A stretch of 64,000 bases of DNA from Polytrichum commune (taxonomy: Eukaryota > Streptophyta > Polytrichopsida > Polytrichales > Polytrichaceae). How positions within the stretch are numbered: the first letter of the stretch is position 1; every line of letters begins with the position of its first letter. Under the pieces are notes generated by a model. It was not told where the DNA came from. It saw nothing but the letters and a program-made list of their open reading frames with translations, and did not search any database. Positions 1-64,000 of this stretch are shown one piece after another. The position numbers were made by a program, and so were the translations under genes. The stretch is from contig OX485803.1 of NCBI GenBank assembly GCA_950295325.1, forward strand, positions 57,243,554-57,307,553, given 5' to 3'.

Positions 1-1727
1 GACGACACACCCAACCCCAAGACAATACAATCCCATAATGGTTATTACAATGCATATGCCCCCCCAACACATACACATGCATGGCTCGGCTGCAACCGGG
101 CATCCAATGCATCCTAGGAGCCCCCAGAGATAGCCATACACCCATCCCCCTTGACCCATGAAACACCATTCAATTCATAGAATTCACATATTGTCACGAT
201 AGATTCCCCAATAATGCCACAAGAGAAAAATCCAGCAATTACGACCCCCACATCCAAACTTTAAAAAATGCAACTTGGAACATTAACCCGCTTATGACCA
301 TCACAGTAGGAGTACATGGCGCAGCCCACAAACAATCACTAGAGGTACACGAAAACTTCAAACATACCACCACGAGAAGTCAAAAAACTCGTGAAACACA
401 TGCATCAAAATAGCCATAAAATACATCACATACCTCGTCCTAAATAAGAGAAAACTTGACAACAACCAAGCTCCAGTCAATCCGCCATAAGCTCAAACAA
501 CATCACCAATCCTAGATACTACTACGTCATGGAACGTACCCACCTCCTAGAAGGTAGGAATTACTCCAGCCTTGAAGCCCAATAAAACAAGTTCACGATC
601 AGGAGGAACGGGCTCCCATTCACATCAATGCAAATAAAAAGCACTAATGTTACTTTTATTTTATTTATTATTATGCCACAATGAATGTAGGTATTTTGTC
701 CAATCAATGTAGGTACACTTAATCCAATTAGAAAGACTTGCTTCAAGTATGATGATGTAACATATTTCAAAATCACCCAAGTTGTTCACTGTGCTCAAAG
801 AATAAGAGAGAGATGTCTATGTATCAAACCTCCGAGATGTGTATGTTCCAGTGATTTCAAATTCAATGTGCGTAGTGTAGGAAGTATACGAAGTGATTCA
901 AGAAAAGAAAAAATAACGCCCGTATCTACATACTGGCATGAATGTGAGCCTGTTGGCCCAATGTTGATCACGGTGTTCCGTGATGCAATATAAGGTGTTA
1001 TGCCTTCTTTGGGAGGTGGGCTTTGGTGGTGTACTAGTTATCCCATTTCATTAGGGTGGGGGACGGGGGCTTGTTTATTATATGGTTTTCTTTTGTTTAG
1101 GACTAAGTATGTGAGGTATTTGATGGCATTTTGGTGTATACTTTTCATGAGGGTTTTAATGTTGGATTTTGGGATTGAAGTGTTTCAACATATAATCATT
1201 GTTGAAGAATGTTATGGAAAAGGTTGAAACACCCACAAATTTATCATAGGCTAGTGCGCATTGTGGTCTACACTTACCTAAGGTCTGTAGGTGTTACTTG
1301 TTTTGTTTTTCACGTTCTCCAACCTCCACCGATTAGATTTACACAACAAACTTGTGTTGCATTAGCAAATCTACAATGCAACATCTACAAAAAAAACAAA
1401 ATGAGAACAATAGAGATCACCATGAGAAAAATACCAAGTTAAACAACGCTTTGCTACTACTTTTAGGCATTTGATAAATTTTAAGCAAATTTTAGACCAC
1501 TACTTGTTCAATTTTACCTACTTGCACTTTGATTGCATTGTCTTTTAAAATATGTAGAATTTTCTTGGAATCTTTTTTGTCAACAGAAATTGCTAGGCTT
1601 TGTGACTCAACGTGTTTTTTTTAAAACATTTATGATTTTTCTCCTTCACAAAATTCAAACTTAGTGTATAATTATGAATCACGCAAGATACATGAGCTGT
1701 GTACTTGACCAAATTTGCACCTTGGTG
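1..1727. other. No gene recognised; A/C-rich then AT-rich DNA
   Basis: The first ~560 bases are strikingly poor in G on the plus strand and rich in A and C, like 2.1-3.8 kb, so they may come from the same kind of retroelement. From 560 to 1727 the sequence is AT-rich. Short reading frames exist, but none shows a recognisable domain and they overlap freely in several frames. I see no gene, RNA or clear repeat boundary. Confidence 0.5.
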
Positions 1728-1990
1728 TATTGACCAATGTCTGGGGAAATTTTCGGACATAATCAGTCAAGATCCTAGTGATTCCAAGTTCAACCAATTA
1801 CATGTTGACATCTTCCGGTTTTTCATTATTGATGTGAGGTATATTCTATAGGTCTCTCTAAAATGATTGGTAATTTTCATGAAGTCTAGCTTCTTTGATA
1901 AGAATTTCACTTAGGTCCCATAAAAAACTCAATAGAACTTGGTTCTTTCTTAGGAGTAGAGTCCCCTTGCTTATTTGGATGTTACAATGT
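1728..1990 (+). repeat. Dispersed repeat, diverged copy 1 (partner near 22.8 kb)
   Basis: The stretch reading 'tcaagatccta...ccaagttcaacca..tacatgttga' matches 22,785-22,990 in the same orientation, with shared blocks such as TCAAGATCC, TTCCAAGT and TTACATGTTGA followed by a T-rich run. The copies have many differences and small indels, so the family is old. No coding potential or terminal repeats were found. Confidence 0.45.
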
Positions 1991-2423
1991 AATGAGGGTT
2001 TTTCAATGACACTCAATAGCCACTTGAGAAGGTACAACAAAAGGCCACCCACATGCGCATGGCCAGTGTGCAAATTCACACAATTTCCTCTATCCTCATT
2101 ACAATAATGTGTGCAATTCACACAAATTTCCACAAACAAGACTCATTTTGATGCTATGTAATCTAACCCTCCTACCAAAAATTTCATTCTTGCACAAAAC
2201 AATATTTCTCAATGACTTACACATTTGCATAACTCATCATATAACCAAACACAATATCTTCAAAGAGCCCAACATGTCTATGTTTTCTCTCACTCTCATT
2301 AGCCTCTTGATCTTCAAAACACTCTACACCAACGTCACAAGAAATATGCACGATCACAAAATATCCAGAACTACACATAATACACATCACACAACCAACC
2401 GCAAACCCAAATTAATAATAAAA

Positions 2424-2427
<4 letters not shown>

Positions 2428-2463
<36 letters not shown>
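2428..2463. repeat. (AT)n microsatellite
   Basis: Eighteen uninterrupted AT dinucleotides, lying in A/C-rich DNA upstream of the LINE remnant. Confidence 0.95.
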
Positions 2464-2469
<6 letters not shown>

Positions 2470-3456
2470 ACACTCCTAAGCCTCCCCCACATAAAAAACA
2501 CCCATAACATGCCCATCATAAAAAACATAGCCCCCCCCCATCAATCCTAGCCCACATTGGCACATCATACCCCACACAACACATATCATACATACCATCA
2601 CTCTCCATACCTCCCCACACACATCTACCTCGCACACCCACCCTCCACAAATCATAACCTCACCTATGAAGCTTAACCCCTACCTCATAACACAAAATAA
2701 CATAAACTACATCAAATACTACTTGATTGCAAAAATACACCTCCAAAAATCCAAAACAACCACAATTTTAAATCAAATAATAAACCTAAGCATGCCTATA
2801 CTAATTGGAGGTGACATTCAACCAAATCCTTGACCACTCAATCACATACTAAAAAATCTCTAAAAAGAGTATACACAAAGACATAAGCAATACTTCATGC
2901 CCAACACCCTAAGAGTAAAACCGCACTACTTGCACCTTGAAGACATTTTTACCTCATACCTCTCCCCCAACACACATATTAACAAAATTAATGACGTCCC
3001 GAACCTTAGAAGACACAATTCCCTCCCATTGAAATATTCACCCACTTCCAACTCTATGCCTTCATAATAGCTATTAGCCCCATCCCTTGCTAATGTGACC
3101 AACAACTTGCTAGGCAACTAGACCCAAGGTGCCTTACCATCCTTAGACAACTTGGAGCCCTCCCGCAAACATGCCCATTGCAACACAATGGACCTTCCCA
3201 CCCATCACAATTAATCACAACACCCAACTCACCAACCTCCCCAACCACAACCACCTTTGAACACATTAATCAATAAATTACTCACGGAAGAAATATCACA
3301 CCACATCAACTCCAACAAAACCTCCCATTTACCCCAAGTCAATTGACCCACGAACTCATCAAATGCAACTACCTCATAATTAGATTCACACCAAACCCAA
3401 ACAACACCCTGCCCACACATCCACCACCACAAACACAACCCACACAAACCTCCACC

Positions 3457-3821
3457 ATGTATACCCACATTATTACATGGAACACATGCCATATCAGCTT
3501 CATCCTCCTAGGCATTATGGAACTAATAGAAAACATACAAGACAAACCCACCGTTATTCTATTACAAGAAACCAAACTCTTAAAACACAAATCTACCACT
3601 TACATAGACAATTGATTCTCGGAATACAATCCTCTATAATCGCACAAATGACACAAATCTACAAAGAAACCCACAATCCACAACATCCAAACCCCCAAGA
3701 GGCGGCACTCTTGCCATGATCCACAAAAACATATACTCTACCAAAAATATTACCAAAATTCCCACACCAAGTAACATATCATTGTATCTACTAGTCTTTA
3801 GAATATCAAACAAACCACTCA
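3457..3821 (+). mobile_element. Non-LTR retrotransposon (LINE) endonuclease-domain remnant
   Basis: Translation gives the opening of an APE-type endonuclease, IITWNTCHIS, then LLQETKL about 25 residues later. After a stop at ~3613-3615 and a frame change it continues with RGGTLAMIHKNIY (~3698-3737). In LINE endonucleases these positions are the N-terminal WN strand, the catalytic QETK motif and the GG-A strand. The frame is broken at least twice and no reverse transcriptase follows, so it is a dead fragment. The G-poor, A/C-rich DNA upstream (2.1-3.4 kb) has the same base skew and may be the rest of the element's 5' part. The homology ends where an hAT-like reading starts. Confidence 0.6.
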
Positions 3822-4437
3822 CACACTTGCCCTTATGCAAGACCCTCGTTTCAAAAGACTTAGATGTGTAACTGAGCTTGTAGTTGTAATGCCAACAAAC
3901 GAACTTGTGGAATGATATGATAACCATGTCATTTTGCCTCTCTTGGTGAAGGTAAAGCCAACACTTAAATCCGCAATCCATGGAAGTCTCCAATGATGCA
4001 TGAATTGGGATCAATAAGTAGTGACTCTTTGTTTGATGCCCCTCCCATGACTGAAGAGGCTCGTATGGGGTTGCTTATGCCAATGTTGTCTTTGTCTAGA
4101 GGTTGGCAATTCCCACGAAGCTAGAGGTAGCACCTTTAGAATGGTGGAAAAATATTGCACATAGTAACCTGAATGTTGGATTCCTAGCTAGGCAAGTTCT
4201 TGCAATTTTGAGCTCCCACATAGAAACGGAGCATAAATTTTCCAATGCCAGAGTCCTTTATAATTTATAGAAATGTAGGTTTGGTTTAGAGAACTTAAAT
4301 GCACTAGTCTTTATACAAAAGAGTTGGCCATGTGATGTATATGATGATGGCACATTCAAAGGGGATATCATGGCTGAATAGTTTGCTGATGAGGCTAACC
4401 TCTTGGATGCACATGAAACGGAGCTAGAGGGGTTGGG
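3822..4437 (+). mobile_element. hAT transposase C-terminal remnant
   Basis: The plus strand reads ALMQDPRFKRL at ~3828-3862, the 'LDPR-K' segment of hAT transposases. After disrupted sequence comes LEWWKNIAHSNLNVGFLA, then ILSSHIETEHKFSNARVLYN (4136-4270), the dimerisation region with its WW and the '-TE-xFS-A' block. An in-frame TAG and at least one frame change break it. The downstream part (~4271-4380) reads on as CRFGLENLNALVFIQKSWP, the usual family ending. The fragment abuts the terminal-repeat element starting at 4435. It is inactive; the family assignment rests on motif recognition. Confidence 0.65.
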
Positions 4438-5361
4438 CACATGTGGTGCCCAGCCGGCGCACTGCTATACCCTGCAGCCGCGGGCCCCGCTTCCCGAGAA
4501 ACGGGGGCTCCTGCCACCCAGGCTGTGGCGGCACAGCCTGGGCCGCCACATGGTGATGGTTGGGCCCTCGTAACTTTTGTAGGTTAAGTTTTTTTTTTCC
4601 TTGAATTTTTTTGTGCTTGTTGAAGCTTGAGGACCAGGGGCGTTTCAAGATTTTTTTTATTTTTTTATTTTTTTTCAAACACGGCTTCAATTTGTTGTGT
4701 TTTCTCCAGGATTAATTTGTGGGTTTTGGATCAATTTAATCGAGATGGATGATATGGACATTGTAATTTTTTTTGTATGTTTTTTTTAATCGTGGATGCG
4801 GATACAAGTCTTGTTCGGCGCATGAAGAAGTTGCGGACTCTCGACGGAGTTTGCACTGTCTCCGAGATGAACAACCTGGACAACGGCGGGCACAATCTCA
4901 TCTCCAATAGGCCCCTCGATCGATTTCACGAAATTCTTAAAATTTGGACTAAAATCCAACACAGGGAAGGACGCTAACTAGCCAATGCAATGCACGGCAC
5001 CAAAAAACATGCAAATTCAAGCAAATGACAATCAAATAACCGAGCACGTGCCGAAATCCAAATCTGACTGAAAATTGAGAAAAAACTTTTGGAATCCCTA
5101 AGTTTGTTGCAGACAGAGTGCTATGTCTACTCGGAGCAGTAAAAAACATTTATAAAAAAACTACGGTAAAAAATTAGGTAAAAATTGAGTTTTTTTACCG
5201 CTTTGGGGTAAAACGCAGTGCAGTTTTTACTGCACCGAGCAAAACCCTAGCAGCCCGCGCAGCGGCCCAGCCTGGGCGGTTGCAGCTTTTATGTTGTACC
5301 CTGCCCTGCCTCCTAGGCGGCCATTTTTGGCTGCAGGGCAGCATTTGGGCCTCATGTGCCC
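4435..5361. mobile_element. Candidate non-autonomous DNA transposon with imperfect terminal inverted repeats
   Basis: The left end starts GGGCACATG, with CCCTGCAGCC about 35 bases later. The right end, read on the opposite strand, also starts GGGCACATG and has CCCTGCAGCC at a similar distance. Both ends are GC-rich and hairpin-prone; near 4530-4551 there is a 9-bp stem CAGGCTGTG around a GCGG loop. CTAGAGG just left of the element and CTAGAAGAGG just right suggest a decayed target duplication of ~8 bp, as for hAT elements. The inside holds only a 66-codon reading frame (4777-4977) that I do not recognise. Confidence 0.45.
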
Positions 5362-7690
5362 AGCACTAGAAGAGGCGGGTTGTTTTGAAAACTATGTGGA
5401 GTAGAGTAGTGTAATGTTGGATATGGCTATGGGATTTTCCAGTTGTATCACCATTTCATATTAATACGAAGCCCACATTTTTTTCATCACACAATTTCTC
5501 AATATGAATGTTATCTTGTTGGCATTTCAATTCTAATATAATTATCTTAATTTATCCAGTTTCTATGAGTATTATGGAGCAAAAGACAAACCATACCAAT
5601 ATTGGGTAATGACACAATATGTGGATGTTTTGTATTCTACTATACATACCCTTGGAAATTTGGGAATATACAATTGTTGGTGCACATACCCTTGTGTCAT
5701 TTTCATGTATATATGTTTTACAACACCATTTCTTATGGATGAAAATCTTAAAATCCCATGCCATTAATTTATTGGTATGCCTCAAAGGACATACCATAAT
5801 AACATTGGTCCCAATCATATATTCTTCTTGCATTGGCCACATTGTAACAACTTTGACTCACATATGAGTATCTTAATGTCTTTCAATACATATGAGGTGT
5901 CCTTAAGACACATGTCTTATTTTTTTTTGTGTTTTGAATTAATTTCAAACCCACTTCAAAATTGGTTGTAAAATTCAGGAGTTTTGCCATCATACTTCAT
6001 TAATGGGGCTTTTAGGATGATAACTATTTGTAGCACCCACATCAATCAAGATTTTTAGAACTTGTTTCAAACTTGTTAAGACATATTTAGAAAGACATAT
6101 TTTGGAGTATCTTTTGCATTAAATACAATTTTGACTAAATTAAGAATTTGAAAGAATCCAAAGTAAAATAATGACCTAGGGCGTCAGTTAGTGGTGCATA
6201 ACATTTCTTAGCTACATTCTTAGGTACTATTTGGGTTTAGTGGGTCCATAAATTTGTCGGGAATTATAACCCAACATTCAAGGGGTTAGAGAATATTTCA
6301 CTTGACTAAGGCAAAGGCAATGTGACGCTTGGGACTCTGTACTAGCAACTGTTGAGTACATGCTAGCCACTCACTCGTGCATGGCCAACAATATCCACAT
6401 GCGTGCTGTAAGTAAATTTATTCAACCCTTCACCTATTTGCGGGTAATCGGCTGCCCACAGTGACAAGGTTAACCTCTTATTGTCTGTTGATATACATGA
6501 TTCCCCCAAAATATTTTGAAAATAAAAAACCTCCAAAAAAAGTTGAGTGATGTTATATGAGACCCCTTGACTAAAAAAAAATTACTTCTATTTAGTTGTA
6601 AGAAACTATCCAAAAATGTAACCTTTTTATAATTCACACAAAAGTGGTATCAATGGGTTCCTCTCAATGCCCTCTTTCCAAGCTTGTAGCTCCTCTTTTC
6701 GTTGGAACAGACAATCGATCCATTAGAAACGGCTGATCTAAAAAGGAGAGTCGCCACCCCATAGCCTACCAAAGAATGTTCAGTGGCGAGACAGGAGCTC
6801 GTGAAGAGACAAAAAGGGACCCAACTTACATGCAACGCAACACAGAGGGACGATGGCTGATCCCCAGCTGACATGGCCCAGCCACAGCAGGAAGTTGGTG
6901 GAAATGAGGCTTGAAATGTCGTATAGAGGAATTAGTGTACTATCAAGGACACAAAAGTACCACCCTGACCGCTTGTTTGCTGGCACAGATCGCACATGAA
7001 ACTGTGAACTTAGCGTCGTGAGATAGAGCTGCTGGAGAATTAATCGACTTTCCATCTGCTCTTGCATTGGCAGATTGCTTGCTTATTCACATGTGTATAT
7101 GTACACTGTAGAGCGCAATGCGCTCACATATATGAGACAAGTGAAACATACCATTGATGAGGAGAAAAGAAAGCTTTAAAAGTGACATTGAGTGCTCAAA
7201 ACCAATTTCCTCTTTCAGGAACTCCTGATTATCAACTGTACGTTGCCAGATGCTGAACGCATGCCGGATTGATTAAGCAGGGTGGATGATTAAGTCTCTT
7301 GGTGTACTTATTCTCTACTAGTTGACCTGTGATTACAGTGTTAGTGTCTACTATGTACTCGTGATCAAGTTTGTCACAGGCAAGCTTGATGATTAGGTGA
7401 GAAAGTAAATAGAATGTGGAAATCTGATACTTCTGGGGGCTGGGTATTGAAGAAACTATTGATTTGCATGTAATGTGTTTACTCCACCCGTGCTGTGACT
7501 CGCTTCATGTGAAGCAGGACACTTCTATGCATGCCATGCCATCGAGCTCCAACATTCTCATGCCTAGTGGTAAATCCGAGTGGTTTTGCTGATGTGTCTG
7601 GTCGTGATTGGATACAAGGTGGCACATTATCTACTGCAATTGAAGGCCATGTCATACTTGGCCATTACATCTAATAATGAACACGTTTCA
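5362..7690. other. No gene recognised
   Basis: AT-rich DNA. Short overlapping reading frames on both strands show no domain, no consistent frame and no splice-bounded structure. Nothing supports a gene, RNA or bounded repeat. Confidence 0.5.
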
Positions 7691-8710
7691 CACTACTAGG
7701 GTTCGGGAGATTTTTGAGCTCAACCAGCTAAAATCCGTCCCTTCATAATTTCTACCGGTTTTTTCAAGATTTGATCGGTTGCAAACTTGTTGTCATTAAT
7801 TTGGATCGGCCAATATCCTATATTTTCTTTCAAGTGCCGGTTAATTTCCTCTTCATTGTAATGACAACCGGCCAAAAACTCGGGCATTGATAAGTAAGTT
7901 GGTTTTCCAATTATATCTACAAACAACATACACCATTCAACAACAATGTCCAAAGAACATATCATCATACAACAATAGTATGTAATGATATCAACATCCA
8001 ACAAGAATGATCAATAATTTATCCGTAGCAAGAGTTGAACCTAAAATAAACCATCAACCGGTTGATGACCATGGATAAACTCTTCTATCATACCTAGGTC
8101 TTAAAACCTCATATTAGATTTGAGGCCACAACATGATAAAAGAGTAACCTAACATACCATACTATATACAAAAATGAAATTCACCAACTGTTAAAGTCAA
8201 AATCAACAATATCATCTTCACCTTCAAGAGGAAAACGCCCTGAAAGGTATCTTTGTGGATGTGAAAACAACCATCTAAACTTTGTAGAGTTCCTTCATAA
8301 AGCTATGGCTTCCATTAGTACATTATCAAGATCACCACAAAGATCTTCCATAGACACACTCATAGTACATTCTAAATGCTAGCCGTCAACAATGAACTGC
8401 AATAATGAAGCAAAAGCATTGTTAAGTTTCATGTGACCTACACGGTGGAGAACCTCCCTCATTCAATATTCGCCCATACCCTCGGGAGACCAGCCAATAT
8501 CCGCCTATACCCTCTGGAGACCCAGCTCGTTTCCGCCATTTTCTGAGCCTGAGGGGTTAAATTTCCTACATTATCTCATATTGGTCGGTTGATTTCCTAT
8601 ACTCTTCATATTTAACTCGGTTATACGGCCGAAATCTTCCAAAAAAAATCGGTAATTTTGCAATTTCACTCGGCTAACTTACAACTAGCTGCCGGATCTC
8701 CCCGATCATT
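7691..8710. mobile_element. Possible decayed CACTA-like element
   Basis: The left end begins CACTACTAGGG, a CACTA-type terminus. Both outer ~200 bases are crowded with short CGGTT/CCGGT motifs, like the subterminal repeats of this superfamily: five at about 7,757-7,873 and five at about 8,583-8,697. The right terminus is not intact; GGATCTCCCCGATC near 8,695 only loosely mirrors the left end. No transposase is seen. A 94-codon minus-strand frame (7720-8004) lies in the left subterminal zone and is probably accidental. Confidence 0.3.
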
Positions 8711-9619
8711 GCACACTACCATAAGTTGTCGTAAACACCTGTGACTTTAGTATGGATCTCGTCGCTAGTGTAGTTTGGTGGGATGAGCACTTACTATAAC
8801 ACGGCTCCTTGCATCCATTACCTATTATTTCATAATGTATGAATATAAGGATGAGAAGAGGAATCATATATGAAGTTTTGATTGCTTTTGGAAGCATAAT
8901 ATTTTCAAGAGTTCATGAGTTGGAAACCTAACATGCTTCTTGTATTTATGTGGTTCAAATATGACATCGAATGCGTCATCTATATTCATTGATTTTTAAA
9001 AGATAATATACCCCAACAACCCATTCCCTAGATTCAATGTACAATATAGTTCAAGAGCACCTTCATTGTCCTTATGAATGCTCATTGTAAGGGATCCGGA
9101 GCCCATAGGAAGATGGGGCATTAAGGGCCGGTTTACATCATGGACCATGAATTCGTTCTAGGGCATTGTAAGAGTGTTGATAGGCTATTGAACTTGTTCC
9201 GGGAACACTTCGGTTTACACTAAGGAAAATATGGCAGAGTGGCCATGAAGGTCAAGGTCCCCAAAAAATATATTTTAAGGCCTAAATAATCCAATGACAA
9301 GAAAAGATAAGAAATAATATTATATTTTTTTCAAATTAAAGTTTTATGGGGGTTGTAGATAAAATGGTGGCTCTCATTTCTTATATAATAAATTCAAAAT
9401 TCAAAAAACTAGTGTAATATTATAATTCAAAAAATATATAACGCCTAAATCCATAAAAATAAAATGTTAAATTATATTAAATAAGTCAAACATTAAATTA
9501 AATTACACCAATAAAATTTTAAATTACCTAAAACCAATATATAAGGTTATTCTTTTCAACAAGCTTTCATTTATCTTCTGAACCTATTGTAGCATAGTTT
9601 GTATAGTAATGTGCGGTTT

Positions 9620-9644
9620 TATTATTATTATTATTATTATTATT
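9620..9644. repeat. (ATT)n microsatellite
   Basis: About eight ATT units in AT-rich DNA inside the candidate element at 9.1-10.9 kb. Confidence 0.9.
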
Positions 9645-10816
9645 TTAAATAATAATTATGAAAGAATATATTGCTAATGAGGAGTCACGTATAGTCATAA
9701 AGAGAGTGGTCACAAAATTCTCAAAGGATGCAAAAAATGACATCTCCAATTTTCACCTGCAACCAATTGTTGATTTTATCAAATGTTGTATGGTCCTAAT
9801 CTGCTTCCTTCTCTTTCTAGGACAATTGGAGAAGCCTTTTGGAATTGACATCTTCTAAGATTTGAAGAAGTGACAACAATAGTAAAAATAAAAACAACAA
9901 TAACAACAATATGTACTTGAAAAGAAGAGAAGGTGAGTAACAAAAGAAGAAGCAAAGAAGACGAAAAAAAATCAAGAAAGATTCTATGGAAGTTGGTGGT
10001 TTGGAAGTATAAGAAAAGACAGCAAGAATGAAGTGGAGAGATTTCAAGGTCCATCTACTAATTGCTATTCGAGGCCAGATGAACGAGGAATTTGCAAAAA
10101 CAACCTACAAACAAGGTTTTCTTTTTTACATATGTGAATTTTAAGAATCATGAGTAAATGTTTTTTACAAAAGGTAAAGTTACATGAGGTTGAATGCGGA
10201 TGTATGAGGTAATATGCGGGCATATGTGGGTTGTATGATGAGGCAGTAGAAGACCTTGGCTTTAGCCGTGTAGCCCCTATGCCCCCCTCCCCCAAACCTT
10301 TCACACAAAAATATGAATGTATTGTATTTCACTCAAGTTTGCTTCCTAAACTCTTTCTTCGTCCACGCCCCCAACAACAAGCACTCTACAAATCCATTCT
10401 TGACTCCATATGTTTCTTTCTCTATGCCCCATACTCTTATAAACCAAGCTTTAAAATTGCAAACTTCTTCCATTCTCCTTGCAAAAGTAATGCTTAAATG
10501 TTCACAACATGCTTCACAAGCATGTACAAAAACATATATAATCTTAAGAGCAACATAAGGCTCATCCTCCTCTCCTTCATTGCAACCATGCTTGCTAAAA
10601 TTCAAGGTGAAAACAAGCGAAAACAAGAAGTGAAGCAAAGAAAAGATAAATCAAGTCAAGAGGATGGTTGAACTTGATTTTTTTTCCAAAACTGTATTTT
10701 TTGTGTATATATTAGAAAATCAACACATTCACTTTTTGGTCCATGGTCATTCTTCTTGGTCCACATTTGGTTTACACCTAGTGAGGGGCCCAAGGCTTTC
10801 AAGATCGATTTATTAA

Positions 10817-10860
10817 GAAGTCGGACCATGGAAAAATGCCATCTTCCATGGTCCGACTTC
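10817..10860. repeat. Perfect 17-bp stem hairpin
   Basis: Left arm GAAGTCGGACCATGGAA (10817-10833) and its exact reverse complement (10844-10860) enclose a 10-base loop. It lies next to the right terminus of the candidate element ending at 10884 and shares the GGACCATGG motif with both termini. Confidence 0.85.
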
Positions 10861-10884
10861 CATGGTCCATAGTGTAACTGGCCC

Positions 10885-12329
10885 TTAGGGTAACTCTCTT
10901 GTTTTTTTGTAAGCATGCCAAACCTCTCGGTGACGATATTGTGCAGGACCTCTCCCATGAAGCTCAATGTCTGACATGCTCAAAAGATTTATTATTTGAT
11001 GATTTTTAATTTTGTTTTGTTTTGTTTAAGTTCACCCTCTTGAGAGCACACACTATCCTCTCTCACCCACCCCAATGACACCTTTACTTCCTCATGGACA
11101 AGCATTGGGCTCGAGAAAACCTCCAACCAAATTCTCCGTCCTCGTGGATGTTGGGACGCTCTCACTAACAACATGGTGTTGCATGGATCACGGATAATGG
11201 TGGTCACTAGTTGCTCCGGTAACTAGCCAGATGGTAGTAGCAACCTCTGTAAGTTGTGGGAAGTTCCATGATGGTGGAGAATCCAATATGCGATGGAAGA
11301 TGAATGCCAAAATGCGACAATCTATGGAGCAGATTTTGTTGTCCCAATGTGACAACCAATGTTAGGGACTCAATTGTTCACCCTAGGGCTTGAGACGATG
11401 GCCATGGACAAAGTTTGATCCAAATGCTTCAACTAGGATATATATATATCCACGCAAAAATTATTTGAGAGATTTTCTTTAAATGAGTAAGATTTGAGTG
11501 CATAAAATGGTCTTCCTAAGAAAATTGAAACCAATTCAATTAAGTTTTTTGGTTTTTTTGATTTTAGACAACTCAAATGTTTTATTTTATTGTGCAAAAC
11601 CATACAAGGTTATCAAGGAATTGAAATATATAGAGGGGCAACTCTTGAGAATTTGAGGAGAGTGGCAAGAATGTTTTCACCAAAGATGCCATGGTGCCAA
11701 TCAAGGGGTTTCCACAAGCCATGAGAATTTGACTCTTGTGAGGGATCATGCTGGGACCATTTGGATTGAAAGACTTGACCTTTGACAACAATATAGGATA
11801 ATCGAGGAAGATTGATCAAACTATTTTGCAAGATCTTCTTGAATATACTAGCATCGCCAAGAGCGCGGAGAGTAGTTCTTCGAGGTGTTCGTCGTGGAAC
11901 CGATAACTTGAATGCTAACAAAACTCCAAGATTCCAAAGAAGAAGTTATGGTCTTGGTGGCCTTAAAGCCTCAACAATTCCTTAAAAGATTTGGTTGCAT
12001 CAACATCAATAACTCTCAATCAATAACACTTATAGTGCTCAAATTTTACCACAATTGAGAAAAGGCATCCACCAAAGTGTCCTCAAAATCTCTCATTTAT
12101 AGCTCAATACTTGTGGAGAACTAAGCCCTCAAAGTTGGGTTACTTAGCTGTGATAGTTCTAGGCCCCCTTTGCTTCAACGCTTCATTGCTTATTTTCCAA
12201 CACAAATCAAGCCCTCCAGCTTTGTATACAAGTAACCTACCTCACTAAAAACACTTCATATTTTATTCCTTATCCTTTATAACTTGAAGGGTGACAAGGC
12301 TCCACATCTCCAACCTTTTGTGCTTGTAG
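10885..12329. other. No gene recognised
   Basis: AT-rich DNA with short reading frames on both strands and no recognisable domain. The last bases form a 3' splice-like tract ending TTGTAG just before pseudogene D. Confidence 0.5.
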
Positions 12330-14890
12330 ATGATGGGCTTGAATGAATGTTTATTCATACCTTGAAAAAACAGACAGCATGTTCTATAAAGCCCAAAAAA
12401 ATGTGGCAAAGAAGATGGACGTCCTCGACTGAGTCGCTGGAAGCTACCGGCAAGGCATCATGGAGAGGGGATAATATGGACCAGGCAAGTCGGCATGTGC
12501 CTGCACCCACTACTCCACTCGACAAACATAACTACTTGTCATGCTTCATCCAAAGGGGAGGGGGGGGGGGGGAAGGGGGAAGGGGGGGAGCTCTTTTGCA
12601 AGATAAAAGGAGGGGGAGGATGAGGCCACCATGGACGAGGACAAAGAGAGAATCAAAGAGGATGCTAGTTTGACAAGCTGCACCCATTAGTCTGAGGCTC
12701 CCAAATAGAATAAGGCATTGTGGACTAATCCTCAGAGCAAACTCTTCCCGCAATTGATGGTACACAAAGAGAAGGACATGTTCTCTACAAATGCCACAAC
12801 TGCGTTCCAAGAGCACATGAAGGGGAAGGGGAAGAAGATCGACATCTTGAATGAGGACGAGGATGACCATGGAGCTAGCGAAGAGGCTTAGGTTTGACCC
12901 CCCTTCCTTTCAGCCTCTACAAATATTGTGAGGGTCAAGCTGGAGGTGCTAACCATGGAGGAGGCGAAAGGTCATAGTCTCAAGGGAGAAGAGAAACACC
13001 TTCGTTGTGAGAAGGCCGTTGCGGATGAACCTTTGGTGAAAGAAGAAGTTATGCAAATAAGGTGCTTCTTCTGAGCAAGGAGTGGGAAAAGGTCCAACCA
13101 CCAATTGTCCTAGCAACCCTCATCACGTCCATCATTCAAAGCAAATTTTCTCAGGGGTTGATGGTTGCTCCCTCAACCTGATTCCCACACCTGCCACTGA
13201 GTTTTCGAGAGCAACAATTCCCACAACAACCCTTCATGTTTTTGCAACCTCCCTTGGAACATTTCTCCCACCACGCATGGCCCCATCCATATTATTTACC
13301 CCCCCCCCCCGGTGCACTTGACACCCTCCATGTCCTTGATGACACCCTACCCTTTTTTGGCGACACCCTCTCTGTCGGGGACGGCACTCCATCCTTTGTA
13401 GAGCAAATTTGGGCAGTTGATTGAAACCAACCCCCTCTTACATTGGGTTAGGAGGGCCTCCCACATGCGGAGGAGAAACAAGAGGAATAGGTGGTTGTGT
13501 GCAACGACGATACGGACCTAGGTGTTGAAGGACTGCAAAGGCCTAGTAATACCTCCAATCCCAAACTAGTCGATGAACCAATGCATGATGCCTAGGCAAA
13601 GATTGGCTTGGGAAAAGGGCATGATCCTCAATAGGTGCGGGAGTAGGTTGTTGTTAACATTGGTGAAGGCAGTGCCGAGTGTGTTGGCGAGGCGCTAACT
13701 ATGGAAACTTTTGCGGTTGCTAGACATGACCAGGACAAGGTAATTCTCTGAGTCCTCCTAGTTTGGGTAAGTCTTCTGGTCATGTCTGGTCAATATGTGG
13801 TTGTATTGTATTTGTGCTTGCCTTGACTTCCCCCAATACCCACCGCCAAGATTCTCCACTGTGAGGCCACAGTCAAGTTGCCTTCTTTGCGCGAAATCAA
13901 TTTTGCAGTGCTCAACTTAGGAAGTTTTGAAGCACTTGTTCAAACCAAATTCTAGACAAATTGTACACAGAGCTTTTGATAATAAAACATTCATTTTATC
14001 TTCCATCTTTTTGTATAAATATGTATGTATATGTATATGTATACGTATAGATAGATGGATAGATGGTGTGCTCTCAAATTGCCTTGTGTGACAATTGGCT
14101 TCTCTCATTCCTTGCATGATTTTGTTTTCCCCTCATGAACAATTTGCGTGAATAATGTATGAAATGGACCTAGCATAACAAAGGCGACACCCCACTTGCT
14201 CGTCTCCACATGGTATGGAGCATAGCATCGCTGCTCCCTTTTGCTTGTCTTTGCATCACATGAAGTACGGTGTGGCCGCTCCCCCATTTTTTCTACCCTT
14301 CCCATGGAAGTTCTTGATGTTGGACCTCAATGGGGTATTGGTCCAATGCGTGCATTGTCTTAGGGCCTCGACAATCCCATTCTATATGCCCAAAAACATG
14401 GACTACGGCATGTTCCCAACATCCATCAATAGACTGAAGGTAGACATCCAAAGTTTGTCCCAATGTCCATCAAGGCCGAAGGTAGACTACATGTATAGAG
14501 AGTTGTAAGTTCATGCAAAATATCGTAAATTTATTTGAGATAATTTTCTTGGTTATATGTAATTGTGTTTTTTAAATGTATAATAGTTTTCACATGCCCC
14601 CCCCTTCTCCTCTCCTCGTGTTTTGGTTGATTTTATGTCCGCCAATTCTCCGAGGACTTGGTCTAGGCCATCATAAACTCTAACTTGCAAAGCCTTTTCT
14701 ACGACAAAACTTACAATGTGGCATCCATGATCGAATACTCCAAGAAGCCCCTGGATGTTGGCGTTGTGGACAACCCTCACCCAAGCAAATCTTCCGTGCC
14801 TTATTGTCCCTGTCCCCGTCCCCATTCAATGGGCTCACCCATACACGCAATTGTGTCTAGGGCTCCTCTTCTTAGTCCGACGGCGACATG
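12330..14890 (+). pseudogene. Pseudogene D: decayed copy of the linker/HAD part of gene A
   Basis: This copies gene A from its third exon on (48,493-53,157), introns included, so it arose by DNA duplication. After an acceptor ending TTGTAG it reads MMGLN, then FYKAQKNVAKKMDVLD (gene A: FYKAQKSLAKKMDILD) with TGA where A has Trp. SEAPK-stop-NKAL, NPQSKLFPQL and DMFSTNATTAFQEHMKGKGK follow (~12,690-12,834), then VKLEVLTMEEA (~12,931-12,963) and DEPLVKEEV. The donor at 13,738/13,739 is kept, but the acceptor CACAG has become CACAT (~14,210). The HAD fragment FLMLDLNGVLVQCVHC (from ~14,310) lacks about 140 codons and resumes at MYREL. The tail reads SLFYDKTYNVASMIEYSKKP (~14,690-14,750). Several stops and indels make it non-functional. 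It lacks the CACTA insertion of gene A. Confidence 0.85.
14310..14508 (+). pseudogene. HAD/FCP1-like fragment within pseudogene D
   Basis: The nucleophile strand reads LMLDLNGVLVQCVHC, nearly the same as gene A (LVLDLNGVLVQCVHC). The following residues drift, and the fragment then jumps to a DYMYREL ending that matches the end of the gene A exon. The middle of the HAD domain, including the WSS and VDDS motifs, is missing. It continues past a stop where gene A has ELFSH. Confidence 0.75.
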
Positions 14891-15027
14891 ATGTGTCACT
14901 GGCGTCTTTGGATGGACATTTAACTGACATTGGATGTGCATGTCTCTGGTGCCCCATGCAATCCATTGCATGTCCATGCCGACTCCACCCTGACCATCCG
15001 GTGTCCCAAGGTATGCTATACCCTCCG

Positions 15028-15368
15028 CTCGGGGGGGGGGGGCAGTGTGTTAAAAAGTTAAGGATATAGGTGCGAACAACCACTATTTTATAGGGGGGTA
15101 TTACTTTCAATTCTCTTCTTTTTTTCACATGCTATCATTATGTAAATTTATACTTTGGGTTAATAGAAAAATGGCTTGCATTACTTATAATTCCAAATTA
15201 CCTATTATTTCATACCCTATAGTACTTTAAAGATGTCCAGTGCCATATTTGATACCCTATATTACTCTTAAGTCCATTTATAATTTTTAGCCCCCATGTT
15301 TTTAAAATACCCTATCATTTGTTCGCACGTATATTGCTACTCCAACCAATGACTACCCCCCCCCCGAG
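15028..15368. mobile_element. MITE family 1, copy 1 (341 bp, 8-bp target duplication)
   Basis: The left end is CTCGG plus a G run; the right end mirrors it as a C run plus CCGAG. Inside both ends lies an inverted GTGCGAACAA motif. The element is flanked by an exact 8-bp direct repeat ACCCTCCG (15020-15027 and 15369-15376). It is ~95% alike to the copy at 25,263-25,601, which has a different target duplication. The 8-bp duplication suggests hAT-type mobilisation. It sits in the last intron/tail region of pseudogene D. Confidence 0.92.
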
Positions 15369-15376
15369 ACCCTCCG

Positions 15377-16669
15377 CCAAGTTGTATTTCATTACCCATA
15401 TTTCTCCATTTTTTTCGTTCAACTTTGGTTTTGGTCTTCCATCTCAAACTAACCCCTTCTAACTTATTTGTTCTGTCGGATTGTAGGTCGCGTCACCTTA
15501 TCCACCGAGTTGAAGCATTCATTTCTCCTACATAGAAGTGTGAGGCCATCTTCTTCTCTTAATGACATCTCATTTGAATCATCTTTCTATAATTCGGACT
15601 CTCGTTGGCCTTCTAAATCTATCATGATGGGCCTTGTAAACCATTCAAATCGCTCGCAGTTTTAATTAAGGTTCACGGACTACAAAAACAAAGAAGTTTG
15701 TTATTAATAATAGTCAATATATAAGTGACTACTAGATTTTAGGACATCCGCTTATGAATACGAATTGTGTAAGAGACTAATATTAGGTTTGGAGCAATCC
15801 ATATTCGAATGCGGTTGGTTATATTGACTGGTGTTATTTTAAACTAAGCTAGTATTAAAGCATGTATCATTTGTAGGCAGATTCAGAGAAGAAGTTAGTA
15901 CGCATGTGTGTAGAGAATCTTCTCAATTATGTTTTATTTATTTAGAGGAATTTTACCAGTTACCCACGCGAATTAACCAAACCGCTCTCGGTTGGATTAC
16001 AGTTCGCATTCTAATTAAAAATGAAGTTAGTGGTTAAAAATTAGATTAAGGTCAACTAGTTAATATGAAAAAATTCCGACAATAGACGAAGGACAATTAA
16101 ATATAATGAAAAACAATGAAGGTCATCGAAAGACATCGTAAGACAACGTTGAATGGAGGACGGCGATAAGCGGAGGATTGCGTCAAGCAGATGAAACGTC
16201 AAATGGGTGAAAGTCTAAGCATAGGACGGCGATGAACGAAAGATGGCGTGAAGCGGATGAATGTTGTTAGATCAAACGATTGGTGAATAAAGACCATTGG
16301 ATCTAGGGGTTTAGAAAATAATGGCTAGGGTGGTGGTGCCCGTGAATGCCAACTGTTAGATATAGATATGACTAGATCTATGGTTGATAAGGCTTTGTGG
16401 TGTGGTAGTCCCTCAAAGGAGAGCGCGGAGGCTTTTTTTTCTCTCTCATTCTCACGATTAGGACTATCCCCCTCTCTTTCCTCACCATGTAGGTAGAGAC
16501 ACAAGGTTCTTAGATAAATAAGAATATGAGTATTGGACAAAAATGTTGATGAACCTTATGAATATTGGATAAAATGATTTTTGAACCCTATTGAGAAGTT
16601 GTGTTATTGCCTAGTTGTATAAGTTTTTGATATTCTAACTTTATGATTGTATGAGTTATTACTTTAGCT
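15377..16669. other. No gene recognised
   Basis: AT-rich DNA without recognisable coding. Around 16,150-16,260 short GGACGGCGAT/GCGGATGAA-like motifs recur twice. I assign no function. Confidence 0.45.
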
Positions 16670-17046
16670 CTTGCTCCATTAGTTTCTGTATTAGTCTTTA
16701 CATTATTTTTGCATTAACGTCCGTATTAGTCTTTTATATGAGTCATTTACATTAGTCTTCTTCATTGGGTTCTACATAAGGCTTTACGTTGGTATTATGC
16801 ATTAATATTTTATACGAGTCCTCTACATTAGTCTTCAGTTTTAGATTATGTGTGAGGATCTACGTTAGTGTTTTGCATTAGTGTTTTGCATTAGTGTTTT
16901 GCATTAGGTTCTACGTGAGGCTTTGCGTTAGGGTTTTGCATTAGTCTTCTATATTATATTCTACATTAATCCTCTACATTAGGCTCTGCTTTAGTATTGT
17001 GTATTGGTCGTCTGCATTAGTGTTATGCACTAATGTTCTACATTAG
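16670..17046. repeat. Degenerate minisatellite, ~13-16 bp units
   Basis: A run of irregular units built on CATTAG plus a T-rich word (TGTTTTGCATTAG, TCTTCTACATTAG and variants). The clearest stretch has three near-identical TGTTTTGCATTAG units at ~16,870-16,910. No coding frame runs through it. Confidence 0.7.
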
Positions 17047-19023
17047 ATGAATTAGAAGGTTATTGATTGCAAGCACTAGAAAATCCCACCCATCCGGCCA
17101 ATCTTGTAGGTTGTTACTCCGCTTGGAGTAGCAATTATCACCATAAGCCCTCATCCTGACCTTGACTATAGCCGCAAAGCAAAGATTTTCCAGAATGTGG
17201 AGGCCATGCAAACAAAAGAAGTGGCAACCTAAGCCAAAAATGCTATAGTTAGCATTAACATTGTACATAAGTAAGCTTAGTTTAGGTCATACTATCCAGT
17301 ATTGGTTTCGTGATGCTCATTTGCTACCTAATTTCTTTGCCAGACCTTGTATTTTATGTTTCCTGTAATATGAATATCCATTTTGTTTTCCAATATTGTC
17401 TTATGTTTAGGTTGTCCTACCAAAACCATTTTAATATGAGTTTTTTTATCCAATTATGCCTTCATTTGTGCATGGATTGGGTTCCACTCTTGAATTTTCG
17501 CATGTTTGAGTTTCACACACCTTTCTCTAATATTATTTGACATTATCTACATTCTTATATATGTAGATGTCTCAAATTACCCAATATAATGTTAAGTGCA
17601 GAAGGTGGGCATGGTGGGAGAAACTAGGGGAAGGTGACATGCATGAAGCTGAGGTGGCAACATGACATGGACAACAAGATAAAGTAGGATAATTTAATTT
17701 AAAAGTGTTTTATTTTTATATTTATTCTTCTCTAAAGTGCTCCATGGGAACATGGTGACATGTCTTGAGGGGCAATGAACATAGACATGGGTATACATGC
17801 ATATATGATGGGTACACAAGGGTATGGACATATGAGTGCGCAAGCATATGCGATTAAGTTCATCCGGGATATTGATTCATATCCACGGCACATGTTTAAG
17901 CTAGGAAACTACAGTATTAGACTACCAACTCAAATCCAACTTTAGATTTGCAGTATATCGGTTTTTGACATCAGAATGTGTTGCCCATATTACTTTCCAA
18001 ATGTTACAACACAAGATTTCTTTTGCATTTTTTTATTTCATTTTATTTTCCCTTTTCTCTGTATCCTGGCAGCGTTCCACATGCTTATGCAAGAAAGGTA
18101 TACTTTGTACCTACTTGGACGAAGGTTGACATGCCATTCTTGTACATTTTGTACCTTAAGTATAGCCCACCTTGTCAAATGAGGTGCCCTGCAAATTAGC
18201 TTTGACTGACATCTGAGTCCCAAGACACATGTCCAATGAAAGAAGAACATCTCTTGCTGCTGCATGTGGGCGCATGCGGTTTTAGCTATTATCCGATATT
18301 TTTAAAGTTTAACTGAATGAAACAAGCATAAAGAAAATTCATCATTTATCTGCAAGTAAGTCATGTATGTTCAAGAAGGAACTTAGGAAAGCAAAGGCTG
18401 GAGATTGGAATCTGCAACCACTTCATAACATTACTAAGTGGTGTGGGCCCTAGGAATATAACCATGGGATGTTGGGAACTAAGTACGAATTTGAGTCTGT
18501 GTGTGTGCAAGGTTTGTGTGCATCCCATAGTTATATTCTCAAGGTCCACAGAATGTGCGTACATTGTTTTGTGATGTTATGTTGCTTGAAGTAACAATGG
18601 ATCAATTTGAAAAACTGACTATCACATGGATGATAGTAGACTTGCTTAACTCCAAGAGCTAGAAGAGAAGATGTCACACAACAATGATGTAGCTTGCAAT
18701 AATTCATAGCATGACATGAATTTATATAGTCTTTAATCTATGTGTGTACCATATGAACACTCTCTCTTTGATTATCAATCAAAACCTTTGTCAACCAAGG
18801 ATTAAACCTCTCAAATTTACCTTGGTAATAAGATCATGGCACATGTAATACGACATTTGAGAGGAGTTTGAGACTCCTTTCATAATATTCTCAAAATCAT
18901 GTGTTCCATGACTCACAAGGTGTTGTCTATGTGCATCAAAGAATGATTTTAAATTTATTTTTTCAAATAATAGCTTTGTAGGATGATTCTTTGATTCTAA
19001 GGGAACCCTTAATGTGAAAACAA
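17047..19023. other. No gene recognised
   Basis: AT-rich intergenic DNA. Near 17,410 there is a diverged relative of the GTTTGGGTCG palindrome repeat (GTTTAGGTTGTCCTACC followed by AAAAC), with the same ATATGAG-containing flank seen near 42,960 and 53,790. No other structure was found. Confidence 0.45.
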
Positions 19024-19512
19024 CTACACTAAATATGATATTTAGTGTCACCAATTATAATTGTCTTGCTCAATCCTAATTGTAAACTGTGGTGTATTGT
19101 CACCAACACTAAATGTTAACCCAACATTATTTGTCATTCCTTGTAAATTTTTTTGGGGATTAGAGAGTTACAGTGTTGCAATTGCTGTCACTTACTAAGT
19201 GATTTTTCATCCAAATTTCAATCATCCATGACAATATTTCATCACAAGTTGTTGACAAGAGAAGGTACTAGGGGTTTGGCCAATGGATGAACTCATCCAT
19301 CATCCATGACAATATTTGTAAACTTACTCAATAAGAAGTGTCATCCGAAAAGATACCATAGTGACATTATATACCATATAACACTAAAGGATGAACTCAT
19401 CCATCATCCATGACAATATTTGTAAACTTACTCAATAAGAAGTGTCATCCGAAAAGATACCATACTAGTGACATTATATACCATATAACACTAAATATCA
19501 TATTTAGTGTAG
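19024..19512. mobile_element. MITE family 2, copy 1 (with internal duplication)
   Basis: Both ends carry the same ~25-bp inverted repeat, itself nearly palindromic (CTACACTAAATATGATATTT, then AGTGT). The interior is homologous to 30,406-30,789. A ~105-bp block starting GGATGAACTCATCC is tandemly duplicated here (~19,284 and ~19,389), which explains the greater length of this copy. No clear target duplication and no coding were seen. Confidence 0.8.
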
Positions 19513-21653
19513 TTTCAAAATTGAAGCATTCAAATGGCAGTAGAGCATATTGTTTGCTTCTTTGAACTGTTCAATTAAAACATATTAGTTTAGAGGATTT
19601 CTTGCATGACTTCTTCATTGAGTTGCAGATGTCTAATTTACATGCACTTGATTTGAGCACAAATATAGATAATCACACACCTTTCATAGATACCATCACG
19701 TGTAAGCTTTACGGACACTTAAGTGACCCCATCAGCTAACGATTTGATACCTCCTCCTCCTCCTCCCAAACAAAGGGAAGAAACAGTAATAAAAAATTGA
19801 ACCTACAGTATATGAAAATAAAAACGAAGACTGCTTTTTAGAAGCTTGACATTGAGGGTTTTCCAGCACCCTAGCTATACGTATATCGACACATCACAAG
19901 AACGCTGAGGTGCGTGTAAAATACTCACCTGCAACCAATGCTCTGCAAGTATAATCGACAAAAGTTGATGAGCTCACGAATGCACATGGAATGGGGCTCA
20001 CAGTTCGAGGACTGTAGAAGGCATTGCCGCAGTGCTTCCTGTGAGGAGGAAGGGGAACCTGGATAAGGGGGTCCGTGGGGTCAAAGAATCTTGGCCCAAT
20101 CTTGAATTGTCTGACCCAAACCGTGCACACATTGATCCACTTGGCTCACTTGCATCATTTCGTGGGCAATGTTTTGTGCGGCATTGTCGGCGTTTTGAGT
20201 TTGCGTGGGCTCTCCTCCTCATCATCATCTTCCTCGGGGCCTAGATTAGCTACTCGTGTGTGAACAAAGCAAACGAGCATCATGCAGTTGGCTCTACATG
20301 TTAACTCCACATGATCATCACCACAGAATCTCATTGGGTCCCTACTTCCATTGCAAAGGCCATACTACTGCCTACAGTAGCAAGAACCGTGGTGGGGGCG
20401 AGTCCCAAAAGCGTTCAGTTTTTGTAAGGAGAATGTCTTGAGAATCATGACGGTCCTTTTCGTGAAACCCAAACGACTCATCAGTGTGTTTTGTTTATCT
20501 AATTACGTTCACGAGCAAGATATTATGATGCTGTTTCGCATTACACTGGGCTCTCAACACACCAAGTACACAAATTTAATGTCAGGGTTCCACCACTTGG
20601 CTCATTTTAAACCTATATAATTGGATCTATTGTAAGAACAGATTTCCCATCAGTCTTTTTCCAGTTGCAAAGAAGTTGAATGTAGTATGTGGAATTAAAA
20701 GTCCAGAACTTGGGTCTCCATTTGCAGTATTAATATGTAAGATGACTTCCTTTCATGCAAACTGCCAAGATTGGTGTTAGGCTGACTTTTGGAGACTTCC
20801 TCCACTTCAAGCAATGCCAACATCCACAGATGGGTTTCGTGCTTCAAAGTCATGTGGTGATAGACACCAAGAACTATTGTGTTGCTGTTTGCAAATCCAC
20901 TGTCTCCCATCATGCTGTGGCCTACAAGGCTTGCGAGAGCGTCGGCCCTTTTCGCTCTCAAAACAACGGGTGGGGTCCACATGTGGGCCCCACACTTCTC
21001 CCATTGGTTTGTTTCCACCCGGAAGCGGGATAAACCTGCCACCTGGCACCAAAGTAGTGGTACACAATTGCTCCCCACAAAGTTCACTTGCCGGTCGATG
21101 CTCCCAAATCAAGAGGATTGAGTTTCAAGTTCCATAGGACATGGTATATCCTACGTTGCAATAATAAACTCATTCTAAGTGAACCCAAAATCGAACAATG
21201 CCCACATATTGCAGAACATATATTCCAAGTTCGTACGACGGGGTTACGGAGTTTGGAAGGTTCACGACACTACAAAGGGGGTTGTGGTTGTGATTACTCA
21301 CCAATGTCAATCAACCACAACTATGGTTACTTTCAATCACACTTGGAGTTTGCGAATCCTTGTGGTTGTCATTGATGTCGGCATCAGTCTCCTAAATTGC
21401 AATCTATTAACGGCTTAGGTCTCAAACTCGAGAAGAGACTAAAGTGACTATTACCCTTGTTGGCCTTGGATTGTAGTGTTCGACTCACAGTGGAATCCAA
21501 CAATTTGTCCTTGGACCTTACCTTTGAGTTTGATTCAACTTTTTAATCGTGCCACATGAGCATGACATAATCACCGTAAGGAGAATTAAGCACATTGAGT
21601 ATTGGGTCCATGGGATAGATGGTGGTTATGCTTGTGGCTGCCATTTAAGGTAG
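19513..21653. other. No gene recognised; many overlapping reading frames
   Basis: Moderate-GC DNA from ~20.0 to 21.4 kb gives overlapping open frames on both strands, but none has a recognisable domain. A near-perfect palindrome GGGGTCCACATGTGGGCCCC lies at ~20,974-20,993. An exon of an unrecognised gene cannot be excluded. Confidence 0.4.
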
Positions 21654-21935
21654 ATGGTGGTAAAAACCAACACCACCCATTGGCCAGAGGAAAAAATATT
21701 ACATCAAGTTGTGTGGGACTCTTTGATTAACTATGGTAGACTTGAGTGGCAGCGTACCCTTCAGGACTTGGAAAAAGCTTTGGATGTTGCTTACGAAGAT
21801 GTTCTTAGAGAATTCAACAAGGTTTGGTGTGTCAAAGGTTTCATTGTTACTCATAACAATTTCGTGGTTACTTGGAAGGTTAGGCTCCAGATGGACATTA
21901 TTTTTCGAGTCCCCTTAGCTCACAGTTTCCCGTGA
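21654..21935 (+). CDS. Unrecognised coding-like open frame (94 codons)
   Basis: The translation has the look of protein (alternating charged and hydrophobic residues, with WPEEKILHQVVWDSLINYGR near the start and EDVLREFNKVW after it), unlike the surrounding frames. I do not recognise a family. It may be an exon or a transposon fragment. ATG at 21,654 is the first start in frame and TGA closes it at 21,933-21,935. No splice-bounded partner exon was identified; the frame downstream is AT-rich and empty. Confidence 0.35.
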   Translation: MVVKTNTTHWPEEKILHQVVWDSLINYGRLEWQRTLQDLEKALDVAYEDVLREFNKVWCVKGFIVTHNNFVVTWKVRLQMDIIFRVPLAHSFP

Positions 21936-22784
21936 AGTATTTGTGTTTTCTTTCCTTGCGATTGAATTTGTTTCAATTTTTCTTTTAATTATTAATATTA
22001 ATATTTAAAAATACTTATTAAAAATAAAACCTCAAATAAATGCCCTTAAATCTTGCACATCAAGTACATACTGAATTTTGAGATTGTCTGTCACCTTAGC
22101 ATCAAGCTCCCGTGTTGCTTTAAATCTTTGAACCCTTATAACTTTGAGATGCAGTTTTCAAATAAGACGCTCTTTGCTGTAATGGTTGGAATGCCATGTC
22201 AATTGCTACTGACAATCACTTGAGTTATTTAAAATCTAATAATTGTGAATGCATTTGATGCTAAAAATGTCATTTTTAGTACCATCTATCTTTATATGTC
22301 TTTTCATGAAAATATAAGCTAACAAGGTAAACAACAACCACAACCACCCCTAGTGTACACAACCCTTGATTCTCCTCTAAATCCAGACATTCTTGGCTTG
22401 TGGAGGATGATGACTCCTGAAAGAGTTATCCCATGCTCCCCACAAGTTCGCTGCAGGCCAATCTTCCCAATTTGTTAGGATCAAGTGTATCCCGGTTGCC
22501 AATCCACTCTTAGAGGCCACGGTGTATTGGAGCTCTTCAAATTATGATATAACAAACTATTAAATGACTTCTCAATGGTTGAACATTGCCCACATTTTCT
22601 AAGCTTTGTCAAGGATATAGTAGACCAAAAAAGGAAATCACAACCACAAATATGTGGAAAGTTCATCCAAATCCACAGATTCTAGGTTTGTGGAGGATTT
22701 TGCACAGGTGACTTCGGACAGAGTTTGTCCTCTATGGATGTGAACAACCTGGGACCAGTGAGCAGAGAGAATTCAGGCAAAATT

Positions 22785-22990
22785 GGTCAAGATCCAAGTG
22801 TTTCCAAGTCTAGCCGCTTACATGTTGATTTTGTTTAGTTTTTCTTTATTAAATTGAGATACAGTCCACATATTTCTCTAAAGTGATGAGGAATTTGCTT
22901 AAAGTCTTGAACTTGAACCAGTTGATTTTCATACTCAATGAACGGTTTGGGCAAAATAACCCATACACCGGTTCAACTCCAAACCCGTTT
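22785..22990 (+). repeat. Dispersed repeat, diverged copy 2 (partner near 1.8 kb)
   Basis: Same orientation and block order as 1,750-1,990 (TCAAGATCC, TTCCAAGT, TTACATGTTGA, then a T-rich run and TTTCTCTAAA). A related GTTTGTGGAGGAT-like block occurs twice just upstream (~22,395 and ~22,688), so the repeat may be longer. Confidence 0.45.
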
Positions 22991-23732
22991 AGACTAACCC
23001 TCATAAAAGCATCTAGTGTGTCAAGGTTGAGTCTAGTTCTCTTTTCGCTGTTAACCCACTTCTGCTCAAAAAACCCACTCTCGTAAACAACAATGCTAGT
23101 TGGGATCACAAGTATGGCTTGCCATAGCAACATTAAAGTTGGCCAATTAATCGTGAACTCCCAGTCATTGCCACCAAAACCCCAAGCTTCGTGCATACCT
23201 CAGTGTTCTCAAACAAAAGATAACATCTTCACGAATTCTAGCAACTCCGCATTGCATTGATTACCAAGGTCATTGCTCCAACAAAAATGGGTCACCAACT
23301 GGTTTAGCCATTGCTAAGTTAATGTCCCTTTGTCCAATTCATTTACAGGATAGTGTTTCAGGCTAAAAAGTCTAGCAGTATTGAATAACGTTTTGTAGTT
23401 AGTTTTATCTTTGCATGTACAACATTCTCTTGAGCTCTGATAATACAAATTCCTTTAACATGGTTACTTAAATGAACCAAGACCCCCTCACCCCTATAAC
23501 CATCATGGATGCATGTTTACAATAACCCTAGAACATTCTTGTGCGTCACTTCTCGTCATTGGGGGTCTAACATTAGAACTCAATGAAAACATAGTGATTT
23601 TCCACAATTAAGATCATCATCATCATCACAAGTGCCCACGAAGGACGATCCGTAGCATAGTAATAGCGCTTGATCAAATTACACGGTGAAGAAATCATCC
23701 TTACAACCATCCTTGCAACCAATGATCCTCCC

Positions 23733-23779
<47 letters not shown>

Positions 23780-23780
23780 G
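23733..23780. repeat. (TTG)n microsatellite
   Basis: Sixteen uninterrupted TTG units. Read on the minus strand they give a poly-Asn run, which is an artefact of the repeat. Confidence 0.95.
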
Positions 23781-25254
23781 ATGCTACTCCACCACATTCC
23801 TCCTCACCCCAAATAATTCCAGGTTGATTTTCGAACCTCCATCCCAAAACTAATAGAGCAAACTCAATAGCTAGTCATACAACAACCCATCCGAACTTAG
23901 TTCTAGATTCCACCCCAAACCGGACAGCTTGAATTTGTAACACTTGGATCTAGTTCCTGATTTCAATGCAGTCGAGTATTTAGGCTCATGGTAATCCACC
24001 CCCCCCCCCTTCTTGCTTGCCCGTCCATCCCCTACTAGTGTGAAGTAGATTGGATTGGAAGCCACTGATTCGGTGTGTCCGAATGGCAACCAAAACAAAT
24101 CGATCTAAGGTATTTCTCAGTGTTGAGGTGTGTGGTGATGGAGATGAAGCAAATGGCTGATCCGGAGGAGAGGGGCATCCGAGGGGAGTCTAAGAAATTA
24201 CAAGTTCAAGGATGGAGCTGGTAGCAAGGAAGCAAAGGGAGGGACTCCTGACTCTCGAGTCTCTGCTCTCCAGGGACAAATGAAATTTGATTGATCAATT
24301 TTAGTATGAACAATGCTTGATGGGCATATTATATTGAGGACTTCAAGTGACATCTTCATTTTCAATTTGGGTATGCATTTTGAAGGGTTGTTTTGAGAGA
24401 GGTATATTTTGAAGGGCCAAATCACATTTGAAGGGCATTGAGGACTTCAATCTGGAACACTGCCCTAGATCTTGAGAAGCAACATAACATTCTTCAACAC
24501 CAATATTACTTCTTCATCTTTTATCCATTCGTTATAACCTACAATTTTCCCGTGACTATGTTTTTGCCTATGAATAAGGAGATTATCCCATTGAAAATGA
24601 AGCCAAAGTAAGATGTGTCATTTTCAATATGAAGACTCAATATCTACATATTCATTACATGTTCATTCTAAGACTTTAGAAACATTCTTCTCTACAAAGT
24701 GTGAGTTGTACGATGATTGAAGAATGTTGAAAAGGCTTGAATCAACCCTTATTATATGTTTTTTTTAAAGTAATCAAGGTGGCGAGCTTAAGATTTTTGT
24801 GCAGTTTAATGTTGTTACATTGAGATGAATCAAAGGGATTATTTGTCGTATGCCCATAACCTATTTGTCAATTCGGGTGGCTACTTCTAATTATACATGA
24901 ACTAAATCCAAGGCTACATGTATGCTTAGATGAGGTGAACAATGGCGCCATATTTAGAATAATAAGTGGCCCCATAATTATATTCACAATCTACAAGTGG
25001 CCACACACACCACAAACTAAGGCTATGTGTTGAAATTGGCTACACACAAAAATTGCACTAGCCCCTTAAACCTCTAGAGGCTCCAAGTTCAATTGGTTTA
25101 CAACTCTATGAAAGGATCAACATGCACATATCATACAGTGAAAGCACTTAGCAATATATTAGGCCAACTAGTAATGCACCAACCCTCTTAAAGAACAATG
25201 TACATCAAATTTTGAACCAGTTTGCACACATATTAGATTATTAATGAAACATTA
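23781..25254. other. No gene recognised
   Basis: AT-rich DNA with a poly-C tract near 24,000. No domain-bearing frame, repeat boundary or RNA was seen. Confidence 0.5.
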
Positions 25255-25262
25255 TACACTTG

Positions 25263-25601
25263 CTCGGGGGGGGGGGGCAGTGTGTTAAAAAGTTAAGGAT
25301 ATAGGTGCGAACAACCACTATTTTATAGGGGGGTATTACTTTCAATTCTCTTCTTTTTTTCACATGCTATCATTATGTAAATTTCTACTTTGGGTTAATA
25401 GAAAAATGGCTTGCATTACTTATAATTCCAAATTACCTATTATTCCATGCCCTATAATACTTTAAAGATGTCCAGTGCCATTTTTGATACCCTATATTAC
25501 TCTTAAGTCCATTTATAATTTTTAGCCTCCATGTTTTTAAAATATCCTATCATTTGTTCGCACGTATATTGCTACTCCAACCAATGACTACCCCCTCCGA
25601 G
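25263..25601. mobile_element. MITE family 1, copy 2 (339 bp, 8-bp target duplication)
   Basis: Nearly identical to 15,028-15,368. The ends are CTCGGGGG and CCCCCTCCGAG, and the exact 8-bp direct repeat TACACTTG lies at 25,255-25,262 and 25,602-25,609. Two insertions with different, exact duplications define the boundaries firmly and suggest a fairly recent spread. Confidence 0.93.
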
Positions 25602-26240
25602 TACACTTGAAATACCTAATGCATGTCTACACCCAAAAAAAATGGGACCAACCCACTAAAATAAGAGAATACACCCAAAATGAAAATCATTGCTTAAATA
25701 AACCATTTTTACAATCACATATACAAATACAAATAAGTAGGGTGGGAGGTTGGCCCTTTCAAGCACCATTAGTGGACACCACTTCAAAACTTGAAATTTG
25801 GTAACTGAAATTCTTAAACTCCACTACAATAAAAAAGGTGGCGTCACGAATTGCCACTACATGATTAAAAAGGCTACAAGGTACAAGTTGAAAGAGCAAG
25901 AGGGTGGTGACCATAGGGGTGGAGAATGGAGGAGAAAGTGGTGACACCACTCACCCCACCCAACTAAACCCTAGGCGATGTGAGCCCTTGGATGGGAAGA
26001 TGGGCTCCAGCCATGGCTCACAGTACAACTCACTGGGTACACCCAATAATGAAGCTTCGAGGCGGGTCTTGATTTATAGGTGACTCCACTTCATCCTTGC
26101 GAAGCTAGTTTGCGCCACCTCTTACCCACAAAGATTGGAGGTGGCACCTTACAAGGAAAAAATCCAATTTTTGTAACATGTGTGTGTAAATCAATGGCAT
26201 TGAACCATAGCAAAGTGGTTGGTTTGAATTCAATCTTAGT

Positions 26241-26690
26241 GCACAGGTGGTTCACCTAGTGCATTTTACAAACAACGTGCAACATAATATAGGGAGGATT
26301 AGATTCATTTGGAATAAAAACTATACAAGAACTTCAATTAATGAAGGGTTCATTAAAAGCATACAGTCCCATTATAAGTAAAGTAAATAAGTATACAATT
26401 TGGGCCATTACTTTTTAGTATAATTAATATAGAAGTGAAGTTTAGGATCTTAGGATTTATGTTTAGTATGATTTGTTTGTAAGCATGTTCTAAGCATGTT
26501 GCATGTTGGATCTCGGATAGGTCACTCTATAGGATTTTTGTGGACCACGTGTGGTGGAGGGGTATTTTTTAGGGGCTACTTATCTCTAAGGCACAAATTA
26601 AAGCTCCCTATAACTACTTAATTCAGTAAAATGGCCTTACTTTTTGCACCCTATCATTACTTATACTGCCCATGTTATTGTAATACTTTG
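26241..26690. mobile_element. MITE family 3, rearranged copy
   Basis: 26,241-26,500 matches the left half of the intact element at 42,107-42,671 (AGTGCATTTTA, ACGTGC, ATAATATAG, GGGCCATTA and more, in order). 26,510-26,690 matches the right half of that element but in reverse orientation. The copy is therefore two insertions or an internal inversion. Confidence 0.6.
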
Positions 26691-28099
26691 TAGTCTACAT
26701 TCTTTTTAATTAAAAAAATCAATTTAAAAGTGTATGCAATGCAAAAATGGTTGTAAAAAAACATGGCAACAAAAAGGCATAAAGCATACATATCATTGCA
26801 AAAACTTATCATACAAGTCAAAAATCTTATACTTACCAAAACAGATCTTAACTTGTGCAAAATATGTGTATCGTCAACCACATCACATAGAAACAAGTGT
26901 GATAACATGATGCATATCATTCTAAGATCATAACCTGAATGATATCATACAATTGCAAGCGATGAAGAACACACAAATACTTACGCATAACATAATATAA
27001 AATTTTCTTTAAAATTTGCAATTTTACAACCTATAGAATATAACCTTCATGCATCCAAAAAGAAAACTTAGGGTGGAAACACTACAAGAGTGAGTGTGTG
27101 TTCACAAACACAACACCCGCTCCATAAAAGTCTGACCCAAACACAAAAAATTATAACCATTGTAGCTATGCATAATTCTCGTGGTTCCCTACAAATTTGT
27201 GTAGGTGGGTTTAGGGTATGCAAAACAAAACGAACCTATGTAATCATGTCCCATACCTTAGTGTCCAATCATGCATCAAAGAAACAAATGATTTACAACA
27301 AAAATAAACCCCTACAAACGTCAAGATCTAAGAATAGGGTTTACCCAAACTCCCAAATTGTCAACCGAAATATCACCAAGACGGACAAAGTATTCTTGTG
27401 GCCAACCTGAACTAAACCTTAAACCTTAAACCCCACCCCCTATGTGGTTCACATCCTCCAGCTTTTGCCGAATCCTACATTTATCGTCATTGTCCCAAAA
27501 ATCAAACAACCACTCCAACGCCAATATCTCTTCCAAACAAACCCTAAGCAAGGCATATGTTCCTCTTCAAAACCTTCAACTTGTTGTAACACTACAACAC
27601 AACAAAACTGCCCTCCATAGTCCACATGTTCATTTGAGGTGTCATCCGTAAACACCGACAAGGCCACCCCAGTAGGATCGAAATAATCAATCACAATCCA
27701 CGCACGGAAACTCTAAACCGTAAACTGCCTCTAAAACAACTGTAAGACCTTCAGCCAAGAAAATTGAAACCCTATATGGAACTCCATAGCCATTCCTGAT
27801 CCTAAAGCAACTACAAGGAGATTGTACAAAGGAGATCCTAAACCAACTACAACAAGACATACTTGCTAGACTCCGTTACCATAAGCTTCAACGAGGAGGA
27901 GCTCCAACGAAAAGTTGTCCAAAACACAACGGACTCAAGGAAGAAACAAAACCCTAGGTGGTTTTTACAAACATTAGTGCACAAAGATGACCAATAACGG
28001 GTGTTGGGATTTTCATCCATATTTAGCCAAATGATGAGCCATTTTTCATCCATTCCTCCTAAGGCATGCATATAAAATTGATCCTACGATCCTTATTTT
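26691..28099. other. No gene recognised
   Basis: A/C-rich and AT-rich DNA. Open frames at 27.1-27.7 kb on both strands lack recognisable domains. A short (ACCTTAA)-like run lies at 27,415-27,433. Confidence 0.45.
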
Positions 28100-28310
28100 C
28101 ATCCCTTATATTATTTGTACAAAAAAGGAATGGCTCACATTTTAAACCTATCTATCTTACTTGTCATGGGATTGTCTACTTTTAATGGACCCTTCATTAT
28201 TTGGAATCCTTTTATAAATTTCAGTCAAATGAGTTTAATCCTTCCTAGATTATGCCATACATCATTTTAAAATGCACTAAGTGAACTACCCGAGTGTGGA
28301 ACATGAGTTT
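28100..28310 (-). mobile_element. MITE family 3, left-end fragment
   Basis: The reverse complement of this stretch reproduces the left end of the 42.1-kb element (GGGTAG-TTCACTT-GTGCATTTT, then GCATAAT, GGATTAAACTCATTTG). The right half is absent. It ends ~80 bases before the SWIM pseudogene. Confidence 0.6.
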
Positions 28311-28389
28311 TGGTTCTGCCCTGACGAAATCAAACGGTGTGAGTGGCATAAAAAAAAAATGATATGGACTAGCCTATATTTCCCAGCAC

Positions 28390-28960
28390 ATGGCTGCTGA
28401 AGATAGGCACCAATCTTTTGAGGGAGGAAGTGCTAGCACTCAAAGACGCCGGGTTTTATCGCAACAGAGGGAGGCTTTTTCACTACGTCGTAGGCTTTCA
28501 ACAATTGCGACACTCCCAATCCCTTGGTCGTATTTCCATATGCCACCAAACCCAAACGCCCACCCAACTTCCATATTTTCAAAGATAGTGCGACATAATC
28601 CAGCAACACTAACCGCGGATCACAAAAAAAATGGGAAAACGCCGGACTCATGGACGGGCATTATGTTGTTGGAGTGGCTGCCATTCCATATCCAAGATTT
28701 GGAGTGATCATTAACATCGTCTCCAAGAAGGACAACTCCTATTGTGTTACAATTGGTGACATCCTCCAATACACATGCCTGGACTTCATCAAAATGTCCT
28801 TCATGGCTTTGGGAAAGAAAGGGGAAATGAGTGTATTGCAAACACCTTTACTATGTGTTCATATTCATGTGCAAGGTGGATTATGAAAACGACAAGTTCA
28901 TCCCTGCTCTAACGTATACATACATCAAAGTCATGTGACTACTTGAGCTTGTTGAAAAAA
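28390..28960 (+). pseudogene. SWIM zinc-finger protein pseudogene fragment
   Basis: The frame from ~28,650 reads VGVAAIPYPRFGVIINIVSK, then TCLDFIKMSFMALGKKG. After a 1-base loss near 28,832 it resumes as KHLYYVFIFMCKVDYENDKF and, after an in-frame TGA, LLEL. This matches the minus-strand copy at 56.3-56.6 kb, which still has the full SWIM motif. Here the first Cys has become Tyr (YTC), and the frameshift separates it from the CxH half. SWIM domains bind DNA or protein and are frequent in MULE-type transposases and plant regulators. The part before 28,620 is open but unrecognised. Confidence 0.6.
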
Positions 28961-29206
28961 ACTGACAGCCTCTCAACCATAGTTTGGGTTTCCATTCCCA
29001 TCCAACCCAAACTTCCTTCAAGAGTCCATCGCCTTCTTAAAGAAGTAATCATTTTAAATTGCAACGGCCTCTCGACCTTCGGCCATAGTGTGAAGCGACC
29101 CTCAAAGTCATATCAGAGGACAGTTTTCTTGGTGTCCATGTAGAACCGCAATGTCACTATGAGTGGACGTGGTCTCATCACTCATTCCCAACCACTAGAT
29201 GTCCTT

Positions 29207-29231
29207 GGGGGGGGGGGGGGGGGGGGGGGGG
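29207..29231. repeat. Poly-G tract, 25 bases
   Basis: Uninterrupted run of 25 G, the longest of several G or C runs of ten or more bases in the window (others near 12,560, 13,301, 15,031, 24,000, 25,267 and 51,509). Confidence 0.95.
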
Positions 29232-30405
29232 CTAGCATTCCACTAGAAAATGTAGTTGCGATTATAGACATGGTCTTATTTAATATTTCATAATTTCAAT
29301 CATAAAGTGTTGGAAAGTTCAGGGTATTCGAAATTCATTTTGAAAATGTAGTAAGTGTATATCAAGAATATCTATCAAATATGTAAAATATCTCGTGGAT
29401 GAGTGCAATGTTCAAATTGCACTTTTATCTCCGGTCCTTCATATCTCCACAAAGGAGTGACCCCCTCAACTAGATAATTGCAAAATCTAAGAACATGACT
29501 CTAAAATCTTCTATCTTTGCACATCAAGGTACCCATCAGATTAGTGGTTGAAAACCGTATGTTGAGTCCACGTTGGCATCCCCTTAGTGTGCCAAAAGCC
29601 CATGTATCTAGCAAAATAGAAAATGAAATGAATGTCAACATTTTGGTCGCTGACTTGAATGAGGACGCGTTCATCTTACAACTTGTCAAGTGAATTAATT
29701 AATACCCTCTTCGAATCAAATTTCTACCATCGTTCTTTAGCCCTTGTTGCTTGCGAACTTTAATTGGTTTTGGATGACTACCGCTTCGTAATATTTATGA
29801 TCATGGTTCAAGAAATATCTCAGTCTCAATGCTACATGCCAAGTGCTCCCTCAAAATTGGACACAAGCCATGAACCACCATGGGTCATGACAATGAGGAG
29901 TGTGGCCTAGCATGCATTGAGTCATCAAAGCTTAAGTTTGTGCTCGTTGGGGGCACTACTTGCCAGGTCATCAAAAACATTAGTTGATGATGCTTGTCTT
30001 GGAAGAAATAATTTCCATGGGATCATTCTTGTTTTGATGAACACCCAATCCACGCTGAAGAATGTCACGTGGTTCGAGTCCCGTGCATAATAACATAGAT
30101 CTGAGCATGTTCCGATGTTGCATATACAGTATCGAGAAGTAGCACAACGAAACAAGCCAAAAGTTGTTGGAATGACCTCTTATCTATCAGCGAGAAAACT
30201 GAAGGGTGCTCCCCACGTTTGATATGAGTCTTTGCTTTTAATTTGTACATTTTGGACTGTCAGGCGTGTGGAATCATTAGCCACCACGGCAAAGACTGCT
30301 TCAAAAATCACATGCCCGACGAGGCCCAATACTACTGTAGGCTGATGAGATTTGCACGTGGAGCTAAACTAACTTCGTACATGTGCACAAAACGCCCAAA
30401 CTTCA
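29232..30405. other. No gene recognised
   Basis: AT-rich DNA with short frames on both strands and no recognisable domain or repeat. Confidence 0.45.
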
Positions 30406-30789
30406 CTACACAGCATGATATTTAGTGTCGCCACTTCTAATCGTCTTGCTCCATACTACTAATTGTAAATCGCGCTGTAGTGTCACCAACATGGAATGTT
30501 AACCTAACATTATTTGTCATTTCTTTTAACAAATTTGGGGGATTATAGATTTGCAATGGTGCAATTACTGTCACTTACCATACCACGCGATTTTGCATCC
30601 AAATTTCAATCGTCCATGACAATATTTCATCCCAAGTTGCTGACAATGGAAGGTAGGGTTTTGGCCAATGGATGAACTCATCCATCATCCATGATAACAT
30701 TTGTTGGCTTATTCGTAGGGAGTGTCATCTGACAAGTTATCATCGTGACGTAAAATGCCACGTGACACTAAATAGCATATTTAGCGGAG
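30406..30789. mobile_element. MITE family 2, copy 2
   Basis: It is homologous over its full length to 19,024-19,512 without the internal duplication. The ends are decayed versions of the same inverted repeat (GATATTTAGTGT left; ACACTAAATAGCATATTTAG right). Shared internal blocks include TGTCACCAACA, GTTAACC-AACATTATTTGTC and GGATGAACTCATCCATCATC. Confidence 0.8.
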
Positions 30790-31139
30790 CCTCTGGTACA
30801 GCCTGCATGCATACAGCTGAGGTACATGGGAGTAGGAAAGTGATTAAACTTGCCTTTTGACATGAGATGCTCGCCGACCCCAGCATGAGAGCTTATCAAT
30901 ATGCTGCACTGAGTATCCATGACCTTATCAACTAAAATGAGCCAAAATGTCCAATATGAGACAATCCGTACCTTTGGGAACGTGCATTGGGAACGTAGTT
31001 GACGAGCAAAATCCCGTGAATATACCTTAATTGACAATGTTTTTGGAACCACTTGATATAAAAGCACATTGTTTCAAACATATTGGTTGATTCACCCGTT
31101 GTACCGGGGCACATACTGCTGCAAAAACTACACCGTAGA

Positions 31140-32630
31140 ACGGGCCAACCACGGGCGAAAGCCCGTGACCAAGGAACACCGCCCAACACATGCGGGAAAA
31201 TTTCTATAACGAAAGCTTGACTAACCACAACACATGCACTACAGCAGGAGATATGCACTACAGAAGCCTGACTGTCCAAAGGCAGATCAACACAATTGAG
31301 AAACAATAAAGCGCTTGAGAGCAATTGTGCTCTAAAATCAGAGGTGAAATCATAGAAGCCTGTCGCCACTAAATTTTGGATAAAGAATGTTGCTACATCG
31401 CACCACGGGCGAAAGCCCGTGGCCAACCAGCACCACGCAAAACATGCAATTTTAATCCATAGCAATTGCCTAACTGTCCTAAACCATACCAACACAACTA
31501 GAAGCACAAATGCGCATGACAACGTATATGTAATACATAAATCATTTGTCCAATCACATAAGCCATAAAAGGCACTAAATATTGAACAAGGTAGAGGGAT
31601 AAATCTACGCCAGGACGAAAACCCGTCACAAACCAACACAATGTAAATCATGCACATTTTAAACCAACACAATGTAAATCACACCAAAGATATGTGCACA
31701 CAAAGAAGACACTACCATACACATGACTATATTTGTGTCCAAAAATTAATGGTTGAATCATAGATACCACAGTGGGCACATCATATTGCAGAGAGTTAAA
31801 ATATAAATGTACCACGGGCGAACGCCCGTAAACAACCGCTAATACACAAGCGTGTAAACCTATAATCATGAAGGTCCACCTAAGCACAATAGGAGTATGA
31901 ATCTTTAATCCTTTGCAATATCTTGTCATGGGGTTCTCTTTGAGTTGCAGCTTGTTGCTTGCGCTTTAGCTCTTCAACACGAAGCTTGTCATTCATCAGA
32001 ACTGTGGCATCACGAAGTTGCTTCACCCTTGTAGCAATGTAATCAGACATTGATGATGTAGCCTTGGGAGAGCCGCACTTCCAACATCATGAACTACTTC
32101 CAGAACCCGTAGGCTCACTAGGGCAAGCGGTTTGGAGAGCAAGTTGTCTCTTCGCCCGAGGGTGCGGCATTGTGGCCGGAGCTTCAACCACAACCGCAAT
32201 CGCGACATCACGTGATTGGAGCATATGTGCCTACAAGAACAACATAACGCAATATTATGAAAATCCCCAGGGATAAGAAACAAATGCAAATGGGCATTCA
32301 AATGGCAAATGAATTACCTTAGGACACGGTGACGACACTTTGGCGAAGTCCGCATCAGCATCTGCACCATGCTGTCGGGATGGTGGAGTGGAAATATAAT
32401 GCTTGGCACGTGTATGCAATGGGGAATGCTGTCAAGATAGTTGGATGTTATTGCATAGAAGAGGAACATTATGTGAAGCACCTTTGTTGGTAAGTGGAAA
32501 CGTTGTGCAAATTCAGAAACAATTTATGATAGCACAAGGAGTCCCAAACTAAAAACTACAATAACAACTAGGCTGACGGTAAACGCAACAACTAGTCACA
32601 GTGCTTGCCACGGGCGAACGCCCGTGGGAC
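31140..32630. repeat. Array/cluster of CCACGGGCG palindromes with ~200-250 bp spacing
   Basis: Short palindromes (arm CACGGGCG, centre AA, then CGCCCGTG) recur near 31,152, 31,401, 31,613 (decayed), 31,812 and 32,606. They are followed by similar text such as CCAACCA-CAC plus a variable spacer. The first two carry one mismatch in the right arm (AGCCCGTG). A related perfect palindrome lies inside the coding exon at 35,209-35,230. The long minus-strand frame through 30,932-31,672 is not protein-like and I do not treat it as a gene. Confidence 0.7.
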
Positions 32631-32834
32631 AATGACAGATGAACAACCAGTGATGCAAAGCAGTATAGTCGCATTAGATATATTCATGTACATATGACTG
32701 TGCCGATACAACAACATTACATAACTTAGGATAAAAAACCAAAACAAATTCATGCATAGTGTGAGTTCCTCATTAGTCCAATATGCAGTACAAATTGAAA
32801 ATATGTACACTTCGCCAGAACTTCCTTTGGCTGG

Positions 32835-33617
32835 CTACATTGGCATTTGCGCCGCTGGAATTCTACGATCCGTAGTCACTTCTCTATGTCTAGCCAACGC
32901 ATTCTTATATATCTGCGAATTTGGTAACTCTAGATTGAAGGGTCCCTGGCCTGATGGATAAGGGTTGCTCCCTACAAAATCTGGAACATAAACTTGTGAA
33001 GTCAAAAGGTTCTGCAAGTAATTATGGAGAGTATCCAAGCTCTGGTTTGACAGAAAAGGGGGGGGATTAATGTAACTCCCTGAAGGGTTTGCTATGCACT
33101 TGTAAGGGGAGTCATCAACAAGCAATGTGGTTCTATGAGTGGGTGGCTTCGAATGCGGCAGGGGATGCATCCGACTCCACTCAAAAAATGCGCAGAGGTC
33201 CTTGATGAAGAAGCTCGACTCAGCATTCACGGGACTGGGTAAACTCTTTCCGCGCTCATCGGCCAAAACTTGACACATCTCCTGGCCGAATACATACTCA
33301 GGCTGCCTACAACCTTTGAAGAAGTATTGGACAATTGGCTTGAGATTCTTCAGAAGCTTGGAGGACCAGATGACAACATGGAAGTTTGAAAGCACAAAGC
33401 GCAAGAACCGTCCCAATCCCTTCCTGGGAATGACGGCACTATAAGGGAGAAATAGTGGAGCCACTTCCCCACTTATTAACGGGCTATGTTGTGCATCAAG
33501 TGCCTTCCTGGTGTTGACATTGTCGCACTTTGCGTTCCTCACCAGAATCCCGTTCACATCCAGCACTAACCATATCTTCTCTCTCCGGTGAACAACTGTA
33601 CTTGGAGAGGTGGGGAT
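32835..33617 (-). CDS. HAD/FCP1-like domain exon of gene B2
   Basis: The exon starts after the acceptor CATCGCCAG with IPTSPSTVVHRREKIW, then LVLDVNGILV (motif I), VVIWSSKLLKN (motif II) and TTLLVDDSPYKC (motif IV). FCP1/NIF-type phosphatases normally use DxDxT/V; here the second Asp is Asn (DVNG), as in gene A. The domain would remove phosphate from protein substrates, but the Asn makes activity uncertain. It ends with TAG at 32,835-32,837 after AAQMPM. No internal stop or frameshift is present in this exon. Confidence 0.7.
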   Translation of the reverse strand: MPTSPSTVVHRREKIWLVLDVNGILVRNAKCDNVNTRKALDAQHSPLISGEVAPLFLPYSAVIPRKGLGRFLRFVLSNFHVVIWSSKLLKNLKPIVQYFFKGCRQPEYVFGQEMCQVLADERGKSLPSPVNAESSFFIKDLCAFFEWSRMHPLPHSKPPTHRTTLLVDDSPYKCIANPSGSYINPPPFLSNQSLDTLHNYLQNLLTSQVYVPDFVGSNPYPSGQGPFNLELPNSQIYKNALARHREVTTDRRIPAAQMPM

Positions 33618-33761
33618 CTGGCGATGACAAAATCGAAAGTCATTCTAATGGATTCTCATCTAACGAAACAATATTATGGTTAGATATAAGTATAGCATAC
33701 ATAAGAGGGCAAAGTAGCTACGCAATCAATTAGTTAGGCGAAATCTAGCAGAATCCCGTAC

Positions 33762-33793
33762 CGTCACTGGCACTTGATCCTCCAATGAGCGAC
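33762..33793 (-). CDS. 32-nt micro-exon of gene B2
   Basis: Bounded by acceptor TTGTCTCAG and donor G|GTACGG. Its 32 nt turn the phase-1 end of the linker exon (GAA G) into a phase-0 junction with the HAD exon (ATC CCC), giving GRSLEDQVPVT. The exact phase match is the evidence. Confidence 0.6.
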
Positions 33794-35208
33794 CTGAGAC
33801 AAAATCCACAAACAAAGTTCATGAGTACCTAGGCAGAAATCATAGTGTAGACCTTTACTTGAATGAAATGTAAGCCAACCTCTATGAAGGTAAATATTAT
33901 AGCATACCTTCAGCTCGAGGGCCCGGTGAATTTGAGGCAGCGTCGGGACGGACAGGGGAACTCGCACGATGATCACGAGGGCTTGAGGACCCAGCAGCTC
34001 CAACATGGACTTCACGGACGGGAGATTCATGTGCTCCGCTAATGTCAATAACCTCCAGCGTAGAGTCAACAACACTCTGAGCTTGCCTAGCAGCGGCTCC
34101 CTGACCTTGACCTCGTCCTGGACGTTCTGGTGGGGCATCGAAGAATGTCCACCTCTTTCGCATTTTCTTCAACGAAGCAGCATGGAGGATATGCTTGACC
34201 TTCACAGCTGCACAAAACGCTAGCGTGGAGAGATACGCAAACATCTTGTGATAGTCATAGGACTTGTACATGTTGCTCAGGTTCAAGCGCACATTCTCCG
34301 GAACCTCCGACAAATACTTGTCCACGAAAGGCGCAAAATGGACCTTGTCCTTCTCATCTGACTCCTTGCCCTTGCCCTTGTCCTTGTCGGATGCGTTCGG
34401 TGGAGGTCTTGCCGCAAAAAGGGGGTGAGGATCATCAGCGAAGCTTAGTTTCACCCTGCTGTACCCAGGCTTGCCGTAGTCCTCGTCCTCCGAGTCGTCT
34501 GTCATATAATCGGCAAACGTTCCCCGAACACGATATGGAACAGGGTCTTTCACCTTAACCCGCACATCCATATCAACACGTCTCTGGGGCATATCATCAT
34601 CGCTGTCCAGGCAAATGACCTCTGTCCGGATGACCGTCTTTTTTTCTCCTGAAGCCGAAGCAGCTGCAGGTTCCTCCTCAACCGCGACTGCAGAGGGCTC
34701 CACATTTGGACGCGCTTGTCCTAGGACCTCTAGAACGGCTGCAGCAACCTCCTCCACAGGTGAGGAAACGTTCAAATCTGATCTCTCCCCACTCACCAAT
34801 TGGGTATCCATGATAGTATCAATGATAGTATCGATTACATCATCAACATTGTCAACCTCACCTTCATGAACAGCGCCAGTCTCGCCCTCGTCATCGCGGC
34901 TAGATTGTCTTATATCCTCCGAAGAGCGAGATGCTTCTCCAGCCCTAGGAGCTCGCAGAGATTTTCGTCGGATAGCCTTAACCTTCTTTCGAGCAACCGG
35001 CTTCGATGTAAACCTTGGAGCATGTATCTCCTGTTCCCGAGTATCACTTGGCGTTTGCTCTTCTCCGATTTCCTCATGCTCCCGACTTTGTCGGGAAGCC
35101 TCAAACAGCTAAAATCCGCGCCCCGGAGTTGGCGGGATACCAGATGTATATGATGACCCAGGGGGCTGAAGGCTCCTCTCTGAGGGACCTCCCTCTCCCT
35201 CAACAGGC

Positions 35209-35230
35209 CCCACGGGCGATCGCCCGTGGG
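35209..35230. repeat. Perfect 22-bp palindrome inside the coding exon of gene B2
   Basis: Arm CCCACGGGCG, central AT, then the exact reverse complement. On the minus strand it is translated as part of PSHGRSPVGPV. The arm is the same as in the repeats of 31.1-32.6 kb. Confidence 0.9.
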
Positions 35231-35644
35231 ATGGACCTGCATCCCCCTCATCCTCATCATCTCCCAGCTCTTGCAATGGAGCTTAAGGGGGAGCACCCTC
35301 ATCATCATAATCATCTCCCTCATCATGGCCTTCCTCGTGCTCCTCTTCACGAGGATCCTCGTCAACCTCCTCCTCATTAACCTCGTCATCAAGCACCACT
35401 TCATCAATCTCCTCTTCATCCTCCTTCTCTTCATCGTCCGTCTCTTCGTCCTCCTCCTCTTCGATATCGTTGGCACGTTTGCTTCTCCTCTCGCGATCAA
35501 TATCCTCATCCTCGCTGTTGTCTCCCGAGTCCTTCCCTTCTTCATACCACCTTTGTAGGCTCCAGTCAACGGCCGCCAACATTCTTGCCTTTGCCGTGCC
35601 AACGACATCCACAGGAACGTGTTCACGACCTTCATATCCAGCGC

Positions 35645-36273
35645 CTGCAAAAATAAGATAAAATAAATTTAGAAATGGCGGACATATACGTAATTCATGG
35701 TCATTGTTGGAAAAATGAATATGAGTACATAATAAGGATAAACACTATATTCGTTAAATTGAGACTTTCTCTAGTCTCAAATTAATATATGGATCAAACA
35801 ACATGAAGATGCCTGAAACTATATTGTCAACAATCTCAAATATATTAAATGTTCTAATATCCCACACCTATGATGTGCGGACATAAGCACATATGGTAGA
35901 GCACTCAACACCAATTTCATCAACAAAAACACATTGGGTAGAGCACTCCAAACAAGTTTCACCCAAAAATATATATATAATGATTTCTATTATTAGCATG
36001 CTCCATAGAATATAGACATTGCAACATACAAAGTGCATGTAATAAATGCATATTTTTTCAATGGACAATTTAGTCCCAAACTTAATAAAAAAATGAACTT
36101 CACATTTGTATTGAAATATAGTAAATGGATATTCATCCAACTCCAAAACAATATAGTATTCGTAAGTTCTACCCAAACTCTGCCCCAATTTTGAAGAGCA
36201 CACATATGAGTAATATATGTTTGTAGAATTACTGTTTACACTATAATCATGCTAACACAATCCTACCAACTTC
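35645..36273. other. Non-coding AT-rich spacer or intron
   Basis: AT-rich, no frames of note. It separates the stop of the DUF7869-like gene from the first recognised exon of gene B2 and must contain at least the 3' part of the intron upstream of that exon (TTATTTTTGCAG acceptor). Confidence 0.5.
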
Positions 36274-39200
36274 TCATTCAACGTGGGTTGCTTCTTCTGC
36301 GATCCGAGCAAGGTTGTCTTTTGCAAAAGTTATGTACTTTTGAGGGATGGACACTGATCCACTATGATTTTTCCGTGGTTTCCATGCTATGAATATGGAA
36401 TCTGTATCTACCCAAGATGGACCGTGCTCAGAATCCACCTTCCACCGAAAGTTAGGGTTTGTATCCCAGCCTGTATAATGCCGAATCACATCTTCATTCC
36501 TTGCCGTCGGTCGGTAGTACTCCACTTGTATTTGTCGAAAATGAGGGCTGGAAGTTACAAAATTGGGTTTGGACAAAGCTCTTGCCACCCACACTGGCTT
36601 CACATATGTCTCGTCTCCAGGACGCAAAATGAGCATATATCCTTCATGACAATCCACTGCAATGCGGAAAGATGGTGGCGGACGACTACTAGCAGGCCCC
36701 ACGTAATGGTCGTCCACATCAAACTCCTCTCGAACCTCTCCATTTTCCAAAAGACTAGCCTCTGAAGCTTGTACATCGACTCGTGTTTGTGGCCAAAATC
36801 CATGCCTCAAAGTATGAGGGCTATCTTGGTGGAGGTCTACCAAGGCGGCACGAACACGTGTCCAATAATGTATCCAACTCCCATAACGATGCCAACATGA
36901 TCCGCCAACATCCGCTATCTTCAAACTCTCCCAATATTGTATAAAGCCTGATATACCTTTCAAAATATCCTCCAAATTCTTCATGGCTATTGGCTTACAA
37001 GGGCTAGGCTCCCCATCCGGTAACATGGTCTTCCCATCCGCATCCACGCGCCACACAAGAAGACCCTCCGGCGGGCTCCAGTCTTGTGTCGTGCACAACA
37101 ACTTGTATTGCATGGCCGGGACACCATCGTCACGCATGTAGAACCGGAATTGTTGTGCCTTCGTATGCCCGATCAATCGGTGAGCTCCACTTCGAATATA
37201 AGGTTCTATAAATGCTTTGAAGTCTGGCACCTCCTCAATCATATGGGGGATGACGGGAACGTTCTCCAAATCCATGTACGACTTCATCAATAATGGGATT
37301 GTAGGAAAATCCTCCTCCCGCAACTTCATGCTCCACCGCCCAAAAGATGCATCAATATCATCGTGCGTGTGGCCTACCAATAGGAAGGACACAAAAACCT
37401 CCTTGAAAATGCCTTTTGCAACCAACAACGATCAATATGCAAATACATATCTGCTTTTATTGTCCTTGGCACAATTGTCCAATTGGACACGCAAAGTTGG
37501 AGGCAACTTCTTGGCAATCACAGGTTCATTGGGTGGCTCGGGCAACGAATGCAAGCATACATCTTTTCCATCCAACACCGCTTCATATAAAGGTGTTGAA
37601 CCCGTGTTCTCAAATAACAATCCTGAAGAATAGGCTGGTGGTTTCTCTAAATCACGTAAAAGCCTTGCAAATGATCCTATCGTGTGGTTTGAATCCGCTG
37701 GATACAAATCAATAGCATAATGAGCAAACTTGACATCACCGTGTCCATGTGCAATCATTCCTGCAATGCCAACCCAACGTGATTAGCATCTATGTATGAA
37801 TAAACCATTATGAAGGAATCCATGTTCTCCAGTACATCACGGAATAAAAAACCACAACATTTAGGGTATGTCATGACATTGTTTCGAAGTTCACCTGTAA
37901 CCGATACAGGCAACTTAAAAAACCCATCCGTGGCCTTGATTCGATTTGCAAAACATGGGGAGGCTGTTTTGGCATGGTCCATTTTGTCATGGATGACCGT
38001 AAGAACCTCCAAGGGCGTGGAGATGGACAAAGCTCTATTTGTGTAGTAATCATTACGGTGTGCCTCTTGCATGTTTACGTGCTTGAAATAGTTCAATTGA
38101 TGCGCTGCATATGACTCGGTACCCATCGTGTGTGCATCCCGAAGGCGCTTCAACTTCTCGCAATTAGAGCACCTGGCAAATTTGTCCCCTCGTCTTTTTG
38201 TAATGTATTCGCTAAAGTTTTGTTTCTTGATTGCACTTAATTTTGACAATAAAATTGGCTCCAACCCAATCTTCTCGCCAACTGCATTAACGTCCAACAA
38301 TATGTCTTTCCATTTTGTGCCTGTGGGAAGAACTTTCTCCACAACCTTTTCACCGGTTGTGAGTGTGCGTGTTTTGTGCGGCATTGCATCAGCAAGGGGG
38401 ACAATGATGGTTGCTAGAGTTGCCATTGCTTGCCTTGTTGCTTCCCTAGGTTTCTTTAAACCCACGTTCCCATGGTGACGGGACCGGCGGCCTTCCTTGG
38501 CATAAGCAGCTTGTCTATAGAAGTCCGCCTTCGACACACCGTAAATGGTGTACCATGCCTTACAACACACGTCTATGCTTTCAATGGTGATTACCTTGCG
38601 ACCCGTCCCATTCACATGTATTGCCCTATGGACATCAAGTTTTTTTGTGGATCTTAGACGAAAATCTCCAAGCCACATTTCTTCACGGATGGCCTTCAAT
38701 TTATCCCTTGGAAACAATTGGCAACAATAATGCACACAACAATCCTTTGTGGCAACTTCTCTTATGGACTCCTCCCCAAGCAGCCTTTGACGTTTACAAT
38801 CAGTTGCAGATGGAGAAGGACGTGCCACAGTATCGTACTTTCTTTGACCCTTGCGTGGCCGCATGTTTGATTGCATTTCCTTTTCGAGTTGCATGTGTCG
38901 TTGCTCATGTTCACGCAAGCTAACTCCATCAGTCGTGACATTCCTCAATGGCCACCTGCGGAGGGAGAACCTATGAGTGGGATCCACCTCAGAAGGAACG
39001 AGTGACTCCAATATGACAATCCCAACGTCCTCGGTGCCAAGCGGATTTTGATCAATGCAATCTTGTGGATGGGTGTTACGACAGATACCCTCCGCCACAA
39101 CAACCCCATTGTCATTAAGAAGTAACACATCCAAATTCACCCATGAAGCTCTTGAAAGCACGGCACACTCTGGAATGGGACAGTCCGGTACGGAACGCGA

Positions 39201-39338
39201 AGGTATATCGAAATGCTCTTCATCTGAACTCTCATCCATAGTAGCCTCCCCGACAATGTCTAGCTCTTCCTCAGATGCAGATGGCCAAGTGGCCATGTCT
39301 TCTCCAGACGAATACCCTCTTCCAGTATACCCATCCAT
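36274..39338 (-). pseudogene. DUF7869-like gene (RNase H-like/transposase-related), two lesions
   Basis: One long frame (~1,020 codons). The start chosen is MDGYTGRGYSS, just after an acceptor-like TGTGTGTAG. Landmarks in order: an acidic N-terminus; a Cys-rich CCVHYCC segment; a KFARCSNCEKLK finger-like motif; VIHDKMDHAKTASP; LRVQLDNCAKDNK; SFLLVGHTHDDIDASFGR. The last three are the conserved acidic/His blocks of DUF7869-type proteins, which resemble DDE/RNase H nucleases of mobile elements; that function is inferred. Two lesions: one base lost from an A run at ~37,756 (LALQE/MIAHGHGD), and TGA at 37,432-37,434 within VFAY-stop-SLLVAKG. Otherwise intact, so recently disabled. It ends with TGA after EEATHVE. 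Confidence 0.7.
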
Positions 39339-39522
39339 TTTGCCTACACACATGAACATGGAACCTTGTAAAGAATTGACAAAAACTATAGGGTCCAATA
39401 GAAAAACACAGAAACCTTATCATAACACATGTTGTATGAATATTATATCGATGGGTTCCAAAAAGATGGAGCGCACAACAGTTTATTCAGGATCCGTCTA
39501 TGCACATCCCCATTGTGTGCAT

Positions 39523-40180
39523 GAGGGTGGGTTTGGGTCGAGCAACCCAAACCTCGTGATAGGATGGGCCTGCTAATCCAGGCCCAACCCGTGACAGGGG
39601 TGGGTTTGGGTCGCTCGACCCAAACCTCGTGACAGGATGGGCCTGGTAATCCAGACCCAACCCTTGATAGGGGTGGGTTTGGGTTGCTCGACCCAAACCT
39701 CGTGACAGGATGGGCCTGCTAATCCAGGCCCAACCCCTGACAGGGGTGGGTTTGGGTCGCTCGCCCCAAACCTCACAATGGAGGTGTGTTTGGGTCGTGC
39801 GACCCAAACCTCATGACAGGATGGGCCTGGCAATCCAGGCCCAGCGCGTGATAGCGGTGGGTTTGGGTCGCTCGACCCAAACCTCATAATGGAGGTGGGT
39901 TTGGGTCGAGCGACCCAAACCTCGTGACAGGATGGGCCTGCTAATCCAGGCCCAACCCGTGACAGGGGTGGGTTTGGGTCGCTCGACCCAAACCTCACAA
40001 TGGAGGTGTGTTTGGGTCGAGCGACCCAAACCTCGTTACAGGATGGGCCTGCTAATCCAGGCCCAGCCCGTGAGAGGGGGTGGGTTTGGGTCAAGCGACC
40101 CAAACCTCGTGACAGGATGGGCCTGCTAATCCAGGCCCAGCCCATGATAGGGGTGGGTTTGGGTCGAGCGACCCAAACAT
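39523..40180. repeat. 73-bp tandem array of the GTTTGGGTCG palindrome
   Basis: Eleven copies of a 22-bp palindrome (arm GTTTGGGTCG, two central bases, reverse-complement arm) start at 39,531, 39,604, 39,677, 39,750, 39,788, 39,861, 39,899, 39,972, 40,010, 40,084 and 40,157. Spacings are 73-74 or 38 bp. The 73-bp units carry a second hairpin, GGGCCTG...CAGGCCC. Central bases are CT, AG or, once, TG. The array lies just upstream of the DUF7869-like gene. Its open frames (WVARPKP, GRATQTH) are repeat artefacts. Confidence 0.95.
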
Positions 40181-40876
40181 TCCGCAAATTCCGCCTTAAA
40201 TTGCGGTAATCTTCCATATTCAGCTACGTGGATACTAATTGGAAGAATTCAGGCCATGCATGGCTGTTGTAATTAGCTACTCATCAACGGATGCATACAC
40301 GAACCTTGCACTCCACCACTACTTGAGAGAGCTTGCAACCATTTCAGAATGGAGAGATGAGAAAAAAGGAGCAAAGTTTGGGGGGTTTGGTACTTTATAC
40401 TACCCGCCTCCGCCTTGGCCTTCCTCTTTGGATCCCTTTCCCGCCCAAACGTAAACCCTAAACCTAAGTTCAAACCTTCTGACAGAATTTCCCGCTTCTT
40501 GTTGGTAATAGAGCATCCATATTTAGCTTGCCTCTTCGTGGCGCCAACCATCAAATGACCTTGGACAACTAACCTCCTAATTCCGCTATTAAATAACTAC
40601 ACAAAATATGATGTGTGGATTTGATTATATGTAGTGTTGTTACCACCAGTGTCCGAAAAGTTTTTGAAGTTATTGAGGTTAATTGCCTACCTCTTTAAAA
40701 GGGCATAGGCTATTTCCCTCATGGCATAGGTTGCATCCTACAATATCAAATTTTTGTAAGTTGAAAACCTTTTGAGTTTTTAAGTTACCTGCCAATTGCC
40801 TTTAAAACTAATTTTTAGTAGGTTAAAATCCTTCATATCTTTTAATGTTGTAGGCTTTAAATTCAAAATTTGAGTA
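40181..40876. other. No gene recognised; possible promoter side of the DUF7869-like gene
   Basis: Mixed DNA with short frames and no domain. No convincing promoter element for either strand was found. Confidence 0.4.
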
Positions 40877-40948
40877 CTAAGTGGTATCCTTGGCAGGAAT
40901 TGAACCTGGCTAAGCCCTTCACCACGTTTGAAGGCCAAGGATTAACCA
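40877..40948 (-). mobile_element. tRNA-like / SINE head
   Basis: On the minus strand GGTTCAATTCCTGCC resembles the RNA polymerase III B box and sits ~35 bases after a GTTGGTTAA-CCTTGG stretch like an A box. No cloverleaf with intact acceptor stem was seen. It is best read as a tRNA-derived SINE head, not a tRNA gene. Confidence 0.4.
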
Positions 40949-41617
40949 ACTCCTTTTTAAAGAGTTGATTATAAGTTATGAAAGGTTGCTAAAATTCAAA
41001 TGAGTTTAAGGGTGAAAGTCCTCACCATCTTCTGATTCAACCTCTATGCGGTGATGGGGCTTGGGCTGTGGTATTTGTAAAGATCGACGGGGAGGGAGTC
41101 AGGGCTATTATTGATATCCGCCTATGTGCCACTCAAGAGCCCCGAGTATTAGCCTAAAGATATGTACTTAGGCCAACTAATTTCCCAATTTGAAGAAGGA
41201 TGAATGGCTAAAATCCGCTCTTTTAAAAACTTTGTAGGCAAAATTTCCTACATGTTTTTTACCACATAGGTTGATATCCTATGTTTTAAAATTGTCCATA
41301 GGCTCTTTGTCCTACACTTTCAAAATTTTATAGGCTAAGTCACAAATTTTGTAGGCTGCATTTACACTAGCCTTAGGCTCTTGGCGGACTATGGTTACCA
41401 CCCTTACATGCTCAACATTAATTTTCAATCCTATGACAGTTAGTGTTAGAAGTAAATGTGTTGCTACCTTCTACTCTCACGTATATTTCTTCTTTTCACA
41501 TCCTTACTAACACTAAATTCAAACATGTCAATGCCACATATTACTATAGCTTATATTTAATGTTTATTACTTTCATATGGTTATTGATATATTGTGTATT
41601 CACTTGTATTTAGTGTA

Positions 41618-41870
41618 TCAAACACTAAATATCATACTTATTGTAGTTGTGTTTTGTACCTATAGTTTTTATTGATTTGGCTTGCCAAAAAAAATGTAGT
41701 CAACTTTATTTGTTTTCACAAATGTTTGATGAAAAATCTAAACATATATAGTTGTATCTATTCAATGCAAGTTGAGCAGAACATGTCCTTAAATACATGT
41801 TGGTGTGTTCTAGTGTCACTACACTAAATAAGATATTTAGAGATTTATACACTAAATATGAACGCATCTA
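41618..41870. mobile_element. MITE family 2, end fragments
   Basis: AAACACTAAATATCAT (41,620s) and CTACACTAAATAAGATATTT (41,820s) are decayed copies of the family 2 terminal repeat in inverted arrangement. The internal homology is lost. Confidence 0.4.
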
Positions 41871-42050
41871 CGACGTAACATAACATACATAACAAACATA
41901 ACATGAAATGTAACCAACGTTCATGTTCATGAATTAGACTATTGTGATATCTATATACATTTGTTTTTAGAACCACAAGCGACTTGGCCCCCTCATTTGA
42001 CCTATGCGCCATTCATTTATGGCTTCGAGTGCAACAAGACACATTTATAT

Positions 42051-42085
42051 ACCCTAAACCCTAAACCCTAAACCCTACACCCTCG
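42051..42085. repeat. Interstitial telomere-type repeat (CCCTAAA)n
   Basis: About four CCCTAAA units, the last decayed. This is the common plant telomere motif. It is too short for a chromosome end and sits ~20 bases before MITE family 3. Confidence 0.85.
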
Positions 42086-42106
42086 TAGTTGTTCAGGGTT
42101 GCTTCC

Positions 42107-42671
42107 CACGGGTAGGTCACTTAATGCATTTTAAAAACGACGTGCGGCATAATATAGAGAGGATTGAAATCATTTGAAATAAAAATTATAAAGGAATTCC
42201 AAATAATGAAGGGGCCATTAAATGTAGACAATCCCATTATAAGTAAGTTAGATGGACATAAAATGTGGGCCATTATTTTTTTGTAAAATTAATATAGGGG
42301 CTGAAGATAAGGTTCCTAGAAGGTATTTTTAGTATAATGTTTGCTATGATCTCCTATGTGTTTTCTTCATAACTTTGTTTGCAATGATATTATTGTTTGC
42401 ACCCTTCTTTGTTTCCATGGTTTCCCTTAACACTCGTCAATGCGTTAGGAAGTAGATTAGCTTTTATTACTTAAAAGGAATATAGAGTACAAAAAATTGC
42501 AGTGACTTGGACAATATAAGTAATGGAAGGGTGCAAACAAATGGGCCATTTTTGAAATTCAAGTAATTATAGGGAGGCTTTAATTCAACCCTTGAAGGTA
42601 AATAGCCCCAAAACAAAAAAACCCTGAGCCGCACGTGGTGCACAAAAATGCCTTAGAGTGACCTACCCGTG
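42107..42671. mobile_element. MITE family 3, intact copy (565 bp)
   Basis: The termini are perfect 15-bp inverted repeats, CACGGGTAGGTCACT and AGTGACCTACCCGTG. The flanks TTGCTTCC (42,099-42,106) and TGGCTTCC (42,672-42,679) form an 8-bp target duplication with one mismatch. Homologous pieces lie at 26.2-26.7 kb and 28.1-28.3 kb. No coding. Confidence 0.82.
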
Positions 42672-43490
42672 TGGCTTCCATATAGAACACCATCTACTGT
42701 AATTTGTGCCTCATTTCCTAATAAGATATGTTGTTTAATATATGTGGAGGGATCATCCAACAACAAAGTGATTGCTTAAATGGCTTCATATAATGTTGAA
42801 CTCCACATATTAGTATTTGATAGCTTCATATTTGTATACATGGTGCTTCTCTCATTTACTATCACTATATTCAATATTTGTAGACTTTATCTTGTCTCAA
42901 CTAAATATATGAACAACAACAACATTGTCTAATGTTTGGGTCGTCCTACCTAAACCATCTTCATATGAGTTCTTAATTGGGTTCTTCAGCAAAAACACCC
43001 GCTTCAATATATTTGTATCTCATAAATATGTAAACTTGTAAATATGTTAATGTTCCATCATGCTATAAATCAAACAACATCTTTGTTGCTTTTCGCAAAC
43101 AACAATGATATTAAGTTGTCAACACTTAATATTGCATAATTCCATATTATAATGAATGACACTACATAAACTTGTATAATTAGATTTAGTTCAATGGTAT
43201 GTGTTAACGGATCCATCGTAGGCTATAGCATTGTCCTTTACCAACAACCTTCATAGATAATTACAATATATAACTCGAAACCATTCATTGTGTAAATGGT
43301 TACCATAGTTATATTATTCCATTATGTAATTGCCTACGAGGATTGCAATATAATTATTAAATACTCCTCTTAGTCTAGTATCTATCATTCTCGATTCATG
43401 CATATGTGTAGATTACTAAAATTACAAAACCAATACAGTTTCATTATTTGATATTAGCAAATCCATCGGGGGACCATTAAATTAAAAACC
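42672..43490. other. No gene recognised
   Basis: AT-rich DNA. At 42,937 lies a diverged palindrome (GTTTGGGTCG-TC-CTACCTAAAC) in the ATATGAG-flanked context also seen at 17.4 and 53.8 kb. Confidence 0.45.
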
Positions 43491-43495
43491 TTAGG

Positions 43496-43504
43496 CTATA
43501 AAGG
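43496..43504 (+). promoter_or_regulatory. Possible TATA box of gene A
   Basis: CTATAAAGG lies ~60-70 bases before an abrupt rise in GC content and ~230 bases before a pyrimidine-rich stretch that would suit a 5' leader. The strand agrees with gene A downstream. No other promoter evidence is available. Confidence 0.35.
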
Positions 43505-43559
43505 TTTTTTAGTATCCTCAAGGATGGTATGGGATAGGTGGCTAAAGGATACCCACCTG

Positions 43560-43985
43560 CGAGGCCTATCGACCGTCGATGGGCCTGGGGCTCTCCAATG
43601 GCTCAGATTGTGTATTCGTTTGGGCCATGGAACGCCCCGTGACACGTGGCGGCCATGAGCCGAACGGACACGAAAGGCGCCGGCCCGAATGGGTCCCGCC
43701 CTTGAGTGACCTTCCCCCTTTCACTCTCCCCTCCGCACTTTCTCCTTCTCTCTCCTCCGCTCCAAGCTCCTCCTCCTTTGTATGTTCCTCATACTTTCTG
43801 GAGGCGCCGCCGCTCTTGAAAGCGCCGCCTCCTCCCTTGCATTCTCTCTCTCCTTGTCGAACTCGCATTCCCTCTCTCCTTCCCTCTTCATCATTATCTC
43901 ATTCTCTCTTTCACTCCTCCTCTTCTTTTGATCTATTTTGTTGTTCATTGAGTGCGCATTGAGCGAGTTCTGAGTGTAGTATGAG
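43560..43985 (+). other. GC-rich then pyrimidine-rich leader, probable 5' untranslated exon of gene A
   Basis: GC-rich from ~43,560, then CT-rich with many CTCTC/CCTCC words (43,720-43,925), as in many plant 5' leaders. Its open frame (43,579-43,962) is low-complexity Ser/Pro/Leu and I do not call it a gene. The first recognisable coding exon begins right after an acceptor at 45,333. Confidence 0.4.
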
Positions 43986-44552
43986 TTTTAGGGTTTGTTT
44001 TTGTATTAAAGTCTATACATTTTAGCCATTTCAGAACGTCTTTGTTGTTTTGGAGTGTGAGTGTTGTTTCAAAGTGGTTGTGTCAGTTCCTCCTAGTCTT
44101 AGAAACATTCATGTGTGAGTGTAGAGTGATTTCGGAATTAGAATGATTGTTCGAAAATCAGGGTGCATGTGTGGCCTTCAGATAGCTTCTTTGTTCATGT
44201 TTGTAAACACTTGTTACATTCAGAGTGAATGTTTGTGAAAGCTTCTTCAATTCAGAGTGAATGTTTGTGAGGCGTTCTTAGTTTTCTGATATCCAATCCT
44301 TTCTAGAATCAGCTTCCAAGACTAGCTTGTTAGAACTGCTTCCAACAGCAGCTTGTTGTGTAGTTTGCAAAGCAAGGTGATTTCTTCAACTTCTTTATGT
44401 GTGTCAATTTCTTTAGAGTTTCGCAACATCTACAATGCATAAGCATTGTATATGCTGCGTAAACACATTATAAAGGTCTCTGGAATCAAAAGTGTTTCGA
44501 GAGACGACCCAAACTTCAGTTTGAAACCCTAAAACACTAAACTCTGCAGCTG

Positions 44553-45309
44553 GTTTGGGTAGAGCGACCCAAACTCTCCAGCTGGTTTGGATCGTTTGAC
44601 CCAAACTCTGAAGATGGTTTGGGTCGTTCGACCCAAACTCTAAAGATGGTTTGGGTCGTGGGCGCCAATCCATCTGCAGAGTTTGGGTCGCTCGACCCAA
44701 ACCATAAGCATTGTTTGGATCTAGGGTTTAGCCAAACTCCGCATCAAATGTTCATTTATAATTAATTTAATCATCATATTGGGTGAATATCTAACCCTAT
44801 CGACCCAATCCATCTGCAGAGTTTGGGTCGCTCGACCCAAACTAGCACATGCTTTGGGTCGCTCGACCCAATCCATCTGCAGAGTTTGGGTCGTTCGACC
44901 CAAACAGCGCATGAAATGGTAATTCATAATTTAGGTAATCATCATCTTGGATATGATCTAAGGCCATAGCCGATCATTCCATACCGCTACAAAGTTTGGG
45001 TCGAACGACCCAAACTCTGCGTAAATTTTTACTGCTTACGAACAATACTTACACTTATAAACAACAACTCAAACACCCAAGCAATAATGAAATGACCCAC
45101 AACTAGAACAGTAGCTCGTGATGATTGTTGTATCCATGAACTTAAAGATTGGTTTTCGTAGCCAAATAATATATTATTCATTAGCCATTGTAGGCACAGG
45201 TTTGGGTCGTTCGACCCAAACTTGTGAAAAGTAACCCCATATATAAATGTTACTAAACCCAGACATAAGCCTATATGATTTGAAAGAGTTTGGGTCGCCC
45301 GACCGAAAC
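44553..45309. repeat. Cluster of GTTTGGGTCG palindromes in the presumed 5' intron of gene A
   Basis: About nine palindromes, at 44,553, 44,585, 44,617, 44,681, 44,821, 44,853, 44,884, 44,994, 45,200 and 45,288 (several with one or two mismatches). Central bases include AG, TT, CT, AA and CC. Flanking words such as AATCCATCTGCAGA recur, so some copies spread together with their flanks. Confidence 0.9.
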
Positions 45310-45333
45310 TAACATATGTATTTCTACTTGCAG

Positions 45334-46661
45334 ATGCCCCCCAAGAAAAGACATGGAGAACGATGGTTCAAGCCGGCACTAGACGCGATCTGGCAGGAGC
45401 ACGAAACTCCTAAAAACCAATCCTACGTAGCAAAAGAAGACCTTGTAATTGCATGGTCCTTTCTTGTAGTAAAGGCAGCTCAATTCAAAATCCTCCTTGT
45501 TTTGAAGGTTGGCACGGAGGAGCAACACACATGGGATGCTTTGACGGGATGGGAGGTGGCATCAGTTCATGCTCTAGGAGAGCACGTTGACGTCATCTTG
45601 GAAAACTCTTCTCTGGAAAATGTGCACATGTTCATGCATGAGCAAGCCGAGCCATTCGATCCGGTATACGTGAAGGAATCCTGCGCTGAGCCAGACATTG
45701 TTAAACCGGATACAATCTTCATAGATGCGATCATTTCAAACACGAAGGTTGCAACCAGGTTCACTAAACTTAAGCAGGCAATCAACGCAATAAACAAGAC
45801 CCAGCAAAGCAAGTCAAAATCTCAACAAGCTGTGAGGCGCAAGGCGACTGCTGAAGAGGGCGCAGGGTCGTCAAGACCTCAAACAGTGAGGAAGCCCCGA
45901 CCGGTTCCAGCTGACTCGAGGAGAACAACACCTATGGCAACTCCTGCTGATAGTGAAACACCGACGCATCACAAAGTCGGCAGACGACACCATCTAAGAG
46001 GCCGAGAGAGTCAGTATCTGCCATGACAGATGAGCCTGTTTCACCGGAGCTACGTATGCCCAAGCCCGGGGAAGGAGTGGAGCCATCGGAGATCCAGAAA
46101 ATACTCAACAATTTCGACACCAAGTGTTTACATTGTTTTTTCATGGGCAGGGAATTCAAGTTTGATGTCAACATCGCACAATGCCACCTAGCGCCACCAG
46201 AGAAGTGCGTTCGGGCAAAGGAAGATGCGTATGTTGATTGGTTAATCGCCCAGATGGTGAGCGACCAGTTTAAACATGATAGGCAGACTATTGTTGTCAT
46301 GCCTCAGGGACACAAAAGAATGCCTACACCGGATATGTAGCCTTCTATAGAGAAAGGCGATTTTTGGCTAATTGACGGTCAGCACAGTGTTGAAGCTTCA
46401 AAGAAACTTCAACTGATGACGGAGTGGAATGATCCCAATGGTCTAAAGGAAAAATTGAAGGTATGGAAGGCATTGGTCGTGTGGTCGGACGACGAAACCC
46501 GGCTCAGCGATATCTCCCGCTATTTCAACATGAATAACAAGAAGCGGGCATATCAAGCTTCTTGGATTAGGAACATCATGGCATCGCGGGATGTGTGGGA
46601 GTTCTACGGCCGGCCTCCCAAGGAAAGGGAGAATGCAAAAGACAAGAATCCAAAGTGGGAG
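45334..46661 (+). CDS. Gene A exon 1: basic N-terminus and DGQH motif
   Basis: The ATG directly follows a canonical acceptor (TTTCTACTTGCAG), so the start is MPPKKRHGERW. An N-terminal region of ~190 residues leads into a basic Ser/Arg/Pro stretch. A 1-base frameshift near 45,960 moves the reading to the frame SRQTTPSKRPRESVSAMTDE. An in-frame TAG (46,338-46,340) precedes GDFWLIDGQHSVEASKKLQ, a motif like the 'DGQHR' loop of ParB/DndB-superfamily proteins; that link is inferred from the motif. The exon ends at GAG|GTGAGC (46,661/46,662), phase 0. Paralog C keeps the same region without stops. Confidence 0.65.
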
Positions 46662-46684
46662 GTGAGCATTGTTTCTCAAACAGA

Positions 46685-46866
46685 GTTTGGGTCGCTCGAC
46701 CCAAACTTTGTGTTTCTTCATACAGTTTGGGTCGCTCGACCCAAACTTTGGGTTTCTTCATACAGTTTGGGTCGCTCGACCCAAACTTTGCGTTTCTTCA
46801 TACAGTTTGGGTCGCTCGACCCAAACTTTGTGTTTCTTCATACAGTTTGGGTCGCTCGATCCAAAC
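46685..46866. repeat. 40-bp tandem array in gene A intron 1
   Basis: Five 22-bp palindromes at 46,685, 46,725, 46,765, 46,805 and 46,845, exactly 40 bp apart. Each is joined by an 18-bp linker ending TTTCTTCATACAG, itself acceptor-like. The last copy has one arm mismatch. Confidence 0.97.
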
Positions 46867-46974
46867 CTTGTGTTTTAGTTTGTGTTTGTCTACGCAGTTT
46901 GTTGTTCATCATTTTTCTTCTTTGTTTGGAAACAACATATTGAGAATTAACACACATTCTATGCTCTTGTGCAG

Positions 46975-48306
46975 CTTTTCAAATACCAAATGATAAACAA
47001 GTTCTCCTCAATTGACAATTCAAGTCACAAGCAAAAGAAGTACAATGAGCTAAGAGGAGAGATCTACTTGATTACATCATCCGATATGGTTTGGCAGAAG
47101 TGGAAGACAGTGTTTGAGAAACACGAGACAGGGGATCTCATGGATCCTGACACATGCAACCTCTTCAACTCGTCCTCTCGATTCAAGGCGATGAAGCCTC
47201 TCATGAGAGAATTCTTTAGAAGTCTGCAGGGTCTTTCGGAGGCGGAAATGGGAAAGGCGGCAACGCACATCTTGCACAACAACCCGACCTCTAAGAGATT
47301 TTGGGTGTACCCCAAAATAGTCTTCACCAAGCCGAAATCCTTTGTTCCTTCATGCTACACAATGAAGGAATGGGCGGAGAATAGGAAGAAGAAAACAACG
47401 ATCGTCCAGGAGCTGCAGAAGTTAATCCCGGAAAAGAACATTTTTGTCGATGACGAGGTGAACGAGGTGAACTGGAGAGCGTTCAAGGCTGAATACAACT
47501 TCACCAGTGCATCCATGGCAGCTCTGATCAGGGAGGCTGGAGAAGACTTCCTAAAGTCAAAACTGGTGAAGGGTGGGAAGAACCTGGCTCTTCCAGAACA
47601 GTCGACGCGTGCCTTCTCAAACTTTATAAAGGAGAAGAAGATTGTAAGTTTTGAGGGGGATGCGCATTTCAACCTTGTCGCTTTTGACCCTATTAAAATC
47701 CAGGGATGGCCCGGCCTTGATTCCAGGAAAGAAATATGAGTAAGAGCAGCGGACCGGTTCCCCTTTGGTATAATAGACTTCCGGAGCATTCCTGGGAGTA
47801 CGTTTCAGGGCACAATGGGTACACCCTTCTACGAGCCCTTCATGTCGAAGTTCGTGGAGTATGCAAGCCCTAAGCTTAGGGAGGTCGATATGTGGCTGTG
47901 GATAGTAGAGGATAGGAGAGCAGAGCAAGTGTATGAAATTGTGAGGAAATTGCAGCCTGAGTATGCGGTGTCTAAGTCTCACTACATTGCTGCACCGGCG
48001 GAGGGGGTGTACACAACACTAAAGGACAAGAAAACCAAAGTCACGAATTTGTTGTGCTTGTACTTTGTGTTCAAAGCAACCTTGCTGAAGGTGGAGAACC
48101 ACCCCATAACCCGGATGCAGAAACTATTCCAAGTTCCAGAAGGCCTGGGTGCAAGTAAGTCCCTCTACGACGAGGCAAAATATGCCATATACCATTCGGA
48201 CGAGTTGCGGATGGAATTCTATCTCCGAATAATGAGGGCCTTGACGAGAAGAGGGGACTGTATATTCAACGTTTTCGGCGGCACCAAGCCCGTCTTCGCT
48301 GGCATG
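46975..48306 (+). CDS. Gene A exon 2: C-terminal half of the DGQH-type region
   Basis: Starts after the acceptor CTCTTGTGCAG and ends at ATG|GTAAGC (48,306/48,307), both phase 0. Colinear matches to paralog C: MVWQKWKTVFEKHETGDLMD against ELWRKWERIFMDFEIGEYID; GLSEAEMGKAA against GLTEVELDMAA; TMKEWAENRKKKTT against TIGEWAYNRKKKNK; EVNWRAFKAEYNF against RNEWHAWKETNNF. An in-frame TGA lies at 47,737-47,739. Just before it another frame (DGPALIPGKKYE) matches C better, so a small indel is also likely. The function is unknown; Trp/Lys/Arg-rich helices suggest nucleic-acid or protein binding (inference). Confidence 0.65.
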
Positions 48307-48335
48307 GTAAGCTCCTTACCATAATTGTTTTCATA

Positions 48336-48393
48336 GTTTGGGTCGAGCGACCCAAACTAACACTGATGCTAGTTTGGGTCGCTCGACCCAAAC
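48336..48393. repeat. Two GTTTGGGTCG palindromes in gene A intron 2
   Basis: Perfect 22-bp palindromes at 48,336 (centre AG) and 48,372 (centre CT), i.e. opposite orientations of the same core. They lie inside a 186-bp intron bounded by GTAAGC and TTTCTGCAG. Confidence 0.95.
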
Positions 48394-48492
48394 TATAACC
48401 TTTGCAATTGATATTAGGTCTTGTATGTACTTCCCCTTTTCGGTGGAATCACATGTTATGCCATATAATAACATCTGGTGGGATTTCTGCAG

Positions 48493-51366
48493 ATGCTGGG
48501 ACTGAACGTGTACAGCTATGTAGACCTTAATGACATCCAATTCTACAAGGCCCAAAAATCATTGGCGAAGAAGATGGATATACTAGACTGGATCCCTGGG
48601 AGCTACGCTAAGGAGACTGTTGAAGGGGGTGAGAGCCCGCTGGATAAGGCGAGGCGTGTCAACCCTGAAGAATTGGCCATAAGGGTTCCAGTTGCTGTAC
48701 CAGAGCCTCTGGTCCAAGTGCATCCAGGCACATCCTCTCGGCGACCACGTGACGAGGAGGATGAGGAGGTGGCACTACAAGAATTTATATGACCTATTTG
48801 ACAAAAATGTGACGAAATTCTGTTAATTTGGGTGTCATATAGGGCACCTTGATTCGGTCATACAATTAACAGAGTTCTGTCAATTTTGTCATCTGGGACA
48901 ATTATACACGTAGGATTCCATTTACTCCGGCCCCCTTGTCATGTTGGATTCTCTTTATCTCGTCATTTATCCATGGTGATGTGGTTTAATGTCCAAGTTA
49001 TACTAGTAAAAAAATCCTAAATTAGTAATCCACCCTCGCATTCGGGGCCTACTCACATAGGTCTAAGGGGGAAGGGCCACCTCACCTAACCTAGGCTAAT
49101 GGACAAAGCCACCCACCCACCCTAGGCGAAGCCAAGGGTGAGGGGTCAAAGGGATCAAACCTTGAACCTCTTGGCTATAGTGTGAAGGCCTTAGCCACTA
49201 AGACACCGCTCATTACATGATATAGGCCAAGTATGTAAGAGTTTTGTATGAAGAAGCCATAAGACTTATAAACTTATGTATATATATTTTTTAATTAGTG
49301 AAAGTAAAAACAAGCATAGAATTAATGTATTTACTGTTTTTAATTAGTACGTATTGTATTTGTATTAAAAACAATTTACAAAAATACTCCTAAACATTAT
49401 TACAGTAATTATTGTAATTATTTTAACTACATTAATTACAATAATTTCAGTATTTTACTGAAAATAGAACATTTCAGTATTTACTTAAATTAGCAAATTT
49501 CAGTATTTACCTAAATTAGAAAATTTCAATATTTACTTAAATTAGCAAATTTCAGTATTGACCTAAATTAGCAAATTTCAATATTTACTTAAATTAGCAA
49601 ATTTCAGTATTGACCTAAATTAGCAAATTTCAATATTTACTTAAATTAGAAAATTTCAGTATTGACCTAAATTAGCAAATTTCAATATTTACTTAAATTA
49701 GCAAATTTCAGTATTTACTTAAATTAACAAATTTCAGTATTTAGTTAAATTGGTAATTTCCCCATTTACTTAAATTGGTAATTTCAGTATTACTCAAAAG
49801 GGTAATTTCAGTATTTACTTAAATTGGTAATTTCAGTATTTACATTAATTATTTAAATTAGTTATTACATTAATTATAGTAAATACATTATTTATATTAA
49901 TTACTTATACTAGTAATTACAATAATTAAAAACCTTTTGTAACACCTCTTGTAACACCTTTTGTTGTTAATAAATATGAGACACATGCTCAGGTGAAGGG
50001 AATAAGTTAAACGTGAAATATATAAATCTGATGACAGAAAATTGACACAAATTTTGAATAATGTCCGAATTGACAAAAATTCATAGCTTTGAGCTGATTT
50101 TGTCACTTCGGACATTTTAGTGTCACATTTTTGTCAATTATACACCCATTTCCTTGTAGTGTGGAAGAGGAGGAAGAAGAGGCTAAAGTGGAGGGCGAGG
50201 TCGAAGAAGGGGGAACAGGCTTCATTCAGGAATCTGAAGCCCCTCAACGAAAGAAGGCAATGCGGGTAGCAACTCCACAAAGTAAGTTGGTGCCCGTCCT
50301 GACGGTTGATGATGCCCGCGACATGTACTCCAGGGATGCGACTGCCGCGTTCAGGGAGAGGAGGAAACTAAAAGGCAAGAAACTCTATGGCGACTATGCC
50401 ATCGAGGAGACAATTGCCATTAGCAGCGAAGACGAGGACGACATGGAGCTCGCGAAACGGCTCAGGTCGGACCCTCCCTCTCCAGGTGCCTTCGCAGGGA
50501 TGGTGAAGGTGAAGTCGGAAGTCCTCACCGTGCAAGAAGCCAACGAGAAGATGTTAAGGGACGAAGAACAACGCGTCCGCTTGCAAAAGGCCGCTGCTGA
50601 AGAACCCTCAGTGCGGAACGAAGTGGCAGAGCTAAGGGCTCTCTTATTGGAGCAAGAGCGACTGCGGGCATTGGCGCAACCTCCAACTAGCGCGGACTTG
50701 ATCACGCAAGTGATTCGAGGCATGTGGGCGCAGGGTTTGGTGGTGGCTCCCCCGGGCTCATTTCCACACTTGCCCCCCGGCTTCCCTCCCCAGAACATTC
50801 CTCCGCAGCCCGTGCCACAATCCTCCTTCAGCTTTCAGCACATGGTTCCCCCCCACGTCCGTCCGTATCCGCCGGTTCAACAAGCGGATGACCCCAATAT
50901 ATGGCGCCTTCCCGGGTCTTCTAGACCTGTGACCCCCCCACCACTTCGGCCGCCCCTGGTGATCCCCCCGCCCCATCAACAGGACGACCCCCACATGTTT
51001 GGGTCGTCCGACCCAAACCCGCCCCCCCTTACAGTGCAACAAGGCCAATCTCATGATGCACGAGAGTTTGGGTCGGCCGACCCAAACCCCGTGATCGCTC
51101 AGTCTTCAATGGACCAGCATGGGTCTGAAAGAGACACACCCATGCCTGATGTTGAAGGTCCTCGAGGGCCTGGTGATACCTCTACTCCTATCCCAATCGA
51201 TGAACCTATGCATGATGCACATGCGGAGGTTGGGTTAGGAGAAGGTCCTGACACTGAGCGCTTGCAGGAGAGGGGTGCTGACATCGTCGGAGAAGGCGGT
51301 GGCGAGAGAGAACGACAAGCGGAGGCGGTGGAGGCTTCCATGGCGTCCAGGCATGACCAGGGAGAG
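48493..51366 (+). CDS. Gene A exon 3: acidic linker, interrupted by a CACTA element
   Basis: Begins MLGLNVYSYVDLNDIQFYKA after TTTCTGCAG and reaches DEEDEE. It is then cut by the transposon at 48,773-50,161 and continues VEEEEEEAKVEGEVEEGG with the frame restored once the element and one TGG are removed. Further on: DMYSRDATAAFRERR, an acidic SUMO-interacting-like IAISSEDEDD, VKVKSEVLTVQEA, a Leu/Glu-rich coiled-coil-like stretch (~50,560-50,690), then a Pro-rich tail. Two palindromes (50,997 and 51,066) are translated in frame as FGSSDPNP and FGSADPNP. It ends at GAG|GTAATA, phase 0. The linker looks disordered. Confidence 0.75.
49030..49215 (-). mobile_element. SINE-like tRNA-derived segment nested in the CACTA element
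   Basis: The minus strand reads GTGTCTTAGTGGCTAAGGCC (A-box-like) and, ~35 bases on, GGTTTGATCCC (B-box-like), followed by a CT/GC-rich body. Clear target duplications were not found. Confidence 0.4.
49480..49850. repeat. AT-rich tandem array, ~30-bp units, inside the CACTA element
   Basis: Roughly a dozen units of the type AAATTAGCAAATTTCAGTAT followed by TTAC(C/T)T. Neighbouring units alternate CAGTATT and CAATATT, so there is a 60-bp higher-order period. Confidence 0.85.
50997..51087. repeat. Two coding GTTTGGGTCG palindromes in gene A exon 3
   Basis: Perfect palindromes at 50,997-51,018 (centre TC) and 51,066-51,087 (centre GC), both read in the same phase as FGS-x-DPN. They are surrounded by Pro-rich low-complexity coding sequence. 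Confidence 0.95.
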
Positions 51367-51855
51367 GTAATACACTGAGACCTCCTCAGTTTGGGTCGCT
51401 CGACCCAAACTCCTGGTCTATTGTCTTGTTGCCGTGGTCGTGTCCCCCCTAGCTAGGAGGAACTGCCCCCACCCCGTCCATCCGCTCTCGCATCCCTTCA
51501 GCCCCCCCCCCCGACGATCACTAACGTCGCCCGTCCCACGATTTTACTCGAACTTGGAGGCGTGCACACAATTTTGTAGATGTTGAATTAGGATAGTTTG
51601 AACGGATCGTTCAACGCGGCTTCGCACCCCTAGGCATTTTGTACATAGAGCATTGCAAACAATAAAATTATTATTTTGTGCCCTTATGTTTGTTTTCGTG
51701 TTCAAATGTATATTTTTTCCTCTTGCCCCCTCTTGCATTTGTATGGCCGCCTATGCATAGTGGTTCTTGTATTTTTCACAGAAAATATTGTATTCACTTT
51801 AAGTGGACATAGCATGACATAGTCTTCCCCCGCCTTATGTCGCTCGTCTCCACAG
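51367..51855 (+). other. Gene A intron 3 (contains one palindrome)
   Basis: Bounded by GTAATA and TCTCCACAG, phase 0 on both sides. The palindrome lies at 51,389-51,410 (centre CT). Pseudogene D has the same intron (from 13,739) with only the left arm recognisable at that point. Confidence 0.7.
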
Positions 51856-52668
51856 GGATCGGAGCATAGCGTCGCGGCTCCCCGCCGGGCCTCTCCAAGA
51901 AGCGAGGAAGGTAGCGCGATGGTCCCCCCCATTTTACCCGTTCCACCTTTGCCGCCTAAGACCCGGTTCCTGGTGTTAGACCTCAACGGGGTCCTCGTCC
52001 AATGCGTTCATTGCCCGAGGACCCCCACGGTGGCCTTTTGCAAGCCCGAGGACGCGAATTACGACGGGCCGCCCACGTTCATAAAGAGCAAGCTAGTTCA
52101 CCTCCGCCCGTGGCTTCGGACCTTCCTCCAGATCACCCAACAACGATGGTGGGTGGTCGTGTGGAGCTCCATGAAGGCCGAGAACACCAATGCAGTCGTG
52201 GAGTTCATCTTCAAGGGCATCGAGCCCCCCTGCATGGTCCTAGCACAGGAAGCCTGTAGAATATTGTACACACCGGACGGCAAAGTCGTCAAAAAACCAA
52301 ACAACCCCGCTTCCCCCCAATACCTCAAGGTCTTGAAGCCCATTTTTTGGGACCAGCGTCCGTCATTGATAGGTGTCCCCTACGACGTCCGTCCCACCCG
52401 GGAGAACACGCTCATGGTGGACGACAGCGCCGCAAAGAACATGTTGAACCCGACGGCCAACTTAATAGTTTGCCCTACGTGGACGGTCGAGAAGGTCCGG
52501 GACCGATTTTTGTTAGACCTTAGTGAATACCTCCAGGCGCTCAGGGGAAGCGGACTACCTGTAAACAATTTTGTTAGGAATAATCCGATAGGCGAGAGAT
52601 ACTTGGATCCACGAGACCATTTGTACAGAGAGTTGTTCTCTCACGCGAAATTTAACAAGCTCATTTGA
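51856..52668 (+). CDS. Gene A exon 4: HAD/FCP1-like phosphatase domain
   Basis: Starts in phase 0 after TCTCCACAG. Motif I reads FLVLDLNGVLVQC, with Asn in place of the usual second Asp of DxDx(T/V). HLRPWLRTFL follows, then motif II WWVVVWSSMKAEN and motif IV NTLMVDDSAAKN, close to the FCP1/NIF layout of protein Ser/Thr phosphatases. No stop or frameshift interrupts it; the frame closes with TGA after KFNKLI (52,666-52,668). It is ~30% alike to the HAD exon of B2 and nearly identical in motif I to pseudogene D. Catalysis is uncertain because of the Asn. How it joins the next exon is unresolved. Confidence 0.8.
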   Translation, partial: GSEHSVAAPRRASPRSEEGSAMVPPILPVPPLPPKTRFLVLDLNGVLVQCVHCPRTPTVAFCKPEDANYDGPPTFIKSKLVHLRPWLRTFLQITQQRWWVVVWSSMKAENTNAVVEFIFKGIEPPCMVLAQEACRILYTPDGKVVKKPNNPASPQYLKVLKPIFWDQRPSLIGVPYDVRPTRENTLMVDDSAAKNMLNPTANLIVCPTWTVEKVRDRFLLDLSEYLQALRGSGLPVNNFVRNNPIGERYLDPRDHLYRELFSHAKFNKLI

Positions 52669-52803
52669 GGCAGCACGTGTGTGTGTGTGTGTGTATGCGC
52701 CCGCCCACTTTGTGTAATATATGCTTCATATGTATCTTGATTTTCACGCGCTCTAGCAAACCCTCTTCCTTTGGGTTTTGTTTCGTTTCCTTTTTTGCGC
52801 CAG

Positions 52804-53594
52804 CGTTTGGAGCCCTCGATTGACATCGTCAGCGAGTCAGAGTTGGGGAGCTTCTTCTACGAGACCGTTTACGACGCCGCGTCAACCATTGACTACTCCA
52901 AGGAGCCTATTGACGCCAACGTCGTCGATAGCCCCCCACCCAAGCAAATCTTACGGCGATCTCCGTCCCCGTCGCCGCTCAAGGGCATAAATCGCAAATG
53001 CGTCCGGACATCCCCCTCTCGGCCCGGCGGAAGTATTACACCTCAACGGCGGCTGCGGATGGACGCACGGCCAACGAAGAGTGGAACCCTTCCTATTCCT
53101 TTGCGGGACGCCTTGCCCCTCCTTGCCAACTCCGACGGGAACGCCCCCGGTGACAAGGTGAACCCCCCCCCCTCTCTAAAACATGGTTAACCGCGCATTA
53201 CAATCATTTTGCACTTAAAAAATGATCGTGTGACACGTTTGGGTCTTCCTCCCTAAACTAACACATGTGGTCTTGCAATGACGCGTTGCAGGTTGCTCCC
53301 ACCCGTAAACCTATGCGGTCTAGTGCGTCCATCGAGTTCGAGCGTATGTACGCCATGACCAGAAATGCGAGACAATCCACTTCATCGTATTCGAATTCTT
53401 CGACGTATATTTCGGGCGGCCGACGGACTCCAAAATGTCTTATGGATGGTGGTCACCCCAAGAATGGCTATAGTCGCGGGGCGGAGATTTTCAGGAATGT
53501 TGAAGCAATGCGAGCAAAAGAAAAAGAGGCAAAAGAAAAAGAGGCAAAAGAAAAAAAAGCAAAAGAAAAAGAGGCAATCTCCGAGGCTAGATAG
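52804..53594 (+). CDS. Gene A tail exons (52,804-53,157 and 53,292-53,594)
   Basis: The first block follows the acceptor TTTGCGCCAG and reads PSIDIVSESELGSFFYETVY, then DAASTIDYSKEPIDANVVDS. The same text survives in pseudogene D (~14,670-14,775), which argues for real coding. Donor AAG|GTGAAC (53,157/53,158) and acceptor GCGTTGCAG join it in phase 0 to VAPTRKPMRSSASIEFERMY. That block ends in a KEKEA repeat (15-bp units, ~53,510-53,575) and TAG. The intron between holds a decayed palindrome (53,237). The tail may extend the HAD protein or belong to another isoform, because the HAD exon has its own TGA with no clear donor before it. Confidence 0.6.
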
Positions 53595-53724
53595 GCCATA
53601 GTATGCGTAGGGTTTTGGGCCATAGGCAACATCATTTTGGGTCGCACTATCCAATGTATGTGTGGTGTTAGCATGCTATGCATTTTACATGCCATACTTT
53701 GTATGTTTTTTTTGCAATAATATA

Positions 53725-54025
53725 AGTGTCACATGATTTCCCCTTCAATATGGTCCAAGGTTTGGATTGCCCTAACTAAACCATCACAAATATGAGTTTG
53801 GAATATTTTGTATGTTATATTATATTGGTTCACATAGTTCCCCTTCAATATGGTCTAAGGGTTCGGAGTGCCCTACCTAAAACATATTCATACAAGATCT
53901 CATATTTTGTGTGCGATAATATGAATGTTTTAAGATTTCCCCTTCAATTTGGCCTAAGGTTTGGATTGCTCATCCTAAACAATCCCAAATATGAGTTATT
54001 AATGGGGTTCTTGTTCTAAATACCC
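53725..54025. repeat. Three ~95-bp degenerate tandem units with decayed palindromes
   Basis: Each unit has TTTCCCCTTCAAT-TGG-CTAAGG, then a diverged palindrome (GTTTGGATTG...CTAACTAAAC and variants at ~53,760, 53,858 and 53,951), then an AAATATGAG-like word. Single relatives lie at 17.4 and 42.9 kb. This looks like an older generation of the GTTTGGGTCG repeat. Confidence 0.6.
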
Positions 54026-54335
54026 GACACAAAGTGTTCGCATCTTACAACTTTCTCCAATATGTGTTCCATTTATCCTTGTTCTTATTTATGTGAATGT
54101 CTCAAAATGCCCAAAAAGTCTCAATTTAACGAATATAGTGTTGATACAAAATGTGAATTCTTATATGTGCGACGATATGAGCTTTGTTTCCTCCGCAAAC
54201 ATTCAGGAAAATTGTCCCTTCCAGACAGGAAGGCTTGATGATGTCAATGTACGTCTGCATCTTGAGCTCCCCCTTGAAAATGGATCTTGACGCCTCACTG
54301 GCATAAGCCCTCTTCACTGAATATCGCTTGTAGTC

Positions 54336-55877
54336 TCAGGGGTCATGCATATCCAACATCTTTCTCCCGCCGCAAATCCGTACTGCTACCTCTTCGGTTG
54401 ACTCCCCTTTTTTGGGGAAAATGCAAGTCGTTACCCTCAAAGAACTATTCCGGTAAAAGCAGCCCTGCGAAGTAAGTTTCTCCTCACTGCATCCTCTGTA
54501 TAAGGCTTCACAAAACCTCACATTGTACGGGAGATACGCCTTCAACACATTGTGTATAAAGTGTCGATCAGGATACTCCGACACGACAGTCCACAATTGT
54601 GGGGCTTGCAGTATTCCAGGGAGGTCCCGACGAAGACCTTGCAGAGTGCCTTCAACAATCTCCTTCACGCGGAAGCCACTGTCCACTCCGTACCTAACTC
54701 CTGGAAGAAACCTCGTGTCCATGAAAGCATGGGTTATTGGAGCAAACGTTTGTCCCTCAGCACTAACCCGAAACTTGTTGTCTATAGACAACACTGTGTG
54801 CTCCTCCGACACTTCCCTAACCCAAGTGCTAAGTATATTGTTCACTCCCTCCTTAAATCGTGCAGGAATCGGCACTTTCTTCTTGGCGGGATTCAAAGCG
54901 GCAGCTAGGTAATCCGCTCCCAGCAAGTCCAGTAGTCTTTCCCTCTGCAGCCGTCCAAAATTGTTCGTCTCCTTCCACGCATGCCATTCGTTGCGGTCAA
55001 TAGTGTTCTTCTGATCAGCTTGAATAACATAACGTGGGGGGGGGTCTAAACATTCCGCCATCGCAATATATGTTTTGTTCTTCTTCTTCCTATTGTATGC
55101 CCACTCACCAATTGTCTTCAAGGTATGGCGGGGATACTCTTCACCTTCTCTGGTGACCAGACATTGATCCGCTGCCATGTCAAGCTCCACCTCTGTCAAG
55201 CCGCGAGTGTGCTTCATGTCGTTCTTCACAACACTTTTGGGTTTGAAACCCTTCTTCTCCTTCGCCAGCGCCAGGGTTTTCTTGTCTATATACTCGCCTA
55301 TCTCAAAATCCATGAAAATTCGCTCCCACTTTCTCCAGAGTTCGTCACCCAACGTCGGGAAGATGTGTTTCATTATCAAATTGGATTCCTTCTCCACACG
55401 GAAGGTCCACATGAGGCACGTGGTGAATTCCTTCCATTTCCTGAACGCTTCACTGTTGGTTGCACTCTCCCGGATTGTTCGAGGCGGCTTTCCTCTTCGA
55501 ATCCACGTCTTCCTTGCGTGCTGAATGCACTCCACCCATGTTGGATAGTGCTTTCTATATTCACTATCCAAGTTTAGAACACCAAAAAGATGGAACAAAG
55601 GGTCATCATCACCTTCAGGAGCCCATACCACATTGCATGGCCATCGAGAAAAAAAATTCTTCACCTCCGGAGTGCTCTCTGGGTCATTGACGAACTCCAG
55701 GCAGGCAGCCAACGTGTGCTGTCCATTAACCACATGGAATCTCTTGTCTTCGACCTCCTCAAAACTTCCTGGCTTCGAACTTCTATCTGCTGGAACGATG
55801 GTCAGAAAGTTCGGATGGTTCTTCTGCATTAACGCAAAATTGAAGAGCCACGTCTTCATCTCTCTCAAATGGGACAA
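54336..55877 (-). CDS. Gene C: intron-less paralog of the DGQH-type region of gene A
   Basis: A single uninterrupted minus-strand frame of ~513 codons, in-frame back to ~55,925 (YRSPLTARKIALSHLREMKT), so the 5' end may be truncated; the first ATG gives MKTWLFNFALM. RFHVVNGQHTLAACLEFVND corresponds to A's WLIDGQHSVEASKKLQ and recalls the DGQHR/ParB-like loop. Downstream blocks match gene A exons 1-2 in order, but without introns, which suggests retroposition or intron loss. It ends GGRKMLDMHDP-TGA with no linker or HAD part. It has no internal stop, making it the best-preserved copy of this domain. Function unknown; a role in DNA or chromatin binding is only a guess. Confidence 0.7.
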   Translation of the reverse strand: MSHLREMKTWLFNFALMQKNHPNFLTIVPADRSSKPGSFEEVEDKRFHVVNGQHTLAACLEFVNDPESTPEVKNFFSRWPCNVVWAPEGDDDPLFHLFGVLNLDSEYRKHYPTWVECIQHARKTWIRRGKPPRTIRESATNSEAFRKWKEFTTCLMWTFRVEKESNLIMKHIFPTLGDELWRKWERIFMDFEIGEYIDKKTLALAKEKKGFKPKSVVKNDMKHTRGLTEVELDMAADQCLVTREGEEYPRHTLKTIGEWAYNRKKKNKTYIAMAECLDPPPRYVIQADQKNTIDRNEWHAWKETNNFGRLQRERLLDLLGADYLAAALNPAKKKVPIPARFKEGVNNILSTWVREVSEEHTVLSIDNKFRVSAEGQTFAPITHAFMDTRFLPGVRYGVDSGFRVKEIVEGTLQGLRRDLPGILQAPQLWTVVSEYPDRHFIHNVLKAYLPYNVRFCEALYRGCSEEKLTSQGCFYRNSSLRVTTCIFPKKGESTEEVAVRICGGRKMLDMHDP

Positions 55878-55925
55878 AGCTATTTTGCGAGCGGTGAGCG
55901 GTGAGCGGTAACTTCCGAGATATTT

Positions 55926-56328
55926 TGATTAAAATGTTATTTTAAGCAGTAAGTTTATGGTATTTTTGGACTAAAATTTTTTTTAGGATTTTTTTTTCTA
56001 AACTTAGTGAACAGTGGGACCTATGACCGTGGACAATTAAGGGCTCTGATACAGGAAAAAATGTTATTGTATCAGTGAAAAATATGGTTTAGGGTGTTTA
56101 ATTGAACATTTGGAAGTAATATCAGTAATAAATATGGGTTTGTCTCAAGTCAAACACATATTGTTTTAGTATAATGAGAATTAGTGGTACTCTAAAAGGG
56201 TCACGCAACTTTGGGAAAGAAAAATACATGTGGTGCGTCAAATGTCTTGTAGTGGCCCTTTTAGTCTCACTACATCATCATTATAACATATCTTGCATAC
56301 ATATGTTTCTTTAAAGAAACAGAAAACT
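55926..56328. other. No gene recognised
   Basis: AT-rich spacer between gene C and the SWIM fragment. An inverted CTAAAAGGG/CCCTTTTAG pair (~56,192 and ~56,259) is present. Nothing else was seen. Confidence 0.45.
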
Positions 56329-57064
56329 CTAAGAATCAAGGTACTTCAACAAACCACCCTCCAAAACTCGCTTCACTTCGTTGAAGCTAAAACTAGCTGC
56401 ATGAATGAACGTGTCTGAATCCGAGTCCAAATCACACACTATAGTAAACAAATAATACAAATGCTTACAGTTGGCCCATTGACCCCGTTTTCCAATTGCT
56501 TTAGTCGCCATCTCCTTGAAGTTAGGACAAGTGCATGCTGGCAGCTACGAAATCGTCAAGTAGTATTGCTGAACCTTTGGGGGCGTGCCGGAATCCAATG
56601 AGACGATGCATCCTAAGGCAGGGGCTGGAAGCATGCACAATTTGTGCACTTTGGCTTTCAGTGATAGGGTTGAGGCACAATTATTGGCGTGTTTTGTTGA
56701 CGGGGCCTTCTTGTTGCGCCTAATCAATTTCCTTGAATGCCGGGTGGGAAACTCATCCGGATAATGGCGGAATCAATGTAGTTGAACTATAAAAAATGAA
56801 CTATACATGAAATATAGAGGCAAGTATAGACTTACCAACTCGAGTTTCGAGTTTCCTGTTTTTGGTATGTTTCTCCAAGGATTGCATCCAATGCGTGTGG
56901 AGAGGTTGACACAGGTCATCAGATAGGAACATGGAACTACAACCAATAGAGGAAGAACAGGAGCACAGAGGATCACGCGAACCATCAATGACAGAGAGTG
57001 AGCATCGCAACAATCCCAATAAGAGCGGATCAGACGAGGAGACAAAAGAATACTCAATTTGCAC
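56329..57064 (-). pseudogene. SWIM zinc-finger protein fragment
   Basis: Minus-strand reading: an exon ending HTHWMQSLEKHTKNRKLETRV at a GTAAGT donor (~56,830), then an acceptor-like TTTTTTATAG. Next come PDEFPTRHSRKLIRRNKKAP, APALGCIVSLDSGTPPKVQQ and YYLTIS, an in-frame TAG (56,545-56,547), and PACTCPNFKEMATKAIGKRG followed by QWANCKHLYYLF. The last part is a complete SWIM motif, C-x-C-x19-C-x-H. SWIM domains bind DNA or proteins and are common in MULE-related proteins. The single nonsense codon just before the finger suggests a young pseudogene. The 28.4-kb locus is a more decayed relative. Confidence 0.6.
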
Positions 57065-57229
57065 AGTTTGTTTGGGTCACAGATAATATGCAATAAGGGC
57101 AGATACACGTTTAGATTTTTGCAAAAATGGCATGTGAAATTGAGTTCTCTGAATATGGATGAAAATAAGTCACACTATAGATTGAATGGTAGGTTGAAAG
57201 GATTTCAGGTTAGGGGGAGTTGCTTTGAT

Positions 57230-58490
57230 GAATGTTTTGTTATGTCACATTATGGGGTTCTCGGTTCCAAAAGGCGGTAGGGGGTGGATGTCGCGCACCT
57301 CTCCATAAGGAGTGCCCGCAACACTATGGGCACAGAGGGGACCCCGGAGTGACACCCGGGACTTGTGACGCCATTGGTGAGAGGGACCAAGTGATCCTAA
57401 TGTGGGTGAGGGCCCCGGGCGTTTAGAACACCTCCCACCCACGAAGACTAGGAGTCATGAGGGTAAAGCCATAAGCTATGAGTAGCTTATGGCGTCCCAA
57501 TTCTAGAACGCTCAAGAACACCTCAATCTGAGGTGTGAGCTAGGAGATATAGCACTTTGAGTGGGATGATGTCCCGGGACAGCGCCCTGGAACAGCAGTG
57601 GCCTGGGAGTGGCTCCCGGGACTGCAAAGGTTTAAACAGGCATAACTTCCTTGGTACTTGTCCGAATGGGGCAAGTGAGGTGTCCATCGGCATCAATGTG
57701 AAACGTAGATGACGATAGAGTGGTTGGTTGTTAGATTCAAAGACTGCACATGGAAGTTATGAAGGTCTGAAGCTGCAGGGAGGCTTCTAGACCCAGCGGC
57801 TAAGGGAAAATGTCTACTTGGCCCCAACTCTTGGTAGAGAGACAAAAGGGATGTTGACGGTGGGGGAGGGGCCCCGCCAAAAGTCCTAGAGGCTTATATG
57901 GGTGAGGCGGCTTTGCCGACCGACCCCCCCGGAGCATACTTGGCAATGTGCTCCGGGTGGTTGTAGTGTTGTCCTACCAACACTATGACCAACTAAGGAG
58001 TGGACTTCCATGGATGGAAGTCCACCTTAGCCATGGGTTACCTACTAAGGGGAAGAGTCCCGAATGCATGTGTAGGAGGGTTTGGTGACCAAATATGAGA
58101 TTGAAGGTCCGCGGTTTTGAAAGCTAACCATGCATGTGCGTGGGATGTGCAGGTTAGCGCTCGGGACACTTGCTAGGGTTGGAAAGTGATTGAGCTAAGT
58201 GAAGAAAAGCCAGCAAGGGTCGCGACAGTGGAGGTGTGAGGTAGGAGATATGCCAATTTCAGTGGGGCGCTCGCGCAGGACCAAGCCCTAGACATCATTG
58301 ACCCGGGAATGGCTCCAAGTGGAGGATGTTTAGGTTGTGCTTGAGAGAAGATAAGGTATTTAGTGATTTTGATTAGAGGCTGAAAATATTTGGTTGAAAT
58401 TGAGTGTGAAATTTGGAATGTGGGGGGAGGTCTTGGAACCAATAGGGTGGAGGACGCCAATACTAATCAGGTCCCGTTCAACACATACCT
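57230..58490. repeat. Repeat-derived region related to the centre of the 59-61 kb palindrome
   Basis: 57,590-57,770 (AGCAGTGG-CTGGGAGTGG, GGCATAACTTCC, CGAATGGGGCAAGTGAGGTG, GTTAGATT, GGAAGTTATGAAGGTCTGAAG) matches, in order, both sides of 59,045 and 60,322. The rest is GC-rich, with CCCGGGAC-type words. Short frames are not protein-like. Confidence 0.6.
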
Positions 58491-58491
58491 T

Positions 58492-58513
58492 ACCCTCTCG
58501 GAGCCGAGAGGGT
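58492..58513. repeat. Perfect 22-bp palindrome, ACCCTCTCGG arm
   Basis: Arm ACCCTCTCGG, centre AG, exact reverse-complement arm. A less perfect relative (CCTTCTCGG-GG-CCGAGAGCG) lies ~55 bases on. It differs from the neighbouring GGTGTCTCGG array in the outer arm, but has the same TCGG-NN-CCGA core. Confidence 0.9.
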
Positions 58514-58619
58514 CCCCGAAACAAAGATTGAACCCAACCCCCTACCCCTTCTCGGGGCCGAGAGCGTCATTACATGACACAACTTAGCCCCTAATATCTT
58601 CGGACCTTCATAACTTCCA

Positions 58620-61365
58620 CTTGCAAAAAAACCCAACCCACCCACTAATCTACCACCTATTCCCCCTCAAAATCAGACTTAGCAAAAATCAACCCATATA
58701 CATGAGCATCCTCACCCCCTCTCCTATAGTGTTTCGGTGCCGAAACACCCTCAAATGAGAAAAAATAAACCCAACCCACCCACTAATCTACCACCTGTTC
58801 CCCCTCAAAATGAGACTTAGCAAAAATCAACCCATATACATGAGCATCCTCACCCCCTCTCCTATGATGTATCGGTGCCGATACACCCTCAAATGAGAAA
58901 AAAAAAAACCCAACCCACCCACTAATCTACCACCAATCCCCCCTCAAAATGAGACTTAGATGTCAATGCACACCTCACTTGCCCCATTCAAGCAAGTACT
59001 GAGAAAGTTATGCCCCTTCAAACCTTAGCAGTCTTGGGAGCCACTCCCCGGCCACTGCTAAGGTTTGAAGAGGCATAACTTTCTGAGTACTTGCTTGAAT
59101 GGAACAACTAAGGTGTGCATTGCCATCTACGTTGAATGTAAATAACAATAGAGCGGTTGTTTGTTAGATTTGGACAACGCAAGTGGAAGTTATGAAGGTC
59201 CAAAGATATTAGGGGGTTTGTTTTTTTTCATTTGAGTGGGTGAGGATGCTCATGTATATGGGTTGATTTTTGCTAAGTCTCATTTTGAGGGGGAATTGGT
59301 GGTAGATTAGTGGGTGGGTTGGGGTTTTTTTTTTTTTTTTTTTTTTCTGATTTGAGGGTGTATTGGCAAATCAACACATATACATGAGCATCCTCACCCC
59401 CTCTCAAATGGTGTATCGGTGCCGATACCCCCTCAAATGAAAAAAAAAAACCCCCAAACCCACCCACTAATGTACCATCAATTCCCCTTCAAAATGATAC
59501 TTAGCACAAATCAACCCATATACATGAGCATCCTCACCCCCTCTCAAATGGTGTATCGGTGCCGATACCCCCTCAAATGAAAAAAAAAAAAAACCCAAAC
59601 CCACCCACTAATGTACCCTCAAATCCCTTTCAAAATGAGACTTAGCAAAAATCAACCCATCTACATGAGCATCCTCACCCCCTCTCCTATGGTGTCTCGG
59701 TACCGAGACACCCTCAAATGAGAAAAAAAAACCCCAACCCACCCACTAATGTACCATCAATTCCCCCTCAAAATGAGACTTAGCAAAAATCAACCCATAT
59801 ACATGAGCATCCTCACCCCCTCTCAAATGGTGTCTCGGTACCGAGACACCCTCAAATGAGAAAAAAAAAACCCCAACCCACCCACTAATGTACCATCAAT
59901 TCCCTTTCAAAATGAGACTTAGCAAAAATCAACCCATCTACATGAGCATCCTCACCCTCTCTCCTATGGTGTCTCGGTACCGAGACACCCTCAAATGAGA
60001 AAAAAAAAACCCCAACCCACCCACTAATGTACCATCAATTCCCCCTCAAAATGAGACTTAGCAAAAATCAACCCATATACATGAGCATCCTCAACCCCTC
60101 TCAAATGGTGTCTCGGTACCGAGACACCCTCAAATGAGAAAAAAAAAAACCCCTAATATCTTCAGACCTTCATAACTTCCACTTAAAATGTCCAAATCTA
60201 ACAAAACACCACTCTATTGTTATCTAAATTCAACGGAGATGGCAATGCACACCATAATTGTCACATTCAAGCAAGTACTCAGAAACTTATGCCTCTTCAA
60301 ACCTTAGCAGTGGCCCGGGAGTGGCTCCCAAGACTTCTAAGGTTTGAAGGGGCATAACGTTTTTAATACTTGCTTGAATGGGGCAAGTGAGGTGTGCATT
60401 GCCATCTACGTTGAATTTACATAACAATAGAGTGGTATTTTGTTAGATTTGGACATTTTAAGTGGAAGTTATGAAGGTATGAAGATATTAGGGGTTTTTT
60501 TTTTTTCTCATTTGAGGGTGTCTCGGTACCAAGACACCATTTGAGAGGGGGTGAGGATGCTCATGTATATGGGTTGGTTTTTGCTAAGTCTCATTTTGAG
60601 GGGGAATTGATGGTACATTAGTGGGTGGGTTGGGGTTTTTTTTTTTCTCATTTGAGGGTGTCTCGGTACCGAGACACCATAGGAGAGGGGGTGAGGATGC
60701 TCATGTAGATGGGTTGATTTTCGCTAAGTCTCATTTTGAAAGGGAATTGATGGTACATTAGTGGGTGGGTTGGGGTTTTTTTTTTCTCATTTGAGGGTGT
60801 CTCGGTACCGAGACACCATTTGAGAGGGGGTGAGGATGCTCATGTATATGGGTTGATTTTTGCTAAGTCTCATTTTGAGGGGGAATTGATGGTACATTAG
60901 TGGGTGGGTTGGGGTTTTTTTTTCTCATTTGAGGGTGTCTCGGTACCGAGACACCATAGGAGAGGGGGTGAGGATGCTCATGTATAATGGCTTGATTTTT
61001 GCTAAGTCTCATTTGGAAGAGGAATTGGTGGTGCATTAGTGGGTGGGTTGGGGTTTTTTTTTTCTCATTTGAGGGTGTCTCGATACCGAGACACCATAGG
61101 AGAGGGGGTGAGGATGCTCATGTATATGAGTTGATTTTTGCTAAGTATCATTTTAAAGGGGAATTGGTGGTACATTAGTGGGTGGGTTGGGGTTTTTTTT
61201 TCTCATTTGAGGGTGTCTCGGTACCGAGAGACCATATGGGATGGGGTGAGGATGCTCATGTATATGGGTTGAATGTTTTGTAAGTCTGATTTTGAGGGGG
61301 AACTGGTGGTAGATTAGTGGGTGGGGTTGGGGTTTTTTTTTCATTTGAGTGTGTTTCTAGTACTA
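58620..61365. repeat. Tandem array of ~139-bp units folded into a ~2-kb inverted repeat
   Basis: Units contain CCCAACCCACCCACTAAT, ATGAGACTTAGCAAAAATCA and TACATGAGCATCCTCACC, then a palindrome and an A run. Left-arm palindromes start at 58,729, 58,866, 59,410, 59,550, 59,691, 59,829, 59,968 and 60,107. In the right arm units run in the opposite direction, with palindromes at 60,517, 60,657, 60,796, 60,934, 61,074 and 61,212. Pairs are symmetric about ~60,322. A smaller palindrome is centred near 59,045. No coding. Confidence 0.95.
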
Positions 61366-61400
61366 GGCAATGTATAAAGCGAGGATTCTTTTAATCCTGT

Positions 61401-63083
61401 TGATAAGGGTCCTCAAATTTGTTATTGTCCGACAGTCACTGCTTACAAATTTTTTATGAAGTCACACATCATCAGGGAGATTCATGTCTTGTGGTTGTTG
61501 TAGAGGTAGGTAAACTTCAAAATGATTTAAACTCCTCGTTGAATGGAACTAGTTGAATGCTTGTTCTATTCACCCTTAACCTAGTTTTATTGAAGTCATT
61601 TGTCATGTACAAATTGTGACAATCTCCTTTGATTGTGCATCACTCAAAAGACAAAACCCGGCACTACAAGGGTTCTCCGGAGGACCATCCCTGTTTGGAC
61701 TTCATTCTTGCAGATATACCGGAAAGTCTTCCTGTTCCTGGCATATCAAACCCACCATCATCCATTCCCGCTTGGAATCAAGAATCGAAAGAGTTGTTAC
61801 AACCACTAATTGACTTTGCCGACGAACATTTGCACGACGATGGGGCAATTATTTTGTTTCACCCTTTTCGCATGAGTACGAAGTCCAATATTCTTGGATA
61901 TTGCAAATCGTATGGTTTTGCAATTCGGAAAGAGTGGTGGGAAATGAACCGCCTTCATCTTACATCCCCAATAAATCCAGCATCAACTGTAAGATAAAGC
62001 TTCAACCTTCTTTTTCATCACCGCATTCAGTTTCAATTTCATCCTTAAGTTAGTTGTGTTGTTTACTTTGTAAAGTAATATTGATTTTTATGTCGGGTAC
62101 ATTGTAGACCATGAGGTTCGTTATTTCATTGGCGGTCAGGAGCGTGCCGGGGTCACCTGCATCGAAGTTTTCATTTCGCCATGTCCCTGAATTGGATCCT
62201 TATGGGGTGGATGTTGCACGGGATGATATTCTCCAGAACTTGGTCTCTCGTGAGGACTAGCTAACTAATGGATCCACACCATGGCGAGGGCCTCGTGAAA
62301 AGTCCGTGTTTCTAATGCAAATGCTAATTGAAGCATGTAGCTCCCCATGGGATATTATTCTAGATTGCATGGCATCGACCGGTATGTCTTTGTAATCTTC
62401 CATTTCAGTTGGTTAATGGTTAATATTTTTTTGCTCTGAAAATTTATTGTGGTTTTTGCACTAAGTTTTTCCAACTTCTTTATTTGTAGGATCTTCCATT
62501 CATGCATGCCGCAATGTGCACCGTCACATTGCGGCATTAGAGGCTGATGTTGATATTTTTGAGGCCTTACTTGCTTCATTGATTTATCTCTAGAGCAGCC
62601 TTTGCAGTCACTATTGAAGACCGTGTCACTAGTTTAGAGGATCATGAGGGTGAAGATATCCCCGTTGAGAGGATTGTGAAAAGATCTCGCTTTACTAAGT
62701 GAGTATGGTCCATAAAAATTCTCTTACTAGTGTTATGTTTTTTGCTGTCATTTCTTCTAAAGTTGAGTTATGAACATGGTACCATTGGCATTTGCAGATG
62801 CGATAAATTGAGCTATCCTATTCACCGGCCTTTTTTTGTGACCCTAAATTCAATCCCAGCCCTCCAAAGTCTTGGCAACTTCTTACATATGCAAATGATA
62901 TTGCTAATCAACTAGCTGGAGGTTTTTATCAGACTTTTACATCTAAATATCGTCCGGGAAGAGTTTTAGAGTTTTGGATATAGAAGCTTTAGAATCTGAT
63001 GGTCATGCCTCCTCTGATTCAAATATTAATGATTCTAGAATGTCTTCATCATCAGGTGATCATAGTGATTCGGATTTGATGTA
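61401..63083 (+). pseudogene. Amino-methyltransferase-like gene (N4/N6 DNA MTase type), decayed
   Basis: Exon pieces: CYCPTVTAYKFFMKSHIIRE (from ~61,420); 61,629-61,988, DFILADIPESLPVPG and LHDDGAIILFHPFRM; 62,108-62,382, ending DIILDCMASTG at donor G|GTATGT; from 62,490 SSIHACRNVHRHIAALEADV. Spliced, the last two give D-C-M-A-S-T-G-S-S, like the FxGxG S-adenosylmethionine loop followed by an acidic E-A-D-x-x-I-F. 'LADIP' sits where DPPY would be, so motif IV precedes motif I, as in beta-class DNA methyltransferases. The catalytic motif is altered. Lesions: TAG at 62,258-62,260, TAG at ~62,591, frameshifts near 62,595 and in a T run at ~62,830. The C-terminus is an acidic Ser-rich tail ending TAA. 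Substrate and activity are unknown. Confidence 0.6.
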
Positions 63084-64000
63084 ATAGCTTCATGTGTATG
63101 TCTGTGTACTATCTAATATACCGTTTTTTCTTCCGTTGGTTTTTCATTTTATGCACTCATTCCGCATGGAATTCATTGTATGTGTATTACTTTCGGAGTT
63201 TATGGGATATTGTTTAAAATATTTTCGAACACCACTTGGTTTCTTGTTAACGTTTGAGTTAACGAATAATTTTATTGTTCATCACTTACTTCCATAATCG
63301 GCGTATTAGTTCATACCATTCTCATGTTTCTTTAAGGGTTTCCACTATTCTTCTATTATGGTTTTCATACACTTTTTCAATGATTGCTTGCGATTTTAGG
63401 CGAATGCTGGTTTGAATAAATGACCCTAAACCATTACTGTCACCTCATGAAACGTGGCATTCAAGTGTCTTTACTAATATCTCTGCATGAGTATGTTCAA
63501 CAATGATATGAGGTGCACACCTATATTACACAATGGTCTACAAGTTCACTAAAGTGTACACCAACGACACTAAATTCTAAACATAAAACCCCTAGGCCTT
63601 GTCCAAAGTGGCCATGCCGAGACCGAACATGAAATCTAAGCCATTGGGCATGTCGAGACCCAAATTGAAACCAATGATTCGATTTCAAATTTATGGAGTC
63701 AGGTTGAATGTAGCTAAACATGAAACCCAAACATGGCATGCCTACATTCAACCTGAAACCATAAACTTCACCTCAAATCAGACAGCAAACCCCAAGGCCA
63801 ACAAACCTCGGATCCAAGGCCTCCTGCAAAGTAGCCCATCCACTTGAAATGACGAGACCCACCCAAAAACCACACCCTTTAAACACAATCAGAATGTAGG
63901 GGCTCATGCCATGAGGCCTCGGGTCCGAGGCTTTCTCCCAGTGGGACTTCATCCACCTCAAATAACAACCTGTAACCATCCGAGACCCATTCCCAACCTA
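63084..64000. other. No gene recognised
   Basis: AT-rich then A/C-rich DNA. Short frames near 63.6-63.9 kb occur on both strands without domains. No repeat boundary was seen. Confidence 0.5.

Follow-up and report, generated by a model that had tools for sequence, protein, structure and literature searches.

Organization of the locus

The window, that is, the whole stretch of 64,000 nucleotides that was analysed, contains the features collected in Table 1. Element I is a DNA transposon with its own ends and target-site duplication, and it is nested in gene B2 of a second transposon, element II. Its empty site is present at another locus with an intact B2 gene (L028), which is collinear with the window on both sides and lacks exactly the stretch from 35741 to 54142. 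Among further elements selected because both exact ends were present, 10 of 10 are flanked by 4-bp duplications; with the window copy this makes 11 of 11. A 25-mer of the terminal repeat of element I has 333 plus-strand and 343 minus-strand copies in the genome; among the 91 places listed on C1, 21 of 35 neighbouring plus/minus pairs (less than 60 kb apart) are separated by 14–19 kb. In the frames scanned, no match to a Mutator Pfam domain was found; element I has instead DUF7869 and 4-bp duplications. The large transposons that carry the palindromes consist of a transposase gene and a partner gene, which point away from palindrome arrays between them. In the portion of the M element covered, no ParB-like motif was seen.

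Table 1. Features of the three elements in the window
Feature	Position	Strand	Remarks
Element II palindromes, arm (C)CCACGGGCG	31148, 31402, 31811, 32607, 35209 (31148..35230)	.	
NIF-like frame of element II	32838..33644	-	33.8% identical to element I NIF
Target-site duplication GATA	35737..35740 (left), 54143-54146 (right)	.	4 bp
Element I	35741..54142	.	18.4-kb DNA transposon with all 22 exact G palindromes; 28-bp inverted ends, 4-bp duplication
Left terminal inverted repeat	35741..35768	+	28 bp, perfect
Degenerate G-like site near left end of element I	35932	.	6 mismatches
DUF7869 gene, presumed transposase	36277..39416	-	PF25273, E 2.9e-22 in frame 36277-37431
G palindrome array 5' of DUF7869 gene	39531..40178	.	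11 sites with at most 1 mismatch, spaced by 38/73/74 bp
G palindromes 5' of gene A	44553..45309	.	
Gene A	45346..51375	+	Limits approximate, exons from open frames; ParB-like motif and degenerate methyltransferase-like region
Five G palindromes in the first intron of gene A	46685..46866	.	40-bp units; fifth has 1 mismatch
Two G palindromes in the second intron of gene A	48336..48393	.	
Two G palindromes within coding exon	50997..51087	.	Read FGSxDPN; arms invariant in three copies
Last exact G palindrome	51389..51410	.	2,732 bp from right end
NIF (NLI-interacting-factor-like phosphatase) open frame in element I	51823..52665	+	PF03031, E 1.7e-15
Four degenerate G-like sites near right end	53237, 53635, 53760, 53959 (53237..53980)	.	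4-5 mismatches
Right terminal inverted repeat	54115..54142	-	
Gene B2 of element II	54339..55892	-	NGQHTLAAC motif and methyltransferase-like region; 96% identical to L028
M element	55872..61994	+	Left boundary (shared with L017) to last feature seen, right end not found; L028 lacks the element
Single ACCCTCTCGG-AG palindrome within M element	58492..58513	.	
M-arm palindromes in 139-bp satellite	58728..61233	.	
Methyltransferase-like frame of M element	61620..61994	+	34% identical to L027

With low-complexity sequence excluded, the window contains 32 perfect palindromes with two 10-bp arms around two bases, against an average of 0.2 over 10 dinucleotide-shuffled versions. Together with the thousands of copies in the genome, this excess shows that the class described in an earlier note on this DNA is real. 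The G arm (GTTTGGGTCG-NN-CGACCCAAAC) accounts for 22 exact palindromes (39604–51410), the M arm (GGTGTCTCGG) for seven (59691–60955), and CCCACGGGCG (35209) and ACCCTCTCGG, the A arm (58492), for one each; a further single perfect palindrome, at 58002, is unrelated. The earlier count of about 30 G copies was right, because 34 G sites lie inside element I when up to four mismatches are allowed. The description of one design in several arm versions, with arms of about 10 bp around 2 bp and often CG or CGG beside the centre, is also borne out. The central dinucleotide had been called variable. It does vary among the G sites (12 different centres among 120), but within a constraint, since 110 of the 120 are AN or NT, a rule with exceptions; in the M arm, by contrast, all seven exact window copies, which lie within the satellite, have TA. 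The copies of (C)CCACGGGCG reported at 31.1–35.2 kb are present, but those from 31.1 to 32.6 kb are imperfect, with 3–4 mismatches at 31148, 31402 and 31811 and one at 32607. The same arm forms an array and intron sites in L028 and L054.

Arm versions follow transposon families

In the whole genome, the G pattern has 9,231 exact occurrences and five other arm patterns have 4,313 together: 1,998 for the A arm, 1,147 for T, 853 for CCCACGGGYG, 292 for M and 23 for V. The reversed-pattern control gave 0 for each of the six. When eight arms were tallied by locus group, the table was close to block-diagonal: 119 G sites fell in element-I loci, CCCACGGGCG (27 sites) and CCCACGGGTG (29 sites) each fell in their own locus group, and the remaining arms gave T 18, V 17 and 18, M 10 and A 39. 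In 70 kb of random DNA, there were 0 sites of any of the eight arms. Among the first 100 listed G sites, 77 are in three elements delimited by the terminal 25-mer; both exact ends are present in two of these elements and a single end in the third. A prediction made beforehand was passed by 3 of 5 loci, one of them with a new arm and two by reuse of the M arm, against 0 of 14 random loci. Thus, the arm version follows the transposon family, and the sites are not free elements. The earlier assignment of each version to one locus type is supported, but the loci are three nested or adjacent transposons and not unrelated genes. G sites also occur in the K-type loci L001, L002, L017 and L059, and therefore the specificity of the arms is not absolute; in L059 and L001, the G arm is carried by an unrelated element. 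No palindrome family was seen in L026 and L064, and L067 has four degenerate K sites only.

The partner gene and the constraint on the arms

Gene A contains a ParB-like motif, LIDGQHSVEA (46368–46397), and a degenerate methyltransferase-like region (47740–48321); the window copy has an in-frame stop directly upstream of the DGQH segment. A DGQH, NGQH or GNHR motif is found beside arrays of six arms (G, CCCACGGGYG, T, V, A and K). No Pfam domain matched the partner gene over the cut-off, and a DPPY-type motif was absent from the 10 segments searched. The methyltransferase-like part of L062 (K family) matched phrog_3008 with an E-value of 5e-5, and the match to phrog_1033 (ParB-like) had an E-value of 0.13. 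Both structure models obtained were poor (pLDDT 35 and 52), and a fold search with the low-confidence B2 model gave matches for the methyltransferase part at E 9.4e-3 and worse, none at E ≤ 0.001. The partner protein appears to combine a ParB-like domain, judged from the short motif and its context, with a degenerate part that resembles DNA methyltransferases.

In the window, gene A and the DUF7869 gene are both inside element I. Among scored matches (146 of 1,039 gene-A and 150 of 1,491 DUF7869 candidates), 47 of the gene-A matches lie within 20 kb of a DUF7869 match and 46 of these 47 pairs are divergent, where 200 shuffles gave a mean of 2.4 and a maximum of 6. The DUF7869 gene accompanies G, CCCACGGGYG, T and V arrays and its protein diverges along with the arms (28–66% identity in the exon compared); a different transposase-like gene lies beside K arrays.

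We compared the arms with their surroundings. In the coding exon, three copies have 0 variable columns of 40 in the arms versus 186 of 462 elsewhere, and 2 of 4 in the centres. In homologous introns the spacers hardly align and the arms stay fixed. Of 1,334 tries with random spacer words over nine arrays, 4 equalled the real motif on both measures, the number of units found and their divergence; in L017, mean divergence was lower for spacer words (0.048) than for the real arms (0.065), yet the words found fewer units. In L022, variation is as high in the arms (7.2%) as in the spacers (6.9%). Sites of the CCCACGGGYG arm with C in one arm and T in the other were seen at 2 of 50 listed places (of 853); half-changed sites are nearly absent. 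Some units of the M satellite have both arms changed symmetrically (TTTCGG/CCGAAA, TATCGG/CCGATA and TCTCGG/CCGAGA). These alignments show that, at the level of DNA sequence, the arms are under constraint. Differences among the four copies compared consist of gain and loss of tandem units, and no insertion of a single palindrome was seen among them.

Possible roles of the palindromes

The established part of the explanation that we propose comprises residence in transposons, the G-family ends and duplications, the specificity of arms for families, the placement of the sites, the constraint on the arms and the near-absence of half-changed CCCACGGGYG sites. Beyond these, we lean towards the view that the palindromes are recognition sites, one arm per family, for the ParB-like and degenerate methyltransferase-like protein that the family encodes, and that this protein acts most likely on expression, by VANC-like anti-silencing or auto-activation. 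The ParB-like protein would bind as a dimer and read two half-sites of 10–11 bp over a weakly specified centre. Because the intact sites lie mainly at promoters (5' of both divergent genes) and in introns, binding would most likely act on expression. We suppose that its outcome is self-directed anti-silencing: the bound protein may mark its own element and counter silencing, or auto-activate, as VANC does for VANDAL. The families would then diverge via joint change of protein and site.

VANC is an anti-silencing protein encoded by VANDAL (Mutator-like) transposons of Arabidopsis; these have a MURA transposase, and expression of VANC brings a loss of cytosine methylation. According to the accessible parts of two papers, its motifs are tandem and noncoding, located within introns of VANC21 and VANB21 and also upstream of VANA21; they evolve jointly with the protein, and the unrelated AT9TSD1 shares the VANC6 motif (PMC5735166, PMC10398659). 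The palindromes resemble these motifs in being short, family-specific and tandem in noncoding parts, with a predicted binder encoded by the element. However, the VANC21 motif described in those parts is a 9-base directional word and not a 22-bp palindrome, and the elements here have a DUF7869 or other transposase-like gene, a 4-bp duplication (G family) and a ParB/methyltransferase-like protein. The ParB/parS system offers a ParB-like dimer on a palindromic or inverted-repeat site, and VirB, which is related to ParB, can relieve silencing when it spreads from its site, as described in the accessible parts of the sources (PMC10653881, PMC12704722); the likeness would lie in protein type and site symmetry, although these systems are bacterial. 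A similar arrangement is that of Sola1-1_Ec32 from Ectocarpus, a transposon of about 20 kb, in which a ParB-like and DNA-methyltransferase-like protein is encoded opposite the transposase, as in the divergent pairs here. In the accessible part of that paper, the accessory protein is suggested to bind its own element, a target site is not given, and green and red algae are cited for such transposon proteins (PMC12477816). The present case differs from that description in a degenerate-looking methyltransferase part, a plant host, several families and identified candidate sites.

ParB-methyltransferase proteins in eukaryotic (algal) transposons have thus been reported already, and what is added here is their candidate target sites, for which we found no report in the literature searched, mostly papers available without subscription. 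Candidate cognate sites with sharply defined limits are available in this genome, in eight or more arm versions and in thousands of copies, and binding, specificity switching and an effect on silencing can therefore be tested directly. The system would be the second case, beside VANC, of sequence-specific self-recognition by transposons, with a palindromic instead of a directional code. It is also a possible source of orthogonal DNA-binding pairs, and it offers a test of how transposons identify copies of themselves and keep them under control. A wider version of this proposal is possible but doubtful: plant transposons, with two or more transposase types among them, may have captured a prokaryotic or phage-type ParB-methyltransferase, which would now be a non-catalytic clamp that loads on family-private 22-bp palindromes, spreads over the element and keeps its own copies unsilenced. 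In such a eukaryotic parS-like system, protein and address code would diversify together and give several near-orthogonal pairs per genome.

Alternatively, the palindromes may serve transposition, as binding sites for the transposase or for an accessory protein that pairs the ends. In En/Spm, multiple short subterminal motifs are bound by the element protein TnpA, which can also relieve silencing; these CACTA elements have CACTA ends and a 3-bp duplication, whereas element I ends read AACACTA and the duplication is 4 bp (11 of 11 elements). The sites here are likewise multiple, tandem and element-specific, and the divergence of the DUF7869 protein parallels that of the arms. Furthermore, the last 0.9 kb at the right end of element I has degenerate G-like sites (4–5 mismatches), one more (6 mismatches) is near the left end, and L057 and L058 have four each at 4–5 mismatches, against one at up to five mismatches in 70 kb of random DNA. 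However, only degenerate sites are subterminal; the exact G sites are internal, the first at 3,863 bp from the left end and the last at 2,732 bp from the right end. Sites of this kind also accompany a different transposase-like gene (L059/L062). L057 and L058 are internally deleted copies that keep both ends and the duplication and have no G sites within three mismatches, which argues against such a role if the deletions came first. We consider a role in transposition unlikely.

If the transposons had captured binding sites of a host activator, repressor or insulator protein, the G arm in an unrelated element (L059, L001) would be accounted for. Such capture is quite improbable, because at least six clearly different arms of one geometry, each in one or a few families, are hard to explain in this way. 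Action as RNA, in which short hairpins in introns or untranslated leaders affect splicing or give small-RNA precursors, is very unlikely: sites are common in introns and leaders, but many are upstream of genes, the arms differ among families, and a stem of 10 bp closed by a loop of two bases makes a poor RNA hairpin. Even less probable are passive, functionless satellite units with symmetry as a by-product of repeat homogenisation. The many tandem copies, the gain and loss of units and the equal variation of arms and spacers in L022 are what satellites would give; the random-word controls and the arms fixed in coding sequence and in introns speak against it. The copies do trace to identifiable repeat families, which is in part what the earlier note would have taken as a refutation; these families, however, are transposons whose sites are conserved and specific to the family, and not inert satellites.

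Rickettsia palindromic elements are also short palindromes, some within open frames, but the palindromes here are parts of transposons and were not seen to insert themselves. The suggestion in the earlier note of mobile palindromic elements or serine-recombinase crossover sites, for which dispersed copies and the 2-bp centre speak, is hardly credible: a scan of the frames showed no recombinase, a single element has sites with different centres, the four copies compared differ by tandem units and not by single palindromes, and the sites move as parts of transposons, which possess ends of their own.

Nested transposons and their palindromes

The earlier note had described palindromes of ten-base arms around two variable central bases, in several versions, and the window indeed holds 32 perfect 10-NN-10 palindromes that are not of low complexity, against 0.2 per shuffle. 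The exact G arm has 9,231 copies in the 408-Mb genome; the reversed pattern has 0. In this assembly, contig C1 carries TTTAGGG telomeres at each end, and the RuBisCO small subunit has 19 matches, both of which mark a plant host.

Element I, the DUF7869 transposon that contains gene A, holds every one of the 22 exact G palindromes found in the window. A copy of B2, the corresponding gene of element II, was found at C1:33.08 Mb (L028) with 97.7-98.0% nucleotide identity to the window B2, and it is uninterrupted where the window carries the 18.4 kb of element I. The 25-base end repeat of element I occurs in 333 and 343 copies on the two strands of the genome. Among 91 places listed on C1, plus and minus neighbours less than 60 kb apart form 35 pairs, 21 of them spaced 14-19 kb. 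In ten further elements, picked for having both exact ends, 4-bp duplications were read in all ten.

Element II (window 54143-55871 and 31662-35740) has its B2 gene interrupted by element I, the insertion apparently lying within an intron; near its 5' part, this gene is joined by the M element. Both the window B2 and its copy at L028:2822-4591 are without the intron, palindrome included, that is found at that place in three B2 relatives (L052, L053 and L054; 64-74% in comparison with these two copies). This looks like a precise intron loss.

Positions and arms of the transposons and related loci
Feature	Position	Arm	Remark
Element I	window 35741-54142		28-bp perfect inverted ends; GATA duplication
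Element II (host of element I)	window 31.1-35.7 and 54.1-55.9 kb	CCCACGGGCG	
M element	window, start 55872	GGTGTCTCGG	identical boundary at L017:1008
L057	C1:11508323-11512010		short internally deleted element I copy; both ends and 4-bp duplication
L058	C1:42393117-42397980		short internally deleted element I copy; both ends and 4-bp duplication
L021, L024		CCCACGGGTG	5' of DUF7869 gene
L025		TTTACGGACG	5' of DUF7869 gene
L022		GGGTGAGGCA	5' of DUF7869 gene

Arm sequences by family and their conservation

Six DUF7869 loci from other subfamilies were examined with a palindrome finder that was given no arm sequences. In four of the six, 10-NN-10 palindromes were found 5' of the DUF7869 gene. A fifth locus (L023) has 18 sites of the L022 arm at <=2 mismatches, and the sixth (L026) has none in a count of eight arms. 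All four B2-type loci (L028 and L052-L054) carry CCCACGGGCG or CCCACGGGTG arrays, and in L052-L054 a palindrome lies in the intron following the motif exon. When the eight arms were counted per locus group at <=2 mismatches in 20, off-family counts came only from CCCACGGGCG and TG, which are nearly identical, from a single A-arm site within the M element, and from L017, a composite locus where G, M, A and K arms occur together; 14 random loci of 5 kb gave 0 for every arm. G and K arrays also share one locus, L059 (C1:2153501-2160500). In this locus and in L001 (C1:~438 kb), G palindromes lie in an apparent intron between the frames of an unrelated transposase-like gene. K palindromes (CCCTGTGCGT-TA) lie upstream in L059; here one element has two codes. 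The M (GGTGTCTCGG), A (ACCCTCTCGG) and L063 (GGCATCTCGG) arms have the inner TCTCGG in common and differ in the outer four bases, which would fit separate evolution of the contacts to the outer and inner parts of the half-site.

The arms are under constraint at the DNA level. In the coding exon of three element copies, 186 of 462 alignable columns differ, against 0 of 40 arm columns; two of the four centre columns vary. Four copies were compared in their homologous introns, where the spacers scarcely align and the arms show little or no change. Plain satellites were set aside because the arms are fixed in introns and coding exon while their surroundings differ. Within arrays, mismatch was 4.2% in arms (517/12,340; biased low because sites were selected at up to 3 mismatches) versus 20.7% in spacers (8,414/40,585). 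The L022 array gave no difference (7.2% and 6.9%). When random spacer words were treated by the same rule in nine arrays, 4 of 1,334 equalled the real motif in units found together with low divergence. In L017, the mean divergence of control words was 0.048 versus 0.065 for the real motif, but they found fewer units. Mixed, half-changed sites make up 2 of 50 listed CCCACGGGYG places (853 in all), and M units show paired changes across both arms. Of 120 G sites, 110 have AN or NT at the centre, and all 57 CCCACGGGYG sites have AA, TT or AT, which is consistent with a weakly specified centre serving as an eleventh half-site base. A pyrimidine-purine step at every centre in T, V, M and K loci (121/121) was dropped as a general rule because exceptions were found.

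The partner gene

Three further G-palindrome loci (L018, L019 and L020) also contain gene A, with palindromes at matching positions: an array ~4-5 kb upstream, the leader, introns 1 and 2, and a coding exon. A DUF7869 match lies within 20 kb of 47 of the 146 listed gene A matches (null mean 2.4, maximum 6), and 46 of these 47 pairs are divergent; the lists (150 for DUF7869) hold the scored part only of 1,039 gene A and 1,491 DUF7869 candidates. Examples picked from match lists, without statistics, place B2-type genes ~17 kb from the 692-aa DUF7869 class, again divergent (C2:3661522/C2:3679358; C1:48454249/C1:48471271).

A short motif (LIDGQHS, VVNGQHT, IVDGQHS, PVDGQHV, VWEGNHR, IWDGNHR) recurs in gene A, in B2 and in the corresponding genes next to the T, V, A and K arrays. 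We take this DGQH/GNHR-type motif to be ParB-type. Between families, the partner proteins are ~25-40% identical where detectable; in the M element, a methyltransferase-like frame alone was seen as partner gene. Towards its carboxyl end, the partner protein looks like DNA N6-adenine methyltransferases. L062 matches the phage DNA methyltransferase phrog_3008 (E 5e-5), and the best fold match of a low-confidence B2 model (pLDDT 52) is M1.HpyAVI (E 9.4e-3). The best 50 of 457 fold matches include none at E <= 0.001; they are named as methyltransferases or presumed by us to be such. Because a DPPY-type motif was not seen in ten segments, the methyltransferase activity may be lost. Pfam gave sub-threshold matches only for the partner gene, the AlphaFold model of the amino half is poor (pLDDT 35), and a profile search of solved structures gave no usable match for alignment A1 or L062. 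The K-type element (L059 and L062) keeps this divergent plan; its transposase-like gene is a different one, has no Pfam match and presumably resembles Mutator-like transposases. What the families have in common is the partner gene, which makes its protein the likeliest binder of the palindromes.

For five further ParB-methyltransferase genes, we fixed a prediction before the sequences were fetched: the 5 kb upstream of each should hold a palindrome array with centre 2. Arrays were found at three of the five, against 0 of 14 random loci at centre 2: L063 has a new arm (GGCATCTCGG-AT), and L065 and L066 have the M arm with another centre (GTGTCTCGG-GA/TC). It should be mentioned that L066 lies near an M-arm copy already known and is therefore not wholly blind. 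The prediction failed in the 5 kb upstream at L064, and L067 has four degenerate K sites only. With centres of 4 and of 6, one random locus (L010) does pass.

Possible roles of the palindromes

On balance, we lean towards the palindromes being family-specific sites of an element-encoded ParB-like protein, probably for anti-silencing. The element would encode its own putative binder, with sites at promoters and introns; the outcome that we favour is self-directed anti-silencing, and auto-activation is a close variant. In the available text of PMC5735166, the VANC motifs of VANC21 and VANB21 are intronic and those of VANA21 lie upstream of it, and VANC6 motifs are present in the unrelated AT9TSD1 too. 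The palindrome families are closely alike in promoter and intron sites, a putative self-encoded binder, tandem turnover and joint arm change. Moreover, G sites are shared with an unrelated element (L001, L002, L017, L059), as that VANC6 motif is with AT9TSD1. VirB, a ParB relative, lifts silencing from an inverted-repeat site (PMC10653881, in part). By analogy, these likenesses and the VirB precedent favour VANC-like anti-silencing.

A more specific, tentative reading is a eukaryotic parS-like system, in which a captured ParB-methyltransferase clamp would act on family-private palindromes for anti-silencing. According to the accessible part of PMC12477816, a 21.5-kb Sola1 element of Ectocarpus has a ParB-methyltransferase gene opposite the transposase, similar proteins are cited for green and red algae, and they are suggested to bind and modify their own element. 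Thus, the protein type is already known; what is apparently new here is a candidate code of targets that diverges from one family to the next. The available main text of a ParB survey (PMC12704722) has no word starting 'plant' or 'transpos'.

We regard it as unlikely that the palindromes serve transposition by binding at element ends, because intact sites are internal (the outermost exact G sites lie 3.9 and 2.7 kb inside element I) and the design also accompanies a different transposase-like gene. However, degenerate G-like sites occur near both ends: four with 4-5 mismatches 0.2-0.9 kb from the right end (window 53237-53980) and one with 6 mismatches ~0.2 kb from the left (window 35932). The background at <=5 mismatches is 1 in 70 kb of random loci and 2 in window 1-30000. 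We therefore weighted end-binding up and both ParB-based readings down. These sites are possibly a weaker, separate class. The deleted copies L057 and L058 (duplications ATGT and CACT, read by eye) have lost the middle with the intact palindromes, and only 35 bp separate their left breakpoints, which lie at window 38665 and 38700. Neither has G sites within 3 mismatches; each retains four degenerate sites, and so these copies are compatible with an end role.

Two comparisons drawn in the earlier note were abandoned: serine-recombinase crossover sites, because the centre varies inside one element and the frames scanned contain no recombinase, and Rickettsia-like palindromic elements, because four compared copies gave no single-palindrome insertion pattern.

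DUF7869 had no mention in the literature searched; Lanisha, a name in the available part of PMC12730594, is one transposon superfamily to compare with the DUF7869 transposon. NIF-like phosphatase frames (window 51823-52665 and 32838-33644; also random locus L014:1907-2746) recur in these elements and may represent a third gene, whose product would act on RNA polymerase II. Between exons of gene A, element I holds an AT-rich 26-bp tandem repeat (window 49402-49872). A further inverted motif, ACACTAAATA / TATTTAGTGT, is dispersed (window 19026, 19488 and 41607; L016 4109 and 4392); its centres are of odd length, and it looks like a separate small element.
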